NCBI RefSeq assembly: GCF_038595065.1
Contig: NZ_CP152003.1
Coordinates: forward strand, 3,080,001 to 3,144,000
DNA from: Sutcliffiella sp. FSL R7-0096
Lineage (GTDB): Bacteria; Bacillota; Bacilli; Bacillales; Bacillaceae_I
Reading direction: 5' to 3'
DNA: 64,000 nt
The position numbers and the translations under genes were made by a program. The stretch's first letter is position 1. Every line of letters begins with the position of its first letter. The notes beneath the pieces were generated by a model that saw only the letters and a program-made list of their open reading frames with translations, had not been told where the DNA came from and ran no database searches. This document shows, in pieces, positions 1-64,000 of the stretch.

Positions 1-278
1 GGGCGCCCCTGAGCGATAGGTACAGGGATTTCAAGTGGAACTGCTGGCGCAAGTTTTGGTAGCCATATGAACTCTCGCCCTCCTGGTGTTGTCGGTCCCT
101 CCCTTCTCGCTAGCCTAATAGAGTATTCGCTGCCAAGTCGGAAAACGGCATTTACCGTTCCAGCCGGTTCAACCTTACGGAGGGGTAACTCTGCCCAGTG
201 GGGGAACTGTTCCACAAGTAAACGACGTATAAGGCACTCTTCAATTTCCAATTCATCAACATGCATCTTCTCTGGCAT
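1..278 (-). CDS. Aminoglycoside phosphotransferase family protein, N-terminal part (runs off the window)
   Basis: Reading leftward from the ATG at 278 gives about 92 codons that stay open to base 1, so the gene is cut by the window edge and not visibly broken. The protein begins MPEKMHVDELEIEECLIRRL and continues with a segment containing EPAGTVNAVFRLG and RLARREGPTTPGG, which I recognise as the N-lobe of APH/choline-kinase-fold phosphotransferases. The catalytic loop lies outside the window. A GGGAGGGATT ribosome site precedes the ATG. Such proteins phosphorylate small hydroxylated compounds or sometimes antibiotics; the real substrate cannot be told. The gene points away from the Tn554-type element next to it. 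The + strand frame through the same bases is a shadow. Confidence 0.75.
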   Translation of the reverse strand, partial: MPEKMHVDELEIEECLIRRLLVEQFPHWAELPLRKVEPAGTVNAVFRLGSEYSIRLARREGPTTPGGREFIWLPKLAPAVPLEIPVPIAQGR

Positions 279-425
279 ATAATCCCTCCCCTAAGTTTCT
301 TATTAAACATTTATATTTTAGCCCTTTATTACAATACTGGTTTTATAGTATGAAATTCAATTTCTAGACTAACTTATAAAACTCCTTCCTTATTCAACAA
401 TCTGGCCCTTATATGTAGTATACCA

Positions 426-466
426 GGGCGTAGTAATTAACGTTAATAACGTTAATTACTACGCCC
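426..466 (+). terminator. Perfect 19-bp hairpin followed by a T-run, left side of the Tn554-type element
   Basis: Arms 426-444 (GGGCGTAGTAATTAACGTT) and 448-466 are perfect reverse complements with a 3-nt loop, followed by TTTTTGTTTCTTT. This is the shape of a rho-independent terminator reading rightward, although no + strand gene is seen upstream. It may insulate tnpA from outside transcription or form part of the element end. Confidence 0.6.
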
Positions 467-575
467 TTTTTGTTTCTTTATTTACAACATATATATAGTA
501 GATAAATATAGTAAACATAGTTTTCATAGAAAGAGAAACAAAAATACATCACTATTGTTTTTGGAGGTGATGTTA

Positions 576-1664
576 ATGAAAGTGCAAGAGGTTTTAATTA
601 ATGACAGAAAAAGATATTTGCTTATTGATGGAGATAACAAACCTGTCGGTCCAGTTTTAAGGTTTCTTAAATATCTAGATAACATTGGAAAGGCCGAAAA
701 TACCTTAAAGTCATACTGTCATTATTTAAAGTTTTACTTTCAATTTTTAAACGAAAAAGAAAAAGAGTACAAGGAAGTGGATCTTAACCTTCTGGCGGAG
801 TATGTATCTTGGCTAAGAAGTCCTAATCAATCTACTAAAGTAATTCAATTTCAACAAACAAAAGCAAGGAGATCTGAGCGAACAGTTAATACTATGGTGA
901 CTTGCGTTCAGAGTTTCTACGATTATTTAATGCGAATTGAAGATTATGAAAAAGATCTATCAGAAAAAACAAAGAAGCAAGTGATTGGGAATTACCGATC
1001 GTTCAAACCCTTTCTACATCATATATCAAAGGGGAAGCCACTTGATAAAAACATTTTAAAAATTAAAGAACCTCGGAGAGAGGTTTTAACACTTACAAAA
1101 GATCAGGTTCAATCTATTCATGATGCGTGTAGCAATATTCGAGATGCTTTATTGGTTCGAATTTTGTATGAAGGCGGTCTTAGAATTGGAGAGGCATTAT
1201 CTTTATGGATCGAGGACTTTGATATTGGCTCTACCTCCATTCAAGTACGAGAATCTAAAACTGTAAACGGCAAAGGAAGAAGAGTATATGTATCTGGCGA
1301 TACAATGAATGTTTTTCAAGATTACCTAATTGATTATCATGACGCGGATACCAATCATGTATTTATAAATCTAACTGGTCCTAATAAGGGAGAACCATTA
1401 AATTATCAAGCAGCTTTCGATGTAATTAAACGTATAAGAAAGAAAACCCAGATTGATATTACCCCCCATATGTTAAGGCATACTTATGCCACTGAGCTTC
1501 ATGAACAAGGGGTAGAAATATCGATAATCCAAAAGTTGTTGGGTCATTCGAACGTTCAAACAACAATTAAGACTTATGTTCATCCCACCGATGTCACTAT
1601 ACGAAAAGAGTGGCAGAAAGCACATGACAAGATGAAAGGTGACAAGAATGATTTTATTAAATAA
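576..1664 (+). CDS. tnpA: Tyrosine recombinase, Tn554 TnpA type
   Basis: Integrase-like recombinase of about 362 aa, close to the usual TnpA length. An N-terminal SAM-like core-binding domain (about 1-150) precedes the catalytic domain. The expected catalytic residues are visible: Arg near 203 in GGLRIGEAL, His298 and Arg301 in HMLRHTYATEL, His near 323 in LLGHSN, and Tyr near 333 in KTYVHP. The set is complete, so the enzyme is probably active. The ATG at 576 is chosen because GGAGGTGA at 563-570 lies correctly before it; a TTG further upstream has no ribosome site. Its end overlaps the start of tnpB, which suggests translational coupling. In Tn554, TnpA and TnpB act together in site-specific integration and excision. 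Confidence 0.9.
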   Translation: MKVQEVLINDRKRYLLIDGDNKPVGPVLRFLKYLDNIGKAENTLKSYCHYLKFYFQFLNEKEKEYKEVDLNLLAEYVSWLRSPNQSTKVIQFQQTKARRSERTVNTMVTCVQSFYDYLMRIEDYEKDLSEKTKKQVIGNYRSFKPFLHHISKGKPLDKNILKIKEPRREVLTLTKDQVQSIHDACSNIRDALLVRILYEGGLRIGEALSLWIEDFDIGSTSIQVRESKTVNGKGRRVYVSGDTMNVFQDYLIDYHDADTNHVFINLTGPNKGEPLNYQAAFDVIKRIRKKTQIDITPHMLRHTYATELHEQGVEISIIQKLLGHSNVQTTIKTYVHPTDVTIRKEWQKAHDKMKGDKNDFIK

Positions 1665-3621
1665 AGCAACTGAACAACAAGCTAGAGCTGTAAGATATGA
1701 GCAAATTTTACAAGAGTTAAGTGGGTATTGGGAAAACGAAGAATGGGATGCATTAGATTGTCCCCTTTACAAAAAAGAAATAATAATAAAAAGCCCAATA
1801 ATTAAATTTGAGGAAACATTGAATCCAAGAATTAGAAATGAATTTAAATATTATTTCTTCAGTCGGTTGACTAATTTAGAAATAAATATGGCAACAGTAT
1901 GGAGTAATTCTACTGCATTTAATAAATTGCAAGATTTTATTTTCAGATTCTATTCTGATATTGGTTCTATTCTAGACATCCCTTACGGGAAATTTTCAAT
2001 TCACTATAAAACCTATCTTTTTGAACATGGGAAAAGCGACTTAACAGTAAAAGGCTACCTCCAGTTATACAACCGAATTTATTCATTTTTCTTTGACTGG
2101 TATGATCAACGGAAGGAAACAGAGAAAGATATTTGGGATGTTCGAAAACTAGGTATTGACTATAATAACAGTAATTGCGGGTACACTTTAAATTTCACTT
2201 CTGTACCAAGACCTTTTCAAAACTTGGCAAAAAGATATATCGAAAAACGTGTTCTAATACAAGAAAGTTTAAGCTGGGGTTCTGGCATACAAACCATGGC
2301 AAAGCTGCAAGAATTCTTTAAATATATTTATAAAAAGTATCCAAACTGGCAAGACTTAACCTCATTAAGTAGGAGAGATATCGAGGAATTTATGCATTAT
2401 TTGCGAACCTCTCCAATGGGTGGAGATAGCGTTCACAAAGGTCAACCCCCTACTGAGAATCACATCCATCGCTCATTATCTGTACTAGAAACGTTTATTG
2501 TATATATTCAAAGATATGAATGGGATGAAGCTCCCAAAAAGCCTGTAGGAATCCTAATTGTACCTGAAGATAAACCTAGACTACCTCCAAAGGCATCTAA
2601 CGAAATTAAATACATATCTGATTTTGTTTGGAATCAGATCATTGATCACATGGGAAAACTGCCGCAGGAGATTATTCCGGTTGTAATATTGTTAGAGACA
2701 TCAGGCTTTAGAATTTCAGATGTGTGTTCTTTGAAAGTAGATTGCTTGATTCAAAGAGAAGATGGTTGGTGGATTACCGGAGATCAGCGTAAAGTAAAGG
2801 GGAAAAATCATCGGGTCCCAATTTCGGAAGAAATAGCTAAGGTTGTGCTTTCCCAACAAAAATTAACAAGGGAAAAATCGACTTCAGAAACAAATCCATT
2901 AAATTATTTATTTCCAACCTATCATGGTACAAGAAAAGGACAGCCCATTTCGCGTGACAATGTAGTAAATAATTTAAATAAACTAGCTATTGAAAATAAT
3001 ATAATGGATGAAAACGGAGATATCTATCGATGTAAAGCACATGCATTTAGACATCGTTATGGAGTAAACCTTATTAATAACGGTATGAACATTTTACATG
3101 TACAAAAGCTGATGGCTCATGTGAGCCCTGAAATGACACTGGTATACGCCCAGATTCATGATACAACCCTTCGAAAAGAATGGGAAAAAGCCACAAGTAA
3201 TGGGGCTGTAAGATTAAATCCAGGTGGCAAAATTATCGCTACTAGTATAGAAAAACAAGCAGACGAAAATGGATTAGAGTTAGAATGGCTCCGCCACAAT
3301 TTGGATTCCATTCGATTAGATCACGGTTTGTGTATTAAAAGCCCCAAAAATAATTGTGACTTTTTGGAACAAACTTTAGAACCACCATGTATAAAAAACA
3401 ATTGCCGCAGTTTCCATGTAGATCTGACGTTTCTAGATTTCTATAACGACCAAATTCTTAAAATGGAATCTGATATTGAGATATATCAAAAATCAGGTAG
3501 AAATAGATCAATTGAAATTATTCAGCCAAAATTGAAAAAGTATAAAGAAATTAGAGATGGAATAATAAAAAATGGTGGGATTTATGGACTTCCTAAAACA
3601 AGAAGAGAATTGAGAAACTGA
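1648..3621 (+). CDS. tnpB: Tyrosine recombinase, Tn554 TnpB type
   Basis: Large tyrosine recombinase of about 657 aa with a long N-terminal region typical of TnpB. Catalytic residues: Arg near 355 in SGFRISDVC, His464 and Arg467 in HAFRHRYGVN, His near 491 in LMAHVSPEM, and Tyr near 500 in LVYAQI. The set is complete. A Cys-containing tail (about 560-610, with CIKSPKNNCDF and PPCIKNNC) resembles the C-terminal Cys region of TnpB relatives. The ATG at 1648 follows AAGGTGA with good spacing and overlaps the tnpA stop by 17 nt; a GTG at 1639 is a weaker choice. The gene is followed by tnpC after 22 nt. Confidence 0.9.
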   Translation: MILLNKATEQQARAVRYEQILQELSGYWENEEWDALDCPLYKKEIIIKSPIIKFEETLNPRIRNEFKYYFFSRLTNLEINMATVWSNSTAFNKLQDFIFRFYSDIGSILDIPYGKFSIHYKTYLFEHGKSDLTVKGYLQLYNRIYSFFFDWYDQRKETEKDIWDVRKLGIDYNNSNCGYTLNFTSVPRPFQNLAKRYIEKRVLIQESLSWGSGIQTMAKLQEFFKYIYKKYPNWQDLTSLSRRDIEEFMHYLRTSPMGGDSVHKGQPPTENHIHRSLSVLETFIVYIQRYEWDEAPKKPVGILIVPEDKPRLPPKASNEIKYISDFVWNQIIDHMGKLPQEIIPVVILLETSGFRISDVCSLKVDCLIQREDGWWITGDQRKVKGKNHRVPISEEIAKVVLSQQKLTREKSTSETNPLNYLFPTYHGTRKGQPISRDNVVNNLNKLAIENNIMDENGDIYRCKAHAFRHRYGVNLINNGMNILHVQKLMAHVSPEMTLVYAQIHDTTLRKEWEKATSNGAVRLNPGGKIIATSIEKQADENGLELEWLRHNLDSIRLDHGLCIKSPKNNCDFLEQTLEPPCIKNNCRSFHVDLTFLDFYNDQILKMESDIEIYQKSGRNRSIEIIQPKLKKYKEIRDGIIKNGGIYGLPKTRRELRN

Positions 3622-3643
3622 ATATAGAAAGAGATGAAATACA

Positions 3644-4030
3644 ATGGCAAATATAAACCCAAATACTCAACCACTTCTTCGAAGTATCGAAGAAAAACAG
3701 CAAAAAGCAAAGCAAAAGGTTGAAAGTACCATTAAAGAAATGATTAAACATAAAGAAAAGATAAATTTTAATTCTGTATCAGCAAAATCAGGGGTATCAA
3801 AACCATTTTTATATAAACACAGCGATATCAGGTCGAGAATTGAAACATTAAGAAAACAAGAAGAAAAATTAGATTCACCGAATCAAGTAAAACGAAACAT
3901 GACAGACCATTCTAAAGATGTGATAATTGCATCACTTCGAAAGAAAATGATGCATCTCGAAGAAGAAAATAAGAAATTGAAGGAACAATTAAAGGTCGAT
4001 TGGGCCGCAATTTATAAGGAAATCAATTAA
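3644..4030 (+). CDS. tnpC: Tn554 TnpC-type accessory protein (DUF6262-like)
   Basis: 128-aa basic protein. Residues about 40-60 (NFNSVSAKSGVSKPFLYKH) look like a small helix-turn-helix, and residues about 95-120 (KKMMHLEEENKKLKEQLK) form a leucine-zipper-like coiled coil. Size, position directly after tnpB and architecture match TnpC of Tn554, which is known to influence orientation and efficiency of transposition rather than catalyse it. The GAGATG before the ATG is a modest ribosome site. Nothing appears broken. Confidence 0.85.
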   Translation: MANINPNTQPLLRSIEEKQQKAKQKVESTIKEMIKHKEKINFNSVSAKSGVSKPFLYKHSDIRSRIETLRKQEEKLDSPNQVKRNMTDHSKDVIIASLRKKMMHLEEENKKLKEQLKVDWAAIYKEIN

Positions 4031-4064
4031 AATAAACCATATCTTTATTAACATGTAAACATAG

Positions 4065-4088
4065 AATGAGGTTCGATCGAACCTCATT
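4065..4088. terminator. Palindromic terminator after tnpC
   Basis: A perfect 24-bp palindrome starting AATGAGGTTCGA is followed by TTTTTT on the + strand, 35 nt after the tnpC stop. It should end tnpABC transcription, and being symmetric may also stop leftward transcription. Confidence 0.8.
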
Positions 4089-4262
4089 TTTTACCATGAT
4101 ACTATATATAATGGCCCTTTAATGGAATACTCTGTTTCAAAGAAGCTGACACAAAGTCCATAGTGGTTACTATAAAATACACTAAAATACACCACTTCTA
4201 TATTAGGTCTTTTGTGTCGCTCAGTAGGTCAATCAAATCCATAAAAAAATATCAATATTTTT

Positions 4263-5897
4263 TTATAAAGCTTCTTTCGTTAACCGCCCTAACTCTTCTT
4301 CTATTCTCTTCACATCGATTCTTTCAAAAAGTGGTTTTATTTCATGCAAATTGACGGATAGCTCCTCAACAGCTTCCCATCTTAGCTCTTTCAACCCCAA
4401 CATCACTTTGACTTTTTCACTTGAGAAAGGCAGAAAAGGATTTAACAATTGTGTGAGGTTTGCAATGATGTAAACACAATTAGCCATCGTCTTATCACAG
4501 GAAGCTTTGTCTTCTTTAATTTGAATCCAAGGCTTTTGCTCATCAAAATATTTATTTGCATACCGAACAAATTCAAAGATTTGCTCTAGTGGCTTTTTAA
4601 ATTGTCCCTCTCTTATTAAGCAGCCAACTTCTTTATAGAGTACCTCAACCTTAACCTTGATTTTTGAATCAATCTTTCCAATTGGTGATGTTCCTTCGTA
4701 AGATTTCTCAATAAACTTCAATGTTCGATTAACAAAGTTCCCATATGCTCCTAGCAATTCACTGTTGTGACTATAGATAAATTCGCGCCAGGAAAAATCA
4801 GTATCTCGATTTTCAGGTGCATTGACAGTTAGAAAGTATCGGATGGAGTCTGCATCATATCTTTCTAACATATCTGGAGCCCACACAGCCCAGTTTTGAC
4901 TTGTTGACAGCTTCCGTTTTTCAAGTGTTAAGTACTCATTGGAAATGATATGGGTTGGTAACGCTGGATTATTGATACCCATTAAGATAGAAGGCCAAAT
5001 GATTGTGTGAAAAGGAATGTTGTCCTTTCCATGAATGTAATAAGAATAGGATTCTTTATTCCAGTAGTCTTCGACCCTATCGTTATGGTTCTTCGCCCAC
5101 TCCTTACTAGCTGTCAAATAGCCTGCCACTGCCTCAATCCACACATATATTCTCTTCCCTTCAAAACCTGATATAGGAACATCAACCCCGTTAGGCAGGT
5201 CGCGAGTCGCTGCCTTGTCAGGAAGACCTTCTTTTAAATATCTAGATGTTAAAGCAATCGCGTTTTCGCGCCATTTATTATCCTGCACAGCATTCTCCAG
5301 AAAAGCTTCCAAACGTCCTTGGAATTGACTAAGCGAAAAATAAAAATGCTCTGTTTTTTTGATAGCAGGCTGAGTCCCACAAATCTTACATCTCTTATCC
5401 AATAAATCAACTGGATCTAGAATGGATGAGCAATTGTCACATTGATCCCCTCTTGCTTTTGCCCCACAATTAGGACATATCCCCTCGACAAAACGATCCG
5501 GTAAAAATTGTTGATCTGTTTCACAATAGGCCTGCTCAATCGTTTTTTTATACATGTATCCATTTTCAAGAAGTTTTAAAAATATTTCCTTTACAGAATT
5601 ATGATGGTGTTCAGTGTCAGTCCGGGTATACAAATCATAGGTAAAGCCAAGCTTCCTAAAACTCTCCGTAAATTCTTGATGATAACGATTTGCTATCGCT
5701 TCTGTTGTTGTATTTTCTTGATTTGCTCTTATGGAAATGGGTGTGCAGTTGCAGTCACTTCCTGAAACATATAAGACCTTTTCTCCTTTCTGCCGGTAAT
5801 ACCTTGCTAAAATATCTCCAGGTAATAATGCGGCTATATGCCCTAAGTGCAAGGAACCATTGGCGTACGGCCATGCCCCTCCGATAAAAATAGCCAT
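4263..5897 (-). CDS. Methionyl-tRNA synthetase, second (MetRS2-like) type
   Basis: Class I aminoacyl-tRNA synthetase of 544 aa that charges tRNA-Met. The HIGH motif appears as HLGH at residues 17-20 in [11 protein letters not shown]. Two Cys clusters (Cys141, Cys144, Cys153, Cys156 and Cys170, Cys173) fit the zinc-binding connective peptide. The KMSKS loop is deviant: [14 protein letters not shown] at about 327-340. There is no C-terminal tRNA-binding domain, unlike the housekeeping MetS of about 660 aa. It matches the extra MetRS type reported in B. anthracis and some pneumococci, linked there to resistance to MetRS inhibitors; that role is inference here. ATG at 5897 follows GGAGGAATGAG, and the gene is preceded by a Met T-box. 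Confidence 0.88.
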
Positions 5898-5924
5898 CTT
5901 TTCTCATTCCTCCTTCAAATCAAA

Positions 5925-6225
5925 TAAAAATACCTCGCCCATAGACAAAATGATTGCCTAAGGACGAGGTATATCTCGTGTTACCACCTTAATTTACTAA
6001 TAATTCACATTATCAGCCTCAATAAGTACGGAGTGAAAAACAACTCTTATACTCTGACATTTATAACGAGTGCCAAATCTCGTCAAAGTCTAATTCTTAT
6101 CCAGAAAGTTGACTTTGCTGCTCAAAGGCCATTTTCAATCAACTATTTCCTGCTTCTTTTCAGCTACCGAAGCTCTCTGTAAGAAAATGAAGGTTGATTT
6201 ACTTTCCTTATCATCGCGTTTATGT
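5925..6225 (-). promoter_or_regulatory. T-box leader, methionine specifier, upstream of the MetRS2 gene
   Basis: Read on the minus strand, the leader contains an AGTA-bearing Stem I, the AGAGAGC...GGTAGCTGAAAAGAAGC hallmark, and a T-box motif AAGGTGGTAACACGAG at about 5973-5990. The specifier triplet is ATG (complement of 6130-6132), exactly five bases before TGAGC, the same spacing as in the tyrZ leader. A terminator (ACCTCGTCC/GGGCGAGGT, 5931-5970, then T-rich) can compete with the antiterminator. Uncharged tRNA-Met should therefore turn this synthetase on. Confidence 0.92.
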
Positions 6226-6285
6226 AATATTTTTACTTATTATTACATAATTGATGGGAAAATAATAGAATTTTTTTCAAGCCTT

Positions 6286-6783
6286 TTATGTGGCAGGATT
6301 GGAAGAAGCTGCTGCATGATCTGCTTTCACACAATCGATGGCAACCACGATGGCAATAACAATGGTTTCCATCTCTTCATCTTGTATTTGTACATGGTAG
6401 CTATCACCCCAAGTAAACCACTTTTTGGACACTTCTCCCACGATTTTCCCATTTTGAAGTACTTGAAAGTCCATATCCCACCAATTGCCACGCACCTCAA
6501 TACCTGCCGCATCAATAGTATATCGTGCCTTCAAAAAAGAAAATTCTTTGTTTATTGTAAGTATTTCTTGACCATTAACTTGCACCATAAACTTTGGCAA
6601 AAAGGTGAACATTTTTTTCGCGATGAGTGCCACTTCTTCTCGTTTAGGGCTCAAGATGGAGAAAGTTTTAGGTAACCGCATAAAGCTTCCCTCTACAAAA
6701 TAGATGTCTTTCTCCTGTTGATCCTTTACCGTGAATTTCTCACTAATGCTAAATACCTTTTGTTTAATAAATAGCTGTCTCAT
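6286..6783 (-). CDS. LURP-one-related (YxjI-type) family protein
   Basis: 165-aa protein with a repeated-strand, tubby-like architecture recognisable in MRQLFIKQKVFSISEKFTVKD, the later DIYFVEGSFM, and KKWFTWGDSYHVQI. Bacterial members include B. subtilis YxjI; their function is unknown, although tubby-like folds can bind phospholipids. The ATG at 6783 is used because GGGGGGAAG lies directly upstream; the frame stays open further upstream but without a ribosome site. The C-terminus, rich in Ala, Ser and Asn, looks normal. No operon partner is seen. Confidence 0.72.
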   Translation of the reverse strand: MRQLFIKQKVFSISEKFTVKDQQEKDIYFVEGSFMRLPKTFSILSPKREEVALIAKKMFTFLPKFMVQVNGQEILTINKEFSFLKARYTIDAAGIEVRGNWWDMDFQVLQNGKIVGEVSKKWFTWGDSYHVQIQDEEMETIVIAIVVAIDCVKADHAAASSNPAT

Positions 6784-7087
6784 CTTACTTCCCCCCTGTT
6801 CGGCTTTTATTAATTTACGTTTGAGTAGAAGATATGGTTTCAACATGTTAATATCCTTTTTCTTTGTCAATACTTCTAACACTTTTCCAATAATTTTTGC
6901 TCCTCGTTTCCACATCATTTACCGATGTAAACACTTTATTTCCCTTCTAAAATATGTATACTTTTATACATTGGGCTTTCATGTTCATTTTCAAAGCTTT
7001 CTAAATATGGGGAATATGTTCCTTTCTCATTGACTATAGCCCAGGGTTAGTATTTACCTTGAAAAATAAATCATAAGGAGATTACAC

Positions 7088-7576
7088 ATGATTATTCGAG
7101 AAATGAAAAAAGAAGACAATGCAATAGTTAAAAAGATCATCCAAAATTCTTTAGAATCCCTTAGCCTAGCTATACCAGGGACTGCTTATTATGATCCTCA
7201 ACTTAACGAACTGCATCAATATTATACTAATTTAGATTATGCTAAATATTGGGTAGTCGAAGTGAGGGAAGAAGTTGTTGGCGGAATTGGTATTGCGCCC
7301 TTTAACAAGGATGATAAAATTTGCGAATTACAAAAGCTTTATGTACGTACAAATGTGCAAGGTTTGGGAATTGGAAAACTGCTGATGGAAACCGCTCTGT
7401 CCTTTGCCTCAGAACATTATAATAAGTGCTACTTAGAAACAACAAAAGAGTTGAAAACCGCCTGTTTATTATATGAAAAATTCGGATTCACATTATTACA
7501 GGAGCCACTACCAGGATCTGAACATTCCGCAATGGATGCTTGGTACCTAAAGCAGCTGACACCTAGAGGGGCTTAA
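7088..7576 (+). CDS. GNAT family N-acetyltransferase
   Basis: 162-aa single-domain acetyltransferase. The acetyl-CoA binding motif A is visible as LYVRTNVQGLGIGKLLME at about 90-107, preceded by the beta4 strand WVVEVREEVVGGIGI and followed by the ACLLYEKFGF motif B region. Such enzymes move an acetyl group from acetyl-CoA to an amine; the substrate is unknown. AAGGAG lies 9 nt before the ATG. It is transcribed alone, divergently from the LURP gene. Confidence 0.85.
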   Translation: MIIREMKKEDNAIVKKIIQNSLESLSLAIPGTAYYDPQLNELHQYYTNLDYAKYWVVEVREEVVGGIGIAPFNKDDKICELQKLYVRTNVQGLGIGKLLMETALSFASEHYNKCYLETTKELKTACLLYEKFGFTLLQEPLPGSEHSAMDAWYLKQLTPRGA

Positions 7577-7749
7577 AACTTTCCCAATAGTGGATTTCAG
7601 ACCATTTACTTTCCACAAGCAAACACTAAAACTATGATATACGCTGCCTTCTGAAAAATTCTTCTTCACTACTAAAATGTTCGCGCTACGGTGACCTTTC
7701 ACGTAAATCATGTACGGTAAAACCTGCTTGTCTAAGTGCGGTGAAACCT

Positions 7750-8205
7750 CTACCTATGCCCATCTTTCCTCGCCTGAATATATCCGTAATAGGCACAAGT
7801 CCCATTTTTGGTTACATCTTTGACTTCAAAACCGCACTTCTGATAGAAACTGAAATTATTAGCAGATGTGTGTGCAAACCAATCACCGTGAGGAAGTTTT
7901 TGAACACAAAGCTCTACGATTTTCTTCCCGATACCTTTCCCGCGGTATTCGGTTAAAACAACCAAATCTACTATATTAGCAACCATTATTTGGTCCGAGA
8001 TCACCCTAACCATGCCAATCATCTTGTTTTGATCCCAAACGGTAAATGCCCAAGTTGAATTTTTGAATATAAGCGAAAACTTCTCTTTTTGCCAAGATGG
8101 TGTATTCCTAGCCCAGCCTGCATCTTCAAAAAGAGCTTCCACACACTCAGCTGGAACCCCTTCCGTACCTTCCCTTATTACTATGCCATTAAAATATTGG
8201 TACAT
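7750..8205 (-). CDS. GNAT family N-acetyltransferase
   Basis: 151-aa acetyltransferase with motif A VVLTEYRGKGIGKKIVELCVQ at about 90-110 and a C-terminal SFYQKCGFEV motif typical of the fold. The N-terminal VIREGTEGVPAECVEALFEDAGWA resembles a small family common in Bacillaceae. The substrate is unknown. The ATG at 8205 is preceded by GGGAGGATATAT. It lies head-to-head with a fragmentary gene and the orphan T-box, so it may be part of a locally rearranged patch. Confidence 0.85.
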   Translation of the reverse strand: MYQYFNGIVIREGTEGVPAECVEALFEDAGWARNTPSWQKEKFSLIFKNSTWAFTVWDQNKMIGMVRVISDQIMVANIVDLVVLTEYRGKGIGKKIVELCVQKLPHGDWFAHTSANNFSFYQKCGFEVKDVTKNGTCAYYGYIQARKDGHR

Positions 8206-8272
8206 ATATATCCTCCCTCCACAAAAATCTAGAAATTAATTATCCTTCAACGAGTGCAAGGTATTCTAAAAT

Positions 8273-8500
8273 TTATCCATTATTTTCCACTAGTAATATA
8301 TCCTCTCTTTCCTTGGCAGGGAAAATCTTTGATCCAACCGGTAAGTTATTTGACGTGCGGTCTTTAAAGTCTGTATCTTCTTTATTAATCTTTGCTATTT
8401 TACCAATTAGCTCGCCTTTTGTTAAGGTTAATTTCTCAACCCAATCTCTTTTCAGATAAGCTTCCACATGTATTATTGATTTTTCATCTTGAGGACGAGA
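8273..8500 (-). pseudogene. Gene remnant encoding the C-terminal part of a small Bacillus secreted/lipoprotein-like family
   Basis: On the minus strand an open frame reads through HVEAYLKRDWVEKLTLTKGE and ends ...SNNLPVGSKIFPAKEREDILLVENNG at 8273. The SNxLPVG(S/T)KI pattern is one I associate with C-terminal domains of small Bacillus lipoproteins. There is no signal peptide, no convincing start codon with a ribosome site, and the frame continues upstream directly into T-box sequence. This looks like the tail of a gene joined to an unrelated leader by deletion. A short real peptide starting at the GTG near 8467 cannot be excluded. Confidence 0.4.
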
Positions 8501-8765
8501 GTTTGTTAACTTCGTGGAACCACCCAGTTTGTTGACATGTTACCATATCAACCTCTTCGGGTACTTCTGTTTTTAGGATACAATTATAACCTATCTCTAT
8601 AACTGGAAATCCCGTTGCAGTATCACCAAGAAATCTTGGATCCGTGCAGTGGCTCCGAGGCTTTTTTCATAAATATCATTATTGCTTCTTCTCACCTACA
8701 GCAGCTCTCTGGAAACAATGAATCTTAACTACTCTTCTCTTCACAGCCATACTATCCGTATGTTT
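8490..8765 (-). promoter_or_regulatory. Orphan T-box leader with a lysine (AAA) specifier, lacking its terminator half
   Basis: The minus strand contains AGTAG, then AGAGAGC...GTAGGTGAGAAGAAGC, then a GAA-AAA-GCCTCGGAGC specifier region, and a T-box motif CTGGGTGGTTCCACGAAG at about 8511-8528. Aligned with the Met and Tyr leaders of this window, the triplet five bases before GGAGC is AAA (complement of 8662-8664), i.e. lysine. After the motif comes CTCTCGTCC, but the complementary strand needed for a terminator, and its T-run, are missing; instead the sequence passes into a gene fragment. The leader is probably non-functional. Confidence 0.7.
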
Positions 8766-8812
8766 TTTAGTATTAGCACAAATATATGGCTTAGGCAATA
8801 ACATTTATGATA

Positions 8813-9964
8813 TCACTTATGATACGGAACATATCCCGACTTTTCGACAAGTGATTGGCCTTCTTCGGATTGGATCCAGTCTAAGAATGATTCAAGATTA
8901 GGGTTTGTTGCATTGGATAAGTGAACGGCGTAAAAGGGACTGACAAACGGGTATGTATCCTTTTGAATAGATTCTATGGTAGGTGCAACTCCTTCCACCT
9001 TTACGTGCTTAATCTTATTGTTTTGCGCCATCGTTTCCGAGAAAAAGCGGAACGAGAAGCCAATTGCATTTTTCCTATTTTCATAGTCTAAGGTTTCTTC
9101 AATGATTCCCCCCATACCTGAAACTCGCTGGTCACTTGGCGGGTCCATTAATCGTTTGGTTCCCATTACTTTTCGAAGCATCTGCTGACTTCCACTGTCT
9201 TCAGGTCGCTGAAACGCTAGGATAGGCTCGTCGTTTCCACCAAGCTCTTTCCAATTCGTGACCTCACCAGAGTAGATGTTTTGAATATCCTCCCCGGTAA
9301 GATTAGTAACCGGATTATCCTTATGGACAAAGAAAACAAAGGCTTCTTTTCCAACTGGAGTTAACATCAACTCCACGCCTTTTGCCTTTGCTTGAGACTG
9401 GATAGAACTTGGAGGTTCTGGTACAAAAATGAGTTCTCTTTCTTCTTTGAGGAGACCGGCCCACGCTCCTGAGGTCTGTGTGGATTGGACTTCACTCATA
9501 GACGAATCATATGTGCCTTCTGGGTAAACTGCCTGCGCGAAAGAGGCAAATACAGGATATAATGCCGTTGAACCATCTAGCTTTAATAGTGGTTTCTCTA
9601 GCTTCATGGATGCTTCTTTTCCCAAATCCGCAACCCGTTTATTATTTTGGAATGGTTCATATAGAGTTAGGTCAACATCTTGGGTACTCATAATTTTCAA
9701 AGAGTGATGATACCAAGCTTTCCCGCTCTCAACTCCTATAAAAAGAGCAAATATACTAATCAAGCCAATAAACGTGTACTTTACTGTTTCTTTTGCAAAC
9801 TGTCCCCACACCCATAAATTTGCAGAAATGAGCAGTGTGATCACAAACGCAGCTGAAACAACACCGTAAAGATCTTTCCCCGTGGAAATGGTTAAAATAA
9901 TCGTTCCGTAGAACCCCAAATATAAAATAGCAATTGAAATGATAATGGATCCAAGAATTTTCAT
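8813..9964 (-). CDS. Membrane-anchored PstS-like phosphate-binding family protein
   Basis: 383 aa. The first 95 residues hold three predicted transmembrane segments (about 4-28, 34-54, 64-82). The rest is a PBP-like domain of the PstS type: LDGSTALYPVFASFAQAVYP, then LIFVPEPPSS, EAFVFFVHKDNPVTNLTGED, IQNIYSGEVTNWKELGG and RPEDSGSQQM. This motif set is typical of phosphate-binding proteins. Unusually the solute-binding domain sits behind a polytopic anchor instead of a lipoprotein signal, and no pstCAB genes are nearby. It may act as a phosphate sensor or scavenger. It is transcribed alone. Confidence 0.8.
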   Translation of the reverse strand: MKILGSIIISIAILYLGFYGTIILTISTGKDLYGVVSAAFVITLLISANLWVWGQFAKETVKYTFIGLISIFALFIGVESGKAWYHHSLKIMSTQDVDLTLYEPFQNNKRVADLGKEASMKLEKPLLKLDGSTALYPVFASFAQAVYPEGTYDSSMSEVQSTQTSGAWAGLLKEERELIFVPEPPSSIQSQAKAKGVELMLTPVGKEAFVFFVHKDNPVTNLTGEDIQNIYSGEVTNWKELGGNDEPILAFQRPEDSGSQQMLRKVMGTKRLMDPPSDQRVSGMGGIIEETLDYENRKNAIGFSFRFFSETMAQNNKIKHVKVEGVAPTIESIQKDTYPFVSPFYAVHLSNATNPNLESFLDWIQSEEGQSLVEKSGYVPYHK

Positions 9965-10182
9965 ATTTTCCCCTTTGTATAATTGTTTTAGTAAAACTTA
10001 CCTTTAGGGTAATTTTACACCAAAACAGTAAAAGTATCCATATTTATTATTATTTAAAAATTATTAGCCGATTCAATGAAAACTAGTAAGTACTGTAACC
10101 CTATCCGGAAAAAGCGGTCTTATATATAGAACCCCTACATAGAATGTACAAGTTGTATCTATTAATAATTGGGGTGGAAATA

Positions 10183-10815
10183 TTGAGTATCAGTATTTTA
10201 GTCAGCTACATATTCTTAGGGTTAACTTTAGCTGCACCAATTGGTCCAGTTAATTCTGCAAGACTTGATAAAGGAATCAAGAACGGCTTTTGGCATGCGT
10301 GGATGGTAGGAGCAGGATCCATGATAGCTGATGCTATATTTATGCTACTCGTTTATTTAGGGATGGTTCAATTTTTAGGCATTCCTATCGTCCAAATCTT
10401 CCTTTGGTTATTTGGCGGTTTTATCCTTATTTATTCAGGCGTGGAAAGTATAGTAGGTGTAAATTCCATAAATTTGACTGTTATCAGAAAAAAAGAATCA
10501 TTATTTAAGTGTTTTCTCACAGGTTTTATCATGTCTATTACCAGCCCATTATCTATTCTTTTCTGGCTGGGTATTTATGGTTCCATATTAGCAAAAACAG
10601 CACAAATGAACGGGACCGGTGATTTGTTAATCTATAGTTGTATGATATTCATCGGTTTGACATTGTGGGATATTTTTGTTGCTGCATTGACAACCGGTTT
10701 CCGTAGATTCTTGAGTTATACAAGCATTAAGGCAATATCAATCATCTCTGGTGTTTCATTAATTGGATTCGGCGTTTATTTTGGCTACCAAGGTATAAAA
10801 GCTCTCTGGGGCTAA
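10183..10815 (+). CDS. LysE family amino-acid exporter
   Basis: 210-aa membrane protein with about six hydrophobic segments. The N-terminal GLTLAAPIGPVNSARLDKGIKNGF is the LysE/RhtB signature, followed by GSMIADAIFMLLVYLG and a middle MSITSPLSILFWLGIYG segment characteristic of the family. Members export amino acids or related small compounds. The TTG at 10183 is chosen because GGGGTGG lies 5 nt before it; an ATG at 10144 has no ribosome site. The gene is convergent with the RNase J-like gene and shares a terminator with it. Confidence 0.85.
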   Translation: MSISILVSYIFLGLTLAAPIGPVNSARLDKGIKNGFWHAWMVGAGSMIADAIFMLLVYLGMVQFLGIPIVQIFLWLFGGFILIYSGVESIVGVNSINLTVIRKKESLFKCFLTGFIMSITSPLSILFWLGIYGSILAKTAQMNGTGDLLIYSCMIFIGLTLWDIFVAALTTGFRRFLSYTSIKAISIISGVSLIGFGVYFGYQGIKALWG

Positions 10816-10822
10816 CTGAAAA

Positions 10823-10843
10823 ACAGCACCTATGAGGTACTGT
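10823..10843. terminator. Shared terminator between convergent LysE and RNase J genes
   Basis: ACAGCACCT / AGGTACTGT arms with a short loop, and AAA / TTCCTTTC flanks, lie between two convergent stop codons. Confidence 0.55.
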
Positions 10844-10863
10844 TCCTTTCTAACTTGATTAAG

Positions 10864-12537
10864 TTAAACCTCGATAATTATTGGTAAGATCATTGGCTTT
10901 CTTTTAATTTGAGTAAATAAATATTGGCCAACCGATTTTTTTATGCTTTGTTTAATAATGTTCCATTGGTGTTTATCCTCTTTTTTCAAATCGTTAACCG
11001 TTTTTATTATAAGGCTATTAACGTCTCTAAGAAGTTTTTCGGAATCTCTGTGATACACGAAACCTCGAGAAATGATGTCTGGATCATGAACTAGCTTTGC
11101 TTCCCTTTTACTCATCGTTAGGACAATCACCAGCATACCGTCTTCAGAAAGTTGTTTGCGGTCCCGCAATACAATATCTCCAACATCCCCGACCCCCAGG
11201 CCGTCTATAAAGGTATTTCCTGTCGGGACTTTCCGAGTTTGGCGGGCAAGGGAATTGGTGATATCTACAACATCACCATTATTCATTATGAAGGTGTTTC
11301 CTTGCTCTATTCCAACTGATTCTGCTAATAAACTGTGATGGTATAGCATTCTATACTCGCCGTGAATAGGAATAAGATATTTTGGTTTCATCAACGTAAG
11401 CATTAGTTTTAAATCTTCTTGGTAGCCATGGCCAGAAACATGCATTCCAGAAGAACTTCCGGTTCCGTAAATCACTTTTGCTCCGAGTGAAAGTAAATTG
11501 TCTACGACTCGTGTGACATTCCGTTCATTTCCAGGTATTGGCCCTGCCGCTATTATAACCGTATCCCCTGGAAGGATTTCAACCCCCCGAAAATTTCCTG
11601 TGGATAGTCTGGAAAGGGCTGCTAATGGTTCCCCTTGACTACCTGTACATAAAATAGCCACCTTTTCAGGAGCCATTTCATCGATTTCATGTTGTGCTAT
11701 TAACATTCCATCAGGAACTGTTAAATAACCTCTTTCCATGGCCACATCCACTACATTCACCATGCTTCTTCCAAGTAACGCAACTTTTCGATAGGTTTTT
11801 TGAGCGGCGTCGATCACTTGCTGAATCCTATTTATATTAGATGCGAATGTAGAAAGAATAACTTTCCGTTCTGCTTTCCTGAAGGCATCCTCTACATGTT
11901 TACCCACCATTTGTTCCGAGGGGGTAGAACCAGGACGCTCTGCATTGGTACTTTCTGACATAAGGAGAAGAACTCCTTCTTTGCCGATTTCAGCCATTTT
12001 ATGAATATCAGAATGCTCATTATTCGCCGGGGTCAAATCAAACTTGAAATCCCCCGTATGTACAATTTTCCCCTCCGGTGTATGAAAAACAACCCCCAGG
12101 CAATCGGGAATACTATGATTCACTTTAAAAAAACTTACACTAATTTCATCAAATTTTAAGTTGGAATTCGAATCTATTTCAATTAGTTCCGTTTCCCTTA
12201 AAAGTTTATGCTCTCCTAATTTCAATTCAATTAATCCTAAAGTGAAACGTGTGGAATAGACGGGTACATTAAGTTTTTTTAAAAACCAAGGAATTCCTCC
12301 GATATGATCTTCATGGCCATGTGTAACAATCAATGCCTTTATTTTATCTTTATGTTCAAGCAAGTAGGTGATATCTGGAATGATTAAATCTATTCCTAAT
12401 AAACTTTCATCCGGGAACTTATTCCCACAGTCGATAATCACGATATTGTTTGAATACTCTATTGCATACATATTTTTTCCGATTTCATTCAGTCCACCCA
12501 AGGCGAAGATAGATAATACATTCTCGTTTGTCCTCAA
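10864..12537 (-). CDS. Ribonuclease J family protein (additional copy)
   Basis: 557-aa metallo-beta-lactamase/beta-CASP ribonuclease. The metal motif HGHEDH is at residues 73-78, matching B. subtilis RNase J1 (74-79) by one residue. Further motifs are HSIPDCLGV, HTGDFKFD, STFASNINRIQQVI, CTGSQGEPLAALSR, HVSGHGYQEDLKLM and IHGEYRM, with the C-terminal RRPMILPIIIEV-like ending of the family. The TTG at 12537 is preferred because CTGGAGGGAA precedes it and it gives the normal length. Bacilli normally hold rnjA and rnjB at other loci, so this is probably a third paralogue; its RNA targets are unknown. It lies downstream of the PAS-STAS gene. Confidence 0.85.
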   Translation of the reverse strand: MRTNENVLSIFALGGLNEIGKNMYAIEYSNNIVIIDCGNKFPDESLLGIDLIIPDITYLLEHKDKIKALIVTHGHEDHIGGIPWFLKKLNVPVYSTRFTLGLIELKLGEHKLLRETELIEIDSNSNLKFDEISVSFFKVNHSIPDCLGVVFHTPEGKIVHTGDFKFDLTPANNEHSDIHKMAEIGKEGVLLLMSESTNAERPGSTPSEQMVGKHVEDAFRKAERKVILSTFASNINRIQQVIDAAQKTYRKVALLGRSMVNVVDVAMERGYLTVPDGMLIAQHEIDEMAPEKVAILCTGSQGEPLAALSRLSTGNFRGVEILPGDTVIIAAGPIPGNERNVTRVVDNLLSLGAKVIYGTGSSSGMHVSGHGYQEDLKLMLTLMKPKYLIPIHGEYRMLYHHSLLAESVGIEQGNTFIMNNGDVVDITNSLARQTRKVPTGNTFIDGLGVGDVGDIVLRDRKQLSEDGMLVIVLTMSKREAKLVHDPDIISRGFVYHRDSEKLLRDVNSLIIKTVNDLKKEDKHQWNIIKQSIKKSVGQYLFTQIKRKPMILPIIIEV

Positions 12538-12679
12538 GAATTTTCCCTCCAGTTCGATATTTATTTTTACTATCTCCATGGAGGAATCTATTTATTAATC
12601 GAGAAAAATATGGAGGTTTCCGATTTAACTCTCTATGGTCTCTAATGCAACTGTTTACCGCTTTAATAAAAATAAAAAA

Positions 12680-12706
12680 GCGCTAATCCTTGCTCCAAGA
12701 TAGTGC
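12680..12706 (-). terminator. Terminator after the PAS-STAS gene
   Basis: On the minus strand GGCACTATCTTG pairs imperfectly with CAAGGATTAGCGC and is followed by TTTTTTATTTTT. It separates the PAS-STAS gene from the RNase J-like gene. Confidence 0.6.
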
Positions 12707-12738
12707 CATAATGGAATAACTTTGAATATATATTGAGT

Positions 12739-13500
12739 TCATTTTGTATTATTTACCCCTAAAAAGTATAAGGCATCTTTTACAGTTGAAAAAGTATTTA
12801 TGTTTTTTACAGAAAAGTCATGTTTAACTGCCTTGAGAGCTAAATCAGGCCTTATCCCTGTTAATATGCACTTCACCCCAAGTAAATTCAGTACGTTTTT
12901 AATATCAAATAGATAGTTTATAACTAAATTATCAATATTATAAATCCCTGAGCAATCTAAAATCAAACGGTTAACCTCGTGCTCTTGAACATTAAATGGT
13001 ACTAATTTCAAGAGTTGTTCTGCCCTCTCCTGATCTATTGCTCCAAACAAAGGAAGAATAGCAATACCATCTAAAAAGGGTACAATTTTGGATGCTAACT
13101 CATTGATTTGTCTATTCATTTCATACTGGACTTTCTCTTGTTGTTTTCTCCCGGTGATGTCTTTTACATAAGTTTGGATGGCTATTGCTTCCCCTATCTT
13201 AATAGGGTGACAATACAACTCAACATCAACTGGAGTGCCATCCATCCGATATATAGTTTCCTCGATTACCTCTGCTGGTTGGCTATATGCCCCCAATATT
13301 CTTTTTGTAATAGCGGGTTTTGAGGTATCTTTGAAGATATCCAAAGGACTTGCTCCAATAACCTCGTCCCTTGATCCACGAAAAAACTTTTCTGCGGCTT
13401 CATTTATATATATTATCTTCAGTTGCGAATGGACAATTAGTGGTTCAAGGGAATATTCAATTACTTCTTTATAATTAATACCTTCAATATTATCACTCAT
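12739..13500 (-). CDS. PAS-STAS domain regulatory protein (RsbR/YtvA-like layout)
   Basis: 253 aa. Residues about 8-125 form a PAS sensor domain (SLEPLIVHSQLKIIYINEAAEKFF, later TYVKDITGRKQQE). Residues about 140-250 form a STAS domain (IVPFLDGIAILPLFGAID, RLILDCSGIYNID). This is the layout of stressosome-type RsbR paralogues. The position of the first phosphorylatable Thr of RsbRA appears to be Ser (DCSG), and the second is not obvious. No LOV Cys motif (NCRFLQ) is seen, so it is not YtvA itself. The ATG at 13500 follows AAGGAGTG. The signal sensed is unknown. Confidence 0.8.
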   Translation of the reverse strand: MSDNIEGINYKEVIEYSLEPLIVHSQLKIIYINEAAEKFFRGSRDEVIGASPLDIFKDTSKPAITKRILGAYSQPAEVIEETIYRMDGTPVDVELYCHPIKIGEAIAIQTYVKDITGRKQQEKVQYEMNRQINELASKIVPFLDGIAILPLFGAIDQERAEQLLKLVPFNVQEHEVNRLILDCSGIYNIDNLVINYLFDIKNVLNLLGVKCILTGIRPDLALKAVKHDFSVKNINTFSTVKDALYFLGVNNTK

Positions 13501-13591
13501 TATTTTCACTCCTTAAATCAAGGTTAATTCATTTTAGAGATGTATCCAAGTGAAAAACCTTAAAATTCCTGTTTTATAATAAAGTTTTCTG

Positions 13592-14596
13592 TTAAAACAA
13601 TTTTGCTATCTCATAATATAATGGAATTCCGATGATTAAATTTAATGGAAATGTAACACCTAGCGATAATCCCAAATAAATGGACGGATTCGCTTCTGGT
13701 ACAGATGTTTTTAAAGCAGCCGGTGCAGCTATATATGAAGCACTGCCTGCCAGGACACCCATCAATGTAGCACCTCCTAGTGACAAACCAATCATGCTTC
13801 CGATTAAAACTCCTAATGTACCCAAAAACAAAGGGGTAATTAATGCAAAAATCACCAACTTTACTCCATGCCTTCTTACTTCTGGTAATCTTTGTCCCGC
13901 TATGAGTCCCATATTCAATAGGAAAAGAATGAGAACACTATTGTATAAATCTACAAATAGAGGTTTAACCATTGGGATAACCTCTTCTCCAAGAGCCAAG
14001 CCGATAAATAAACTCCCCAGTAAAAGCAAAATACTTTTCCCAAAGAGGCTTTCTCTCATCACCTCTTTGTCGAATAACACAAGTGATGCCGGGATAAACC
14101 CAACGCTATGAGATGGTATATTTAATGTTATTTTGTTTTTCTCGATGATTTTCATTAAAAGAATAGAAACCAAAATTGCTGGACTTTCCATCAACACAAC
14201 CATCGCATTCATAAAACCTTCATATCCTGTACCATTGCTATCGAGAAAAGAAATGGCGGCACCATACGTAACAATACTTATTGACCCATAGGTAGCTGCA
14301 AGACCAATGGAGTTTTTAAAATCTATTTTCATAAAACGTAGTATAAAGAGTATGATAAAAGGAATCGCCCCGCCTATTAGCAGGGTTGCCATAACTGGTC
14401 TTATAACAGTGTTAAGGGAGTACTGGGATAGTTCGATTCCCCCCTTTAGCCCTATTGCTATTAGAAGATAAATACTTAATCCTTCACTTAAACCATTTGG
14501 AAACTTTAAATCTGATTTAAAAATGGCTGCCAAGAGTCCCAATATAAAAAATAGGACTACAGGTGATAATAAATTTTGCATGATAATTTCTGCCAT
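13592..14596 (-). CDS. SbtA-type sodium-dependent bicarbonate transporter
   Basis: 334-aa polytopic membrane protein with about ten hydrophobic segments in two halves. LLSPVVLFFILGLLAAIFKSDL, GLSEGLSIYLLIAIGLKGGIEL and the later GVLAGSASYIAAPAALKTSVPEANPSIYLG are characteristic of the SbtA family, which in cyanobacteria imports HCO3- with Na+. No SbtB-like PII protein follows. The neighbour upstream on the same strand is a DUF2294 protein, suggesting a small carbon-uptake locus. The ATG at 14596 follows GGAGGATA. A hairpin with a long T-run lies just upstream, so expression may be attenuated separately. Confidence 0.82.
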   Translation of the reverse strand: MAEIIMQNLLSPVVLFFILGLLAAIFKSDLKFPNGLSEGLSIYLLIAIGLKGGIELSQYSLNTVIRPVMATLLIGGAIPFIILFILRFMKIDFKNSIGLAATYGSISIVTYGAAISFLDSNGTGYEGFMNAMVVLMESPAILVSILLMKIIEKNKITLNIPSHSVGFIPASLVLFDKEVMRESLFGKSILLLLGSLFIGLALGEEVIPMVKPLFVDLYNSVLILFLLNMGLIAGQRLPEVRRHGVKLVIFALITPLFLGTLGVLIGSMIGLSLGGATLMGVLAGSASYIAAPAALKTSVPEANPSIYLGLSLGVTFPLNLIIGIPLYYEIAKLF

Positions 14597-14630
14597 GGAC
14601 GTCTATCCTCCTAATTGTTTCAAAAAAAAT

Positions 14631-14687
14631 ACCGACAAACTCAGAAAAACTCGCCTGTAACAGCCAATTTTCCATCCATTTGTCGGT
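14631..14687 (-). promoter_or_regulatory. Attenuator-like hairpin between the DUF2294 gene and sbtA
   Basis: On the minus strand ACCGACAAA (14687-14679) can pair with TTTGTCGGT (14639-14631), followed by ATTTTTTTT. It would terminate transcription before sbtA. Inside the loop is a 12-codon reading frame MDGKLAVTGEFF (14679-14641) behind a GGAGG, a possible leader peptide. It may simply be the terminator of the DUF2294 gene; the regulatory reading is inference. Confidence 0.45.
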
Positions 14688-14730
14688 TTACCTCCAATTG
14701 TATACACCTTTGGAAAGTCTCCCTACTTCT

Positions 14731-15099
14731 TTATTTTTTCACAAACATCTCTTCGTAATTAGTACATAGCTTGAACACCATGACTCTTTCACATGTTACA
14801 GTACTAATATCTGTATAAAAGCTTTTCGTTTCTTCTCCAGTAATATTTCTAATAATCTCTTTGAGGCCTTCAACTCCAGACTCTACCAAATCAGAACGGG
14901 TTCTTTTTATTGATATCATTCCTTCTTTCGTTCCACATATAGTCAGCTCTGCGGGTGATAAAATCCCTTTTAGATTCACGATGATCATATCACGCAATAT
15001 ATCTGTTTTGACTGACACAGAACCACGACCCAAATAGTCTTTTTCCCATTGTGTCAACGCTTTACTAATTTCAGATTCAATTAATCCTTTTGATTTCAC
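14731..15099 (-). CDS. DUF2294 family protein
   Basis: 122-aa soluble protein, beginning MKSKGLIESEISKALTQWEKDYLGRGSVSVKTDILRDMIIVNLKG. The EKDYLGRGP/S region is the family hallmark, followed by LSPAELTI and a C-terminal VMVFKLCTNYEE. The biochemical function is unknown; I recall family members beside inorganic-carbon transport genes in bacteria, and the adjacent SbtA-type transporter agrees. The start is GTG at 15099 behind a strong GGGGGAGGAATAAG site. It is preceded by an unusual 5' leader with a 20-bp terminator-like hairpin. Confidence 0.75.
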   Translation of the reverse strand: MKSKGLIESEISKALTQWEKDYLGRGSVSVKTDILRDMIIVNLKGILSPAELTICGTKEGMISIKRTRSDLVESGVEGLKEIIRNITGEETKSFYTDISTVTCERVMVFKLCTNYEEMFVKK

Positions 15100-15130
15100 A
15101 CTTATTCCTCCCCCGTCCTAACCAATAAAA

Positions 15131-15340
15131 AAATCGGCATACTTCTTAACATCATCCCCTCGTTAAGAAATATACCGATTTATCGTAATCTCTTCCTAAA
15201 GTTGTGCCAGAAAAAACTTTTTCACCCTGCCAATCAGTATTAACAGTGTGCTAAAGCATTCTTAGTACTCAGAAAGAATCTTGATCTGTCGGTTATTAAT
15301 TTAAATTATACTTTACCTATAAAAATAAAGGTTGTCAATC
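15131..15340 (-). promoter_or_regulatory. Promoter and structured 5' leader with an intrinsic terminator, upstream of DUF2294-sbtA
   Basis: A sigma-A promoter is visible on the minus strand: TTGACA (15338-15333), a 17-bp spacer, TAAAGT (15315-15310). About 120 nt of leader follow, with internal pairing around TGGCAGGGTGAAAAAG/TTTTTTCTGGCA. Then a long stem AAATCGGTATATTTCTTAAC / GTTAAGAAGTATGCCGATTT (15181-15131, few mismatches) is followed by TTTTATTGG. A terminator inside a 5' UTR points to attenuation. I do not recognise the leader as any riboswitch class I know. Confidence 0.55.
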
Positions 15341-15762
15341 CCTATTCCCAAAGGATGTGGAATCAGTAATCTGCATTCTTTCTTTTTTCGAAGACTGAAC
15401 GTCACAGATGAGGTTCTGGTTTATAAGCATGGGAAGTGACAAAATCCACCATAGGACATGATAGCACTTGCAGAATAGTTGACTTTCCCCTATCTCTTTA
15501 AGGTATAGACAGAGGGTAGCTGAGATGTTTGCAACCGAACTTTGTCCACCAACCATGATTTTTTCTGCAGACTGGTAACTGTAAATAACCCCAAATTTTA
15601 GTTTCCAATTAAGGAAGGTGATTTATTCAAGCTTTACGTCTACAACCAATTTTATCATTGTTTTATTCACAATAAGGACGTTTATCTATTTAATAGATAA
15701 ACGTCCAATAATTGGATACCCCTCTGGATTGTATCTAGTCAGCAAAAATAGAAACCTTTCCT
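15182..15762. other. Intergenic stretch without a supported gene
   Basis: Apart from the DUF2294 leader (to 15340) and a hairpin at 15676-15706, I see no convincing gene. A 73-codon minus-strand frame at 15335-15556 lacks a ribosome site, overlaps the promoter of the DUF2294 gene and shows no recognisable family. Confidence 0.5.
15676..15706. terminator. Hairpin downstream of the AraC-family gene
   Basis: GGACGTTTATCTAT and ATAGATAAACGTCC are perfect 14-bp arms around TTA, 57 nt past the AraC stop. The flanking T-run is poor, so termination is likely but not certain. Confidence 0.5.
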
Positions 15763-16635
15763 TTACATTTTTAAAACAGGAATCCATATTTCACTATTGA
15801 CGGAAGGGGACGTTAAATCTTTACTTTTTATCGATAAAAGCTCAGGCCCTTCTGCTACTTGATAATTCGAAGATGGGAACCATTCAGCATAAATTCTTCC
15901 CCAAGTTTCCTGTAGTGTTTGGGGGAATGGTCCTGTACTTTCAAATATAGCCCATGTCAGAGATGGAACTTCAAGTTTGGTAAAGATATCGGGATTCTCG
16001 TTAGTTGTCAACACCCCTACATATTGATCCAACTCTCCTTTTTCTTCCATGCGTCCCTCTGAGAAGTTAGCAGATGCTTGAATCAGACCTTTGGGTTCTA
16101 CATTAGAGAGCTTTTGTAAAAGAGATAATCTTTCTACATCCAAGGATTTCCACATAGCTGCTATTTCTTGATTTTCTCCTTTAAAAATAATGGGAACCCG
16201 TTTCATGATACCTACAATTTTAAATGCTTCTTTATGTTCGATTCGGTAGTTCAATTCCGTTCCTCCTATAATCGATAATTGGAAGGTCATATGTGGATAT
16301 GCTTTTAGTTGTTGACCGCTGTTCCTTGATTCTGATGGTGTGACACCGTGGACATTATAAAAAGCCCTAGCAAATGAGTCCGGTGAATTATATCCATACT
16401 TAATGGCTATATCGATTACTCTATGGTTGCTATCATGAAGTTCCAATGCTGCCAAACTAAGGCGTCTTCTTCGAATATATTCGGATAGGGTTATTCCAGC
16501 TAGGAAAGAAAACATTCTTTTAAAATGATATTCAGAACATTGAGCTATCCTTGCCACCACCTTAAAATCTATCACACCCGTAAGATTTCCCTCGATATAC
16601 TTCATTGCATCATTCATATGTTTAAGCATATCCAT
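15763..16635 (-). CDS. AraC family regulator with GyrI-like effector domain
   Basis: 290 aa. The N-terminal 110 residues hold two helix-turn-helix motifs of the AraC type ([22 protein letters not shown] and [28 protein letters not shown]). The C-terminal half (about 130-290, [20 protein letters not shown]... [29 protein letters not shown]) is a GyrI-like ligand-binding domain, as in Rob/BmrR-type multidrug sensors. The ATG at 16635 sits after GGGGGC. A close architectural paralogue lies at 60731-61597. The target genes are not evident. Confidence 0.85.
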
Positions 16636-16820
16636 TCCTATGCCCCCTTTCATTTATAGGTTAGCAGGAGTTTAACTTCGAAACCCGACTTATTGTGCAC
16701 CATTTTGTAGGTTCGTTTCCTTATGAGATATTACGCTCGGTTTCCACCTCGTTATTATAAGTATATCTAAGAAATTTAGTGAAATATTATTACTAATAAC
16801 CGAAAAAGGAGGTGGCTACA

Positions 16821-17000
16821 ATGGATGCACACCGAGCACAAGAAATTGCTTCTTCTGAAATTATGGCTAATGTAACCTATAACGGGGAAGGAATTTACAT
16901 TGAGCATGTAGATGAACAATATGGTACAGCTACGATCCATTACCTTGATAAACCCAATAGTAAATATAGTGTTTCTGTTTCAAGCTTAAATGAACAATAG
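16821..17000 (+). CDS. sspH: Small acid-soluble spore protein, H type
   Basis: 59 aa, the exact length of B. subtilis SspH. The sequence MDAHRAQEIASSEIMANVTY then NGEGIYIEHVDEQYGTATIHYLD matches the SASP-H pattern (RAQEI, VTYNG, I-I-HVDE, A-VY/H). SspH is made in the forespore and is a minor spore protein. AAGGAGGTG immediately precedes the ATG at 16821. It stands alone with a short hairpin after it. A strong marker of a spore former. Confidence 0.92.
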   Translation: MDAHRAQEIASSEIMANVTYNGEGIYIEHVDEQYGTATIHYLDKPNSKYSVSVSSLNEQ

Positions 17001-17018
17001 AAAATATATCCCCTGCCT

Positions 17019-17034
17019 CCACCTTAATAGGTGG
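17019..17034 (+). terminator. Terminator after sspH
   Basis: CCACCT / AGGTGG arms with a TAAT loop, then TGGTTTCTCATTTT, 19 nt after the stop codon. Confidence 0.6.
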
Positions 17035-17073
17035 TGGTTTCTCATTTTAATTTACTGTATTAACCTAATACCA

Positions 17074-17307
17074 TTACTGTTCAGCTTCCTTTTCCGAAGG
17101 TGTTCTTTTATGTTTTTCCACTATAATTTTTTTGTTAAATATCCTGACTTTATCAACCATGAGTAATCTCATATCCTTGACGATATATTTGGCTAGTTCT
17201 TGATCTGTAATGTCATCGCCATCAATATCAAGCCGGAATTCCTGCCCTTGAATACCACCGCCATTAGTAAACTCTATTTCGAAGTCAAACTGAGCTCTTT
17301 TTTCCAT
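17074..17307 (-). CDS. Conserved small protein of unknown function
   Basis: 77 aa, beginning MEKRAQFDFEIEFTNGGGIQ and continuing GQEFRLDIDGDDITDQELAKYIV, ending in a charged tail. It looks like a real, folded small protein: even composition and a GGGGTGTGAT ribosome site 6-8 nt before the ATG. I recall similar sequences in other Bacilli, sometimes labelled 'cyclase', but I see no basis for an activity. It may be cotranscribed with the small membrane protein gene upstream. Confidence 0.6.
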   Translation of the reverse strand: MEKRAQFDFEIEFTNGGGIQGQEFRLDIDGDDITDQELAKYIVKDMRLLMVDKVRIFNKKIIVEKHKRTPSEKEAEQ

Positions 17308-17312
17308 TTATA

Positions 17313-17507
17313 TCACACCCCTGTACTTGATTGGCTCTTGGATAAATTACATTGGATTCTACACGAATAGAAGTATTCTTTTTCTTTAACCTTTTTAATA
17401 GAATATAACCACCCAAATACTCCACCAACACCTATCCCGAAAATACATGATGAAGCTATATTGTCGAATGCTAGCAGACCAACCACTGTCATCATGACCA
17501 TAAACAA
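17313..17507 (-). CDS. Possible small membrane protein, start uncertain
   Basis: A 64-codon frame with a hydrophobic stretch (MVMMTVVGLLAFDNIASSCI and the following IFGIGVGGVFGWLY) and a Lys-rich segment, then a Cys/Ser tail. The first in-frame start is a TTG at 17507 with no ribosome site. The frame stays open further upstream (NKLVKSWYGVF), which reads like natural protein, so the true start may be lost or the gene decayed. It ends 6 nt before the 77-aa gene. Confidence 0.35.
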   Translation of the reverse strand: MFMVMMTVVGLLAFDNIASSCIFGIGVGGVFGWLYSIKKVKEKEYFYSCRIQCNLSKSQSSTGV

Positions 17508-17753
17508 AAAGACGCCATACCAACTTTTTACGAGTTTATTCTCCCCTCAACAAAGCTTTAAAGTGAAATCGTTAGCATGTCCTGAATACCATTCTAAAAT
17601 TCCACTATATGTACCGTAAATATATTACATAAAAGTGCCAGTATATGACCTAACTTTCAGTTACCTTTAAAAATAAATAATTCTTAGATAAATTCAATTG
17701 AATATCTCCTCCAATTAAATCTTTTCCCAAGTCCCTTTGTACATAAGTTATTT

Positions 17754-18346
17754 CTATGTCTTAATTATAGTGTCAGCATTTTTTAAAGGATTGAAGGTAT
17801 TAATGTAATATTCTTCAGCCTTCCAATATCTCTTTTAAATTTTTCAAGTTCATGTTTGGCAGCTACTGATTCGCGCGCAAATCTTTTATTTCGAGAACAT
17901 TCCAAGAATATGATGTTGTGATAAAAGTCTTTCCACTCTTTACGTTGGAGGAACACTCCTTCTATTACAATTAATCCAACTTTAGGTAACTTAATTATTC
18001 TAGTATCATGTGCATCGGTTTTATCATCGTAAAATGGTAATTCAACATGATTACTGTCTATAAGTTTTTCAAAGAAATTTTTTCTCAAGCCTTCCACATC
18101 CCACTGCAAATAAAAATACTCATACCACTCTTCCAATCCCGTATTATAACGTTGACTGCGTTTAACTATGTGATCATCAATATGAAAGATAGTGTACTCA
18201 ATATTTTCTTTTTCAAGTAAATTACTCAGTTGTCCTACTAAAGTTGTTTTGCCAGAACGACTAAGTCCATCTATTGCTAAAATGTATCTTTGACGAGTTT
18301 TAGCTAATGTAATTAGGTTTGTAAAATTATAATCATTAATTATCAT
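17754..18346 (-). pseudogene. Uridine kinase-like P-loop kinase, disrupted by a frameshift near its 3' end
   Basis: The protein starts MIINDYNFTNLITLAKTRQRY and has a Walker A AIDGLSRSGKTTLVGQL at about 24-40, an HIDDH segment, and VGLIVIEGVFLQRKEW, all typical of uridine-kinase-like nucleoside kinases in Bacilli. Near 17832 the frame changes. As written it ends KFKRDIGRLKNITLIPSIL (stop at 17783). Adding one base gives RYWKAEEYYINTFNPLKNAD ending at 17754, the expected family C-terminus. A one-base deletion in AAGA(A)GATATTGG explains this. It may be a real mutation or a sequence error. The rest is intact. Confidence 0.75.
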
Positions 18347-18460
18347 GTCTATCCTTTCTATGAAACTATTGGTTCAGAAATCACTCAAATTCATGAAGGA
18401 TTTCCTTTTGCTCAAATAACTCCTTTGGATTATCATTCAATGTCGCAGGGAATTAGATAA

Positions 18461-18751
18461 TTAATCTTTAAATGCTAAACCAGCCTCTTCTAATGACTTT
18501 TTCATTGTTGGTAAAGAAGCTGGTCCAATACCGTGGAGCTTAAGTATTTCTTTTTCGGTGTACTTAGAGAGTTTTTGCAAAGTGTCAATCCCTTCGTGAA
18601 TTAAGGCACTTCTAGCAGGTGAACTTAATTTCGATAGGAAACCACTATCAGGTTTATTCTGTTTATTGCAAGTAGGGCAACTTGGACAGTCACTACTTTT
18701 GAAATATTTATGCCCTTTTTCACAAACTCTTAAGGTTTTTTCTGCTTTCAA
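18461..18751 (-). CDS. Small protein with RNA polymerase alpha-CTD-like helix-hairpin-helix domain
   Basis: 96 aa. Residues about 1-35 (RVCEKGHKYFKSSDCPSCPTCNK) hold four Cys arranged like a zinc ribbon. Residues about 38-94 (LSSPARSALIHEGIDTLQKL, then HGIGPASLPTMKKSLEEAGL) are a helix-hairpin-helix module resembling the alpha-subunit C-terminal domain. Small stand-alone proteins of this kind are common in Bacilli and have no assigned function; DNA binding is plausible. The TTG at 18751 is chosen because GGGGGGA lies 6 nt upstream; the earlier ATG has none. Confidence 0.75.
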   Translation of the reverse strand: MKAEKTLRVCEKGHKYFKSSDCPSCPTCNKQNKPDSGFLSKLSSPARSALIHEGIDTLQKLSKYTEKEILKLHGIGPASLPTMKKSLEEAGLAFKD

Positions 18752-18802
18752 AATAATCCCCCCTATTTTTGTATGAAACTTTGTTTTCATTAATAATTGA
18801 TT

Positions 18803-19687
18803 TTATTGGTCAGGTTCAAGTGTACAAATTGTATGTGCTTTAAGGAACTTAATAAGAATATCATCTGTCTCGTTTGATGATTTACCTAGCCAAATTAGAT
18901 GTCCCCATGTGTCAAGGAGACATAATTCAGAAGTAGGTATTTTTTCATGAGCATGATAAGGGTGTTCTAAGGGTACAGAACCATCATGTTTACTGTGCAT
19001 AATAAGAGTTGGACAACTTATAGCCTGTAAATTATCAGTAGATACCTCATTTATCTGTACTAAGTCGATAAAAAAACCATCCCCTGATCGTTGTCGATTA
19101 TTCATTTTTCTTATTGCTTCAACATCCTCCTTACTTAACATCTCCTCTGCTTCATCATGTGTTAGTTTACTAAACGAAGGAAACATTTGATTAAAGATAA
19201 ATCGTGGAAAGAGATTATTCATAATAGATATTAACTTCCATGTGTATTTTTCAGTTTTGGGACGAAATAATACCCTCGCAGCTTTTAATTCTTTATCCTT
19301 TGGAGTAAGCCATTCTTTTGTAACAGCAGATTGTAAAGTAAGTGAGCAAATCATTTCAGGATATTTAGAAGCAAAATAGATACCACTAGGACCACCTGCG
19401 GATATTGCGACTAGGTGGACTTTTTTTATATTCAAATGATTTAGTAGCTTCATATAATACTCACTCGCAGTAGATATGCTTTCTCCAATTTCTTTCGAGG
19501 TACCTCCATACCCTGCTCTTGAAGGAGTAATTATAGAAAAACCATTCTCTACTAATGCTTTATAACCAAACTCTTCCTTACAATTTGAATGTCCTCCGTG
19601 CATGACAAATATAGGTTCACCTTCACCAATAATAGAATATTCTAGAGTTAACCCATTTGTAGAAAATTGATCTATTCTTCTCTCCAT
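18803..19687 (-). CDS. Alpha/beta hydrolase
   Basis: 294 aa. The oxyanion segment HGGHSN is at about 30-35, the nucleophile elbow VAISAGGPSG (Ser near 97) carries the Sm-X-Nu-X-Sm pattern, the acidic residue lies in MHSKHDGSVP, and the catalytic His in DTWGHLIW. It lacks signals for export. The substrate is unknown; such enzymes act as esterases or lactonases. The N-terminus MERRIDQFSTNGLTLEYSIIGEGEPI is typical. One interspersed TIR repeat begins only 12 nt upstream of its start, so the promoter may overlap the repeat. Confidence 0.85.
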   Translation of the reverse strand: MERRIDQFSTNGLTLEYSIIGEGEPIFVMHGGHSNCKEEFGYKALVENGFSIITPSRAGYGGTSKEIGESISTASEYYMKLLNHLNIKKVHLVAISAGGPSGIYFASKYPEMICSLTLQSAVTKEWLTPKDKELKAARVLFRPKTEKYTWKLISIMNNLFPRFIFNQMFPSFSKLTHDEAEEMLSKEDVEAIRKMNNRQRSGDGFFIDLVQINEVSTDNLQAISCPTLIMHSKHDGSVPLEHPYHAHEKIPTSELCLLDTWGHLIWLGKSSNETDDILIKFLKAHTICTLEPDQ

Positions 19688-19698
19688 AAAACAGCCTC

Positions 19699-19879
19699 CT
19701 ATTTTACCTCAAAGATTGCTGCTACTCACTAGTAAAAAGTCGGTAATTGGACTTTTTATTGCTTACTTACTCTAGATTTGCGTGTAGCATATTCCTTATT
19801 GCAGGGAAAAGCGTACGACAGTAGGAATTTAACGGTCGTTTTAAAATACGCAAAAGCAACAAAGTTTACGAAAATAGCT
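19699..19879 (+). repeat. Interspersed TIR repeat, copy A
   Basis: About 181 bp. The left end CTCAAAGATTGCTGCTA and right end AAAGCAACAAAGTTTACG form an imperfect terminal inverted repeat shared with copies B, C and D. Internal elements: hairpin AAAAAGTC-GGTAATTG-GACTTTTT at about 19734-19757, and a conserved GGGAAAAG...ACGACAGTAGGAAT...ACGG tract. Confidence 0.75.
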
Positions 19880-19897
19880 TTACAAAAAGCCTTTAGG

Positions 19898-20185
19898 TCA
19901 TTTTTCAGGTTTCAAAATGGTTCTTTGGACAGGAATGCCTCCCATTGCAACATTTCGTTCTATGAAAATATAGGCACGACCATCAATGATGAATTTTCGA
20001 TTCCCTTGATAACTGACCTTTCTCCCTTGTTTGACTAGTTCATCCTCTATAGCTTTAACATACTCTCTAAAATCCTTATACCTTTTATCAAAATCAATGG
20101 TAATATGGTCTTTTCTGTATCCCATAACCCAATTAAAACCAAACAAGCATAGTCCAAAAATAATTAATAACAAAATTATCTCCAT
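19898..20185 (-). CDS. Small single-pass membrane protein of unknown function
   Basis: 95 aa. Residues 1-22 (MEIILLLIIFGLCLFGFNWV) form a transmembrane segment, followed by RKDHITIDFDKRYKDFREYV and a mixed beta-type domain ending in RAYIFIERNVAMGGIPVQRT. GAGGAAAA precedes the ATG. It looks like a genuine cytosolic-domain membrane protein; I do not recognise the family with confidence. Confidence 0.6.
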   Translation of the reverse strand: MEIILLLIIFGLCLFGFNWVMGYRKDHITIDFDKRYKDFREYVKAIEDELVKQGRKVSYQGNRKFIIDGRAYIFIERNVAMGGIPVQRTILKPEK

Positions 20186-20291
20186 ATCGGTTTTCCTCTT
20201 TGATAAATTTCAATTTATGTTTCTCTCTAAAATTTATACGATTTAAAATATGTTTCGTTTCAAAAAAAAGCAAAAACATTATAAATACTCA

Positions 20292-20326
20292 AAAAAAAGC
20301 ACTACCTCTGCAATAGAAGTAATGCT
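20292..20326 (-). terminator. Terminator after the DoxX gene
   Basis: On the minus strand AGCATTACTTCT pairs with AGAGGTAGTGCT and is followed by eight T, just past the DoxX stop. Confidence 0.85.
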
Positions 20327-20338
20327 CTTTTAAATGTC

Positions 20339-20767
20339 TTATTTTACAATAGCTGCTTTTCCGGTTTCTTTACTTTTTAAAATGACCTGATCAAGAGCAA
20401 ATGCCTTTGAGCCATTCATCACAATAAATAATGCCATTGCTAAAAATGCTAAATCAAGTTCATATCCAGCCATTTGGCCATTTCCTAAAAAGCCAACAGC
20501 AAATTTTACTTTCAGGATAGCTCCAACCATTAGTAGGGCTATCAAACCTGAAACAACTCTACTAAACAAACCAAGAACTAGCGCGATCCCACCAATGATT
20601 TCTAACAATGCAACACCATAAGCAAAAAACCCTGGTAATCCAATGCTGTCAAACCAACCTACTGTATTTTCTATTCCACCTTGAAATTTCGCTAATCCAT
20701 GAACGAAGAATGTCAAACCTAGTACAACTCTTAAAATTAATGTGCCAATTTCATATTTATTTATCAT
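20339..20767 (-). CDS. DoxX family membrane protein (CatD/YfiD-like)
   Basis: 142 aa with four hydrophobic helices. LRVVLGLTFFVHGLAKFQGG and GVALLEIIGGIALVLGLFSR are DoxX signatures. In B. subtilis a DoxX protein (CatD) is encoded with the catechol dioxygenase CatE and regulated by the HxlR-type repressors YodB and CatR in response to quinones. The same gene types occur here: a CatE-like gene at 21516 and a divergent HxlR gene at 22536, with an FMN reductase between. It probably belongs to a thiol/quinone stress cluster. Confidence 0.85.
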   Translation of the reverse strand: MINKYEIGTLILRVVLGLTFFVHGLAKFQGGIENTVGWFDSIGLPGFFAYGVALLEIIGGIALVLGLFSRVVSGLIALLMVGAILKVKFAVGFLGNGQMAGYELDLAFLAMALFIVMNGSKAFALDQVILKSKETGKAAIVK

Positions 20768-20811
20768 TTCAGTTCCTCCAATATATTTTTCTGTTCGTTA
20801 TATGATGTTCG

Positions 20812-21360
20812 TTATCTTAAAGTTTTAAGAGCACCACTCCATGCTACAACTTCTTCAAGCATGGTATTAAGATTATTTAGATGTAGATCTTGTGGTTTAA
20901 ACTCCACTCCATTTACAAAGTCTGTAAATAAACTTAAGGTTGGATGTGTGCGAACATCCGCCACTTTTTGTTCTGCAAGAATTCCTCTAAGGTGTTCAGC
21001 TGCTCGGGCTCCACCAGTTGATCCATAACTCACGATACCAGCCGCTTTGTTATACCAGGCTTCGCGAGCAAAATCAATAGCGTTTTTCAATGCCCCCGTT
21101 ATGCTATGGTTGTATTCCTGAACGATAAAAACAAATCCATCTAAACTTGCCAATTTATCATTCCAAGCTGCAATACCTGGTTCTGCCCCATCGGTTGTTC
21201 CTAAAAACGGTAAATCATAATTTGCAATATCTACGATTTCATAGTTTGCATCTCCACGTCTATCAGCAATTTCTTTCACCCATTCTCCTACTTGAGGACT
21301 TACTCTCCCTTGGCGTGTGCTTCCTAAAATAATCCCTATCTTTAACTTTTCATTTTCCAT
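20812..21360 (-). CDS. NADPH-dependent FMN reductase / quinone reductase-like protein
   Basis: 182-aa flavodoxin-fold enzyme. LKIGIILGSTRQGRVSPQVGEWV is the FMN-phosphate binding loop, VQEYNHSITGALKNAIDF the second FMN motif, and VSYGSTGGARAAEHLR the third. Members reduce FMN, azo dyes or quinones with NADPH. The ATG at 21360 is chosen for the strong AAGGAGGAAGAGGCA before it; another ATG at 21411 with GGTGGTGAG would add 17 residues that are not typical of the family. It lies between the CatE-like and DoxX genes on the same strand, consistent with a quinone-detoxification unit. Confidence 0.85.
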   Translation of the reverse strand: MENEKLKIGIILGSTRQGRVSPQVGEWVKEIADRRGDANYEIVDIANYDLPFLGTTDGAEPGIAAWNDKLASLDGFVFIVQEYNHSITGALKNAIDFAREAWYNKAAGIVSYGSTGGARAAEHLRGILAEQKVADVRTHPTLSLFTDFVNGVEFKPQDLHLNNLNTMLEEVVAWSGALKTLR

Positions 21361-21515
21361 TGCCTCTTCCTCCTTATTTTTATTTGAAAATATTTTATTT
21401 AAAAAACCCATTATTCTCACCACCTAGATGTAAATTTACCAATTCTTTTTTGTTACCTACTTTTCATGCAATTTATTGTGTTTTTCTTTTTTCAATTAGT
21501 TGTTTTTCAAAGCTA

Positions 21516-22367
21516 TTAATTGGTTATTAAGCGAATACGATTACCTGAAGGGTCTATAGTAAAGAATGCACCATTTTCTTCAGATACAGTTGCCTGAATA
21601 TCCTTTAACTGAGATATTATATTATTTTTCTTTTCCTCACTTGAAACCATTAAGGTGAATGATTCAAGTCCAACACTATTAGGAGAAGGTGTAGGGGCGC
21701 CGACTCCATTCCAAGTATTTAAACCAATATGGTGATGGTATTTTCCATCCGCAATAAAAAGTGCCTGGGTACCGAATCGGTTTACAACTTCAAATCCAAG
21801 TCCCTTCATATAAAATTCCTCTGTCTTTTTCAATTCCTTCACATGCAAATGGATATGCCCCATGGCCGTTTCTGCTGGTAAACCTCTCCATGACTTGAGT
21901 TTCTGTGCAGATAAAAGGTCAGGAAAATTAAGTGGATCCACTGTCATTTCAACTTCACCATTAGTCCAATTCCATTCAGAAGGCTCCCGATCAACATAGA
22001 TCTCAATACCGTTTCCATCTGGATCAGTCAGATAGAGCGCTTCACTTACAAGATGGTCAGAGGAACCAAACTTTAAGCCTACTTTCACAAGATGCTGTAC
22101 CATTTTAGCTAAATCCGTTCGTTCAGGCAGCAGGAGTGCAAAGTGATATAATCCCGTCGTTCTGCCTTGTTTTGGAACGACATTCTCTGGTTGTTCTATT
22201 GATAATAATGCTGTTTTTCCATCCGCACTAAAAGTAGCGGACCTCGGAGTTTGTTCCAACACCTTAAAACCAATGATTTCTTTATAAAAAGCGATGGATT
22301 GTTCTAAATTCTGTATCTTTAGGTTTACTTGACCTACAAATGTAATTGGCTCACGATGAAAGTTCAT
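21516..22367 (-). CDS. catE: CatE-like extradiol dioxygenase (VOC family)
   Basis: 283 aa, the same size as B. subtilis CatE (catechol-2,3-dioxygenase). Two vicinal-oxygen-chelate modules are visible: residues about 8-125 (GQVNLKIQNLEQSIAFYKEI... LYLTDPDGNGIEIYVDREPSEW) and about 165-283 (GHIHLHVKELKKTEEFYMKG... KYHHHIGLNTWNG... FFTIDPSGNRIRL). Candidate iron ligands are the His in MGHIHLHV, the His in YHHHIGLNTW and a late acidic residue. The divergent HxlR gene and nearby DoxX gene support the catE name. The catechol substrate is inferred. Confidence 0.75.
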   Translation of the reverse strand: MNFHREPITFVGQVNLKIQNLEQSIAFYKEIIGFKVLEQTPRSATFSADGKTALLSIEQPENVVPKQGRTTGLYHFALLLPERTDLAKMVQHLVKVGLKFGSSDHLVSEALYLTDPDGNGIEIYVDREPSEWNWTNGEVEMTVDPLNFPDLLSAQKLKSWRGLPAETAMGHIHLHVKELKKTEEFYMKGLGFEVVNRFGTQALFIADGKYHHHIGLNTWNGVGAPTPSPNSVGLESFTLMVSSEEKKNNIISQLKDIQATVSEENGAFFTIDPSGNRIRLITN

Positions 22368-22414
22368 TTTTGTACCTCCTAATTGATAAGATATTGAAAC
22401 GCAATTTATTAGTT

Positions 22415-22431
22415 AGTTACTTTATGTAAGT
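22415..22431. promoter_or_regulatory. Candidate operator between catE-like and hxlR genes
   Basis: AGTTAC-TTTAT-GTAAGT is a near-palindrome in the 168-bp divergent promoter region. HxlR-family repressors such as YodB and CatR bind palindromes rich in TAC...GTA. The assignment is by position and symmetry only. Confidence 0.35.
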
Positions 22432-22535
22432 TAGTATATTATTATAATTAAGTGTAGTCAAGTAACTTTTTTATGAAAAATAATTCAATTATCTCTTTTT
22501 GCAGTTTATAATATATGAGTAAGGAGTTGATTTAA

Positions 22536-22844
22536 TTGGATAAGTCGATTTGCCCTAGATTTGAGAAAGCAATGGGTTATTTGAGCCAAAGGTGGACAGG
22601 GCTAATAATTTACCAGCTTCTATCTGGTCCACAGCGTTTTTGCACGATTGAATCTTCCATCGGTGTCAGTGGCAGGGTCCTATCAGAAAGGTTGAAGGAT
22701 TTAGAAAACGAAGGTATTGTAAAACGAGAAGTTTTCCCAGAAACTCCAGTTCGGATCGAGTATTCATTGACTGAAAAAGGGATTGCACTCGAACCTCTCA
22801 TGAAAGAGATGGAAAAATGGTCACAAAACTGGTTAGAAGCATAA
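22536..22844 (+). CDS. HxlR family transcriptional regulator (YodB/CatR-like)
   Basis: 102 aa, one winged-helix HxlR (DUF24) domain: MGYLSQRWTGLIIYQLLSGPQRF, then RVLSERLKDLENEGIVKREV, then IEYSLTEKGIAL. Cys6 (MDKSICPRF) is in the position of the redox-sensing Cys of YodB and CatR. It is divergent from the CatE-like gene and probably represses that cluster until quinones or diamide-like oxidants modify Cys6; a second Cys (FCTIES) is at about 36. The start is TTG at 22536, 9 nt after AAGGAG. Confidence 0.88.
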   Translation: MDKSICPRFEKAMGYLSQRWTGLIIYQLLSGPQRFCTIESSIGVSGRVLSERLKDLENEGIVKREVFPETPVRIEYSLTEKGIALEPLMKEMEKWSQNWLEA

Positions 22845-22972
22845 AAGTAATAATTATAGTTGATATATTTCATAGGATACATTTGAGGAATTTACTTCCC
22901 TTTTGTATCCTTGTTATTTTTGTCTTTTTTAAGAGATAGTATCTGATAGTAATTTTAAATAAATCCTTGCAC

Positions 22973-23004
22973 AAAAATAACCGCCTAAAAGGGCGGTTAT
23001 TTTT
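22973..23004. terminator. Bidirectional terminator between hxlR and SRPBCC genes
   Basis: AAAAATAACCGCC / GGGCGGTTATTTTT with a short loop: a strong symmetric hairpin with A-run and T-run, fitting the convergent genes on both sides. Confidence 0.9.
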
Positions 23005-23095
23005 GTGTACATTCTTTCGCATATAAGTTATTTGCTGCGCAGTAAAAGAAAAGTTCCCTAAAATTCTCACAATCCATCCTTTTTGTTAAAAATGT

Positions 23096-23551
23096 TCATT
23101 CCATATTTTCAGCAATATTTTTTAGTTCCACTGCACGAGAAACAATGAATGCTCTCATATACTTTTCTAAGAACAACTTGTCGGCTATAACGCCAATTAG
23201 GCCTAATGGCGATTTGTACTGGAATTTATCGATTATAATTGTTCCACCTGCTTCTTCGATAAATTGATGGATATGAGTAAATGAATGGAAAGCTCCTTTC
23301 ACCATGATATCTACAAATTGATAAGGGGGTTCCATAAATACAACTTTAGCTGTCAACCTTTGCTTGATTCCAAAGTGAATTGCTTCCCAGGTAACAGTAT
23401 CTCCTTCTTCTAATAACCCTTCTGTCACTCCACCAACAGCTCTTTCCTTTGTTTTAGTGGTCGTTTGAGTATGGATATCTACATTCCTTGCTAAGTTAAA
23501 ACATATTTCAACAGGAGCTTTAATAAATTGTTGGTGTTCAATCACAGGCAT
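23096..23551 (-). CDS. SRPBCC (START-like) family protein
   Basis: 151 aa. The pattern MPVIEHQQFIKAPVEICFNL, LLEEGDTVTWEAIHFGIKQRLTAK, and IIDKFQYKSPLGLIGVIADKLFLEKYMRAFI is typical of SRPBCC/polyketide-cyclase-like proteins that hold hydrophobic ligands in a helix-grip pocket. The function is unknown. The ATG at 23551 follows AAAGGAGAAT; an upstream in-frame ATG lacks a site. It follows the P-loop kinase gene by 60 nt on the same strand, so the two may share a transcript. Confidence 0.8.
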   Translation of the reverse strand: MPVIEHQQFIKAPVEICFNLARNVDIHTQTTTKTKERAVGGVTEGLLEEGDTVTWEAIHFGIKQRLTAKVVFMEPPYQFVDIMVKGAFHSFTHIHQFIEEAGGTIIIDKFQYKSPLGLIGVIADKLFLEKYMRAFIVSRAVELKNIAENME

Positions 23552-23611
23552 TTTAGATTCTCCTTTTACAACCACTTCTAACATAATGATGTCTTTTGTT
23601 GGATTTAATTC

Positions 23612-24145
23612 TTAATGTTCAATTACAATCTCACCTTCATCTGTAGGTACCTCAAATCCATTAAGGAAGAAAGTTAACATTTCTTCTGTAATGGGGAAGG
23701 CAGCATTTGCATCAAAACGTTGGCTTCGTGTCTTGAGTCGTTTTCGCAAATCATTAGGATGAACTTTCAAATATATAAGTTTCCATTTCCCTCCTCCCTT
23801 TTCTATGAGGTTTTTATATTTCGTTCTTTTTGAACGTTGCCAAAAACTAAAGTCCACTACCACATGTTGTTTTTCTTGAATCAACTTTACTAGTTGTTTC
23901 CGCAACTTACTTTCTGCATCTTTTTTGTAATCCTCATACTTTTCTGTTGGATAGTCTATTCCATAACGACCATTGATAGCCCAAATTTCTTCATCAATCG
24001 AAAGACGTATAAAACCTGCTTCTTCTAATTGTTGAGCGAATGTCGTTTTTCCAGAACCTGCTACACCGCACATCATTACAACTAATGAATGGAAATTGTC
24101 TCGATCACTAATAATCAGGTTATCTATGATGGACTTTTCAAACAA
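23612..24145 (-). CDS. P-loop ATPase / kinase-like protein (AAA_33 type)
   Basis: 177 aa. Walker A is MMCGVAGSGKTTFAQQLEEAG (about 24-44), a Walker B-like VVVDFSFWQRSKR is at about 95-107, and an Arg-rich lid LRKRLKTRSQRF at about 133-144. This is the layout of small kinases related to zeta toxins and to antibiotic or nucleotide phosphotransferases. The substrate is unknown. The ATG at 24145 lies after GGGGG. No antitoxin partner is evident, so a toxin role is not proposed. Confidence 0.78.
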   Translation of the reverse strand: MFEKSIIDNLIISDRDNFHSLVVMMCGVAGSGKTTFAQQLEEAGFIRLSIDEEIWAINGRYGIDYPTEKYEDYKKDAESKLRKQLVKLIQEKQHVVVDFSFWQRSKRTKYKNLIEKGGGKWKLIYLKVHPNDLRKRLKTRSQRFDANAAFPITEEMLTFFLNGFEVPTDEGEIVIEH

Positions 24146-24737
24146 CAGTATTCCCCCTTTTTATTTGCAGGGTAAATCTTCAATGGAGTGTATGGAGACA
24201 AAACTTATACTAAAATCGAACTTTTGATTGGTTAGTCCTAAATCCTCCATATGAAGACACATACATTCTATGTTAATCCTCCTGATTTAACCGTTTGCCG
24301 TTCGATCCTATTTTTGGAGTTTGCTATACAATACTTTGAACAATCACCACAAACCAAAAATGCTTTAAAAATATCAACCTTGTTTCATATTCATTGGCTG
24401 TCTTTCTTTGTTTCCTCAAGGAACCTCACAGCTTCTTCTAGGTGCAATTTCAATATTCATTCCTATATTAACTCCCTATTTGTACAGTGAATTCCTTACC
24501 CAATACCTACTACCAATTATTTCATGATTTAAAAATTTCTACAATAAGTTATTCTTATCCTGACCTAATAAAAACGAGCGCTGATCCTTGTCACAGGATT
24601 GCGCCCGGTCTCTGAAAAAGAAAATCATATCTCTTTGTCCGCTAAATCATGTAAAATATAGACATGAAAAAAGCTCTTTGATGGAAGATCCTTTCAAGCT
24701 GAATATTTAACTATCGTCACCCTTAACGACATAGATA
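24146..24737. other. Intergenic stretch without a supported gene
   Basis: About 590 bp. The only structure I can support is the terminator at 24578-24604. Short frames on either strand lack ribosome sites and resemble no family. Confidence 0.5.
24578..24604 (-). terminator. Terminator after the CBO0543-type gene
   Basis: On the minus strand GCGCAATCCTG pairs with CAAGGATCAGCGC, followed by TCGTTTTTATT. It is similar in shape and sequence to the terminator at 12680-12706. Confidence 0.6.
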
Positions 24738-25217
24738 TTACTTTCCCTTAGGGTTTGAATGGAATATATCCTCTTGCCACTTGTAGTAACCATAAATAAC
24801 TATGGAAAAAAAGACAAATAGGATAAAACGGCCCCATGGAGTAATGTTTACTAGCTCATAAATGCCTAATACTTCTTGAAACATATAATGTATAGGGAAA
24901 ACTGCAAACAAGAAATCTATGATGATATTAGTAACAAGATACTTTCGAAAATTTCCGTAAGTATAATAAAAAACCCAAAAAGTTATTACTGGGAAAGCAC
25001 CAAATACACCAGATACAAATAAGGGTTTTAACCACGGAATAAACGTTTCATTAATTACCCAATGTTTTTGATTACTAGCGACCACGTTATAAATGATCAT
25101 TAAAAAGGAGGCAAATATAGCTGCAGGCATAAAACGTTTTATATATTTCTTCTCAACAAAAAATAAGGTGAACCATGGAGCAATTAATATTATCCATAAT
25201 ATTATTTTAATTAACAA
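24738..25217 (-). CDS. CBO0543 family multi-pass membrane protein
   Basis: About 159 aa with roughly five hydrophobic segments. ILWIILIAPWFTLFFVEKKYIKRFMPAAIF and the conserved WGRFILFVFF followed by YGYYKWQEDIF identify the CBO0543 family, widespread in spore-forming Firmicutes and of unknown function. The start is uncertain: the TTG at 25217 has AAGAGGG at good spacing, whereas the TTG at 25226 is too close to it. It is transcribed alone. Confidence 0.7.
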   Translation of the reverse strand: MLIKIILWIILIAPWFTLFFVEKKYIKRFMPAAIFASFLMIIYNVVASNQKHWVINETFIPWLKPLFVSGVFGAFPVITFWVFYYTYGNFRKYLVTNIIIDFLFAVFPIHYMFQEVLGIYELVNITPWGRFILFVFFSIVIYGYYKWQEDIFHSNPKGK

Positions 25218-25291
25218 AGTAATCAACCCTCTTATACTGCTAATTATTTTTATTATTTCATTCCCATCAATTATTATTCTTCAGTCAAAAA

Positions 25292-25320
25292 GACGCATTC
25301 CATATATCAGGAAATGCGTC
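25292..25320 (-). terminator. Terminator downstream of the VOC gene at 25497
   Basis: On the minus strand GACGCATTTCC and GGAATGCGTC pair, then TTTTTGACTG follows. It lies about 180 nt after the VOC stop. Confidence 0.75.
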
Positions 25321-25496
25321 CAATAGCGTAATAGGAAGTCTATTCAATATTCAAAGAGAAACATAACTTGGAGTACCTTGTTTCCTGTATGCTAACACTT
25401 TTTGACATGTCCACCAAGGCATTTTCACCAATAGTAATATGACCAACACTTTGTTGTAAAACCAAGGATACAGTTCTAGTCTTTCTTTTTATTATC

Positions 25497-25907
25497 TTAC
25501 CAGTTTGGATTCCAGACAACTTCCCATAAATGTCCATCTGGATCTTGGAAGTATCCAGAGTATCCCCCCCAAAAAGTGTCGTGTGATGGGACTGTTATAA
25601 TGGCACCAGCCTGTTTTGCCTGTTCCATTACCTTATCAACTTCCTCTTTACTTCCTACATTGTGTCCTATAGTAAATTCGGTTGGACTTGATACGCTCTT
25701 ATTAATTTTCGCATCATGTGCTATGTCTTCACGATTCCAAATGGCAAGCTTCAAGCCTGCTTGTAAGTCAAAAAATGCAACGGCTCCATGCTCAAACTCT
25801 TTGCCTATTATACCTTCCGTATGAAATCCCAGCCCGTCCCGATAGAACTCTAATGATTTTTCCAAATCGTCTACACCCAATGTAATTAAAGTAATTCTTG
25901 GTTTCAT
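25497..25907 (-). CDS. VOC/glyoxalase family protein
   Basis: 136 aa single vicinal-oxygen-chelate domain: MKPRITLITLGVDDLEKSLE, FYRDGLGFHTEG, and the C-terminal YFQDPDGHLWEVVWNPNW. This subfamily is common in Bacilli and usually unassigned; some members give antibiotic or metabolite resistance. The ATG at 25907 follows AGGAGGAGTC. Copy B of the interspersed repeat begins 25 nt upstream of the start, so its promoter must lie inside or beyond the repeat. Confidence 0.82.
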   Translation of the reverse strand: MKPRITLITLGVDDLEKSLEFYRDGLGFHTEGIIGKEFEHGAVAFFDLQAGLKLAIWNREDIAHDAKINKSVSSPTEFTIGHNVGSKEEVDKVMEQAKQAGAIITVPSHDTFWGGYSGYFQDPDGHLWEVVWNPNW

Positions 25908-25932
25908 AAATTGATGACTCCTCCTCATGAAA

Positions 25933-26117
25933 AAGGCTATTTTCGTAAACTTCGTTGCTTTTACGTATTTATAAACGGACCGTTATATTCCTTACTTTCG
26001 TGCTCTTTTCTCTGTAATACTGAATATGCTACGTGCATGTCTAGAGTAAGAAAGCAGTAAAAAGTCCAATTGCCGACTTTTTACCGTGAATAGCAACAAT
26101 CTTTGAGAAAAGAGCCT
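25933..26117 (-). repeat. Interspersed TIR repeat, copy B (opposite orientation)
   Basis: 185 bp. Ends AGGCTATTTTCGTAAACTTC and the complement of TAGCAACAATCTTTGAGAAA are the terminal inverted repeat. The internal hairpin AGTAAAAAGTCCAATTGCCG (26056-26075) and following ACTTTTTAC, plus the ACCGTTATATTCCTTACTTT tract, match copies A, C and D when reversed. Confidence 0.8.
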
Positions 26118-26443
26118 AAAAAAACTTCCCAGGTCTTAAGTATGAATAGATTGCTTTGCTTTTTCAAGGTAGTCTACCGGATAGACCAGTCAATAATTAT
26201 CGCAGAAAACACCCAATAATAGCAGTGTGATAATGGATTATACACTGAATAAATAGCCCTAAGTATGCTAAAACAACCTAATAGAAAAAGATTTAAAGGA
26301 CAACCTTTCCACTTATTTATCCAATGTAGTAGATATCAACTAGAAGATAATGGTAATTGCCCTTCTAAATTAAGTACATATATTCATTGGTGCAATCGGT
26401 TGTAAAGAGGGGCTTTCATATAGAATTTGATTAAATGAAGAAA
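26118..26443. other. Intergenic stretch without a supported gene
   Basis: About 325 bp between repeat copy B and the tyrZ terminator. No ribosome site with a credible frame, and no hairpin I would call. Confidence 0.5.
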
Positions 26444-26472
26444 AGCGTTAACTCATAAACTGAATTAACGCT
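26444..26472 (-). terminator. Terminator after tyrZ
   Basis: AGCGTTAA and TTAACGCT arms; on the minus strand the hairpin is followed by TTTTCTTCATTT, 19 nt past the tyrZ stop. Confidence 0.8.
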
Positions 26473-26490
26473 CCCCTTCAAATTCGATAA

Positions 26491-27705
26491 TTATTTTATT
26501 AACCGTAAAAATCGCTTCTTGCCAATTTGCAGTACTTCATCGTTCATAAGTACGCGATCTAGTTCATCGATGCTTAATTTTTCTTTGTTAAGTTGGACAC
26601 CGTTTTGTTTGATTAACCGCAGGAATTCGCTTTTGCTTTTCACAAGTCCTTTTTCCACTAATTGTGGAATGATGGCTAGGACTGTTTCGGTTCCAATTTC
26701 TAATAATAATTCTGGGATGTCATCTGGTATTTCTTTTTTGCTAAAGGCCGTTTCATAAAATACGATGGCTCGTTTTGTTTCTTCTTCTCCACAGTAGAGG
26801 TTTGTAATGATTTTAGCTAATTGAAGTTTAATATCCCTGGGGTTTGCTCCTAGTTGTAGCTGTTGGATCCACTTCTGGATCTCTTTCGGATGTTCATCCG
26901 TTGCTAGTTCAAAGTATTTGATAATGAGTTCGTCTGGTACTTCCATCACTTTTTTAAACATTACTTCGGCTGGTTCGTTGACACCGATGTAATTTCCAAG
27001 GCTTTTACTCATTTTCTCTACTCCGTCCAAGCCTTCAAGCAGTGGCATGAAAATGGCAACTTGCTTTTCTAATCCCCACTGTTTTTGAAGGGTGCGTCCC
27101 ATCAGAATATTAAATGTTTGGTCTGTACCACCTAGTTCAATATCTGCTTCAATTTCTACGGAATCGTATGCTTGCATTAATGGGTAGAAAAATTCGTGAA
27201 TGCCGATTGGCACTTGGTTGTTGTATCTTTTTTGGAAATCATCACGCTCTAATATTCTTGCCACGGATGTGGTGGCTGCTAGTTTGATTACTTCCTCAAA
27301 TGTTAGTTTATATAGCCACTCACTATTGAATCGGACAGTCGTTTTTTCTGCATCCAACACTTTAAAGATTTGCTCACAGTATGTTTGTGCATTCAGTTTT
27401 ACCTGTTCATCACTTAAGGCTTTCCGACCTTTGGCTTTTCCAGTCGGGTCCCCGATACGCCCTGTAAAATCCCCAATGATAATGACAATTTTATGGCCCA
27501 GATCTTGCATTTGCTTCATTTTTCTAAGCACCACTGCGTGACCCAAATGTATATCAGGTGCTGAAGGATCAAGTCCCAATTTAACAGTCAGGGGCGTCTG
27601 CGATTTATAGGACTTCTCCAATTTCGCCAATAACTCTTCCTTATTTACTATTTCTTGAGCACCCTTCATGATGATGGTCAATTGTTCTTCTGGTTTTACC
27701 AACAT
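26491..27705 (-). CDS. tyrZ: Tyrosyl-tRNA synthetase, TyrZ type
   Basis: 404-aa class I synthetase that charges tRNA-Tyr. HIGH appears as HLGH in DPSAPDIHLGHAVVLRKM (about 45-48) and KMSKS is intact in GVEKMSKSLGNYIG (about 232-236). The C-terminal S4-like domain (LVEKGLVKSKSEFLRLIKQN... IQIGKKRFLRL-type ending) is present. It corresponds to B. subtilis TyrZ rather than TyrS: it lacks the Cys-rich features and length of TyrS. The ATG at 27705 follows AAGGAGATG; the upstream open frame runs into the T-box leader and is not coding. Tyr T-box control is shared with B. subtilis tyrZ. Confidence 0.92.
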   Translation of the reverse strand: MLVKPEEQLTIIMKGAQEIVNKEELLAKLEKSYKSQTPLTVKLGLDPSAPDIHLGHAVVLRKMKQMQDLGHKIVIIIGDFTGRIGDPTGKAKGRKALSDEQVKLNAQTYCEQIFKVLDAEKTTVRFNSEWLYKLTFEEVIKLAATTSVARILERDDFQKRYNNQVPIGIHEFFYPLMQAYDSVEIEADIELGGTDQTFNILMGRTLQKQWGLEKQVAIFMPLLEGLDGVEKMSKSLGNYIGVNEPAEVMFKKVMEVPDELIIKYFELATDEHPKEIQKWIQQLQLGANPRDIKLQLAKIITNLYCGEEETKRAIVFYETAFSKKEIPDDIPELLLEIGTETVLAIIPQLVEKGLVKSKSEFLRLIKQNGVQLNKEKLSIDELDRVLMNDEVLQIGKKRFLRLIK

Positions 27706-27711
27706 ACTAAC

Positions 27712-28045
27712 ATCTCCTTGGAATATTATTTCTAATATTGCAAGCTCTATAAGAACCAAAGGAATAAAAAAACGCCCTTTTGGATTAACCAAAAGGACGA
27801 TTCATCTCGCGTTACCACCTTTAATTCATAAGCAATTCACATTGCCTACCTTTGAAAGTACAGTCATATGACGATACTCTAGCACATGATTACGGGTGCT
27901 TCACCGGTGTAGCCTACTAAGTCATGACTTTTCGGTACACAGCTCCAAGATGTATTCACAATCGTTCAACATGCACCTCTCATCAGCCGGTAACTTTCTG
28001 TCTGTTTACATGATTGCTACTCTTTCTTATCATAGCCTTTGTTCT
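27712..28045 (-). promoter_or_regulatory. T-box leader, tyrosine specifier, upstream of tyrZ
   Basis: The minus strand shows AGTAGC, the ACAGAAAGTTACCGGCTGATG-type Stem I, a specifier TAC (complement of 27952-27954) in GTGAATACATCTTGGAGC, and the T-box motif AAAGGTGGTAACGCGAG at about 27805-27822. A terminator at 27771-27799 (CGTCCTTTTGG / CCAAAAGGGCG, then TTTTTTT) completes it. Uncharged tRNA-Tyr should relieve termination. Confidence 0.95.
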
Positions 28046-28129
28046 TATACTCCGAAATGTTTAAAACAAATCTTCGTTATGCAGATATTATTAGTTATTT
28101 TATCGGTTTATTTTAAAATGTCAATAGAT

Positions 28130-29131
28130 TTATTTTTGCTTATAATACGTAATACCCAAAGCAAAGGCCAGTACAAGACCTTTGACGATATCCATTGCAT
28201 AGTAAGGAACGGACATCATGACGAGGCCATTCTGCAGGATCCCGATCAATACCGCACCAATAAATGTTCCGAATGCATTTGGTTTGCCTGCCCCAAGGAC
28301 GGCAAAACCTATGAACGCGGCTGCAACAGAATCCATAAGGTAGGGTGTCCCGGCATTTATTTCAGCAGTCATGATCCTCGAAGCAAGTACCATCCCTCCA
28401 ATTGCTGCTAACAAGGCGGAGAATAAATAGGCAGCGATTTTGTATTTGTTCACTGCAATGCCTGAAAGCTTGGCCGCTTCTGCATTTCCCCCAATTATAT
28501 ACATGAATCTTCCGTGCTTGGTGTAGGTGAGAAAAATATGGACCACCACCACAATCGTTAACATAATGACAATGATCCATGGAACCTGTCCAAATTTTTG
28601 AAATAGTGGGCTGATTGTTCCCGTTGCAAAAGAGCCATCAGGCATGACCATATTTTGCGAAATCGTGGACCCTTTCGTATAGGTCAAAGCGATGCCTTGG
28701 ATGATGAACATGGTCGCAAGTGTCATCAGCATATCAGGAATTTTCAGCTTTACTATCATGAAAGAGTTGAAAGCCCCTACTATCAGTGCTGCTGCTATTG
28801 CCGAAAAAATTGCCACTGCTGTATTTTGTGAAAACCAGACAAACATGGAGATAACGATGGCATTGGAAAGGGAAGCAACAGACCCAACAGATAAGTCAAA
28901 GCCATTCACTGTCAGGGATATGGTGATGCCAATCGCGATAATCGTAACGATCGATATGGACCTTAAGATATTGATGACATTATTTGATTGGATGAATGCT
29001 GGATTTACAAAGGCAAACACGGCAATTAATACAAAAATGGTGATGATGGTCCCGTATTTGTATAGAAAATCGAACAATTCAAAACGGAAGACCGGTTTCG
29101 CATTGTCTTGTACTGGTATGTCAGTTTTCAT
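28130..29131 (-). CDS. Sugar-type ABC transporter permease (candidate methylthioribose transporter)
   Basis: 333-aa membrane protein of the BPD_transp_2 (RbsC/XylH) family with about 8-10 hydrophobic segments. The conserved ITISLTVNGFDLSVGSVASLS and GGNAEAAKLSGIAVNKYKIAAYLFSALLAAIGGMVLASR segments are family signatures. It is the third gene of a solute-binding protein, ATPase, permease operon under an S-box, which points to a sulfur compound of the methionine salvage route. Its start overlaps the ATPase stop by 11 nt. Confidence 0.88.
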   Translation of the reverse strand: MKTDIPVQDNAKPVFRFELFDFLYKYGTIITIFVLIAVFAFVNPAFIQSNNVINILRSISIVTIIAIGITISLTVNGFDLSVGSVASLSNAIVISMFVWFSQNTAVAIFSAIAAALIVGAFNSFMIVKLKIPDMLMTLATMFIIQGIALTYTKGSTISQNMVMPDGSFATGTISPLFQKFGQVPWIIVIMLTIVVVVHIFLTYTKHGRFMYIIGGNAEAAKLSGIAVNKYKIAAYLFSALLAAIGGMVLASRIMTAEINAGTPYLMDSVAAAFIGFAVLGAGKPNAFGTFIGAVLIGILQNGLVMMSVPYYAMDIVKGLVLAFALGITYYKQK

Positions 29132-30635
29132 TACTTAGTCCCCCTGTTGAGAAATATAAAAGCTCTTGCTCGTCTGTTTCTGCGGTGGAAAGCTCTTTAG
29201 TAACCTCGCCGTCGTAAAGGACATACACCCTATTGGTCAATCCAACTATCTCAGAAAGTTCAGATGAAGCGTAAATGATGGCCTTACCGCTTTTCGCTAG
29301 GGCGGCGATCAGTTCAAAAATGTCCCGTTTTGCGCCAACATCGACCCCTTTTGTCGGCTCATCAAAAATATAGATTTCCGCATCAGAGACCAGCCATTTA
29401 CCGATGGCGATCTTTTGCTGATTCCCTCCTGAAAGGGTGTGGACACTTGTTTCGGCTGATGGTGTTTTAATTCCCAATGCTTGGATGATTTCCTTAGATT
29501 TGCTTTTCTGTGCTTTTTTATCAAGGAAATGCAGAGCCTTCGTGAATGCGTGAAGATTGGCGGAAATCAAATTAGCTTGTACGGATTCATGGAGGATGAG
29601 ACCTTCTTTTCTCCTTTCTTCTGGAACAAATGCCAGTCCGTTTTGTACCGCAATGTGAGGGCTTTTTACTTTAATCGTATTTCCTTTGATTCTTATGGTC
29701 CCTGTCGTTTTAGATGATCCAAACAATGCCTTGCACAGCTCCGTTTTTCCCGCTCCAACAAGTCCAGCTATCCCAACAACTTCCCCTGCTTTTACATGGA
29801 GGCTTACATCTTTTACTATAGTTTGGTCGCTGAATCCTTCTACTTCTAGCAGAGTCTCACCTATGGTTGGATTGTATTCCGGAAACTGCTGCTCCAGTTT
29901 CTGACCGAGCATCCACTCGACTATCTTTTCCGGTGTCAGGTTTGCCACCATATCCCGGTTTACCACTTGTCCATTTCTCATAATGGTTATTTCATCACAG
30001 ATTTTCACAATTTCAGGAATCCGGTGGGAGATGAAGATGATCCCCACCCCTTCCTCTTTCAATCTCTTGATGACGGAAAACAGTTTTTCTGTCTCCCTGT
30101 TGCTAAGAGGTGCTGTTGGTTCATCTAAAATCAAAAACTTACAATCTGTTGAAATGGCTCTTGCTAAGAGGACAGTTTGCTTCTCCGCTAATGTCAGCGA
30201 GCTTACCAGCCGTTTGGTAGAGATATTACTATTCAACTTCTCCAATTGTGCGGCTGCTTTCTTATGTACATTTTTCCAATGGATCCACTGCTTGCTACCA
30301 GCGTGCTGCACCGTCTCTTGCAACATGATATTTTCTGCAACTGTGAGAGTTGGTATTAACGCCGCATCCACTTCCTGATAAACGATTTGCATTCCTGCTT
30401 GTTGGGAGTCAGTTGGATTAGAAATTGAAAGTTGCTTTCCTCCGAGTTTGATTTCCCCGCTAAAATGATCGTACGCTCCAGACAGCACTTTCATCAACGT
30501 CGATTTCCCAGCACCATTGGCGCCGATTAAGGCATGCACACGCCCAGGTTTTGCGGTAAATGTCACCTGGTCCAGTGCTTTCACCCCAGGAAATTCTATG
30601 GATATATCTATCATTTCAAGTATTGTGTTTGTCAT
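29121..30635 (-). CDS. Sugar-type ABC transporter ATPase, duplicated domains (RbsA-like)
   Basis: 504 aa with two nucleotide-binding domains. The first has Walker A GANGAGKST (about 40-48), signature LTLAEKQ near 145 in place of LSGGQ, and Walker B FLILDEPTAPLS. The second has GLVGAGKTE, signature LSGGNQQK and Walker B IYIFDEPTKGVD. This is the tandem RbsA/MglA layout. The first-domain signature is degenerate, as is often seen in this family. The ATG at 30635 follows AAGGGGGAG. It energises uptake with the adjacent permease and binding protein. Confidence 0.9.
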   Translation of the reverse strand: MTNTILEMIDISIEFPGVKALDQVTFTAKPGRVHALIGANGAGKSTLMKVLSGAYDHFSGEIKLGGKQLSISNPTDSQQAGMQIVYQEVDAALIPTLTVAENIMLQETVQHAGSKQWIHWKNVHKKAAAQLEKLNSNISTKRLVSSLTLAEKQTVLLARAISTDCKFLILDEPTAPLSNRETEKLFSVIKRLKEEGVGIIFISHRIPEIVKICDEITIMRNGQVVNRDMVANLTPEKIVEWMLGQKLEQQFPEYNPTIGETLLEVEGFSDQTIVKDVSLHVKAGEVVGIAGLVGAGKTELCKALFGSSKTTGTIRIKGNTIKVKSPHIAVQNGLAFVPEERRKEGLILHESVQANLISANLHAFTKALHFLDKKAQKSKSKEIIQALGIKTPSAETSVHTLSGGNQQKIAIGKWLVSDAEIYIFDEPTKGVDVGAKRDIFELIAALAKSGKAIIYASSELSEIVGLTNRVYVLYDGEVTKELSTAETDEQELLYFSTGGLSNEN

Positions 30636-30695
30636 TCTGCTCCCCCTTTCTTTAAACATACAAACACTCCCTCCTGATGAAGAGAGTGTAGTCTA

Positions 30696-31808
30696 TTATT
30701 TTTTGTAATGCTCTTTCAATGTGTTCATCCACTCTTCTAGAAAAGCGTCCGACTCTCCCCAACCCTCCACAACAGATGAGAGGTTGCCCATGTTTACGGC
30801 TTCGCTTGATTTTTGTAGCTCTTCTTGAGAGATTAAGGAAGCTTCCAAGTCATAAGTTTGCGGAGTTTCTTCGTCGGCAAGTTTTTTTGCTAGCAATCTA
30901 AGGTTTACCGCACCAATCAATTTCGGGTCCACAGCGGCAGTGTATTTCCACGGACTTCCTTCCGTACCGATTTCCTGTAGGTCCGCATTGGAAACATCAA
31001 TGCCGTAAATCTTGATTTCTTCTCTGCCAGCCTCTTTCAACGCACGCGCTGCTCCAACTGCGAATGCATCCCATGTGGCAAAGATTGCATCAATGCTTCC
31101 TTTAGGGTGCTTGTTCAACATTGCCGCAACCGCGTTCTGTGTTTGAACGGAAGTATCTGCCGCAGCAACTCCAAAGCGTTCCACTTCGTTCAGACCTGGA
31201 TTATTGTCTAACGTTTCTTTGTACACATTGTTACGTCGAACCATTGGCGGGAATCCGTCTACCCACAGATACACCACATTTGCTTCCCCGTTGAAATCGT
31301 TAACGAGTTGGTCAAGTGCTAATTTTGCCAGCTCCTCATCATCTTGAGAAGTTAATGTAACTCCTTCAATGTTTGCAAGATCTCCATTGGAATCGAATGT
31401 CACCACTTCTTTGCCACTGTCGACAAGCTGCTGGACACCTTCCACTGTTGCCGCATCATCACCGTGTGAAATAATCACCCCGTCATAATCTTGGTTAACA
31501 GTCTGATTAATTGCATCATGGAATTTGGCACTGTCACCATTTGCAGTGAATACATCCACTGTAAACCCAAGGGACTCCCCTTCCTCTTTCGCTCCAGCTA
31601 AAAATTGAGCCGTATGATCATCCCCGCCAATTTTTCGGATTACCTTAATTTTTGCACCTTCTCCATTTGCAAACTGTTCTGGTACATTTTCAATCGGCCC
31701 CTTTGGCTTACTGCTTGCAGCAGTGTCACCTCCACCACTGCACCCTGTCAATAATAAAGTCGCTGTTGTTAATGCCACTATTCCTTTTTTTATAAAGTTT
31801 CTGCTCAT
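30696..31808 (-). CDS. Sugar-type ABC transporter substrate-binding lipoprotein (candidate methylthioribose binding)
   Basis: 370 aa. The signal peptide ends in a lipobox LLLTGCSGGG (Cys near 23), so the protein is membrane-tethered. It has a Peripla_BP_4 (RbsB-like) fold: IRKIGGDDHTAQFLAGAKEEG, GVIISHGDDAATVEGVQQLVD, EVVTFDSN, and YGIDVSNADLQEI. It is the first gene after an S-box. A methylthioribose transporter (MtnABC) was predicted from S-box context in Gram-positive bacteria; that, with the ribose-type fold, is the reason for the suggested ligand. Direct ligand evidence is absent. Confidence 0.85.
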   Translation of the reverse strand: MSRNFIKKGIVALTTATLLLTGCSGGGDTAASSKPKGPIENVPEQFANGEGAKIKVIRKIGGDDHTAQFLAGAKEEGESLGFTVDVFTANGDSAKFHDAINQTVNQDYDGVIISHGDDAATVEGVQQLVDSGKEVVTFDSNGDLANIEGVTLTSQDDEELAKLALDQLVNDFNGEANVVYLWVDGFPPMVRRNNVYKETLDNNPGLNEVERFGVAAADTSVQTQNAVAAMLNKHPKGSIDAIFATWDAFAVGAARALKEAGREEIKIYGIDVSNADLQEIGTEGSPWKYTAAVDPKLIGAVNLRLLAKKLADEETPQTYDLEASLISQEELQKSSEAVNMGNLSSVVEGWGESDAFLEEWMNTLKEHYKK

Positions 31809-31850
31809 AATTTCCGCTCTCCTTTTTTTGCTTTATTGCTTTAATAAAAT

Positions 31851-32020
31851 AAAAAAACCTCTCCAAGAAAGAGAGGTTTGAGCGCTAAATGAAATCAAAT
31901 AGACTTGTCCCTCTCTTATCTTTCAAAACATCACTGTTTTGCAGGATTTAGCACCAATTCCAAATGGAACGGTTGCTGGGCGTCATAGGGCCAGTCCCTC
32001 TGCCACTCTTGATAAGAGAT
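31851..32020 (-). promoter_or_regulatory. SAM (S-box, SAM-I) riboswitch with terminator
   Basis: The minus strand reads CTTATCAAGAGTGGCAGAGG, GACTGGCCCTATGACGCCCAGCAACC, then TGGTGCTAAATCC and GATAAGAGAG, the conserved SAM-I core. A terminator at 31851-31881 (AAACCTCTCTTTCTTGGAGAGG followed by T-run) is the expression platform. High SAM should switch the ABC transporter operon off. Confidence 0.96.
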
Positions 32021-32136
32021 CGAAATATTTAGTTTATTAAAAGAATTAAGTATTACTTTACTGCCTTAAAGGAGAAGTGTCAATGGTTTTTTTTATATTT
32101 TTTAATGGATATTAAAAGTAGCAGGTATTTTGTAAA

Positions 32137-32406
32137 TTAATGTCCACCATCTTCCCCTCCGTCTTCACTGTCTTCTCCACTATCACTATCTGCTTCCTCA
32201 GTATTCTCAAAAAAATCATTAATCTTATCAACTATGCCTTGCTTATGAGGATTGTCTGTATTCATATGGTGAGCATGGATAAAACTCTCTATAGTGAAAA
32301 TTTGTACCGCCTCTTGTTTACGCCTACCAATAAAGAAAAAATAAATACTAATGATCATTAATATTAACAATACAAATATGATTGACAGCCATACAATTGT
32401 ACTCAA
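32137..32406 (-). CDS. Small membrane protein with acidic tail, unknown function
   Basis: 89 aa. Residues about 4-27 (IVWLSIIFVLLILMIISIYF) form one transmembrane helix, followed by RRKQEAV and a cytosolic part ending in a run of Glu, Asp, Ser and Gly (EEADSDSGEDSEDGGEDGGH). The start is TTG at 32406, 6 nt after GGGGGC. Composition suggests a real gene; no family recognised. It is transcribed alone between the S-box operon and the 52-bp repeat array. Confidence 0.6.
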   Translation of the reverse strand: MSTIVWLSIIFVLLILMIISIYFFFIGRRKQEAVQIFTIESFIHAHHMNTDNPHKQGIVDKINDFFENTEEADSDSGEDSEDGGEDGGH

Positions 32407-32595
32407 TATTCTGCCCCCTTATTTTCCAAATAGGGAAAAAGATAAAGACTAGTTATTTCATTAAGAGAAATGGATTACCAAAGAGGTAATTACGATAATA
32501 TATGTGCCAGGCTGTCTTAATAGTAAACAAAATGGTAATTTAATGTGGAACAAGCCCGATTGGTTTTCACTTCTCGTTCCAATCTTCATGACATA

Positions 32596-32907
32596 GACGT
32601 GCTCATAAGGCTGATGAGGACCTCTTTCTTACCACCTTCACGAAACTGACGTCCTCATAAGGTCGATGAAGACCTCTCTCTTCACATTTCTACCAAACCG
32701 ACGTCCTCATAAGGTTGATGAAGACCTCTTTCTTCACATTTCTACCAAACCGACGTCCTCATAAGGTTGATGAAGACCTCTTTCTTCTCCTCATCACCAA
32801 ACTGACGTCTTCATAAGGCCAATGAGGACCTCCCTCTTTCCTTCCTTACCAAACTGACGTTCTCATAGGGTTGATGAAGACCTCTCACATTAGATTTTAT
32901 CGAATCA
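32596..32907. repeat. Six-unit tandem repeat with exact 52-bp period
   Basis: Units begin with GACGT(C/G)CTCAT at 32596, 32648, 32700, 32752, 32804 and 32856, all exactly 52 bp apart. Each unit holds a 29-bp core (GACGTCCTCATAAGG then TTGATGAAGACCTC) that can fold as a GTCCTCAT/ATGAAGAC hairpin, and a 23-bp CT-rich part. A truncated reverse-orientation piece GAGGTCTTCATCATCATC follows at 32908. No frame runs through it credibly. Confidence 0.9.
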
Positions 32908-32984
32908 GAGGTCTTCATCATCATCGCCGCCTAGAAAATTCGTTACCTTCCTCCTACCTAAAACTCTTCTCCTACCAAAAAAGA

Positions 32985-33012
32985 AAAGCCCCACCCAAAT
33001 TGGTGAGGCTTT
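32985..33012 (-). terminator. Terminator after the alpha-glucosidase gene
   Basis: AAAGCCTCACC / GGTGGGGCTTT on the minus strand, followed by TCTTTTTT. Confidence 0.85.
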
Positions 33013-33023
33013 CCCAGCATATA

Positions 33024-34694
33024 TTATTTCGCTACCACATAAACACGAGTTTCATAAGGCTTCAATGTCAGCTCAGACACATCTTCATGTGCAGCAACTT
33101 CATAGTTTTGAAGACGAAGGTCTGCAGAATCCACCTCAAGGCCATCAAGCTCTACATTTACTTCTTCTTCACTCAAGTTACATAATACAACCGCCACTTT
33201 GTTATCAAGTGTTCTTGTATAACCGTAAACTTGTGTATCATCTTCAAGAATCAGATTATATTCACCATAGACAAATACCTCTTCTTCTTTACGGATTTTG
33301 ATCATGTCGCGATAAAAGCTTAATACGGAATCCGGGTCATTCCATTGCTTCTCCACATTGATGGTTTTGTAGTTTTCATTCACGCCCATCCATGGAGTGC
33401 CCGTTGTGAACCCTCCGTTTGACTCGTCGTTCCATTGCATTGGAGTACGGGAGTTGTCACGGCCTTTAGCCCAGATGATTTCCATCACTTTTTGAGCTTG
33501 CTCCTCTCCTTTAGCACTCTCAATGTCATAAAGATTTTTCATTCCAACATCATCATAATCGTTAATGCTGTCAAACTTCACATTCGTCATCCCAAGTTCT
33601 TGACCTTGGTAGATGAAAGGAGTTCCTTGCATTAAGAAATACAATGCACCAAGGGATTTTGCACTTTCTACTAGGTATTCTGTATCGTTACCCCATGTAG
33701 AAACAGAACGAGCTTGGTCATGGTTTTCAAGGAATAAAGCATTCCATCCATTTCCTTCCAAACCTTTTTGCCATTTCGTCAATGTCTTTTTCAGTTGAAG
33801 AAGGTCTACTCCGCCTTCTGTTCCTTTTTCCCAAAGACCAAGATGTTCAAATTGGAAGATCATATTAAACTTCCCGTTCTCTTCGCCAACCCACTCATCT
33901 GCTTGGTTCAGCTTCACACCATTTGCTTCCCCGACAGTCATGATGTCGTAGCGCGCAAACGTTTGCTCTTTCAATTCCTCAAGATGCTTTTGAATACCTT
34001 CTACATTCATCATGTAATCAAAAGATGGAACATAATCTAATCCTTTTGGATTAGGCAGATCTGGGAATCCAGGCTCTTTTTTGATATGAGAAATAGCATC
34101 CACACGGAATCCGTCAATCCCTTTATCCAACCACCAGTTGATCATATCGTACAAGGCAAAGCGAACGTCTTTATTTTCCCAGTTTAAGTCTGGCTGTTCT
34201 GTAGCAAAGATATGCATGTAATACTGGCCAGTCTTCTCATCCAGCTTCCAAGCTGGACCATTGAAAATACTTTCCCAGTTGTTTGGCTCCTTGCCGTCTT
34301 TCCCATCTTTCCAAATGTACCAATCGCGTTTTGGATTGTCCTTAGAAGATGCTGATTCAATGAACCATTCATGCTGATCAGAAGTATGATTGATTACCAA
34401 ATCAATGATAAGCTTCATGTCGCGGTTATGCACTTCTTCTAGTAACTCATCGAAATCCGCCATGTTCCCGAAGTCTTCCATGATATCTTGATAATCACTG
34501 ATATCGTAGCCATTATCCACATTCGGAGACTTATACATCGGACAGATCCAAATAACATCTATACCCATATCTTTTAAATAATCTAGTTTAGAAATAACTC
34601 CTCGTAAATCACCAATACCGTCCCCATTGGAATCCATGAAACTTCTAGGATATACCTGATAGGCAACTGCTTCTTTCCACCATATCTTTTTCAA
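33024..34694 (-). CDS. Alpha-glucosidase / oligo-1,6-glucosidase (GH13)
   Basis: 556 aa, the usual size. The GH13 catalytic residues are visible: nucleophile Asp199 in GFRVDAIS, acid/base Glu256 in TVGEANG, and transition-state stabiliser Asp326 in ENHDQ. Further motifs are DLVINHTSDQHEWF and ATEQPDLNW, typical of the oligo-1,6-glucosidase subfamily (MalL-like). It would hydrolyse isomaltose-type or maltose-type oligosaccharides in the cytoplasm. No signal peptide is present. The start is TTG at 34694 behind GGGAG. Two cre-like operators lie upstream. A trehalose-6-phosphate hydrolase role is less likely without neighbours of that pathway. Confidence 0.88.
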   Translation of the reverse strand: MKKIWWKEAVAYQVYPRSFMDSNGDGIGDLRGVISKLDYLKDMGIDVIWICPMYKSPNVDNGYDISDYQDIMEDFGNMADFDELLEEVHNRDMKLIIDLVINHTSDQHEWFIESASSKDNPKRDWYIWKDGKDGKEPNNWESIFNGPAWKLDEKTGQYYMHIFATEQPDLNWENKDVRFALYDMINWWLDKGIDGFRVDAISHIKKEPGFPDLPNPKGLDYVPSFDYMMNVEGIQKHLEELKEQTFARYDIMTVGEANGVKLNQADEWVGEENGKFNMIFQFEHLGLWEKGTEGGVDLLQLKKTLTKWQKGLEGNGWNALFLENHDQARSVSTWGNDTEYLVESAKSLGALYFLMQGTPFIYQGQELGMTNVKFDSINDYDDVGMKNLYDIESAKGEEQAQKVMEIIWAKGRDNSRTPMQWNDESNGGFTTGTPWMGVNENYKTINVEKQWNDPDSVLSFYRDMIKIRKEEEVFVYGEYNLILEDDTQVYGYTRTLDNKVAVVLCNLSEEEVNVELDGLEVDSADLRLQNYEVAAHEDVSELTLKPYETRVYVVAK

Positions 34695-34729
34695 TCATGA
34701 TACACTCCCTTATTAACTACACTCTACTA

Positions 34730-34765
34730 TGATAACGGTTGCATTTTATTGCGTAACCGTTTGCA
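34730..34765. promoter_or_regulatory. Two cre-like (CcpA/LacI-family) operator sites upstream of the alpha-glucosidase
   Basis: TGATAACGGTTGCA at 34730-34743 fits the cre consensus TGNNANCGNNNNCA. A second, TGCAAACGGTTACG (complement of 34752-34765), differs at the last base. They lie 36-71 nt upstream of the TTG start, where binding would block transcription. CcpA or a local LacI-type repressor could bind. Confidence 0.6.
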
Positions 34766-34920
34766 CAAATCTTTAAAAAAATATAACCTGGAATAATTCC
34801 ACTACTTTACTATACCATCTTTTTCACTAATTTCAACTTAAATTCTGATTTTGTTTTATTCATGAAATGAACGTAGATGGTAACACTAACTGTTAGGAAT
34901 ATTTTAGGAGGTTTCGAACC

Positions 34921-36153
34921 ATGAAATATTTATGGATTTGTTTGCTAGTCATCATGATTATATTCACCCCTAACGCTACTTTTGCCGCAGCAAATGACCA
35001 ACCAACAGCAGCTTTTACAAGATACCACTCGTTATGGCTCTTTGATGGCAAAGAGGAGAGAGCCATACATGAAAACATTAATGTAGGGAATTTCAGCTGG
35101 TCTTTTGATGGGAAATGGCTCGTTTATGAAGCAAGACAGATAGATAAAGAATCAGAAGAACCAGAGATATGGTTATATAACACAGAAACCAACAGTTCCA
35201 CTAAGCTCAAAATCGCTGGTCATGATCCCCTATGGAACCCGGTTGACCATACGTTTGCATTCTTGACTGGATCCATCCTGTGTGTAGTGGAGCTCTCTTC
35301 CGGTACGCCGATTATTCATCAACTTACTGGAGGTGTATCTAATTTTACTTGGGACGGGAATGGAGTCAATTTAATTGCTTCAGCAAGTGCGGCATTATTT
35401 CCTGACGGATGGAGCCACCCTAGACTTTACGAAGTTCATTGGGGTATAGAAAAAGAAGAGCATGAAATGGATGTAAAAGTCACCCCTCTCCACACCATTG
35501 GATCTCCCCTGAAGTATGATGACATCTCTATACTATCGGTGGATGTAGAAAACTTTTCCTGGTCACATGATGGGAAAAGCTTAGCAATGGTGGTCGCGCC
35601 GACTGCTTCGTGGTCTGCAGACAGCAACATGCTCAGTGTGTATGTGAAAGAAAACAAACTTTTCATACCACTTGGGGAGATCTTGCTTGATCCCAATTGG
35701 ATAAAATGGGCGCCAACCAAACCTCTTCTAGCCTCTATTCAGGGTGGTGGTCGCATGACAGCCGGCGTCAAAAACAAAGTTCTAACGACTAGCACCATAA
35801 TTCCTAATTATAAAAAGACACATACGCCAAAAGGGTATGCGGATGTAGACTTCGACTGGGTGGATGATGAAAGAATTGTGGTGGCACGGGGACGAGAAAC
35901 CAGTGAGAGTTCGAAAGAATTTAAGTCGTCATTGTATTTGGTGGCGTTGAAGGAAAAAGAAGCTGTGAAGATTTCTGAACCACCAGTGGGTTCTTCTGAT
36001 CGTGAGCCTGTAGTGTTGAATAAAGGCACTTCGTTGGCTTGGGTTCGGGAAGATGCAGATGGAAGAAGGCATATTTGGTGGAGTAAGTCAGATGGTACGG
36101 ACGGACGTATGCTTGTGGAGAATGTGTTTAATGTGGTTTGGTTTGGTAAGTAG
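34921..36153 (+). CDS. Secreted beta-propeller (TolB/WD40-like) protein
   Basis: 410 aa. Residues 1-23 form a Sec signal peptide ending at ATFAAA. The rest carries repeated SW..DGKWLVYEA, FAFLTGS, FTWDGNGVNLI, FSWSHDGKSLAMV, DFDWVDDERIVVA and LAWVREDADGRRHIWW segments, PD40/TolB-type propeller blades. It probably folds outside the membrane and binds protein or peptide partners; the role is unknown. A GGAGG ribosome site precedes the ATG. It is divergent from the alpha-glucosidase. Confidence 0.78.
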   Translation: MKYLWICLLVIMIIFTPNATFAAANDQPTAAFTRYHSLWLFDGKEERAIHENINVGNFSWSFDGKWLVYEARQIDKESEEPEIWLYNTETNSSTKLKIAGHDPLWNPVDHTFAFLTGSILCVVELSSGTPIIHQLTGGVSNFTWDGNGVNLIASASAALFPDGWSHPRLYEVHWGIEKEEHEMDVKVTPLHTIGSPLKYDDISILSVDVENFSWSHDGKSLAMVVAPTASWSADSNMLSVYVKENKLFIPLGEILLDPNWIKWAPTKPLLASIQGGGRMTAGVKNKVLTTSTIIPNYKKTHTPKGYADVDFDWVDDERIVVARGRETSESSKEFKSSLYLVALKEKEAVKISEPPVGSSDREPVVLNKGTSLAWVREDADGRRHIWWSKSDGTDGRMLVENVFNVVWFGK

Positions 36154-36298
36154 GGTGGTTGTTTTTAGGGTGAGTTTTGTGATGGGTTACTTAAGATAAG
36201 TAGGAGCTGTGGAGTTACATTGTTCGGCATGCTTATTTACCTCTATTTTTATGAAAGACGGGTTCAAACAGTGCATTTTTGGGGTGCTAAAAAGGTTC

Positions 36299-36508
36299 GG
36301 ACAATTATCGGGTGGGTTTGGACATTTTCCAGGTAGAAAAATAGAGTGTTCGGACAATTGGATAAGGATATTCGGACAAGAATTTCCAAGGTCTGGACAT
36401 TTCAAAATTTGGTTCGGACATTTGTGGCCAATCTTCGGACAAGATCGCAAAATCTTTGGACAACTTTTCAAAAACTTCGGACAAGTCCAGCAAATCTTTG
36501 GACATTTA
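36299..36508. repeat. Phased TTCGGACA-type motif array (21-bp period)
   Basis: GGACA preceded by TTC, TTT or TCT recurs at 36299, 36320, 36352, 36374, 36395, 36416, 36437, 36458, 36479 and 36500. From 36374 onward every step is exactly 21 bp; the intervening bases vary. Because 21 is seven codons, frames through it give artificial repeats of CPK or FGQ, which should not be taken as proteins. Confidence 0.85.
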
Positions 36509-36550
36509 CTTAATTCAGCCTTAAACGTCACCACCGAACATAAAAAAGAA

Positions 36551-36577
36551 AAAATCCCGCCACCAAAGCGGGATTTT
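36551..36577 (-). terminator. Terminator after efp
   Basis: AAAATCCCGC / GCGGGATTTT arms directly downstream of the efp stop. Confidence 0.85.
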
Positions 36578-36591
36578 CACTTTCTCTAAAA

Positions 36592-37149
36592 TTACGCTCT
36601 TGAAACGTAAGAAGCGTCAGTTGTATTGATGATCAATACGTCTCCTTCATTTACGAAGAACGGTACGTTAACTGTCACACCAGTTTCCATAACTGCTGGC
36701 TTAGATCCGCCGGAAGCTGTGTCGCCTTTGATTCCAGGCTCTGTTTCAGCTACTTTTAGTTCTACTGTATTTGGAAGCTCGACACCAAGCGTCTCACTTT
36801 GGTACATCATGATGGCAACTTCCATGTTTTCTTTCAAGAACTTCAATTCGTATTCGATTTGAGCTGATGGAAGTTCCAGCTGGTCATAGGATTCGTTGTC
36901 CATGAATACGTGCATGTCTCCATTTGCATAAAGGTATTGCATTTTGCGGTTGTCTATCTGTGCTTTTGCTACTTTTTCACCAGCACGGAACGTTTTTTCT
37001 TGGATGGCACCATTACGTAGGTTACGTAATTTAGAACGTACGAATGCTGCTCCTTTTCCTGGCTTAACGTGTTGGAAATCCATTACACGCCAAATGCCGT
37101 TGTCTACTTCGATTGTTAAACCTGTACGAAAATCGTTTACTGAAATCAT
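36592..37149 (-). CDS. efp: Elongation factor P
   Basis: 185 aa, full length. EF-P helps ribosomes form peptide bonds in polyproline stretches. The modification loop [11 protein letters not shown] carries Lys32 at the expected place. Three beta-barrel domains are covered (KOW-like 1-65, OB 66-128, C-terminal 129-185, with [16 protein letters not shown] in the last). GGAGGAA precedes the ATG. It lies downstream of yqhT as in B. subtilis, but a GC-rich repeat of about 130 bp now separates them. Confidence 0.97.
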
Positions 37150-37269
37150 TTATTAGTTCCTCCTAAAGCTATGTAAAATAATGCCCTAAACGTATTGTAT
37201 CCTTGAGTGCCTTACTCTAGTCTACACGACGTAAGATACACTTTTACTAGATGACTTTGTTATAACAAC

Positions 37270-37397
37270 GCTGTTGATTTCCACACGTAAGGCTCGCTTT
37301 CCTAGGGGCTGACGTAAGCCTCCTCGGCTTCGCCTGCGGGATCTCCACCTAGCGCTATCCCCCTAAGGAGTCTTCGCCTGTCGTTCCAATCAACAGC
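37270..37397. repeat. GC-rich palindromic interspersed repeat, copy 1
   Basis: About 128 bp, far richer in G+C than its surroundings, bounded by GCTGTTGATT and AATCAACAGC. The interior has CCTCCTCGGCTTCGCCTGCGG and CTAAGGAGTCTTCGC. I recognise this as the GC-rich repeat common between genes of many Bacillaceae. It lies between yqhT and efp. Confidence 0.8.
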
Positions 37398-37420
37398 TTT
37401 GATATATCCTTTAACAATGT

Positions 37421-38482
37421 TTACAAAATAATAAGTTCTTTTGTAGAGAAGGAAAGTGTTTCGTTACCTGTTTCTGTAACGATTGTATCGTCTTCGATAC
37501 GCACTCCGCCTAATCCAGCAACATAAATGCCAGGTTCTACTGTTACAATCATTCCCGGTTCTAAAACGGTTTCTGATTTCACAGATAAAGAAGGACCTTC
37601 ATGCACTTCCATTCCAAGTCCATGACCAGTAGAATGTCCGAAGTACTCCCCATACCCTTTTTCTGTAATGTAATCACGTGTCAGTGCATCAGCTTCACGG
37701 CCTGTCATGCCTGCCTTGATGCCTCTCATGCCTCGTAACTGTGCTTCCAATACGATATCATAGATGGTTTTCAGCTCTTCGCTTGGTTCTCCGACAGCAA
37801 GTGTTCTTGTAATATCAGAGTTGTAGCCTTTGTAATAAGCTCCAAAATCAAGGGTTACAAATTCGCCTTTTCCAATCACTTTATCTGAAGCAACACCATG
37901 TGGTAGGGCTGAGCGGTAACCGGAAGCCACAATGATATCAAAGGATGAGGAAACGGCGCCTTGCTTTCTCATGAAGAATTCCAACTCATTGGAGACATCC
38001 AATTCAGTCAGACCTGGCTTGATGTATGTAAGAATATGTTCAAAAGCTGCGTCAGCAATCTGTGTAGCTTCCTTTAATATCTTAATCTCTTGTTCACTCT
38101 TAATCAAGCGTAACTTTTCAATAACGCCTGAAACAGGGACAAGATCCGATTTGATGGTTGTTTTGTAATTTAAATATGTTGAAAAAGTAACATGGTCCTG
38201 TTCAAAGCCAAGCTTTGTTATTCCAAGGTCTTTCACTACATTTGCAATTTCCTCTACTAGTCCACCTTTATGCTGGACGATATCAAATCCTTCACACTGT
38301 TTGGCTGCTTGTTCGGTGTAACGGAAGTCAGTGATGAATACAGCTTTATCTTCTGCAACTACTGCCACTCCTGCTGAACCGGTGAAACCGGTGATGTATT
38401 GGCGGTTCTTTCCGCTTGTAATCAGTAATGCATCAATGCCTGAAGCTTGAAAGCTCTCTCTAAGTTTTGTTAATTTTGTCAT
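37421..38482 (-). CDS. yqhT: Xaa-Pro dipeptidase/aminopeptidase, M24 family
   Basis: 353 aa. An N-terminal creatinase-like domain (about 1-125) precedes the pita-bread catalytic domain. The dinuclear metal ligands are visible: the two Asp in LDFGAYYKGYNSDITRT, His in GHSTGHGLGMEVHEGP, Glu in VTVEPGIYV and Glu in GVRIEDD. It cleaves X-Pro bonds in peptides in the cytosol. It starts 5 nt after aroQ and precedes efp, as in B. subtilis. Confidence 0.94.
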   Translation of the reverse strand: MTKLTKLRESFQASGIDALLITSGKNRQYITGFTGSAGVAVVAEDKAVFITDFRYTEQAAKQCEGFDIVQHKGGLVEEIANVVKDLGITKLGFEQDHVTFSTYLNYKTTIKSDLVPVSGVIEKLRLIKSEQEIKILKEATQIADAAFEHILTYIKPGLTELDVSNELEFFMRKQGAVSSSFDIIVASGYRSALPHGVASDKVIGKGEFVTLDFGAYYKGYNSDITRTLAVGEPSEELKTIYDIVLEAQLRGMRGIKAGMTGREADALTRDYITEKGYGEYFGHSTGHGLGMEVHEGPSLSVKSETVLEPGMIVTVEPGIYVAGLGGVRIEDDTIVTETGNETLSFSTKELIIL

Positions 38483-38487
38483 CTTGC

Positions 38488-38925
38488 CTATTCCCCCTTG
38501 TTCTGATTCAATAAAGCTAGTAGTGCCAGTTCATAACCATAAAAGCCAAGCCCCACTATCTGGCCTGCTGTTACAGGTGCGGTGACGGATGTATGTCTGA
38601 ATTCTTCCCGCTTATGTATGTTGGAAATGTGCACTTCCATTACCGGTACAGATATGCTTGCGATGGCATCACGTATCGCATAACTGTAATGGGTAAAGGC
38701 GCCTGGGTTTATTACAATCCCGTCATAACGGTCTTCCGCATCGTGAAGCTTATCAATAAGCTCCCCTTCGTGATTGCTTTGAAAGCAAGTAAGTTCACAC
38801 GAATGTTTGTCTGCAAATTCCTGAAGTTGCGCTTCGAGGTCCTGCAATGTTTGACTGCCATATACTGCGGGTTCCCTTAGTCCCAGTCGGTTTAGGTTGG
38901 GGCCGTTTAGAACAAGTAAGCGCAT
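38488..38925 (-). CDS. aroQ: 3-dehydroquinate dehydratase, type II
   Basis: 145 aa (yqhS in B. subtilis). It converts 3-dehydroquinate to 3-dehydroshikimate in the shikimate pathway. Type II signatures are present: LVLNGPNLNRLGLREPAVYG with the active Tyr of the lid, SNHEGELIDKLH, NPGAFTHYSYAIRDAI and VEVHISNIHKREEFR with the catalytic His. It is complete, and transcribed with yqhT. Ribosome site AAGGAGATT. Confidence 0.97.
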   Translation of the reverse strand: MRLLVLNGPNLNRLGLREPAVYGSQTLQDLEAQLQEFADKHSCELTCFQSNHEGELIDKLHDAEDRYDGIVINPGAFTHYSYAIRDAIASISVPVMEVHISNIHKREEFRHTSVTAPVTAGQIVGLGFYGYELALLALLNQNKGE

Positions 38926-39030
38926 GCTTCAATCTCCTTTTCAAAACAAATAACTTAAATCAACACCCTTATTCCATAAGAAAAAGAATGTCCAATTACT
39001 GAACATTCTATCACATTCTGCTATCCCCTA

Positions 39031-39558
39031 CTACTCATTAGATGAGGATTGTGTATGTTGTTTTGCATGCTGATTTTGGTTCTGCATCTCATTGTGCTCA
39101 AAAGAAATGGAGTAGCCGACAAAAACCCCGAATAAAATGTATAAACATACATTCGTCACGTTTGTATTTAGGGTAAGTTCCATTACTGTCTTTATGGAAG
39201 GAAACATGGGATTCAATAGAAAGAAAACAAGTCCCCATAGCGCCAGCCCATAAACTATTCCTATCCAGAACTGCTGGAACTTTTTTAAGATGGCTGCATA
39301 AATGAGAGCCGCCCCAATGCCGAACAATCCCAGTAGGATGACACTGATGATGTGCCCGAGCCACCCTTTTTTCCAATCCCCCAACGCCCAAGGCTGAAGC
39401 ACCACATTCGGGCTGATTTCGGTGAAGCTGAACATAAACGCAAAATATCCAATCAAGCTCCAAAACACACCACCCACAAATCCGGTAATGATGACTTTTG
39501 TCATAAAACTCATCGGCTCTTCTCTTTGGTTTTGTTCCAATTGCTTGTTTTCACTCAT
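39031..39558 (-). CDS. yqhR: YqhR family membrane protein
   Basis: 175 aa with four to five hydrophobic segments (VIITGFVGGVFWSLIGYFAF, WLGHIISVILLGLFGIGAAL, IGIVYGLALWGLVFFLL, VCLYILFGVFVGYSI) and a hydrophilic Gln/His/Ser-rich tail. Position between yqhS and divergent yqhQ is as in B. subtilis, where the function is unknown. The ATG at 39558 is preferred after AGAGGAAGACG; an upstream in-frame start adds only basic residues. Confidence 0.85.
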   Translation of the reverse strand: MSENKQLEQNQREEPMSFMTKVIITGFVGGVFWSLIGYFAFMFSFTEISPNVVLQPWALGDWKKGWLGHIISVILLGLFGIGAALIYAAILKKFQQFWIGIVYGLALWGLVFFLLNPMFPSIKTVMELTLNTNVTNVCLYILFGVFVGYSISFEHNEMQNQNQHAKQHTQSSSNE

Positions 39559-39739
39559 CGCACGTCTTCCTCTCTTCCGCATGTATACACATATCTTTCC
39601 ATAAGAAAAGCAGAACCATACAGAAACACCACATTTTTTCCAACAAAGAATCTCCGGGAGTAGAGGTTTTTTGAAGATTCGGGTAGAATATTAAGTAATA
39701 GAAATTTTTTCTTCTTAGAAAAGTTAGGTTGGTGCTATC

Positions 39740-40687
39740 ATGTCAAAAGATTCAAAACCTGTTTATGGAGGACAGGCTGTGGTGGAAGGTGTGATGTTTG
39801 GCGGAAAACGCCATTACGTGACAGCAATCCGCAGAAAAGATAATTCCATCGAATACCTTCATGTACCAAGAAAAACAAATCCGACATTACAGACTTTAAA
39901 AAAGATCCCTTTTTTACGTGGTATCGTTGCCATTGTGGAAGCAGCAGGTAACGGATCCAAGCATCTGAATTTCTCCACGGAGCGCTATGATGTCGATCCA
40001 AGTCAAGATGAAGAAGAGATTTATAACAAAAAAGAGCCATCCAAACTTGAAATGATATTAAGTGTGGCGGCAGTCGGCATATTATCTTTCATCTTTGGTA
40101 AGTTCATCTTTACTCTTGTCCCAGTTTTCTTGGCCGAATTGACAAAACCGGTTTTCCCGGGTGATTTTGCTCAAGTTTTGATAGAAACGGTCTTTAAATT
40201 GATGCTTTTATTAGCATACATATACTTCATTTCATTTACCCCGATCATAAAAAGGGTCTTTCAATATCATGGCGCGGAACATAAAGTGATTAACGCTTAC
40301 GAAAACGGGAAAGAATTAAATGTAAGCAATATCCAAGCACAATCTAGATTGCATTACCGATGCGGGAGCAGCTTCATCCTATTTACGGTTGTCGTAGGCT
40401 TCTTCGTGTACCTACTTGTACCGACAGACCCTTTATGGGCGCGTGTATTGAATCGATTAGCACTCATTCCAGTTGTTCTGGGAATTTCTTTTGAAGTTTT
40501 ACAGCTTACAAATAAAGTGCGTGATATTCCTGTTTTAAAAGTTTTAGGCTATCCAGGACTTTGGTTACAATTATTAACAACAAAAGAACCAACGGACGAC
40601 CAAGTGGAAGTGGCCATCCAGTCCTTTAACAGACTTTTGGAACTCGAACAAGATTCGGAGAAAAAGATTACCGAAGAAATAGTATAA
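39740..40687 (+). CDS. yqhQ: YqhQ family membrane protein (DUF1385)
   Basis: 315 aa. The N-terminal YGGQAVVEGVMFGGKRHYVTAIRR is the DUF1385 signature. Several membrane segments follow (about 105-145, 150-180, 215-260), with FQYHGAEHKVINAYENG and SRLHYRCGSSFILFTVV conserved between them. The conserved His and Cys suggest a catalytic or metal role, but the function is unknown. It has its own promoter and diverges from yqhR as in B. subtilis. Confidence 0.92.
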   Translation: MSKDSKPVYGGQAVVEGVMFGGKRHYVTAIRRKDNSIEYLHVPRKTNPTLQTLKKIPFLRGIVAIVEAAGNGSKHLNFSTERYDVDPSQDEEEIYNKKEPSKLEMILSVAAVGILSFIFGKFIFTLVPVFLAELTKPVFPGDFAQVLIETVFKLMLLLAYIYFISFTPIIKRVFQYHGAEHKVINAYENGKELNVSNIQAQSRLHYRCGSSFILFTVVVGFFVYLLVPTDPLWARVLNRLALIPVVLGISFEVLQLTNKVRDIPVLKVLGYPGLWLQLLTTKEPTDDQVEVAIQSFNRLLELEQDSEKKITEEIV

Positions 40688-40785
40688 AAACCCGCAACAA
40701 GCCTTATCCTAGAAAATATACTATTAAAACAATCAGTGGTGGTAACCGTTGAACATGTAAACTGGTTACCTGGGAGGTGGCGAAA

Positions 40786-41169
40786 ATGAAAAGAAGCTAT
40801 CGAAAACCTATATTCTATACCCTCGTTTCCTTAGCAGCTTTTTATTTAATCATTCAGTTGTTCAGTAATCCAGGAGGGTTGTTTACAAATCTCCTTTTAA
40901 TTGTAGGGGGAGCAACCGTATTTTATCTGATTTTCCGCTATTTTATCCAGGGTAGACTTGGAGGCAAAACTGATGCTAGGTATAGTAAAGCTGTCAAGCA
41001 ATCGAAAAAGAGATATGCATCCACAGCAGGTACTAAACCAAATGTCAGTCCCATTACAAGCAGGGACCGTGCAAGCTCCAAACCTTCCGTACCAAAACGC
41101 AAAGCCCCATCCCATCTGACCGTCATCGAAGGGAAAAAGGGCAAAAAGAAAAACCGGGCTTTCTTCTAA
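40786..41169 (+). CDS. yqhP: YqhP family (SA1362-type) protein
   Basis: 127 aa. Two hydrophobic segments (FYTLVSLAAFYLIIQLF and LLLIVGGATVFYLIFRYFI) are followed by a long basic, low-complexity tail ending GKKGKKKNRAFF. The layout and the place downstream of yqhQ match B. subtilis YqhP; function unknown. The ATG at 40786 follows GGGAGGTG; a GTG at 40777 is less likely. Its end overlaps a terminator stem. Confidence 0.8.
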   Translation: MKRSYRKPIFYTLVSLAAFYLIIQLFSNPGGLFTNLLLIVGGATVFYLIFRYFIQGRLGGKTDARYSKAVKQSKKRYASTAGTKPNVSPITSRDRASSKPSVPKRKAPSHLTVIEGKKGKKKNRAFF

Positions 41170-41187
41170 AGGGAAAGTTCGGTTTTT
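41151..41187. terminator. Terminator shared by convergent yqhP and yqhO
   Basis: AAACCGGGCTTTC pairs with GGAAAGTTCGGTTT and is followed by TTTT. The left arm lies inside the last codons of yqhP. Confidence 0.75.
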
Positions 41188-41192
41188 TCATC

Positions 41193-42077
41193 TTAGTAGC
41201 ACCACTTCATTAAAAATGCCTCTGCCCTTTTCTTCCCGATTTCCACTAGTCCCCTTTTTCGTTCTTCTGTCAATGCAAACTCCGTTACGGCAATATGGTC
41301 CATGGGAATAAAAATGATATCCTTCTCATGGCGGCTTGATATATGTTTTGCATCATGCGCATCCTTCATTGTTTCAAACAAGGCACCAAACATAGTGATG
41401 GCATTATTGATCTGATTAACTGGGCGATCCTCCTGTTTAGCACTTAGCTTAATCCCTAGTACAGGCCTTACTTTAGGTATCCTGTCATTATCGAAAAGCC
41501 AGATTGGAAAATTACTCAATACTCCACCATCAACAAATAGAAACGTCACTCCTTTTCCTTTTATTTTGATTGGTTCAAAAAAATAAGGGATACTACAACT
41601 CATCCTTACCGCTTTTGCTACCGAAAACTTCTTGGGGTCCAGATGATATTTAGGAAGATCATCTGGTAAGACTACAATTGTTCCGCTGGTCAGATCGGAA
41701 GCAATGATTCTGAGATGGTCTTTTGGAAGATCTCCAAATGTCCTCACACCTTTATCTGCTAGTTTCTGTTCCAGCCATTTCTCTAAAACATCTCCTTTAT
41801 ATAGACCAAGTCTCCAATACAATAGGAGCCACTTGGTGATAGGTGATGGCAACAGTGTCCTTCTCTGATCAAGGAAGTTCATAATATCTGTTTCATCAAG
41901 CATCTTATATATTTCATTGGCTGTGTAGCCGGCTGCGGTAAACGCAGCCACAATGGAACCCGCACTCGTTCCTGCCAGCCGCTCTAATTCCAATCCCCTA
42001 CTTTCGACTGCTTGCAAGGCGCCAATTAATGCAAAACCTTTTATGCCTCCCCCAGAAAACACACCGTCAATTTTCAA
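41193..42077 (-). CDS. yqhO: Patatin-like phospholipase
   Basis: 294 aa. The glycine-rich oxyanion motif DGVFSGGGIKGFALIG is at the N-terminus, the nucleophile Ser38 lies in GTSAGS, and the catalytic Asp in the DGGVLSNFP segment (about 183-191). The Ser-Asp dyad is complete, so lipid acyl hydrolase activity is likely. The TTG at 42077 is chosen because GGAGGGG lies at good spacing; the ATG at 42083 is too close to it. It corresponds to B. subtilis YqhO and is followed upstream by mntR, as in that species. Confidence 0.88.
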   Translation of the reverse strand: MKIDGVFSGGGIKGFALIGALQAVESRGLELERLAGTSAGSIVAAFTAAGYTANEIYKMLDETDIMNFLDQRRTLLPSPITKWLLLYWRLGLYKGDVLEKWLEQKLADKGVRTFGDLPKDHLRIIASDLTSGTIVVLPDDLPKYHLDPKKFSVAKAVRMSCSIPYFFEPIKIKGKGVTFLFVDGGVLSNFPIWLFDNDRIPKVRPVLGIKLSAKQEDRPVNQINNAITMFGALFETMKDAHDAKHISSRHEKDIIFIPMDHIAVTEFALTEERKRGLVEIGKKRAEAFLMKWCY

Positions 42078-42181
42078 TGGCATCCCCTCCATCACAATTA
42101 CACCGAGTCTTAATTCTTCCTTTTACATCTTTAATAAGAAAGAAGGTGAATTATACCGTTTAACTTTTTGAAATCAAAAAA

Positions 42182-42220
42182 AGAGACAGACCCCACTGCC
42201 AAATGGCAAGGTCTACCTCT
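42182..42220 (-). terminator. Terminator after mntR
   Basis: AGAGGTAGACCTTGCC / GGCAGTGGGGTCTGTCTCT on the minus strand with a T-run after it. Confidence 0.85.
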
Positions 42221-42646
42221 TTATTGGTTATCTTCATTTTGCTTTTGGATGGTCTGCAGTGCTTCCACCCGATCCTTCTCTTCTTCAAAGTATTGAACAA
42301 GATCTCCGATGCGATCTATCGCATTCCAACTCAGATGATGTTCGATTCCTTCCACATCTTCATAGATATTTTCTTCGTCCACGCCTATTACTCTTAGGAA
42401 CTGTTCAAGCAATTCGTGACGATATACCAACCGCTTACCGATTTTCTTCCCTTTTGAAGTCAGTACCAGGCCACGATATTTTTCATAGATTAAGTATTGG
42501 TCCTTATCTAGTTTCTGAACCATTTTTGTTACAGAAGAGGGATGTACAGCCAATGCTTCGGCAATATCTGACACACGCGCATATCCTTTATCTTCAATTA
42601 ACATGTATATCTGTTCTATGTAGTCTTCCATACTTGGGGTAGGCAT
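42221..42646 (-). CDS. mntR: Manganese-responsive transcriptional regulator
   Basis: 141 aa, DtxR family. The winged helix ([23 protein letters not shown], about 24-46) is followed by the dimerisation and metal domain. The B. subtilis MntR metal ligands are conserved: Asp8 and Glu11 in MEDYIEQ, His77 in [10 protein letters not shown], and Glu99, Glu102, His103 in VEGIEHHLS. It represses Mn2+ uptake genes when Mn2+ is plentiful. The ATG at 42646 follows GGAGGGATATT. Its neighbour order (yqhO side) is conserved, but a germination operon replaces the usual upstream neighbour. Confidence 0.95.
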
Positions 42647-42759
42647 AATATCCCTCCATTTCCAATCCACGTACTAAGCCGTCATTTAAAATGATACCCC
42701 AAGACTCATAGGATGACAAGTTAGGGTTTTGTTACAGTAGAGTTGGGCTATAAAACCAG

Positions 42760-43905
42760 TCACATCCTATCGTATTCGTAAGAATTAAAGTGAAAAATTT
42801 GAATATCGACTTTTACTTCTTTCAACGATTCTTTTTCCAGGTAAAAGTTATTGGAAGCTTTTAATTCCTTAAATGCTTTAGGATGTTTCCTATACCATTT
42901 TTCACCAGTATTTAGTAAATCCAATTTACTTTCCACCCCTTTATCATACAGTTCCATCACTTGCTTTTTTATGTCCTCTTCCAGGTTTTTTTTCAACTCA
43001 TCTACAGATACATCCTTTAACTTTTCTAGCAAATCGGCCCTTGAGGATAGTTCAATAGTAAATGACGGTGAAGGTGTGTCTTTCTCATAGGTGATTTTTA
43101 ATTTAGGGCTGGAAAGTTTTACTGCTGCCACTAATTCTTCCCCCTCCCTAACCTCGCGATCAATAGCAATTTCACCAGCCACCATCCATTCTAGAAATAT
43201 CGCATCATCTAAGGGAATATTTTTCACATACGTCTGTTGTTGATATACAGAATACCCATTTAAGTAAAGCACAGGAAACTCCTTATCCGTGTGCCATGTA
43301 CTATCATCTATGGAGACGGACGGAAGTTTCGCGATACCCATCGGCTCGTAATAAGACCTTAAAAAATGTAATAGGGTAGTTGGTTGCAACTCATTTTGAG
43401 CAAGACCGTGTGTTTTTCCTTTAAATAGAACCGTATATACGGCTGGGTAATTAAATAGAGCTTTTATTGAAAATATCTCTTCTATGCTTTCTTCCGTAGT
43501 CACAACCCGCAACGTATGTCTAAGTGATTTGTTCCTGGCAATCTCCTCTAAGACTTCCTTTGATTTGCTTTTAATCAGACGTTGACTAACTAATAAGGTA
43601 CTTACATGTCCAAAGTAAATAGGTGGTTCTGCTTTCTTATATAATTCACTTACAGCAAGGTTTAACGTCTTCCCTCTAGCAGTTCCGACAAAGCTTGGAA
43701 TTTCTTCAACTGGCTTTCCTCCTTCCTGTTTTGCCACATTGGCGAAATTCAATCCTTGGAGGTATACGATATATTCCTCTTCTGCTTCATCATAGTCCAT
43801 ACCAATTGCTACTATATAGGTAAGGTCCTGGATATTCTTTATGCCTCCGCAACCCGTAAGCAAAAAGATACAAACAAGGATGGATAAAATACCTTTACTA
43901 TTCAC
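42760..43905 (-). CDS. gerC: Ger(x)C family spore germination lipoprotein
   Basis: 381 aa. The signal peptide ends in a lipobox FLLTGCGG (Cys near 19). The body follows the GerAC pattern: DLTYIVAIGMDYDEAEEEYIVYLQGLNF, then AVSELYKKAEPPIYFGHVSTLLVSQRLI, and a C-terminal PSPSFTIELSSRADL...DLLNTGEKWYRKHP segment. It is the C subunit of a GerA-type germinant receptor in the spore inner membrane. It overlaps the A-subunit stop by 4 nt (ATGA) and is the last gene of the operon. The exact subtype cannot be told. Confidence 0.9.
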   Translation of the reverse strand: MNSKGILSILVCIFLLTGCGGIKNIQDLTYIVAIGMDYDEAEEEYIVYLQGLNFANVAKQEGGKPVEEIPSFVGTARGKTLNLAVSELYKKAEPPIYFGHVSTLLVSQRLIKSKSKEVLEEIARNKSLRHTLRVVTTEESIEEIFSIKALFNYPAVYTVLFKGKTHGLAQNELQPTTLLHFLRSYYEPMGIAKLPSVSIDDSTWHTDKEFPVLYLNGYSVYQQQTYVKNIPLDDAIFLEWMVAGEIAIDREVREGEELVAAVKLSSPKLKITYEKDTPSPSFTIELSSRADLLEKLKDVSVDELKKNLEEDIKKQVMELYDKGVESKLDLLNTGEKWYRKHPKAFKELKASNNFYLEKESLKEVKVDIQIFHFNSYEYDRM

Positions 43906-45353
43906 TGCTGATTCCCCCTTGTTGCGTCATCTGGACTCGTGGATTCGTTCCTTGTTTTGTAAAATTGAACAGGTGCCCTTAAGAAGGATTTCACTACTTC
44001 TTTCAGTTTTACAGGTGCAAGGGAACCAAAATAGGGAGCACCAAAAGAAGTCAATGTAGAAAAATAAAACACGGTTAAAATGAAGCCCAACACAATACCG
44101 AATAACCCAAAAAATGTACTCAATAAAATAACGGAAAAGCGAATGATGGTGATAGCTGAACTTAATGATTGGTTAACTAATGTAAAAGATGCGATATAGG
44201 TGATGGCAGCAACAACCAACATGGTCGGAGACGTCAATCCAGCTCTGATCGCAGCATCCCCGACAATTAGTCCTCCAAGCACGGCTACAGTTTGTCCAAT
44301 AGCTCTGGGAAGCCGTACACCAGCTTCATTGAAAAGCTCAAAGAGGAACAAAATGATAAACATTTCAATGGGTGCAGAAAGTGGCAAACCAAATCGTGAG
44401 ACAGAAATAGTGGCAACAAGCAGATATGGAATTTGTTCAATATTAAAAGAAGAAAAGGCGATCCATAAACCTGGTAAAAAACCGGAAACCATGATCCCAA
44501 TCATCCTAATCAACCGCTCGACCGAAACAAAGGCAAAATTCATATAGGTATCTTCAGGTGATTTTGTTTGAAGAAGTAAATTGACCGGAGCAAATGATGC
44601 TGTCGGATTTCCATCCACTAATAAAGCAAAACGCCCCTGGTTTAATATCTGAACCACAAAATCCGGTCTTCCTGTAAAATCCATAGTGGGAAAGACAGAA
44701 AACGGTCGATCTCGAACAGTGGATTCCAATTCATAGGCACTGGTCAGGATATCTAATTCCACATTGTTTAATTTCTTTCGTATTTCCTCCAAGACCTTTT
44801 TGTCTATAACATCATCAAGGTAGAGCAAAGCTACTTTCGTTTTACTTCTTTTTCCAATCGTAAATTTCTCCAAGCATAGCGAAGGGGTATGCAGTCTCCT
44901 TCTGATTAAAGAAATATTGGTTCTTATATCCTCAACAAACCCATCTTTAGGTCCACGGATTGAAGTTTCAAGAGCAGATTCCTCAGGTTGGCGCTTAGGA
45001 ATTTCTCCAGCTTTCATACTTAAAAGGCTTTTCTCTATGTAAAAAATCACATCTCCATCAAAAAGCAAAGAAGCCACATCTTCCAACGATTTGGAGGTGA
45101 CCTCTTGCACTTGAAATAGAGTCTGCAGATGTACTTTGACGGAGGTTTCCTTACACTCGCTAAGCTTGGGTAAGATATATTGATTTAAATACTGAAGGTC
45201 GACGAGGCTATCTATATATAGAAGTTCAAAGGTTTCTGAATCTGTACTATGTTTATTAAAAACAACATCCTGGCTATGACTAAATTGAGACTTAAGTTGT
45301 TCAACTTTGTCATGGATTCTATGGTTATTATCCTGGCTTATTGTATTTTCCAT
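43902..45353 (-). CDS. gerA: GerA family germinant receptor A subunit
   Basis: 483 aa. A large N-terminal cytosolic domain (about 1-245; VAYLDGVADKKVLEEV-type helices) is followed by the conserved RPDFVVQILNQGRFALLVDGNPTASFAP segment and 4-5 membrane helices (about 285-430), with ATISVSRFGLPLSAPIEMFIILFLFELFNEAGVRLPRAIG. This is the A subunit (GerAA/SpoVAF relatives). It is preceded by the B subunit and its start overlaps that stop by 26 nt. The receptor senses nutrients; the germinant is unknown. Confidence 0.92.
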   Translation of the reverse strand: MENTISQDNNHRIHDKVEQLKSQFSHSQDVVFNKHSTDSETFELLYIDSLVDLQYLNQYILPKLSECKETSVKVHLQTLFQVQEVTSKSLEDVASLLFDGDVIFYIEKSLLSMKAGEIPKRQPEESALETSIRGPKDGFVEDIRTNISLIRRRLHTPSLCLEKFTIGKRSKTKVALLYLDDVIDKKVLEEIRKKLNNVELDILTSAYELESTVRDRPFSVFPTMDFTGRPDFVVQILNQGRFALLVDGNPTASFAPVNLLLQTKSPEDTYMNFAFVSVERLIRMIGIMVSGFLPGLWIAFSSFNIEQIPYLLVATISVSRFGLPLSAPIEMFIILFLFELFNEAGVRLPRAIGQTVAVLGGLIVGDAAIRAGLTSPTMLVVAAITYIASFTLVNQSLSSAITIIRFSVILLSTFFGLFGIVLGFILTVFYFSTLTSFGAPYFGSLAPVKLKEVVKSFLRAPVQFYKTRNESTSPDDATRGNQQ

Positions 45354-46464
45354 ATGATTCCTCTCTTTTCCTCATCACAATTATCAGTAAGGCTGATATT
45401 AGTATTTGAAAAAGAAAAAACGCCATACATGCTGGTAAAAAATAACGATAGATAAACTCATAGAAATAAAAAGTTTCCACTTCCATCCACATTACCCCGA
45501 AAAAAATCAGGTATATCCCTCCCACTAATATCGGGTTCAACTTATAATGTTTTTTCTTTTTGGTGAGGAATGTAGCAGCAAGGTAAATGAATAATCCGAT
45601 TCTTATGATGGCACCGCTAAGCCATTGATAAAGAGCAAAAAAGTCCAGATGTGAAATATACTCACCAATCTTTAACACCCTCCATTGTTCATAGGCTGGA
45701 TAGCGAAAAAAAGCGGATTCTACTGGTCCAAATTCCATGATGGCAGCAGTCAGTGGACCAAGGATTAAACCCGTCAATATGGTAAGCAGGATGAAGAGTT
45801 GATGGAACTTTATCGGAGATTGTGAATATGGTTGCAGTAAAACGACAATATAGATTTCAAGCAGCCCCGATAAAGTATAAATAACCCCTTTGAATACAGG
45901 CATGTAGCCTTCACTCAACAGTGGAAATAGTAGGCTTGGCTCTTTTAAGGTGGTATTGGTGATAGCAATGAAAATACCAAAAAGCATTACTAACGGAAGT
46001 AAAAATCCACTAGAAATAGCCATATATTTAATGCCGCCAAGTGTAACAATGAAACACACCAAAATCATAATGAAATTAATCATCATAACAGATGCATCTG
46101 ATAAGAAATATGCATTCAGCCAAATCATTAAATCTCGTAATGTGATGTAGGCACCCATGAAAAGAAATAGAACGACCGGGAAAGATAATATAGCGGAGGC
46201 TAATTTGCCAAGACGTTTTTCAACCATCGGAAAGAACCCTTCATCAGAGCTGTTTTTGGCTATAAAATAAACCAACCATAAAAAGATGATGGCTATGGGG
46301 TAGGCAATGATTACACTTAACCAACTGTCCCTTCCCGCAGCATTCAAAAGGTTCGGGATTAGGATTACGTGGTTCAGTAAACCTGTTGATAATACCACCA
46401 TCATGAACAGCTGTCTTGGAATTAGGATTTTCGTGACGTTTTGCATAGGCATCTCCAGCTTCAT
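45328..46464 (-). CDS. gerB: GerB-type endospore germination permease
   Basis: 378 aa with ten predicted membrane helices, an APC-superfamily fold. Signatures: VTKILIPRQLFMMVVLSTGLLNHVILIP, YPIAIIFLWLVYFIAKNS, and GLFIYLAATFLTKKKKHYK. The B subunit probably binds the germinant. It is the first gene of this operon, so the order is B-A-C on the transcript rather than the common A-B-C. Ribosome site and start: ATG at 46464 in GAAGCTGGAGATGCC; the start is not fully certain. Confidence 0.88.
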   Translation of the reverse strand: MKLEMPMQNVTKILIPRQLFMMVVLSTGLLNHVILIPNLLNAAGRDSWLSVIIAYPIAIIFLWLVYFIAKNSSDEGFFPMVEKRLGKLASAILSFPVVLFLFMGAYITLRDLMIWLNAYFLSDASVMMINFIMILVCFIVTLGGIKYMAISSGFLLPLVMLFGIFIAITNTTLKEPSLLFPLLSEGYMPVFKGVIYTLSGLLEIYIVVLLQPYSQSPIKFHQLFILLTILTGLILGPLTAAIMEFGPVESAFFRYPAYEQWRVLKIGEYISHLDFFALYQWLSGAIIRIGLFIYLAATFLTKKKKHYKLNPILVGGIYLIFFGVMWMEVETFYFYEFIYRYFLPACMAFFLFQILISALLIIVMRKREESYGKYNKPG

Positions 46465-46532
46465 TAAAGTATGTTTATCTTCACCTATATTTGATAAATT
46501 ATGCCATTTTTTATCTGGATTATGAAACAGAA

Positions 46533-46772
46533 AGGCTCTTTTCTCAAAGATTGTTGCTATCCTCTAGTAAAAAGTCGGCAGTTGGACTTTTTACTAGAAA
46601 AGTCGGCAGTTGGACTTTTTACTAGAAAAGTCGGCAGTTGGACTTTTCACTGATTAGAAACTTTAAAAAATGCAGTAATAAATTTCGTGCTACAGGGAAA
46701 AGAGCACGATAATAACGAATATAACGGTTATTTTATAAGTACCTAAAAGCAACAAAGTTTACGAAAAGAGCT
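46533..46772 (+). repeat. Interspersed TIR repeat, copy C (internal hairpin tripled)
   Basis: 240 bp. Ends GGCTCTTTTCTCAAAGATTG and AAAGTTTACGAAAAGAGC are inverted. The hairpin unit GTCGGCAGTTGGAC with AAAA/TTTT arms occurs three times in tandem (about 46568-46650), which explains the extra length. The 3' half (GGGAAAAGAGCACGATAAT...ATATAACGGTTATTTTATA) matches copies A, B and D. Confidence 0.85.
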
Positions 46773-46780
46773 AATAGAAA

Positions 46781-46818
46781 AAAACGAGAAGATCCCTCTA
46801 AGGGTTCCTTCTCGTTTT
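46781..46818 (-). terminator. Terminator after nrdJ
   Basis: AAAACGAGAAGGAACCCT / AGGGATCTTCTCGTTTT on the minus strand, followed by T-rich sequence. Confidence 0.85.
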
Positions 46819-46828
46819 ATGATCTATC

Positions 46829-49396
46829 TTATAATCCGCATTTCAACTGTGCACCACAGTCTGTGCATGTATTACATCCACCGATTTCTTTTACTGTACC
46901 AACACGGCAAACAGGGCATGTGTTCCCTACTTCTGATCCGTATTGAACATTGGTCGAGCGCAAATCGTTGATTGTTTCCACAAGTACGACCGGCTTCTTT
47001 ACTACATCTTCCATTTGAATCTGCTCGCCTTCGTCCATGGTGTTTTCTTCGGCTTTCAGGGTTAGGACTTGGGAGTCACGGCTTCCATCCACATAGACGG
47101 TACCACCTTTTGCTCCACCTTTGTAGAGGCGTTCGTACACTTTTTTCACTTGATCCACTGTATATCCTTTTGGCGCATTAACCGTTTTGGAAATGGAGCT
47201 GTCAATCCAGTTTTGGATGATGCATTGGACATCGGCGTGTGCTTCAGGAGCGAGTTCCATTGCAGAGATGAACCAGTTTGGAAGGTTCTCCGCATCTGCT
47301 TCTGGGTTCGCATCCAAGTATTCTTGAACGATGTCCGCTTTGACTTCAATGAACTTCCCTAGACGTCCACTGCGGAAGTAAGAGAAGGAGAAGTACGGTT
47401 CTAGACCTGTTGATACGCCCACCATTGTTCCAGTAGATCCAGTTGGAGCCACCGTTAATAGGTGAGAGTTACGAATACCTGAAGTCATGATGCCTTCTTT
47501 GATATCTTCCGGCATTTTGCCCATGAAGCCTGTTTTTGTGAATGCTTCACGTAGGCGATTTGTCTCTTCTACTGTTGCACCCTCTAAGAACGGGAAGCTT
47601 CCTTTTTCTTTTCCAAGTTCCACTGAAGCACGATATGCAGTAACCGCAATCGTTTCAAATACTTTATCTACAAGCTCGTTGCCTTTTTCAGAACCGTATT
47701 CTGTTTCACAATAGATTAGAAGATCGTGAAGGCCCATTACTCCAAGTCCAACACGGCGCTCTCCTAATGCTTGCTTTTTATTTTCCTCCAAGAAGTATGG
47801 CGTCGCATCGATGACGTTATCTTGCATTCTTACGCCGACTTCTACTGTTTGTTTCAACTTTTCAAAGTTTACTGTTTTGGTTTCCTTGTCCGCAAATTGA
47901 GCAAGGTTGACTGCTGCCAAGTTGCAGACAGAAAATGGTGCGAGGGGTTGTTCCCCACATGGGTTGGTTGCTACGACCTTTTGTCCGTATGCTTTTGCAT
48001 TTGTCATATCGTTGGCATTGTCGATGAAGAAAATGCCCGGCTCTGCTGAATATGTCGCACAGATATTGACTAAGTTCCAAAGCTCTTTGGCTTTAATTTT
48101 TCTGTATACTCTCACCTTGTGTCCTTGCTTTTCCCATTCACGAACATCTCCAACTTCTGACCATTGCTCATTGTATAGGGCCATTTCATCTTTATCATAT
48201 GCTTCCACATCAGGGAAACGAAGATCGAAGTCTGCATCGTTCTCAACAGCTTCCATAAATTCTTTTGTGAGCGTAATGGAAATATTGGCACCTGTCAGGA
48301 ATTCTGGGTTATGAACCGTGTACGTTCCGCCCACTTTAAGCTTCTGCTCTGCATCTTTTATGATTGCTTCTGTAAATCCGCCGTATCCAGGGATGTGCTT
48401 GAAGTTTGTAACAGATTGGTACATGGTGATTTCCTGATCTGTCAATGGTGTAAACTTCAGCTTATCCTCTGCCGCTTTTTTGATGCTTTCGTCATTTGTA
48501 TTTTCAATTAGGTAGCGAAGAATTCTAGGGTTTTGCATTTTGGAAATGATGAATTCTACGATATCAGGATGCCAGTCTGCTAGCATGATCATTTGAGCTC
48601 CACGTCTTGATCCACCTTGTTCAACAAGATGAGTCAACTTTGCAATGTCGTCCAACCAGGAGACACTACCAGAGGATTTACCGTTAACCCCTCTTGCAAG
48701 GGCGTTTCGTGGTCGAAGCGTTGATCCATTTGTACCAACCCCACCACCGCGACTCATGATTTCCATCACTTGTTTACGATGTTCGGATATTCCTTCACGG
48801 GAATCCTGTACGAACGGCATCACATAACAGTTAAAGTATGTTACATCTGTGTCTGCCCCAGCTCCGTATAGCACACGTCCTGCTGGTACAAAGTTCATGT
48901 TCACCAGTTCATGATAGAACTTTTCGAACCATTCCTGACGCTTCTCTTCCGTCGTTTCTACCGCTGCCAACCCTTTCGCGTTACGTTTGGCAATTTGCTC
49001 GTAGAAGACTTCAAGTGGCTTTTCAATAACATCTAAGGAACGGACGACAACTCCAGTTTCAGCTTCACCTTGCTTTGTCAAAACTCCACGATACTCTTCC
49101 TCAATTAGTACAGAAGCTTTTTTGGTAGACCAGTCTATGTCTTGTATGTAACCAAGACCTCTTGCAGGGAATTTTGGGTCTTCTTTAATCGTTAGTACAA
49201 CAAAATCTCCAGCTGTAAGCGTTACTTTCTCGGTATCTTTAAATGCGTAACGATCGAGCATGACCAGGCGGGAAACACCTTTATGTGTGGTGGTCATGTC
49301 CTCTGTAATGGGGTGTACTTGAGGAAACAAGCCGATGTCCTTGTTCAAGCGTTCTACATCAATTTTTAATTTGGATTCATTAATTGCGATCGTCAT
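46829..49396 (-). CDS. nrdJ: Adenosylcobalamin-dependent ribonucleotide reductase, class II
   Basis: 855 aa. It makes deoxyribonucleotides using a B12-derived radical. The active-site region is seen in VTYFNCYVMPFVQDSREGI, MEIMSRGGGVGTNGSTLRPRN, and ATNPCGEQPLAPFSVCNLAAVNL with the NPCGE radical/redox Cys, then LTVAPTGSTGTMVGVSTGLEP. A C-terminal CPVCR...CNTCTDCGAQLKCG zinc-type Cys tail is typical of NrdJ. No class I nrdEF is nearby. B. subtilis lacks this enzyme, so it is an insertion relative to that genome. Candidate NrdR boxes lie upstream. Confidence 0.95.
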   Translation of the reverse strand: MTIAINESKLKIDVERLNKDIGLFPQVHPITEDMTTTHKGVSRLVMLDRYAFKDTEKVTLTAGDFVVLTIKEDPKFPARGLGYIQDIDWSTKKASVLIEEEYRGVLTKQGEAETGVVVRSLDVIEKPLEVFYEQIAKRNAKGLAAVETTEEKRQEWFEKFYHELVNMNFVPAGRVLYGAGADTDVTYFNCYVMPFVQDSREGISEHRKQVMEIMSRGGGVGTNGSTLRPRNALARGVNGKSSGSVSWLDDIAKLTHLVEQGGSRRGAQMIMLADWHPDIVEFIISKMQNPRILRYLIENTNDESIKKAAEDKLKFTPLTDQEITMYQSVTNFKHIPGYGGFTEAIIKDAEQKLKVGGTYTVHNPEFLTGANISITLTKEFMEAVENDADFDLRFPDVEAYDKDEMALYNEQWSEVGDVREWEKQGHKVRVYRKIKAKELWNLVNICATYSAEPGIFFIDNANDMTNAKAYGQKVVATNPCGEQPLAPFSVCNLAAVNLAQFADKETKTVNFEKLKQTVEVGVRMQDNVIDATPYFLEENKKQALGERRVGLGVMGLHDLLIYCETEYGSEKGNELVDKVFETIAVTAYRASVELGKEKGSFPFLEGATVEETNRLREAFTKTGFMGKMPEDIKEGIMTSGIRNSHLLTVAPTGSTGTMVGVSTGLEPYFSFSYFRSGRLGKFIEVKADIVQEYLDANPEADAENLPNWFISAMELAPEAHADVQCIIQNWIDSSISKTVNAPKGYTVDQVKKVYERLYKGGAKGGTVYVDGSRDSQVLTLKAEENTMDEGEQIQMEDVVKKPVVLVETINDLRSTNVQYGSEVGNTCPVCRVGTVKEIGGCNTCTDCGAQLKCGL

Positions 49397-49491
49397 TATT
49401 ACAACTCCTCTAAAACTAGTAGTTCTACCAAATATTACTTCTGTAAAATTTGTTTGTACAGATAAGGTATCATATCTGCCAATAAAATATC

Positions 49492-49536
49492 AACATATAG
49501 TATTTAAAATATTTTCGACACTACTATATATTGATT
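49492..49536 (-). promoter_or_regulatory. Candidate pair of NrdR boxes upstream of nrdJ
   Basis: AACATATAGTATTT at 49492-49505 and ACTACTATATATTGAT at about 49521-49535 resemble the NrdR box (ACACTATATATAGTGT-like). Their centres are about 31 bp apart, the spacing usual for tandem NrdR boxes, and they lie about 100-140 nt upstream of nrdJ. NrdR represses ribonucleotide reductase genes when dATP is high. Confidence 0.5.
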
Positions 49537-49806
49537 TTCTGCGAAAGAAATCTAAATTTGTCAAATTGTAAAAGCGTCAAATCAGAGAGGAAATTCAAGA
49601 GAAACGAAGATTACATTCTATTTTCGAAGCATAATGACTTTTTTTGTCGCTTGCGCATTTTTACGAAATATAGCAAGCCTACTGTATCAACGTTTTGAGA
49701 AAATCCTCCCTATTTGGCGAAAAATATTTTTTTATTTTCCATTTTTGACTTTTACATATATAGTCGACTCTTTACACTACCCTACTACATATAGTGCAAA
49801 ACAAAA

Positions 49807-49835
49807 AGATAACGAGAATTTATTCCTCGTTATCT
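49807..49835. terminator. Terminator-like hairpin, left copy of a near-identical pair
   Basis: AGATAACGAGAA / TTCCTCGTTATCT arms with a TTTA loop. It is 28/29 identical to the hairpin at 50046-50074. The two lie on either side of GC-rich repeat copy 2. Confidence 0.75.
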
Positions 49836-49880
49836 CAGACTGTTGACCAACTATAAACTAGTTAGGTTATCTGTTGGAAG

Positions 49881-50010
49881 AGTTGATCTTCGTTGCAGGA
49901 GCTAAGCTATCCGCGGGCAGTCCGGAAGCCTCCTCGGGCTACGCCCTGCGGGGTCTTCCATGTCCTTTCCTCCCGAAGGAGTCTTCGCACCTTCCACTGC
50001 GATCAACTAG
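49881..50010. repeat. GC-rich palindromic interspersed repeat, copy 2
   Basis: About 130 bp bounded by AGTTGATC and GATCAACT, with interior GAAGCCTCCTCGGGCTACGCC-type and CCGAAGGAGTCTTCGC tracts as in copies 1 and 3. Confidence 0.8.
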
Positions 50011-50045
50011 AGAATTTCTTTATTTTAACCTTTGTCTACATACTG

Positions 50046-50074
50046 AGATAACGAGAAGTTATTCCTCGTTATCT
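50046..50074. terminator. Terminator of lipM, right copy of a near-identical pair
   Basis: AGATAACGAGAAG / TTATTCCTCGTTATCT hairpin overlapping the lipM stop codon. Differs by one base from the hairpin at 49807-49835. Confidence 0.8.
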
Positions 50075-50905
50075 TTTATAATTCCACTCGTCTGTGGAAT
50101 ATTTCTTTTCCATGATTGCATGTACTTCAGCCAACTCTGCTCCCGTCAACTCATGTGGTTCAAGCGTGATATTTAAGCCTTTTTCAAATCCCATATAAAA
50201 CGCCTTTTTTGCTTCCTCCATGGTGACTGGGATTTCGCGAAGGGCATTGATTGCCACTGCTTTATTTTTGAAGTTCTTCTGCATCCGTTCCTTCACTCGT
50301 TCACTCGGGTAGTTGAACAGGCTAAAAAGTAAATCCTCATCAATATCCAGTAGAATGGAACCGTGCTGCAGGATAACACCTTTTTGACGGGTCTGCGCAC
50401 TGCCGGCAACCTTCCTTCCCTCGACTACAAGTTCATACCAGGATGGTGCATCAAAACATACGGAAGAACGAGGGTTCTTTAACCCTTGCTTTTCCTCTTC
50501 TGTTCTTGGAATCGCAAAGTATGCATCAAGTCCAAGCGCCTTGAATCCTTCCAAGATACCTTCTGAAATCACCCGGTATGCTTCTGTAACCGTCTGGGGC
50601 ATTTCTGGATGTTCTTCAGATACGATGACACTATATGTCAGTTCCTTGTCATGAAGGACGCCTCGTCCACCTGTTGGTCTCCTTACAAAACCTAGACCTA
50701 ACTCTCGTACGCGTTCCATGTTGATTTCTTTTTCTGCTTTTTGAAAATAGCCAACAGATAAAGTAGGAGGGTTCCAACCGTAAAATCGAATGGTGGGTGG
50801 AATCTTGCCTTCACTGTGCCACTCTAATAACGCTTCATCAAGCGCCATATTAAATGCAGGAGATTGATCCTTAGAATCAATGAACCTCCAGATTTCTTTG
50901 GTCAT
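50069..50905 (-). CDS. lipM: Octanoyl-[GcvH]:protein N-octanoyltransferase-type lipoate assembly enzyme (octanoyltransferase)
   Basis: 278 aa. LipM moves octanoate from acyl carrier protein to GcvH, the first step of lipoate assembly. The nucleophile Cys150 is in [15 protein letters not shown] at the same number as in B. subtilis Lip[21 protein letters not shown] and [23 protein letters not shown] are the ligase-fold motifs. The ATG at 50905 follows GAGGTACATA; the longer frame is non-coding. Its proximity to the gcv genes is functional: the glycine cleavage system needs lipoylated GcvH. Confidence 0.93.
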
Positions 50906-51076
50906 ATTATGTACCTCATTTACTTCTATATGATAGATTAGTCTACCAAAACTCCCATTTGATTTCAAAGTTAAAGCTTGGTATTTTTTATTGTGAATAG
51001 TAGAAAAGGATGACATTTCTCTTAAGCTTTTATATAATATACTTTGGTAGAAAAAGAAAAAGAGGGGTTGTCTAGT

Positions 51077-51457
51077 TTGGCTTTGTACGTAACATTAGGA
51101 ATCTTGGCAGCATTTATCGTCTATTCAGTGATCATGTTCATTTACCAACGTAAAATTCTAACAACCTTAACGGAAGAAGAATTTCGCGCTGGTTATCGTA
51201 AAGCGCAGCTGATTGATGTCCGTGAGCCGAAAGAGTACGAAGGCGGGCACATCCTTGGCGCAAGAAACATTCCTTTGTCTCAAATGAAAATGAGAATTAG
51301 AGAGGTACGCCAAGACCAACCAGTCTACATTTATTGCCAGAACACCATGCGCAGTGGCCGTGCAGCTCAAATGTTAAAGCGTAAAGGCTACACCCAGCTT
51401 TATCAACTTAAAGGTGGATTCAAGCGCTGGGGCGGTAAAATTAGAACGAAGAACTAA
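51077..51457 (+). CDS. yqhL: Rhodanese-like domain membrane protein
   Basis: 126 aa. One N-terminal transmembrane helix ([23 protein letters not shown]) is followed by a rhodanese domain with [24 protein letters not shown] and active-site Cys in [17 protein letters not shown]. The loop CQNTMRSG fits persulfide-carrying or sulfurtransferase use. Position next to lipM matches B. subtilis yqhL. The TTG at 51077 follows GAGGGG; an ATG upstream at 51044 has no site. Confidence 0.88.
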
Positions 51458-51460
51458 TAG

Positions 51461-51635
51461 AGCTCTTTTCTCAAACTTTGTTACTAGTAAAAAGTTGGCA
51501 ATTGGACTTTTTACAGCATAAATTCACTAAAATTGGCATGTAAGCTGTTTGGGAAAACCGAGAAAAGAGCACGACAGCTAGGAATATACGGTTAGACCAA
51601 TCATGCGAAAAAGCAACATCGTATGCGAGTATAGC
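51461..51635 (+). repeat. Interspersed TIR repeat, copy D
   Basis: 175 bp, beginning AGCTCTTTTCTCAAACTTTG two bases after the yqhL stop and ending near CAACATCGTATGCGAGTATA. It has the AAAAAGTTGGCAATTGGACT hairpin followed by TTTTA and the GAGAAAAGAGCACGACAGCT tract. The right end is the most diverged of the four copies. Confidence 0.75.
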
Positions 51636-51643
51636 ATATAGAT

Positions 51644-51680
51644 AAGAGCACTTGCAGAGTGAGTAACTGCAAGTGCTCTT
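51644..51680. terminator. Bidirectional terminator between yqhL and the DinB gene
   Basis: AAGAGCACTTGCAG / CTGCAAGTGCTCTT, perfect 14-bp arms. Confidence 0.9.
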
Positions 51681-51686
51681 TTGTGT

Positions 51687-52181
51687 TTATTGTACGGTAT
51701 TGTTTAATGTTTGATTGATCTGTTCTATGTGACGTCGTTCATGGAACCCAATTAATTGTACCCATTGTTGTGCGGAAAGATCGCCGATCCAGCGATGATT
51801 GAAGCCATATTTATGTAGCGAAATATCGTCCACTTCTTGAATGAACGTGTTCAAGTTGGCTCTCGATTGCTCCAACAGCTCTACTAATTCCTCTTTCGTG
51901 TATGGGTGTTCGGATGGTGTGATGTCTTCTGGCGCTTCCACCTTATATGTTCTATTGGCAAGCATTTTTGCTAGGGGTAAATCTTTTTCTTCCACTTCAT
52001 TTTTTACTTCCAGCGCTTTACTTAAGCCGTTTGTTATCTTGTTTTCAATTAGGTAAAGGTGCTCAACATTCTGAGAGACAGTCCAGATGGTGTCATGCTT
52101 TTCATGCAGTTGTTTTTCTGAGATTCCTTCTAGCAGTTCAAGTAGCTCTTCTCTTGCTTTATAGGTTTGCTCATAGTACAT
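51687..52181 (-). CDS. DinB family protein
   Basis: 164 aa four-helix bundle of the DinB/YfiT superfamily. Likely metal-binding His residues are in NVEHLYLIENKI, and in the C-terminal VQLIGFHERRHIEQINQTL. The family includes thiol-dependent transferases and DNA-damage-inducible proteins; this one has no assigned function. GGGAGGGAACGCAA precedes the ATG. It is convergent with yqhL and separated by a strong terminator. Confidence 0.82.
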   Translation of the reverse strand: MYYEQTYKAREELLELLEGISEKQLHEKHDTIWTVSQNVEHLYLIENKITNGLSKALEVKNEVEEKDLPLAKMLANRTYKVEAPEDITPSEHPYTKEELVELLEQSRANLNTFIQEVDDISLHKYGFNHRWIGDLSAQQWVQLIGFHERRHIEQINQTLNNTVQ

Positions 52182-52324
52182 TTGCGTTCCCTCCCTTTGT
52201 TTCTAGTTATATCTTAAGGCTTTTTGGGGAGTTTGAGAAGTGATATGTGGTGGAGGTTGATTATGACTTGGAAGGAATGGAATGTTTTGTGGCCCATGAG
52301 GGTTTATCCTTCAAGTTTTTATTT

Positions 52325-52376
52325 TATCAACCAAGTTCGGTTGTTTATCAACCAACTAGCCAAACTCTTTCAACCA
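52325..52376. repeat. Short TATCAACCAA-type motif array
   Basis: TATCAACCAA at 52325, TATCAACCAA at 52346 and TTTCAACCAA at about 52368 are spaced 21-22 bp. It lies 100 bp left of the TATATC array and shares its roughly two-helical-turn spacing. Confidence 0.6.
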
Positions 52377-52477
52377 ACCCCATTTTCAGATAGATATTTT
52401 GTGAAAACGGATTTGGACTTATGCTTCATGCACCCAAATTGTGTTAAAGGGACTCATTTAAACAATAGAGGAGATGC

Positions 52478-52590
52478 TATATCAAGAAAAAATGAAATAT
52501 ATCTGGAAAAAACTCAATATATCCGGAATTTTCAAGATTTATCATGAAATTTTAAATTATATCTGGAAAAAACAGATTATATCAGGAAAT
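52478..52590. repeat. Phased TATATC(N)GGAAA array (exact 20-bp period)
   Basis: TATATC or TTTATC starts at 52478, 52498, 52518, 52538, 52558 and 52578, all exactly 20 bp apart, usually followed by NGGAAA. Because 20 is not a multiple of three, a protein cannot explain the phasing. Confidence 0.85.
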
Positions 52591-52673
52591 CGACCTTCTC
52601 CGTCAAAATTCGACACGCAGACACACACTCGAACCACTTATACCCCAGCTCCAAAATCCCAACATTGAAAAAA

Positions 52674-52698
52674 AGAGAACAGGCGTCCCTGTCCTCTC
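52674..52698 (-). terminator. Terminator after gcvPB
   Basis: AGAGGACAGG / CCTGTTCTCT on the minus strand, followed by TTTTTTT. Confidence 0.9.
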
Positions 52699-52715
52699 TC
52701 CAATCCAAATCCCAA

Positions 52716-54182
52716 TTAAGCTTCCTTCTGATAACGCAACACAGGCTTACGGGCTGCCAACGTCTCATCCAATCTCTTAATCACTGTTGTATGAGGTGCT
52801 TCTTGCACCACTTCCGGACTTTCTTCCGCTTCACGTGCAATCTGGATCATCGCTTCAATGAAGGAATCCAATGTTTCTTTTGATTCCGTTTCCGTCGGTT
52901 CAATCATGATGCACTCTTCCACATTCAATGGGAAGTAGATCGTTGGCGGGTGGTAGCCGAAGTCAAGCAGACGCTTTGCGATGTCCAATGTACGGACGCC
53001 AAGTTTTTTCTGACGCTTACCGCTCAATACGAATTCGTGCTTGCAATGTCTGTCAAACGGCAGGTCGTAGTGCTCTGCCAGACGACGCATCATGTAGTTC
53101 GCATTCAGAACGGCATATTCTGTGACTGCTTTCAATCCATCCGGACCCATGGATCGAATATACGTGTAAGCACGTACGTTGATACCGAAGTTTCCGTAGA
53201 ATGGCTTCACACGGCCGATTGAATCTGGGCGGTCGTAATCGAAACCGAATGTGCCATCTTCTTTTTTCACTACTAACGGTTTTGGCAGGTATGGGATCAA
53301 ATCCGCTTTTACTCCAACCGGTCCAGAACCTGGGCCTCCACCGCCGTGAGGGCCAGTGAATGTTTTGTGTAAGTTCAAATGAACCACATCAAAGCCCATG
53401 TCCCCAGGGCGAGCCTTGCTTAGTACCGCATTCAAGTTTGCTCCATCATAGTAAAGCTTTCCGCCTGCATCGTGGACAATGCGAGCCATCTCAAGGATGT
53501 TTTCCTCAAAAAGTCCAAGTGTATTCGGGTTGGTCAGCATCAAAGCAGCCGTGTCTTCCCCTACTACTCTGCGAAGATCCTCTAGGTCTACCAAACCATT
53601 TTCGTCGGATTTTACCGTAATGGTTTCAAGGCCTGCTACTGTTGCAGATGCCGGGTTAGTTCCGTGCGCGGAGTCAGGAACGATTACCTTTGTTCGGTTA
53701 TGGTCCTTGTTAGCTTCATGGAACGCACGGATCATCATAAGTCCTGTCCACTCACCATGAGCTCCAGCTGCTGGTTGCAAGGTCACTTCGTCCATCCCTG
53801 TAATCTCGATCAGGTGCTCTTGCAAGTCGTGCATCAATTCCAACGCCCCTTGGACAGTCGATTCATCCTGTAACGGATGAATATGTGCGAAACCAGGGAA
53901 GCGTGCCACGTTTTCGTTGATTTTTGGGTTGTATTTCATCGTACAAGAACCTAGCGGGTAGAAGCCAGAGTCCACACCGTGGTTACGATTACTTAATGCC
54001 GTATAATGACGCATGATATCAAGTTCGGAAACTTCCGGTAGTTCCGGTGCTTCCTCGCGGATGTATGCAGCAGGGAAAAGTTCCGCTAAATCTACTTCGG
54101 GTACATCGTTTTCAGGCAGGCTGTATCCGATACGACCTTCTCTGGACATTTCAAAAATGAGTGGTTGATTTTGTTTATTCAT
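52716..54182 (-). CDS. gcvPB: Glycine dehydrogenase (decarboxylating) subunit 2
   Basis: 488 aa. With GcvPA it forms the PLP-dependent P protein that decarboxylates glycine and passes the aminomethyl group to lipoyl-GcvH. The PLP Lys273 lies in [20 protein letters not shown]. Other motifs: [29 protein letters not shown] and [12 protein letters not shown]. It overlaps the gcvPA stop by 4 nt and ends the gcvT-PA-PB operon. Corresponds to yqhK in B. subtilis. Confidence 0.97.
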
Positions 54183-55525
54183 TGGTGATGAGCCCCCAAT
54201 TCTTTCGCTAGTGTGTCAATTTCCTCTTTTGTACGCAGTTCCGTTACCGCAAGTAACATATGGTTTTCTAGTTCAGGGTAGTACGTCCCTAAGTCGTAGC
54301 CACCAATCAATCCTTTTTCAAGAAGCTTGCGATTGACTTCCTTAATTGGAGTGGACAGCTTCACAACAAATTCGTTGAAGAACGGACCGCTAAATGTTAC
54401 TTTCAGCCCAGCAGCTTCCAACGTTCGCTTGGCGTATTGCGCTTTCTGGATGTTTTGTACCGCCATTTCCTTTACACCTTTTTTGCCGAGTGCCGTCATG
54501 GCCACAGAAGCAGCTAATGCGTTCAATGCCTGGTTGGAACAAATATTAGAGGTCGCTTTATCACGACGGATATGCTGTTCACGCGCTTGCAACGTCAGAA
54601 CGAATCCGCGTTGGCCTTCCTCATCCACCGTTTGTCCTACTAATCTACCAGGAACTTTACGCATCAATTTTGATGTGACGGCAAAATAACCACAGTGAGG
54701 GCCACCGAATTGTGTAGGGATACCGAATGGCTGTGCATCACCTGTTACTATATCAGCGCCAAATTTTCCTGGAGGCGTCAAAGCACCAAGCGCCAATGGA
54801 TTGGATGATACAACAAACATTCCCTTGTCTGTATGTGCAAGCTTCTCAATTTCTTGAAGTGGTTCGATTTGGCCGAAGAAGTTTGGATATTGAACCATGA
54901 CGGCTGCTACGTCACTAGATATCATTTCTTCAAGTGCCGCTAGATCGGTCACTCCGTCTTTTGTTGGAATTTCTACGACTTCCACATATTGGCCTTTTGC
55001 GTACGATGTAACTACCGCTTTCGCTTCAGGATGTACAGCACCTGAGATTAGGATTTTCTTCTTTCTTGTATGACCGCATGCAAGCATCGCTGCTTCTGCG
55101 AAGGCGGTTGGGCCATCATACATGGAGGAGTTCGCAACGTCCATGCCAGTTAATTCGCAGATCATTGTCTGGAATTCAAAGATTGCCTGTAGCTCACCTT
55201 GTGAGATCTCGGGCTGATAAGGTGTGTATGCTGTGTAAAATTCAGAACGGGAAATGACGTGATCTACGATAACCGGCATGTAGTGATCATAAACGCCTGC
55301 TCCCAAGAAGGAGGCATGCTTGCGTAAATCTTTGTTTTTCGCAGCCAAATCACTTAGTTCGCGCATCAATTCTGATTCAGATTTTGCCTTTTTGATTTTC
55401 AGTTCTCCGTCATAGCGGACGCTTTCCGGGATGTCTGAAAAAAGTTCTTCTATGTTTTCTACACCGATTACTTGCAGCATTTCCTGGATGTCTTGGTCTG
55501 TCATCGGTAAATAACGATGTTTCAT
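54179..55525 (-). CDS. gcvPA: Glycine dehydrogenase (decarboxylating) subunit 1
   Basis: 448 aa. It is the non-PLP partner subunit of the heterotetrameric P protein. Typical segments: [20 protein letters not shown] near the N-terminus, [60 protein letters not shown] and [12 protein letters not shown]. The ATG at 55525 follows GAGAGGGGAACTCAC; the open frame farther upstream crosses a GC-rich repeat and is not coding. It lies about 200 nt downstream of gcvT because of that repeat. Corresponds to yqhJ. Confidence 0.97.
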
Positions 55526-55591
55526 GTGAGTTCCCCTCTCCGGTTCGTTTTGGGTTATTAATATAAAATCTGTTAAAAGGTAGGTAAACAC

Positions 55592-55722
55592 CACTGTTGC
55601 TCTCCGCAAAAGGCTTCGCTTACCCAGAGGGCCACCTTGAGCCTCCTCGGCAAGCCTGCGGGGACTCAACATTGTCGCTACTCTCCCGCTGGGGTCTAGT
55701 CCTTTTGCTCCAAGCAAACAGC
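55592..55722. repeat. GC-rich palindromic interspersed repeat, copy 3, inside the gcv operon
   Basis: About 130 bp between gcvT and gcvPA. Interior GAGCCTCCTCGGCAAGCCTGCGGGG and CTCCCGCTGGGGTCTAGTCC tracts match copies 1 and 2. It would be transcribed within the gcv mRNA and could fold strongly. Confidence 0.78.
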
Positions 55723-55732
55723 TACAAACCTT

Positions 55733-56836
55733 TTAGTTTTTTGGTCGTTGGTAAAAAGGTGTTTTGACGACTTTCGCTTTAAGGCGTTTTTTACGCACCT
55801 GTACTTCTACTTCCGTTTCAAGCTCCGTGAAATCTTTTTCCAATAGCGCGAGTCCGATGTTTTTCTTTAAAGTAGGAGACTGTGTACCTGTTGTCACCTC
55901 ACCGATTTTCTTATCCCCGACGAACACTTCATAGCCGTGACGCGGAATCCCTTTGTCTATCATTTCAATTCCCACTATGCGACGAGGGGCACCGTTTTCA
56001 CGTTGTTCTTTTAATACTTCTTTCCCAAAAAAATCTTCTTCTTTATTCGTTTTTACTGCAAAACCGATCCCTGCCTCGATCGGAGTAATGTCTTTTGAAA
56101 GCTCCTGGCCATATAGAGCGAGGTTGGCTTCAAAACGTAGTGTATCTCTGGCTCCTAATCCGCAAGGAACAAGTCCATCCTCTTCTCCAGCCTTAAGCAA
56201 CATGTCCCAGAGTTGTACAGCATCTTCTTGCTGGCAATAGATTTCAAACCCGTCTTCGCCTGTGTATCCGGTTCTGGAAACAAGAGCAATCACACCATTG
56301 ATATCTACATTTTCATTAAATTTAAAAAATTTGATCGCTGAAAGATCTGTGTTTGTCAGCTTTTGAAGGATATTCTCTGCCAAAGGTCCTTGGATTGCCA
56401 ATTGGGCAATGCTTTCCGAGATATTGGTCACTTCCACTTCCTCTGTTGCGTGGCTTTTTAACCAGTCAAAATCTTTTTCAATATTGGATGCATTCACAAC
56501 AAGCAAATAATCTTCGTCCGCCTTTTTGTATATAAGAAGGTCATCCACTGTTCCTCCGTCTGGATAGCACATCGCTGTATACTGTGCACCGCCATCCTTC
56601 AACTTGGAAACATCATTTGTCATCATTTTCTGTAGGTAAGCTAGACTGTCTTTTCCTTTTACTTCAATTTCTCCCATGTGGGAAACATCAAATAAACCGG
56701 CTTTGGTTCGTACCGTCTCGTGTTCATCTTTGATACTTGAAAATTGAACCGGCAAATCCCATCCACCAAAATCAATGGTTTTGGCACCATGGTTTTTGTA
56801 CGCTTCAAATAATGGTGTTTTCTTAAGTTCAGTCAT
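55733..56836 (-). CDS. gcvT: Aminomethyltransferase (glycine cleavage T protein)
   Basis: 367 aa. It transfers the methylene group from lipoyl-GcvH to tetrahydrofolate and releases ammonia. Conserved segments: [49 protein letters not shown] with the folate-binding acidic residues, and [18 protein letters not shown]. The ATG at 56836 follows AAAGGAGGAG. It is the first gene of the operon and sits behind a tandem glycine riboswitch. Corresponds to yqhI. Confidence 0.97.
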
Positions 56837-56906
56837 TACTTTTCTCCTCCTTTTACTAACCAAAAAGAATTTCAACCTACTATTTTTCTTTTACTCCTCA
56901 AAAAAA

Positions 56907-57125
56907 GGACAGAGAAACTCCTTTTTCAAAAAAGAGTTCTCTGTCCCTTGCACCTGAAAGTTTACCTTATGTAGAAGGCTTTCCCCTTTGGTGGTTTGTC
57001 CATGCACATCATGAATAAACGCTCTCCAGAGTTGCGTCCAACAAGAGTCTTTTTGCCTGAGAGATTCACATGTAGTCTGCTTGCTCCTTCGGCGCTGCCG
57101 CATCTTGATGGACAGTCTCTCCCCT
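56907..57125 (-). promoter_or_regulatory. Tandem glycine riboswitch with terminator, upstream of gcvT
   Basis: The minus strand reads GGGGAGAGACTGTCC...GCGGCAGCGCCGAAGGAGCAAG...TCTCTCAGGCAAAAAG (aptamer 1), then ACTCTGGAGAGCG...CACCAAAGGGGAAAGCC...CTTTCAGGTGCAAGGG (aptamer 2). A terminator at 56907-56946 (GGACAGAGAACTC / GAGTTTCTCTGTCC, then T-run) follows. Glycine binding should prevent termination and switch on gcvT-gcvPA-gcvPB. Confidence 0.96.
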
Positions 57126-57404
57126 TGTTCTCATTCGCAATATAATATTTTTTACAAACATGGTCATACTAGATAGGAAGCTAGAACATTCATGTTTATT
57201 TTGGTAGGTAAAATCGCCTTTCAAAGCTCACTATTATCCTACCATTAGACAAAGGATTCTGGCAATACAAAAACACTGATCATTATTATTTTTATATAGC
57301 TAAATGTTCGGCTTTAAACAAGTGATTTATCAATATTTTCTAATGAAAACGCTATCCTTTTGCAACATACTATAAATTGGATAATTCAGAAAGGATGCAC
57401 ATCG

Positions 57405-59102
57405 ATGAATGTAGAGATTATTTTTGATAAAGAATGGCAGGAAGAACTCCTCAAACGAATGACAGACGATGGACCTTGGGCAAACTTCGAGTTATTCAAA
57501 CTAGCTTTGGAAGTAGAAAACCATCTTAGCATCCCTGAGTTTGAAGGGCTGCTTGCTCCTTCCCATCTACCACAGCTCACACCACTTCCACATCAGTTGG
57601 AGGTAGCTAGAAATGTGGTGGAAGAAATGAATGGCAAAGCCATACTTGCGGACGAGGTTGGCCTCGGTAAGACGATTGAAGCAGGTCTTATTCTCAAAGA
57701 ATATATGATTCGTGGACTGGTAAAGAAAGTATTGATACTAGTCCCAGCTTCCCTCGTATCCCAATGGGCCATTGAGCTGAATCAGAAGTTCTATATTCCT
57801 GCAATCGGACAGAAGAAAAGCTATGTGTGGGAGCAATGTGATGTGGTGGTTTCTTCCATCGACACAGCTAAACGGAGTCCCCACCGAGAGATTATCAATA
57901 GTCTTGAATATGACATGGTGATCATTGATGAGGCTCATAAACTGAAAAACAATAAAACAAAAAACTATGAATTTGTGCAGAATTTGAAGAAGAAATTTTG
58001 CTTACTATTAACGGCCACCCCCATCCAGAATAAAGTGGAGGAAATTTTCAACTTAGTTTCTCTCCTTAAGCCTGGTCATTTGGGGAGTGAGAGCAATTTT
58101 TCCGAGGTATTCAGAGCGAAGGACCGAAAGCTGGATAACGATGAGTATTTAAAAGAACTGGTTAACAAGGTCATGATCCGGAACAGGCGTGGTGATACTG
58201 GTATCGATTGGCCAAAGCGGAATGTGGAGTCGTGTATCATCGAGTTCTCAAAAGAGGAACAGGACCTTTATGATGCAATCAATCAGTTAAAGGCTGATCC
58301 TTATGTGCCGATTACAAGTCAGTTTTCTATTATGACGTTGCAGCGGGAAGCATGCAGCAGTCGGGAAGCCGTTTACTATACGGTCAAGAACATGATTGAA
58401 AGGAAGCAACAGGAGAATCCTCATTATCAGCCTTCACAGCGCCTTCTGAATATATTTGAAAAAATTGATTTGGTTGGAAGGAATTCAAAAGCGGAAAAAG
58501 TGTTGGAGCTCATCCGAAAAGTGAAAGACAAGGTGATCATCTTCACGGAATACAGAGCCACTCAGATGTATCTCCAATGGTTCCTGAAGCAAAATGGCAT
58601 TACCTCCGTTCCTTTCCGAGGTGGATTCAAGCGCGGGAAGAAGGATTGGATGAGGGAATTGTTCAAAAATCATGTTCAGGTGCTTATTGCGACAGAGGCC
58701 GGGGGTGAAGGAATCAACCTCCAGTTTTGTAACCATATCATCAATTATGATCTACCTTGGAATCCAATGAGACTGGAGCAGCGAATCGGACGTATTCACA
58801 GGCTTGGGCAGGAACGGGATGTTCATATCTACAATTTTGCAACAAGCAATACGGTAGAGGAGCATATTTTAAAGCTGCTTTATGAAAAGATAAACCTGTT
58901 TGAGCGGGTCATTGGAGAACTTGATGATATCTTGACAAAGATGGAGATCAAGAATTTGGAAGAACATATCCAGGATATAATGCTTCACTCCAAATCTGAA
59001 GGTGAAATGAAAATAAAAATGGAAAACCTCTCATCTATCATTGAATTTGCGGATCAGATGAAAAAGGAGGAAGAGCCACATGCAGCAGCGGGAAATTCAT
59101 AG
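57405..59102 (+). CDS. yqhH: SNF2-family DEAD/DEAH box helicase
   Basis: 565 aa. Helicase motif I is ILADEVGLGKTIEAGLILKEY, Ia LVPASLVSQWAIEL, II IIDEAHKLKN, III LTATPIQNKVEEIFNL, V/VI ATEAGGEGINLQF and RLEQRIGRIHRLGQ. All ATPase motifs are intact. It corresponds to B. subtilis YqhH (RapA/HepA-like), whose target is not known; a role in transcription or chromosome remodelling is inferred from the family. The ATG at 57405 follows AAAGGATG. It is divergent from gcvT as in B. subtilis and overlaps yqhG. Confidence 0.93.
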   Translation: MNVEIIFDKEWQEELLKRMTDDGPWANFELFKLALEVENHLSIPEFEGLLAPSHLPQLTPLPHQLEVARNVVEEMNGKAILADEVGLGKTIEAGLILKEYMIRGLVKKVLILVPASLVSQWAIELNQKFYIPAIGQKKSYVWEQCDVVVSSIDTAKRSPHREIINSLEYDMVIIDEAHKLKNNKTKNYEFVQNLKKKFCLLLTATPIQNKVEEIFNLVSLLKPGHLGSESNFSEVFRAKDRKLDNDEYLKELVNKVMIRNRRGDTGIDWPKRNVESCIIEFSKEEQDLYDAINQLKADPYVPITSQFSIMTLQREACSSREAVYYTVKNMIERKQQENPHYQPSQRLLNIFEKIDLVGRNSKAEKVLELIRKVKDKVIIFTEYRATQMYLQWFLKQNGITSVPFRGGFKRGKKDWMRELFKNHVQVLIATEAGGEGINLQFCNHIINYDLPWNPMRLEQRIGRIHRLGQERDVHIYNFATSNTVEEHILKLLYEKINLFERVIGELDDILTKMEIKNLEEHIQDIMLHSKSEGEMKIKMENLSSIIEFADQMKKEEEPHAAAGNS

Positions 59103-59898
59103 ATTTTTGGAGCGTTATTTTACAGCAAACAGCTGTGAAATTGTCGAGAATACCAATAGTCACCTTGCCGTCCAGTTGTCCATTGATATGGACAAGGAAC
59201 TGATGAACCGTCCTTTCTATTGGCACTATCTGGAGAAAACTGGCGGCGAACCAAATCCGATGAAGATGACCTTGATCACAGACAGCAACAAAGCACCGGA
59301 AGACCTTAAAGGGGACCACGTTCATTTCGGCTCTCCCAGGATGCACCAAATCTTCGAGTCCACGAAGAGTCTAGCTGGGTATATCCGCTTGTATGAAAAT
59401 GTTCAAGCGCATAACGGTGCGGGACATCTTCCCCTTCATCCATGGCTGAACGTGAACATGAAAGTAAGCTATCAATGCGACCGTAAGAAGGACGTAATCA
59501 TGTCACTCGGGATCCACCTGATTACAGGTACTATTTTGGAACGTTTTCAAGAAGAAGTAGCAAGGATGAACATGACACCCAAAATACCCGATTTCTGCTT
59601 TACCATGACCCCCATCATCATGCCGGCAAGCGGCCTTTCGCGACTTGAGCATTATGTGAATGGATTTATCGCAAGTCAAGATCATCAATGGGCAGATGAA
59701 GCCAGGAAGCGTTGGGAAAAAGATCTTCAACTTTTACAACATTTCTACGAGGATGACGAAGAAAAGCCAGAAGCTTACGAAACGGAGAAGAAGGCTCTAC
59801 AGGAGCAGTATGAGCCGAAAATTCATGTAACAATTATTAACGGAGGCCTATTCTATCTTAGTCCTTCCTTTATTAATAACATACACAATGGGCGATAA
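59080..59898 (+). CDS. yqhG: YqhG family protein
   Basis: 272 aa soluble protein. It begins MQQREIHRFLERYFTANSCE; VQLSIDMDKELMNRPFYWHYLEKTGGEPNP and LHPWLNVNMKVSYQCDRKKD are conserved in this family. No catalytic signature can be named. The start overlaps the yqhH stop by 23 nt, so the two are co-translated and probably act together. The C-terminal codons overlap a terminator stem. B. subtilis shows the same pair. Confidence 0.9.
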   Translation: MQQREIHRFLERYFTANSCEIVENTNSHLAVQLSIDMDKELMNRPFYWHYLEKTGGEPNPMKMTLITDSNKAPEDLKGDHVHFGSPRMHQIFESTKSLAGYIRLYENVQAHNGAGHLPLHPWLNVNMKVSYQCDRKKDVIMSLGIHLITGTILERFQEEVARMNMTPKIPDFCFTMTPIIMPASGLSRLEHYVNGFIASQDHQWADEARKRWEKDLQLLQHFYEDDEEKPEAYETEKKALQEQYEPKIHVTIINGGLFYLSPSFINNIHNGR

Positions 59899-59919
59899 TC
59901 CTCTACCATTGTGTATGTT
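59878..59919. terminator. Terminator shared by convergent yqhG and DUF5658 genes
   Basis: AACATACACAATGG / CCATTGTGTATGTT, perfect 14-bp arms; the left arm lies inside the end of yqhG. Confidence 0.9.
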
Positions 59920-60221
59920 TAACTTATATAATAGAAAATCCAATATACATGAAGGATCGTCACCATACTGTATCCACAAACAGCTGTCGCACTCACCACT
60001 TTTAGGATGATGGACTTTAGTTTCAAATTCCTTTTAATGAAAAAAAATAATAAAAAGGAAACTCCCAGTTTAAAGGAAAGAAACAAGAATGGACTTGTTT
60101 CATAAAGTGCTTTCATCAGGGGGTTCACTTCTTCAATCATTTGAAATTGAAGGCCATAGTAAGTCGCAGCTCCATCAAAAATATTTAATAATAGCAAAAC
60201 GATTAATAGTTTTCTGACCAT
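59919..60221 (-). CDS. DUF5658 family membrane protein
   Basis: 100 aa with three hydrophobic helices. The N-terminal LLLLNIFDGAATYYGLQFQMIEEVNPLMK is the family signature (NxxD...T..G....EANPLM). Function unknown. GGGGGG lies upstream of the ATG, and a good sigma-A promoter (TTGTTT, 18 bp, TATAAT) is centred near 60265 on the minus strand, flanked by two palindromes. Confidence 0.75.
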   Translation of the reverse strand: MVRKLLIVLLLLNIFDGAATYYGLQFQMIEEVNPLMKALYETSPFLFLSFKLGVSFLLFFFIKRNLKLKSIILKVVSATAVCGYSMVTILHVYWIFYYIS

Positions 60222-60236
60222 CGTGTCCCCCCTTAT

Positions 60237-60306
60237 GTTCTCTTACAAGAACTATTATACCCTTGTCGTTCTTAATAAAACAATTTTTTGTTCTTTTTCA
60301 AGAACA
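60237..60306 (-). promoter_or_regulatory. Promoter of the DUF5658 gene with two flanking palindromes
   Basis: GTTCTCTTACAAGAAC at 60237-60252 and TGTTCTTTTTCAAGAACA at 60289-60306 are palindromic and about 53 bp apart, with -10 TATAAT between them. They look like twin operators or loop-forming sites; the regulator is unknown. Confidence 0.45.
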
Positions 60307-60365
60307 TTAACTTTTAGTCATACTTTATATTTTATCCAGTTCGCCGAAATCAAATCTGAGATATA

Positions 60366-60412
60366 AAAAAGGAGTGAGTCTGACCCATTGGATGAGCGCT
60401 CACTCCTTTTTC
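60366..60412 (-). terminator. Terminator after the Cys-rich small protein gene
   Basis: AAAAAGGAGTGAG / CTCACTCCTTTTT arms around 20 nt, about 40 nt past the stop at 60449. Confidence 0.85.
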
Positions 60413-60448
60413 ATATTCTAATAACTTCTTCCGGTCCTAATCTTGAAA

Positions 60449-60694
60449 TTAAAACCATACTCGATTCATTTCACTTAGAAACTCTTTCGTAATCGGAAAG
60501 CCAGCACTTTCCCCTATGACAGCATCAATTCCACAATGTGGGCATACTGCTGTATCCTCTTGGTCTATCCATTCTGATATCAATGAAGGATTGAAAATCT
60601 CTAGACAGAAAAAACATCCGCATGCCGCGTCCTTTTCTAATTCTCTTCGATGATGACTGCTAAACTTATGTGCTTTTGCTAAATACTCTTCCAT
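60449..60694 (-). CDS. Small zinc-ribbon-like cytoplasmic protein
   Basis: 81 aa. Cys pairs CGCFFC (about 25-30) and CPHC (about 51-54) form a probable zinc ribbon. The pattern HKFSSHHRRELEKDAACGCF...CLEIFNPSLISEWIDQEDTAVCPHCGIDAVIGE is a conserved 'cytoplasmic protein' family of Firmicutes and Proteobacteria without known function. AAAAGGAGATTTTT precedes the ATG. It follows the AraC gene on the same strand at 37 nt, so the pair may share a transcript. Confidence 0.8.
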   Translation of the reverse strand: MEEYLAKAHKFSSHHRRELEKDAACGCFFCLEIFNPSLISEWIDQEDTAVCPHCGIDAVIGESAGFPITKEFLSEMNRVWF

Positions 60695-60730
60695 AAAAAT
60701 CTCCTTTTTTCATCCATTAACACTTTATAT

Positions 60731-61597
60731 CTATTTTATCGGTATCCATATCTCTGAGTAAAGATCTGGACTTGATGGATCTTCGTCTGTGTATAATTCG
60801 AAATCCGGAGCTCCAGAGTGCTCATAGCTATTGGATGGGAACCACTCGGAGAAGATACGTTTCCATGTGTCTTGCATAGCATGGGGCATCGGTCCGTGCA
60901 CTTCGAAGACAACCCATTTGGAAGCCGGGATCTCCAACCTTTCCAACTCCTCCGGAATGTCACCCTCCATGGCCGCAGCCACCCAATAATCCATCACTTG
61001 CTCAGACTTCATTTCTTCTGTTGTCCCTTCGCATACACCAAGAACTCCTTTGATCGGACCATTATTGAGCTGGAATAACTTATCCGTAAAGCCTTCTTGG
61101 TTCACATCCTGCCAAAATTTTGGAATCTCCATGGTCTGTTCATCGTTAATACAAGAGAATCTTCTCTTTTTCCCTGCGACTGTAAATGCCTCTTTGTTCA
61201 CTACACTATACTTCATCGGTTCTGCCCCTTCCAATGTCACCTGGATAACCAGGCGGTTATAAGTTTGCAGCTTCCCTTCATGCCTCCGCACTTCGGTTGG
61301 AGAAGTACCGTGCTGCCTACGGAATGCCTTTGTGAAAGCCTCGGGAGTGTCATAGCCATATTTGTAGGCAATATCGATTATCTTGTTGTCCGTTGTAAGT
61401 AAATCCTGTGCAGCAAGCGTCAACCTCCTTCTTCTCAAATACTCTGAAACAGAGGTATCTGTCAACAATCCGAAAGCTCGTTGAAAATGAAAGGTCGAAA
61501 AATTAGCCTGTCTTGCAATGTCCTCAATAGAAATATTCTCCAACAAATTTTTTTCCATATATTCGATTGCCCGTTGAATCGATTCCACCAACGCCAT
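60731..61597 (-). CDS. AraC family regulator with GyrI-like effector domain
   Basis: 288 aa, same layout as the gene at 15763: two AraC helix-turn-helix motifs (IEDIARQANFSTFHFQRAFG, DIAYKYGYDTPEAFTKAFRRQHGTSPTE), then a GyrI-like domain from about 125 (MKYSVVNKEAFTVAGKKRRF... SKWVVFEVHGPMPHAMQDTWKRIFSEWFPS). It is probably a multidrug- or amphiphile-sensing activator. The ATG at 61597 follows GGAGTGAGG. Confidence 0.86.
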   Translation of the reverse strand: MALVESIQRAIEYMEKNLLENISIEDIARQANFSTFHFQRAFGLLTDTSVSEYLRRRRLTLAAQDLLTTDNKIIDIAYKYGYDTPEAFTKAFRRQHGTSPTEVRRHEGKLQTYNRLVIQVTLEGAEPMKYSVVNKEAFTVAGKKRRFSCINDEQTMEIPKFWQDVNQEGFTDKLFQLNNGPIKGVLGVCEGTTEEMKSEQVMDYWVAAAMEGDIPEELERLEIPASKWVVFEVHGPMPHAMQDTWKRIFSEWFPSNSYEHSGAPDFELYTDEDPSSPDLYSEIWIPIK

Positions 61598-61675
61598 ATC
61601 GGCCTCACTCCTTATGTCTATCCTATCAGTGGAAATGGTTGGTTTCCTGTTCGTTTGTGCTTCGTTTTGGCAGGA

Positions 61676-61915
61676 TTAGGTGAAGAGGATGTCTGAGATC
61701 TTTCCACTTTCCGTATACCCAATATCTTGATAAATTTTGTTCGCAGATGGATTCTTTAAATCCGCGTATAGCATCGGAGTAAGACCTTCTCTAATTATAT
61801 GAGAACTTACCTCAGCTACCAATGCACTTGCATATCCTTGTTTTCTTAAAGAAACTGGCGTAAAAACACCGTTGTATAAATTCACTGCCATTAAGGAATT
61901 CCTCGTCTTTATCAA
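61676..61915 (-). pseudogene. Truncated GNAT acetyltransferase (C-terminal remnant)
   Basis: The 79-codon frame covers only the C-terminal half of a GNAT: NLYNGVFTPVSLRKQGYASA carries the acetyl-CoA loop, followed by LYADLKNPSANKIYQDIGY. The N-terminal half is missing, and no ribosome site precedes the apparent ATG. Related full-length proteins are of about 270 aa. It is wedged between the AraC and Nudix genes and probably inactive. Confidence 0.65.
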
Positions 61916-61947
61916 AAACCTTAAACACCCTTCCGTCCCCCTAAATT

Positions 61948-62382
61948 CTATACCATTATCTTACTTCTCAACCGATCCGCTTCTCTTATATTGTCATGCA
62001 GATAGGATTCGGTCTTTGGATGCTTCATAATGTCATCGGTCGTTAACCAATGAACGGCCTCCACCTCATCCGGACTTTTAGGATAAGGCTCTCCACTCTG
62101 CCATTCACAAAGGAAGACAATGTCCACTACCTCCCTGCCATCCGCCAAAACAAAGGAGGTATTGCGGACATACGACATTTTTTCATAAACGGTGATGCCC
62201 ACTTCCTCCATCAATTCCCTTCTTAAGGTCCGTTCCAAAATATCAGAGGAAGCGCCTTCCTGATCAACCGTACCTCCAACAAAGGAAAGCATTCCTGCCG
62301 CATGCTCCTCTTTATGGCTCCGCTCAATCATCAGCCACTTGTCCCCTCTGTACACAGCACCTTCCACATTTATAAAAAACAT
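61948..62382 (-). CDS. Nudix family hydrolase
   Basis: About 144 aa. A complete Nudix box is visible in GGTVDQEGASSDILERTLRR and following ELMEEVGI (pattern GX5EX7REUXEEXGU, about 36-58). It hydrolyses nucleoside-diphosphate-linked compounds; the substrate is unknown. GGGGGGATA lies upstream; two adjacent ATG codons are possible and the second (62382) has the better spacing. It is 12 nt from the methyltransferase stop, suggesting an operon. Confidence 0.87.
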   Translation of the reverse strand: MFFINVEGAVYRGDKWLMIERSHKEEHAAGMLSFVGGTVDQEGASSDILERTLRRELMEEVGITVYEKMSYVRNTSFVLADGREVVDIVFLCEWQSGEPYPKSPDEVEAVHWLTTDDIMKHPKTESYLHDNIREADRLRSKIMV

Positions 62383-62394
62383 CATTATCCCCCC

Positions 62395-63147
62395 CTATTT
62401 TCTTGCTTTAATTATTAACGTTGATGGAAATCTGCGAGTCTTATAAAGAGAATAGTAGCGGTCCGATCTCGGCGCGTCCTCATCTTTAAAGCGTTCTCCC
62501 ACTTCACTTTCCACTACATTTTCGATAGTGAAACCCGCTTGAATTAGTTCGTTTATGTAGGTTGCTAGTTTTCTAGTGTGGATTGTCATTGGTGCATCTT
62601 CCCCTTTGAATTTTTCAAAGGTCTGAAGTCCTTCTTCCTGATAGGTGCCTTCTAACGTCATGACACCATTTTCACTTTTGATATGTGGATATAATGGGTG
62701 GTCCCAGCTAAAAAGGAAGCTTCCTCCCTTTTTTAGATAAGAATGGATTAAAGTTAAAGTTGTTTTTAAATCTGTCGTCCATCCCAGCGCATAGATGGAA
62801 TAAACACAATCAAAATACTCTTTAGGAAGATTTATATCCTGTTCCATCGGTGCACTGAATAAACGAGGCTCCAGTCCTTGTAATGTTTTTTCAGCAGTTA
62901 ATTTCTGCTCAGATGAAAGGTCCACTCCCCATAATTCGCTTGCACCTTTCTCCTCCGCCATGTATATCAAGGAATGGCCGCTTCCATAACCAATATCCAA
63001 TACCTTTTTATTTTGCAGATCATCCAAAAGCTTCAATTCATCTTCCGTTTGGGAGAATGGACCGTAACTTGGAAGGGCATCCACCCCGTTAAAATAACGT
63101 GCGACCTTGTCCCAGCTTTTGCGATTACTTTCTAATAGTTGATTCAT
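62395..63147 (-). CDS. Class I SAM-dependent methyltransferase
   Basis: 250 aa. Motif I is KVLDIGYGSGHSLIYMAEE (about 49-67), with acidic motif II in ELWGVDLSSEQ, and YFDCVYSIYALGW as motif IV. The third Gly of the usual GxGxG is replaced in GYGSG only by the common Y variant. The substrate is unknown; the C-terminal part resembles small-molecule methyltransferases. It sits between the double-GNAT gene (5 nt) and the Nudix gene, all on the minus strand. Confidence 0.85.
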   Translation of the reverse strand: MNQLLESNRKSWDKVARYFNGVDALPSYGPFSQTEDELKLLDDLQNKKVLDIGYGSGHSLIYMAEEKGASELWGVDLSSEQKLTAEKTLQGLEPRLFSAPMEQDINLPKEYFDCVYSIYALGWTTDLKTTLTLIHSYLKKGGSFLFSWDHPLYPHIKSENGVMTLEGTYQEEGLQTFEKFKGEDAPMTIHTRKLATYINELIQAGFTIENVVESEVGERFKDEDAPRSDRYYSLYKTRRFPSTLIIKARK

Positions 63148-63152
63148 ATGAA

Positions 63153-64000
63153 TTACCCCTCTATATCTTTTATAAATGCGATCAATCTGCTTGCTTCCTT
63201 AAACCCCAGCCCAATGTGAAAATCATAACTTACATGGTTGTCCAAATGAATGTCCGAGCCGATCTGCTTGCAGCCCTTCTTTTTAAGCCACTGTTCCCCT
63301 ACTTTCACTAGCTTTGCGGAATACCCTTTCCTTCTATGTTGCGGTTTTACATATATTCCTTCTATATATCCAGTTGGGGAGGATTCTGTACCTTCCACAT
63401 AGTCCACTCTGACGGAGAGGTGGATGAATGAAACAAACTCAGAACCTAGTCGGTAGAATAATATTTTGTCTCGTTCAGAAGTCATTATTTGTTGGAAGGA
63501 CTCTTGCAACTCATCCTCGGTACTTTCCGGCCATAAATCTAAGGCCATTTCGGTGTAATGTTCCATATGAACGTTTAATGCTTCTACTACGTCCGCCTCA
63601 CCTTTACCTTCTGCCGATTTAAGTTCCAACTTAGCCAGTTGCTCTCCCCATGAAGCTATCTCCGTTTCAACAAAACCGGCATTTTCATACAATCGTTTCG
63701 CTAGAAGGTTGTCTGGTTCATATCCTATCATGACTAGAGGGATGGAGGTGGAGTTTCCGCTTTTTATGTCCTTCAGCACTTCTGTAAGGGCCGCTTTTCC
63801 ATATCCTTTTCCTTGTGATTTTTCGTCTATCATCAAACGGTAGATCCAGTAATTCCCGTCATCCGGATCAATCCCATACAACGCGAAACCCACCAATTCC
63901 TCTTCAACATAAACCCCCATCGCCTTAAAATCCGGTAAAAATTGCACTTGTGCAATGGAATAAAGATTGGATGCTACGAAATTTTTTTGCTCCTCTGAAA
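63153..64000 (-). CDS. Two-domain GNAT acetyltransferase (N-terminus outside the window)
   Basis: The frame is open at base 64000, with SEEQKNFVASNLYSIAQVQF at the visible start, so the gene begins beyond the window. The first domain (about to residue 120 visible) resembles spermidine/spermine acetyltransferase BltD: LMIDEKSQGKGYGKAALTEV. The second (VEALNVHMEHYTEMALDLWP...IEGIYVKPQHRRKGYSAKLVKVGEQWL) resembles AAC(6')-type GNATs. A natural fusion of two acetyltransferases is likely; the substrates are unknown. A start inside the window (GTG near 63947) would cut the first domain and is rejected. Confidence 0.85.
   Translation of the reverse strand, partial: SEEQKNFVASNLYSIAQVQFLPDFKAMGVYVEEELVGFALYGIDPDDGNYWIYRLMIDEKSQGKGYGKAALTEVLKDIKSGNSTSIPLVMIGYEPDNLLAKRLYENAGFVETEIASWGEQLAKLELKSAEGKGEADVVEALNVHMEHYTEMALDLWPESTEDELQESFQQIMTSERDKILFYRLGSEFVSFIHLSVRVDYVEGTESSPTGYIEGIYVKPQHRRKGYSAKLVKVGEQWLKKKGCKQIGSDIHLDNHVSYDFHIGLGFKEASRLIAFIKDIEG

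Follow-up and report, generated by a model that had tools for sequence, protein, structure and literature searches.

Described repeats and the family in the window

The interiors of MITEs are usually treated as passive filler. For MITEAba12, whose copies hardly differ, the authors report only weak predicted structure in the consulted portion of their paper (PMC6382973). The mobility of the Bacillus cereus repeats bcr1-bcr18 is tied to a TTTAT motif in the available sections of their description (PMC6542083), and insertion sequences of the IS1595 family generate 8-bp target duplications, as stated in the accessible part of a third source (PMC8101967).

The window is a 64,000-nucleotide stretch of the genome of Sutcliffiella sp. 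FSL R7-0096 (G000). Its four repeats belong to one family, whose copies in this genome number at least 150, and are MITEs; the mobility of the family is well supported. Very probably they belong to the IS1595 group, whose transposase would act on them in trans, and they hold a folded core that may act in cis. Unusually for such elements, this folded core is kept in related bacteria. No description of the family was found in literature searches. Left unannotated, it will mislead efforts to locate small RNAs, promoters and terminators in Sutcliffiella and its relatives.

Structure and distribution of the family

The typical element is about 183 bp long, non-coding and inserted in AT-rich intergenic DNA (9 of 60 hits in the set used for copy extent were omitted as partial). 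Its inverted ends, each of about 28 bp, match imperfectly. Between them lie a hairpin, P2, whose start is some 44 nt from the left tip, and the block GAAAAGAGCACGA, whose sequence complements the left tip (pairing P1). A covariance model gave 150 matches in G000, all 150 scored and every one with E at or below 9e-10; BLAST with copy A against its own genome, in which 40 of 173 candidates were scored, returned at least 46 matches with E no higher than 1.2e-4. Such similarity greatly exceeds what chance would give. At about 180 bp each, 150 copies occupy 0.55% of the genome, and aligned copies within a genome fall into subfamilies. The family is also present in all 15 other Sutcliffiella genomes searched and is thus not unique to the window, while an order-wide model search matched 54 of 299 genomes, not all of which have both the hairpin and the block.

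The sequence-only reading had recognised four copies with common ends, a hairpin and a GGGAAAAGAGCACGA-type tract, and all four lie where it placed them, with boundaries that had to be adjusted. Copy A (19708..19879, forward strand) has a left end shortened by its initial 9 nt. In five relatives (G001, G002, G003, G013, G014) host sequence runs on to 19707, from which the copy begins near 19708, not 19699, and has lost these nucleotides; its hairpin P2 (19731..19760, forward) was read from the sequence and an alignment. Copy B (25935..26116, reverse strand) is full length and matches the covariance model, and its P2, CGGTAAAAAGTC-GGCAATTG-GACTTTTTACTG (26055..26086, reverse), is supported by covariation and flagged as terminator-like. 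Copy C (46534..46772, forward) is likewise full length, and owes its extra length to a 28-bp hairpin unit present 2.9 times in tandem (46570..46651, forward). Copy D (51461..51636, forward) directly follows a yqhL-like ORF (51044-51457), with its P2 at 51487..51514 (forward), again read from the sequence and an alignment. A terminator-like hairpin was seen by eye after copy D.

The view that no gene lies inside the copies holds broadly. By a simple non-overlapping ORF call on 47 G000 copies, 42 have no ORF of at least 80 aa overlapping by more than 30 nt and 5 do, and no ORF common to several of the 47 was seen. In the window, an 86-aa ORF begins inside copy A. The orientation of copies relative to genes is unbiased, the four arrangements numbering 16, 11, 10 and 9 among 46 G000 copies (one of the 47 was dropped, having no neighbour). 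A cis-regulatory leader of fixed orientation was considered and set aside as unsupported by these counts.

Mobility

The proposal that the copies are MITEs moved by a transposase elsewhere is supported by the genome-wide family, target-site duplications, empty sites and transposase-bearing elements with similar ends. Identical 8-bp flanks enclose 32 of the 63 clean-ended copies, against 1.3% with shuffled flanks, and 7 or 8 of the 8 flank bases match in 46 of the 63, against 4.8%. For 30 clean-ended G000 copies, flanks compared at lengths of 8, 7 and 9 bp matched exactly in 16, one and one copy, respectively. The duplications are 8 bp long with varied sequences. Copy C is flanked by AACAGAAA/AATAGAAA; at copy B no duplication is recognisable, with 5 of 8 bases matching by eye. 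Two G000 copies are 99.5% alike yet lie between different duplications, which points to recent movement.

Empty sites in relatives, which the sequence-only reading had proposed to look for, were found for copies C and D. The site of copy C is cleanly empty in S. horikoshii biET1 (L066). That of copy D is precisely empty in the same strain and in L068, L069, L071, L072 and L107, filled in L070 and occupied by a remnant in L067. Site A is not clean: the left junction has no copy in five relatives, and the right flank is located elsewhere there, not contiguous. Around copy B, alignments with relatives cover either the tyrS side or the VOC side and do not span the site.

The candidate transposase

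Comparison of ends and flanks makes the IS1595 family the likely mover of these elements. Intact IS1595 transposases of other Bacillaceae are bounded by similar ends and 8-bp duplications. In a Niallia plasmid (L133), the element at 5009-6773 has identical 8-bp flanks, TTTTTAAA, and its transposase scores 206.6 bits against NF033547 (cut-off 75); IS1595 elements with similar boundaries are present in G022, G016 and G015. The MITE ends share 20-28 of 28 positions with the ends of six IS1595 elements, each holding a transposase gene or relic (one N scored as a match), whereas random 28-mers (n=2000) reach at most 17.

The candidate partner emerged from the plasmid search. With copy B as query, plasmid and phage records gave 4 plasmid and 3 phage matches and no B. 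cereus record; a phage and a Parageobacillus plasmid (L130) carry the left end. The size and host of the repeats had at first suggested bcr1, which was dropped on its TTTAT motif, as given in the available text, and because the plasmid and phage matches cover the left end only and lie in other organisms.

In the search for an autonomous element with the same ends, as the sequence-only reading had proposed, IS1595 elements with similar ends were found in other Bacillaceae; neither G000 itself nor 14 of the 15 other Sutcliffiella genomes yielded an intact IS1595 transposase. G000 has an IS1595 relic at C1:2467626, stop-bearing and matched over 45 residues. The sole other Sutcliffiella genome with intact IS1595 genes, G015, carries elements whose ends read GCCTG where those of the MITEs read GGCTC. 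With no intact gene in G000 or the 14 genomes and with differing ends in G015, the moving enzyme is one that we infer. Near 20 partial matches in relatives (L110-L129), a neighbouring transposase-bearing element was sought and only short elements were found.

It is very unlikely that a transposase of another family with look-alike ends, such as ISL3, is the mover. Besides the missing intact IS1595 gene, such a mover would fit the 8-bp duplications, which occur in other families too, and the ISL3 matches in 2 of 16 Sutcliffiella genomes. However, ISL3, the other family searched, has no match in G000, and among the inverted repeats listed at two ISL3 loci such ends were not seen, while IS1595 elements do have similar ends. 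ISL3, which the tips had suggested as partner, was rejected on the missing match in G000 and on the two loci examined. An IS1595 transposase would accordingly bind the ends in trans and move the element, and its source in G000 may now be lost, leaving the relic, or may come and go with other DNA. With such a source, the G000 copies would be orphans at present.

The block and the pairing of the ends

The internal GAAAAGAGC is a better match to the left tip than the right end is. Left tip and GAAAAGAGC pair in 98.2% of cells, and left tip and right end in 89.2% (both helices), where a C-C mismatch, present in 49 of 55 copies, accounts for most of the shortfall. P1 shows no covariation between left tip and block, because the left tip hardly varies. 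The block is retained in 52 of 55 Sutcliffiella copies. Outside the genus it is found in 32 of 41 copies, a figure that leans towards the block since most of these copies were found by search model R1, which itself includes hairpin and block. In L078 and L100, found by their ends alone and without GC-rich cargo, the block reads GAAAAGATGCC and GAAAAGAGCTGC.

The block could instead be a third, enhancer-like transposase site, or what is left of an older right end, rather than the partner of the left tip in P1; we consider this rather unlikely. The lack of P1 covariation would agree with this, as would the block of G010 and G043, CGAAAAGAGC, which resembles the right tip. The block, however, does not include GCAACAA, the inner segment of the ends. 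Its form in G040, G083, G078 and Metabacillus litoralis, GAAAAGATGCC, differs from the tip sequence but could still pair with GGCTCTTTTC via one bulged base. As a partner of the left tip, the block may compete with the pairing of the two ends. It did not turn up within any of the six IS1595 elements or relics examined, so that a role of the core in transposition stays conjectural.

The hairpin and its conservation

P2 closes an 8-nt loop of GGnnnnnG type, in which the GG at the loop start is preset by the loop rule used for extraction; 70 of 77 copies were used, 6 being skipped by this rule and one for want of a recognised tip. Covariation in the hairpin, a check that the sequence-only reading had proposed, shows as compensatory changes across lineages (62 distinct sequences, 21 genomes), with 77 double-change cells against 22.6 in shuffles (0/1000), and in another alignment, with 29 against 10.7 (0/500). 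Other measures do not rise above shuffles, namely P2 pairs with a double change in the latter alignment (5 against 3.0, 18/500) and across lineages (6 against 4.8, 175/1000), and pair types (14 against 13.4, 223/500). No P2 was seen in the folded copies of G044 (n=4), G040 (n=4) and G020 (n=2), which makes the block the more widespread of the two features. For G046, the stability of the predicted hairpin does not exceed that of shuffles (z 0.2 to 0.9).

P2 and the block keep near-fixed positions while the linkers change. The commonest base has a mean share of 0.973 within the block, while linker 1 averages 0.567 (15 genomes); the shuffles for this comparison, and for fold stability in the G046 set, keep base composition only. 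Inverted repeats can self-correct in replication by template switching, which would mimic covariation. On this basis the interior might be a neutral relic, its similarity due to recent master copies in each lineage and its covariation only apparent, and the subfamilies within a genome and the measures that do not exceed shuffles agree with that account. It is nevertheless improbable: linker 1 has diverged while the block has not, and the block is not palindromic, so self-correction cannot maintain it. That the same folded core persists through the genus, and partly beyond, with linkers largely rewritten suggests selection on something besides the ends.

With less certainty, P2 and the block would together form a folded core that acts in cis, either in RNA or in single-stranded DNA, and may be kept for aiding the spread of the element or for making insertions tolerable. 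It is possible, if doubtful, that the core is in essence a structured RNA, either an ncRNA borne by the MITE or a signal that shapes transcripts, for instance a weak terminator; it would be produced from the element or from transcripts reading through it, and transposition would be only its means of spread. The covarying, fixed-position hairpin and the retained block suit such an RNA, as do the folds of copies B and C, better than shuffles (z -3.0 on the element strand and -6.6), the terminator-like flag on the P2 of copy B (1 found, 0.2 expected) and the tandem amplification of the hairpin in copy C. Yet copy B folds better on the opposite strand (z -4.3), the orientation to genes is unbiased, and a promoter scan of one copy gave weak matches. 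The five Rfam 15 matches in the window all lie outside the copies, and in eight relatives' loci with copies none of 10 matches (E up to 5) reached the gathering score; a known RNA family was dropped for this lack of Rfam matches on the copies.

The reading as a structured nucleic acid has gained support from the covariation, and adds to the MITE reading without replacing it. More tentatively, IS1595-type ends across Bacillaceae may carry an undescribed folded module, the GGnnnnnG-loop hairpin with the left-tip-pairing block. This module could act as a conserved switch, in RNA or single-stranded DNA, that controls end pairing and hence transposition or read-through transcripts. If so, a supposed junk MITE would be a maintained functional unit in hundreds of copies. 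The testable question raised is whether an element that is non-autonomous brings with it an RNA or DNA structure of its own that acts in cis.

Comparison with known systems

The BOX elements of Streptococcus pneumoniae, which are likewise modular with an internal module in varying number, presumably differ in sequence as they do in host. IS1595 insertion sequences (PF12762 / NF033547) resemble the present family in their 8-bp duplications and in 20-28 of 28 end positions, whereas the elements in the window are without a transposase and the block is peculiar to them in the comparison with the six IS1595 elements or relics. With bcr1-bcr18, as characterised in the sections consulted, the family shares a length of 100-400 bp, many copies (up to 130 for bcr1) and a host among the Bacillaceae; in place of the TTTAT-linked mobility of those repeats, it has varied 8-bp duplications and IS1595-type ends (PMC6542083). 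Like MITEAba12 in the available portion of its description, the repeats are short and non-coding, with inverted ends and no preferred orientation (PMC6382973). In contrast to MITEAba12, so far as that portion goes, the lineages compared here have greatly diverged and have yet kept the folded core.

Architecture and Distribution of the Family

The four repeat copies described in the sequence-only reading can all be read at sequence level, at about 19708-19879 (copy A), 25935-26116 (copy B, reverse strand), 46534-46772 (copy C) and 51461-51636 (copy D). The start proposed for copy A does not hold, since host sequence runs to window position 19707 in five relatives, and its left end is therefore short of the initial 9 nt. 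The family alignment gives an element of about 183 bp with a left end GGCTCTTTTCTCAAAGATTGTTGCTA and a right end GCAACAAAGTTTACGAAAAnAGCC. Its internal hairpin, P2 (AGTAAAAAGTC-GGCAATTG-GACTTTTTACT), has a loop that starts ~44 nt inward of the left tip, and a tract GGGAAAAGAGCACGACAG stands around position 108. Copy C contains a 28-bp hairpin repeat in 2.9 units. Most full-length matches from relatives (48/54) measure 181-185 bp, and the other six are 168-173 bp long or carry extra hairpin units. The literature on MITEs, IS1595, bcr repeats and Sutcliffiella repeats, consulted mostly as open-access papers and with ISfinder outside its scope, yielded no description of the family; for the tip sequence, none of the best 10 of 122 papers is on the subject by title. 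Rfam also places two T-box leaders, a SAM riboswitch and a tandem glycine riboswitch in the window (5957-6223, 27790-28042, 31913-32018 and 56939-57134, all on the reverse strand), which are ordinary.

The genome of the window, G000, is a single contig of 4.9 Mb. The closest named records of its gene at 50069-51016 are S. horikoshii biET1 (97% amino-acid identity) and DSM 8719 (98%), in a collection that may omit the genome's own records. BLAST with copy A finds at least 46 matches in this genome (40 of 173 candidates scored), and the covariance model R1, based on 55 copies in 15 genomes, at least 150; this is a lower bound, because every scored candidate (150/150) matched at E <= 9e-10. The copies thus belong to a genome-wide family, and both methods also find matches in all 15 other Sutcliffiella genomes. 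The median pair among 36 aligned copies is 79% alike. With 150 candidates scored per genome and E up to 1e-4, R1 matches 148 sites in G046, 69 in G043, 61 in G040, 38 in G020, 24 in G044 and 2 in G016, all outside the genus. Across the order it reaches 54/299 genomes and 21/116 genera (E up to 1e-6, eight candidates scored per genome).

Target Duplications and Empty Sites

The element has moved, making 8-bp target-site duplications. Flanks of 8 bp are identical in 32 of the 63 clean-ended copies examined (30 from G000, 33 from relatives), against 1.3% with flanks shuffled among copies, and 46/63 match at 7 or 8 of the 8 positions (4.8% after shuffling). Among the 30 copies of G000, the exact match extends over 8 bp in 16, over 7 bp in one and over 9 bp in one, and over 5, 6 or 10 bp in none. 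Some of this movement is recent, since two G000 copies that are 99.5% alike carry differing duplications. Head-to-tail pairs at three loci (L037, L046, L048) are explained by copies having inserted within another copy's left end. In genome G010 three tandem copies (L201, 239-800) recur every 191 bp, the sum of 183 and 8, for which serial insertion or amplification between duplications are the options.

The empty sites sought in relatives are found for copies C and D. S. horikoshii biET1 (L066) has an empty site C, and the intergenic stretch is wholly different at L068, L069 and L072. Site D is precisely empty at L066, L068, L069, L071, L072 and L107, lacks the element at L074 and L075, is filled at L070 and holds a short remnant at L067. 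Copy D is thus common to the more distant L070 and precisely absent from the closer L066, a distribution that may reflect precise loss, strain-to-strain exchange or repeated insertion at one site. At site A, the left junction occurs without the copy in G001, G002, G003, G013 and G014, but this is not a clean empty site, as the right flank is non-contiguous in those five genomes. At site B, alignments of relatives reach either the tyrS or the VOC side without crossing it.

The Probable Partner Transposase

Against plasmids, copy B matches four records, by its left end only (29-34 nt). One of them, Niallia sp. Man26 plasmid unnamed2 (L133), holds a 1765-bp element (5009-6773) that opens with such an end, lies between identical 8-bp flanks (TTTTTAAA) and carries a DinB-family passenger gene next to one annotated as a transposase of the IS1595 family. 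Against NF033547 (cut-off 75) this transposase reaches 206.6 bits, and against PF12762 (cut-off 27) 54.9 bits; its zinc ribbon falls under the Pfam cut-off (21.8 vs 25.4). The transposase has matches in 23 of 61 genomes searched (E up to 1e-8), and open genes of full or nearly full length occur in G022, G016, G015 (two), G052, G046 and G045. The elements of G022, G016 and G015 share the end pattern of the MITEs, and their 8-bp flanks match by eye at 7, 8 and 8 positions. Over six IS1595 elements or relics, the ends show 20-28/28 identities to the MITE ends (one N scored as a match), compared with at most 17 for random 28-mers (n=2000). Transposase-bearing elements with like ends, of the kind that the sequence-only reading had proposed looking for, exist in other genomes, and the IS1595 affinity of the MITE ends is well supported. 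IS1595 elements usually have 8-bp duplications, and GG termini are given for the related eukaryotic Merlin elements (PMC8101967). ISL3 was considered as a partner and dropped, as G000 gave no ISL3 match and two inspected ISL3 loci showed no ends of this kind.

The MITE would be mobilised in trans by an IS1595 transposase. No intact gene for such a transposase was found in G000, where a stop-bearing IS1595 relic lies at C1:2467626 (45 residues matched). Among the 16 genomes of the genus, intact genes occur in G015 only, in which the element has the ends GCCTG.

The Conserved Core

In the alignment of 55 copies from 15 genomes, conservation, measured as the average frequency of the most common base, is highest in the block (columns 122-135; 0.973), an internal tract complementary to the left tip. 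The left and right tips reach 0.961 and 0.924 and the hairpin 0.868, compared with 0.567 and 0.714 for linkers 1 and 2. The left tip and the block can pair in 98.2% of cells, without covariation because the tip is nearly invariant. Pairing of the left end with the right end (89.2%) excludes this pairing at the tip, and the choice made by RNAalifold varies with the scoring. The block is present as GAAAAGAGC or GAAAAGATGC in 52/55 Sutcliffiella copies. It also occurs in 32/41 copies of other lineages (against an expectation of 0.05 with shuffled interiors), a count biased by the block-containing model with which most of them were found. It is absent from all seven copies in which the same ends enclose a different GC-rich repeat, and from the interior of the six IS1595 elements or relics.

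The hairpin is paired in 92.5% of cells in the 55 copies, with 29 double-change cells vs 10.7 expected (0/500 shuffles); the counts of doubly changed pairs (5 vs 3.0; 18/500) and of pair types (14 vs 13.4; 223/500) stand out little or not at all. A cross-lineage set of 62 distinct sequences from 21 genomes (13 Sutcliffiella; 70 of 77 copies used) is paired in 96.8% of cells, falling to 44-61% when one arm is slid by 1-3 positions. The covariation sought in the hairpins is borne out here by double-change cells (77 vs 22.6; 0/1000) and pair types (16 vs 12.8; 9/1000), but not by the count of doubly changed pairs (6 vs 4.8; 175/1000). The GG at the loop start is no result, since it was a selection rule for the set. 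Eight genomes (G043, G046, G273, G230, G100, G129, G156, G219) have a hairpin whose position is almost unchanged but whose stem differs. This region is more stable than shuffles in G043 (z -2.2 to -3.8) and no better than shuffles in G046 (z 0.2 to 0.9); the hairpin is unseen in 10 copies folded from G044, G040 and G020.

Self-correction of a palindrome could mimic the covariation of the hairpin, but cannot account for the conservation of the block. The core probably helps the element to spread or survive, because its covarying hairpin and its block, which is not palindromic, have persisted through the changes in the linkers. With less weight than mobilisation in trans, the core may act in cis. 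Since the left tip is a pairing partner of the block, the block would, on the simplest proposal, compete with pairing between the two ends in transcripts or single strands crossing the element. Such competition would limit long inverted-repeat structures, or expose the ends at the right time. Action of the core at the RNA level might be read from P2 of copy B, which a scan flags as terminator-like, but the opposite strand of this copy folds better than the model strand. No orientation bias relative to genes is seen, which counts against a set-direction role on neighbors.

Other Elements with Similar Ends

In Metabacillus and other genera, like ends surround a different GC-rich, hairpin-forming repeat of the type GACTCCTGCGGGA...GAGGAGGCTCAC...CCGCGGAAAGCG (L080 10412-10611; L081 1295-1514; L111 3473-3655 and 6288-6531; L112 3242-3474; also L221, L227 and L281). 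Rfam reports nothing at the repeats of L080, L081, L111 and L112. Genome G208 gives seven R1 matches with near-equal scores. Two of its loci (L279, L280) hold elements of 185-186 bp with like ends and identical 8-bp flanks around a different, strongly palindromic and block-free interior, apparently another MITE subfamily. Three Bacillus phage records also contain a left end of the family type, amid small hypothetical genes; the record inspected belongs to a Nitunavirus. In Bacillus phage 010DV004 (L134) this end lies at 4001-4035, and the only opposite end seen, at 6366, is poor (6/20 mismatched).

Finally, like ends enclose cargo-only cassettes on a Rossellomorea plasmid (L131 5006-5566) and a Mesobacillus plasmid (L132 5002-5571), each with a small hypothetical ORF and without a transposase. 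Their 8-bp duplications match by eye at 8/8 and 7/8 positions, respectively, and these elements resemble mobile insertion cassettes.
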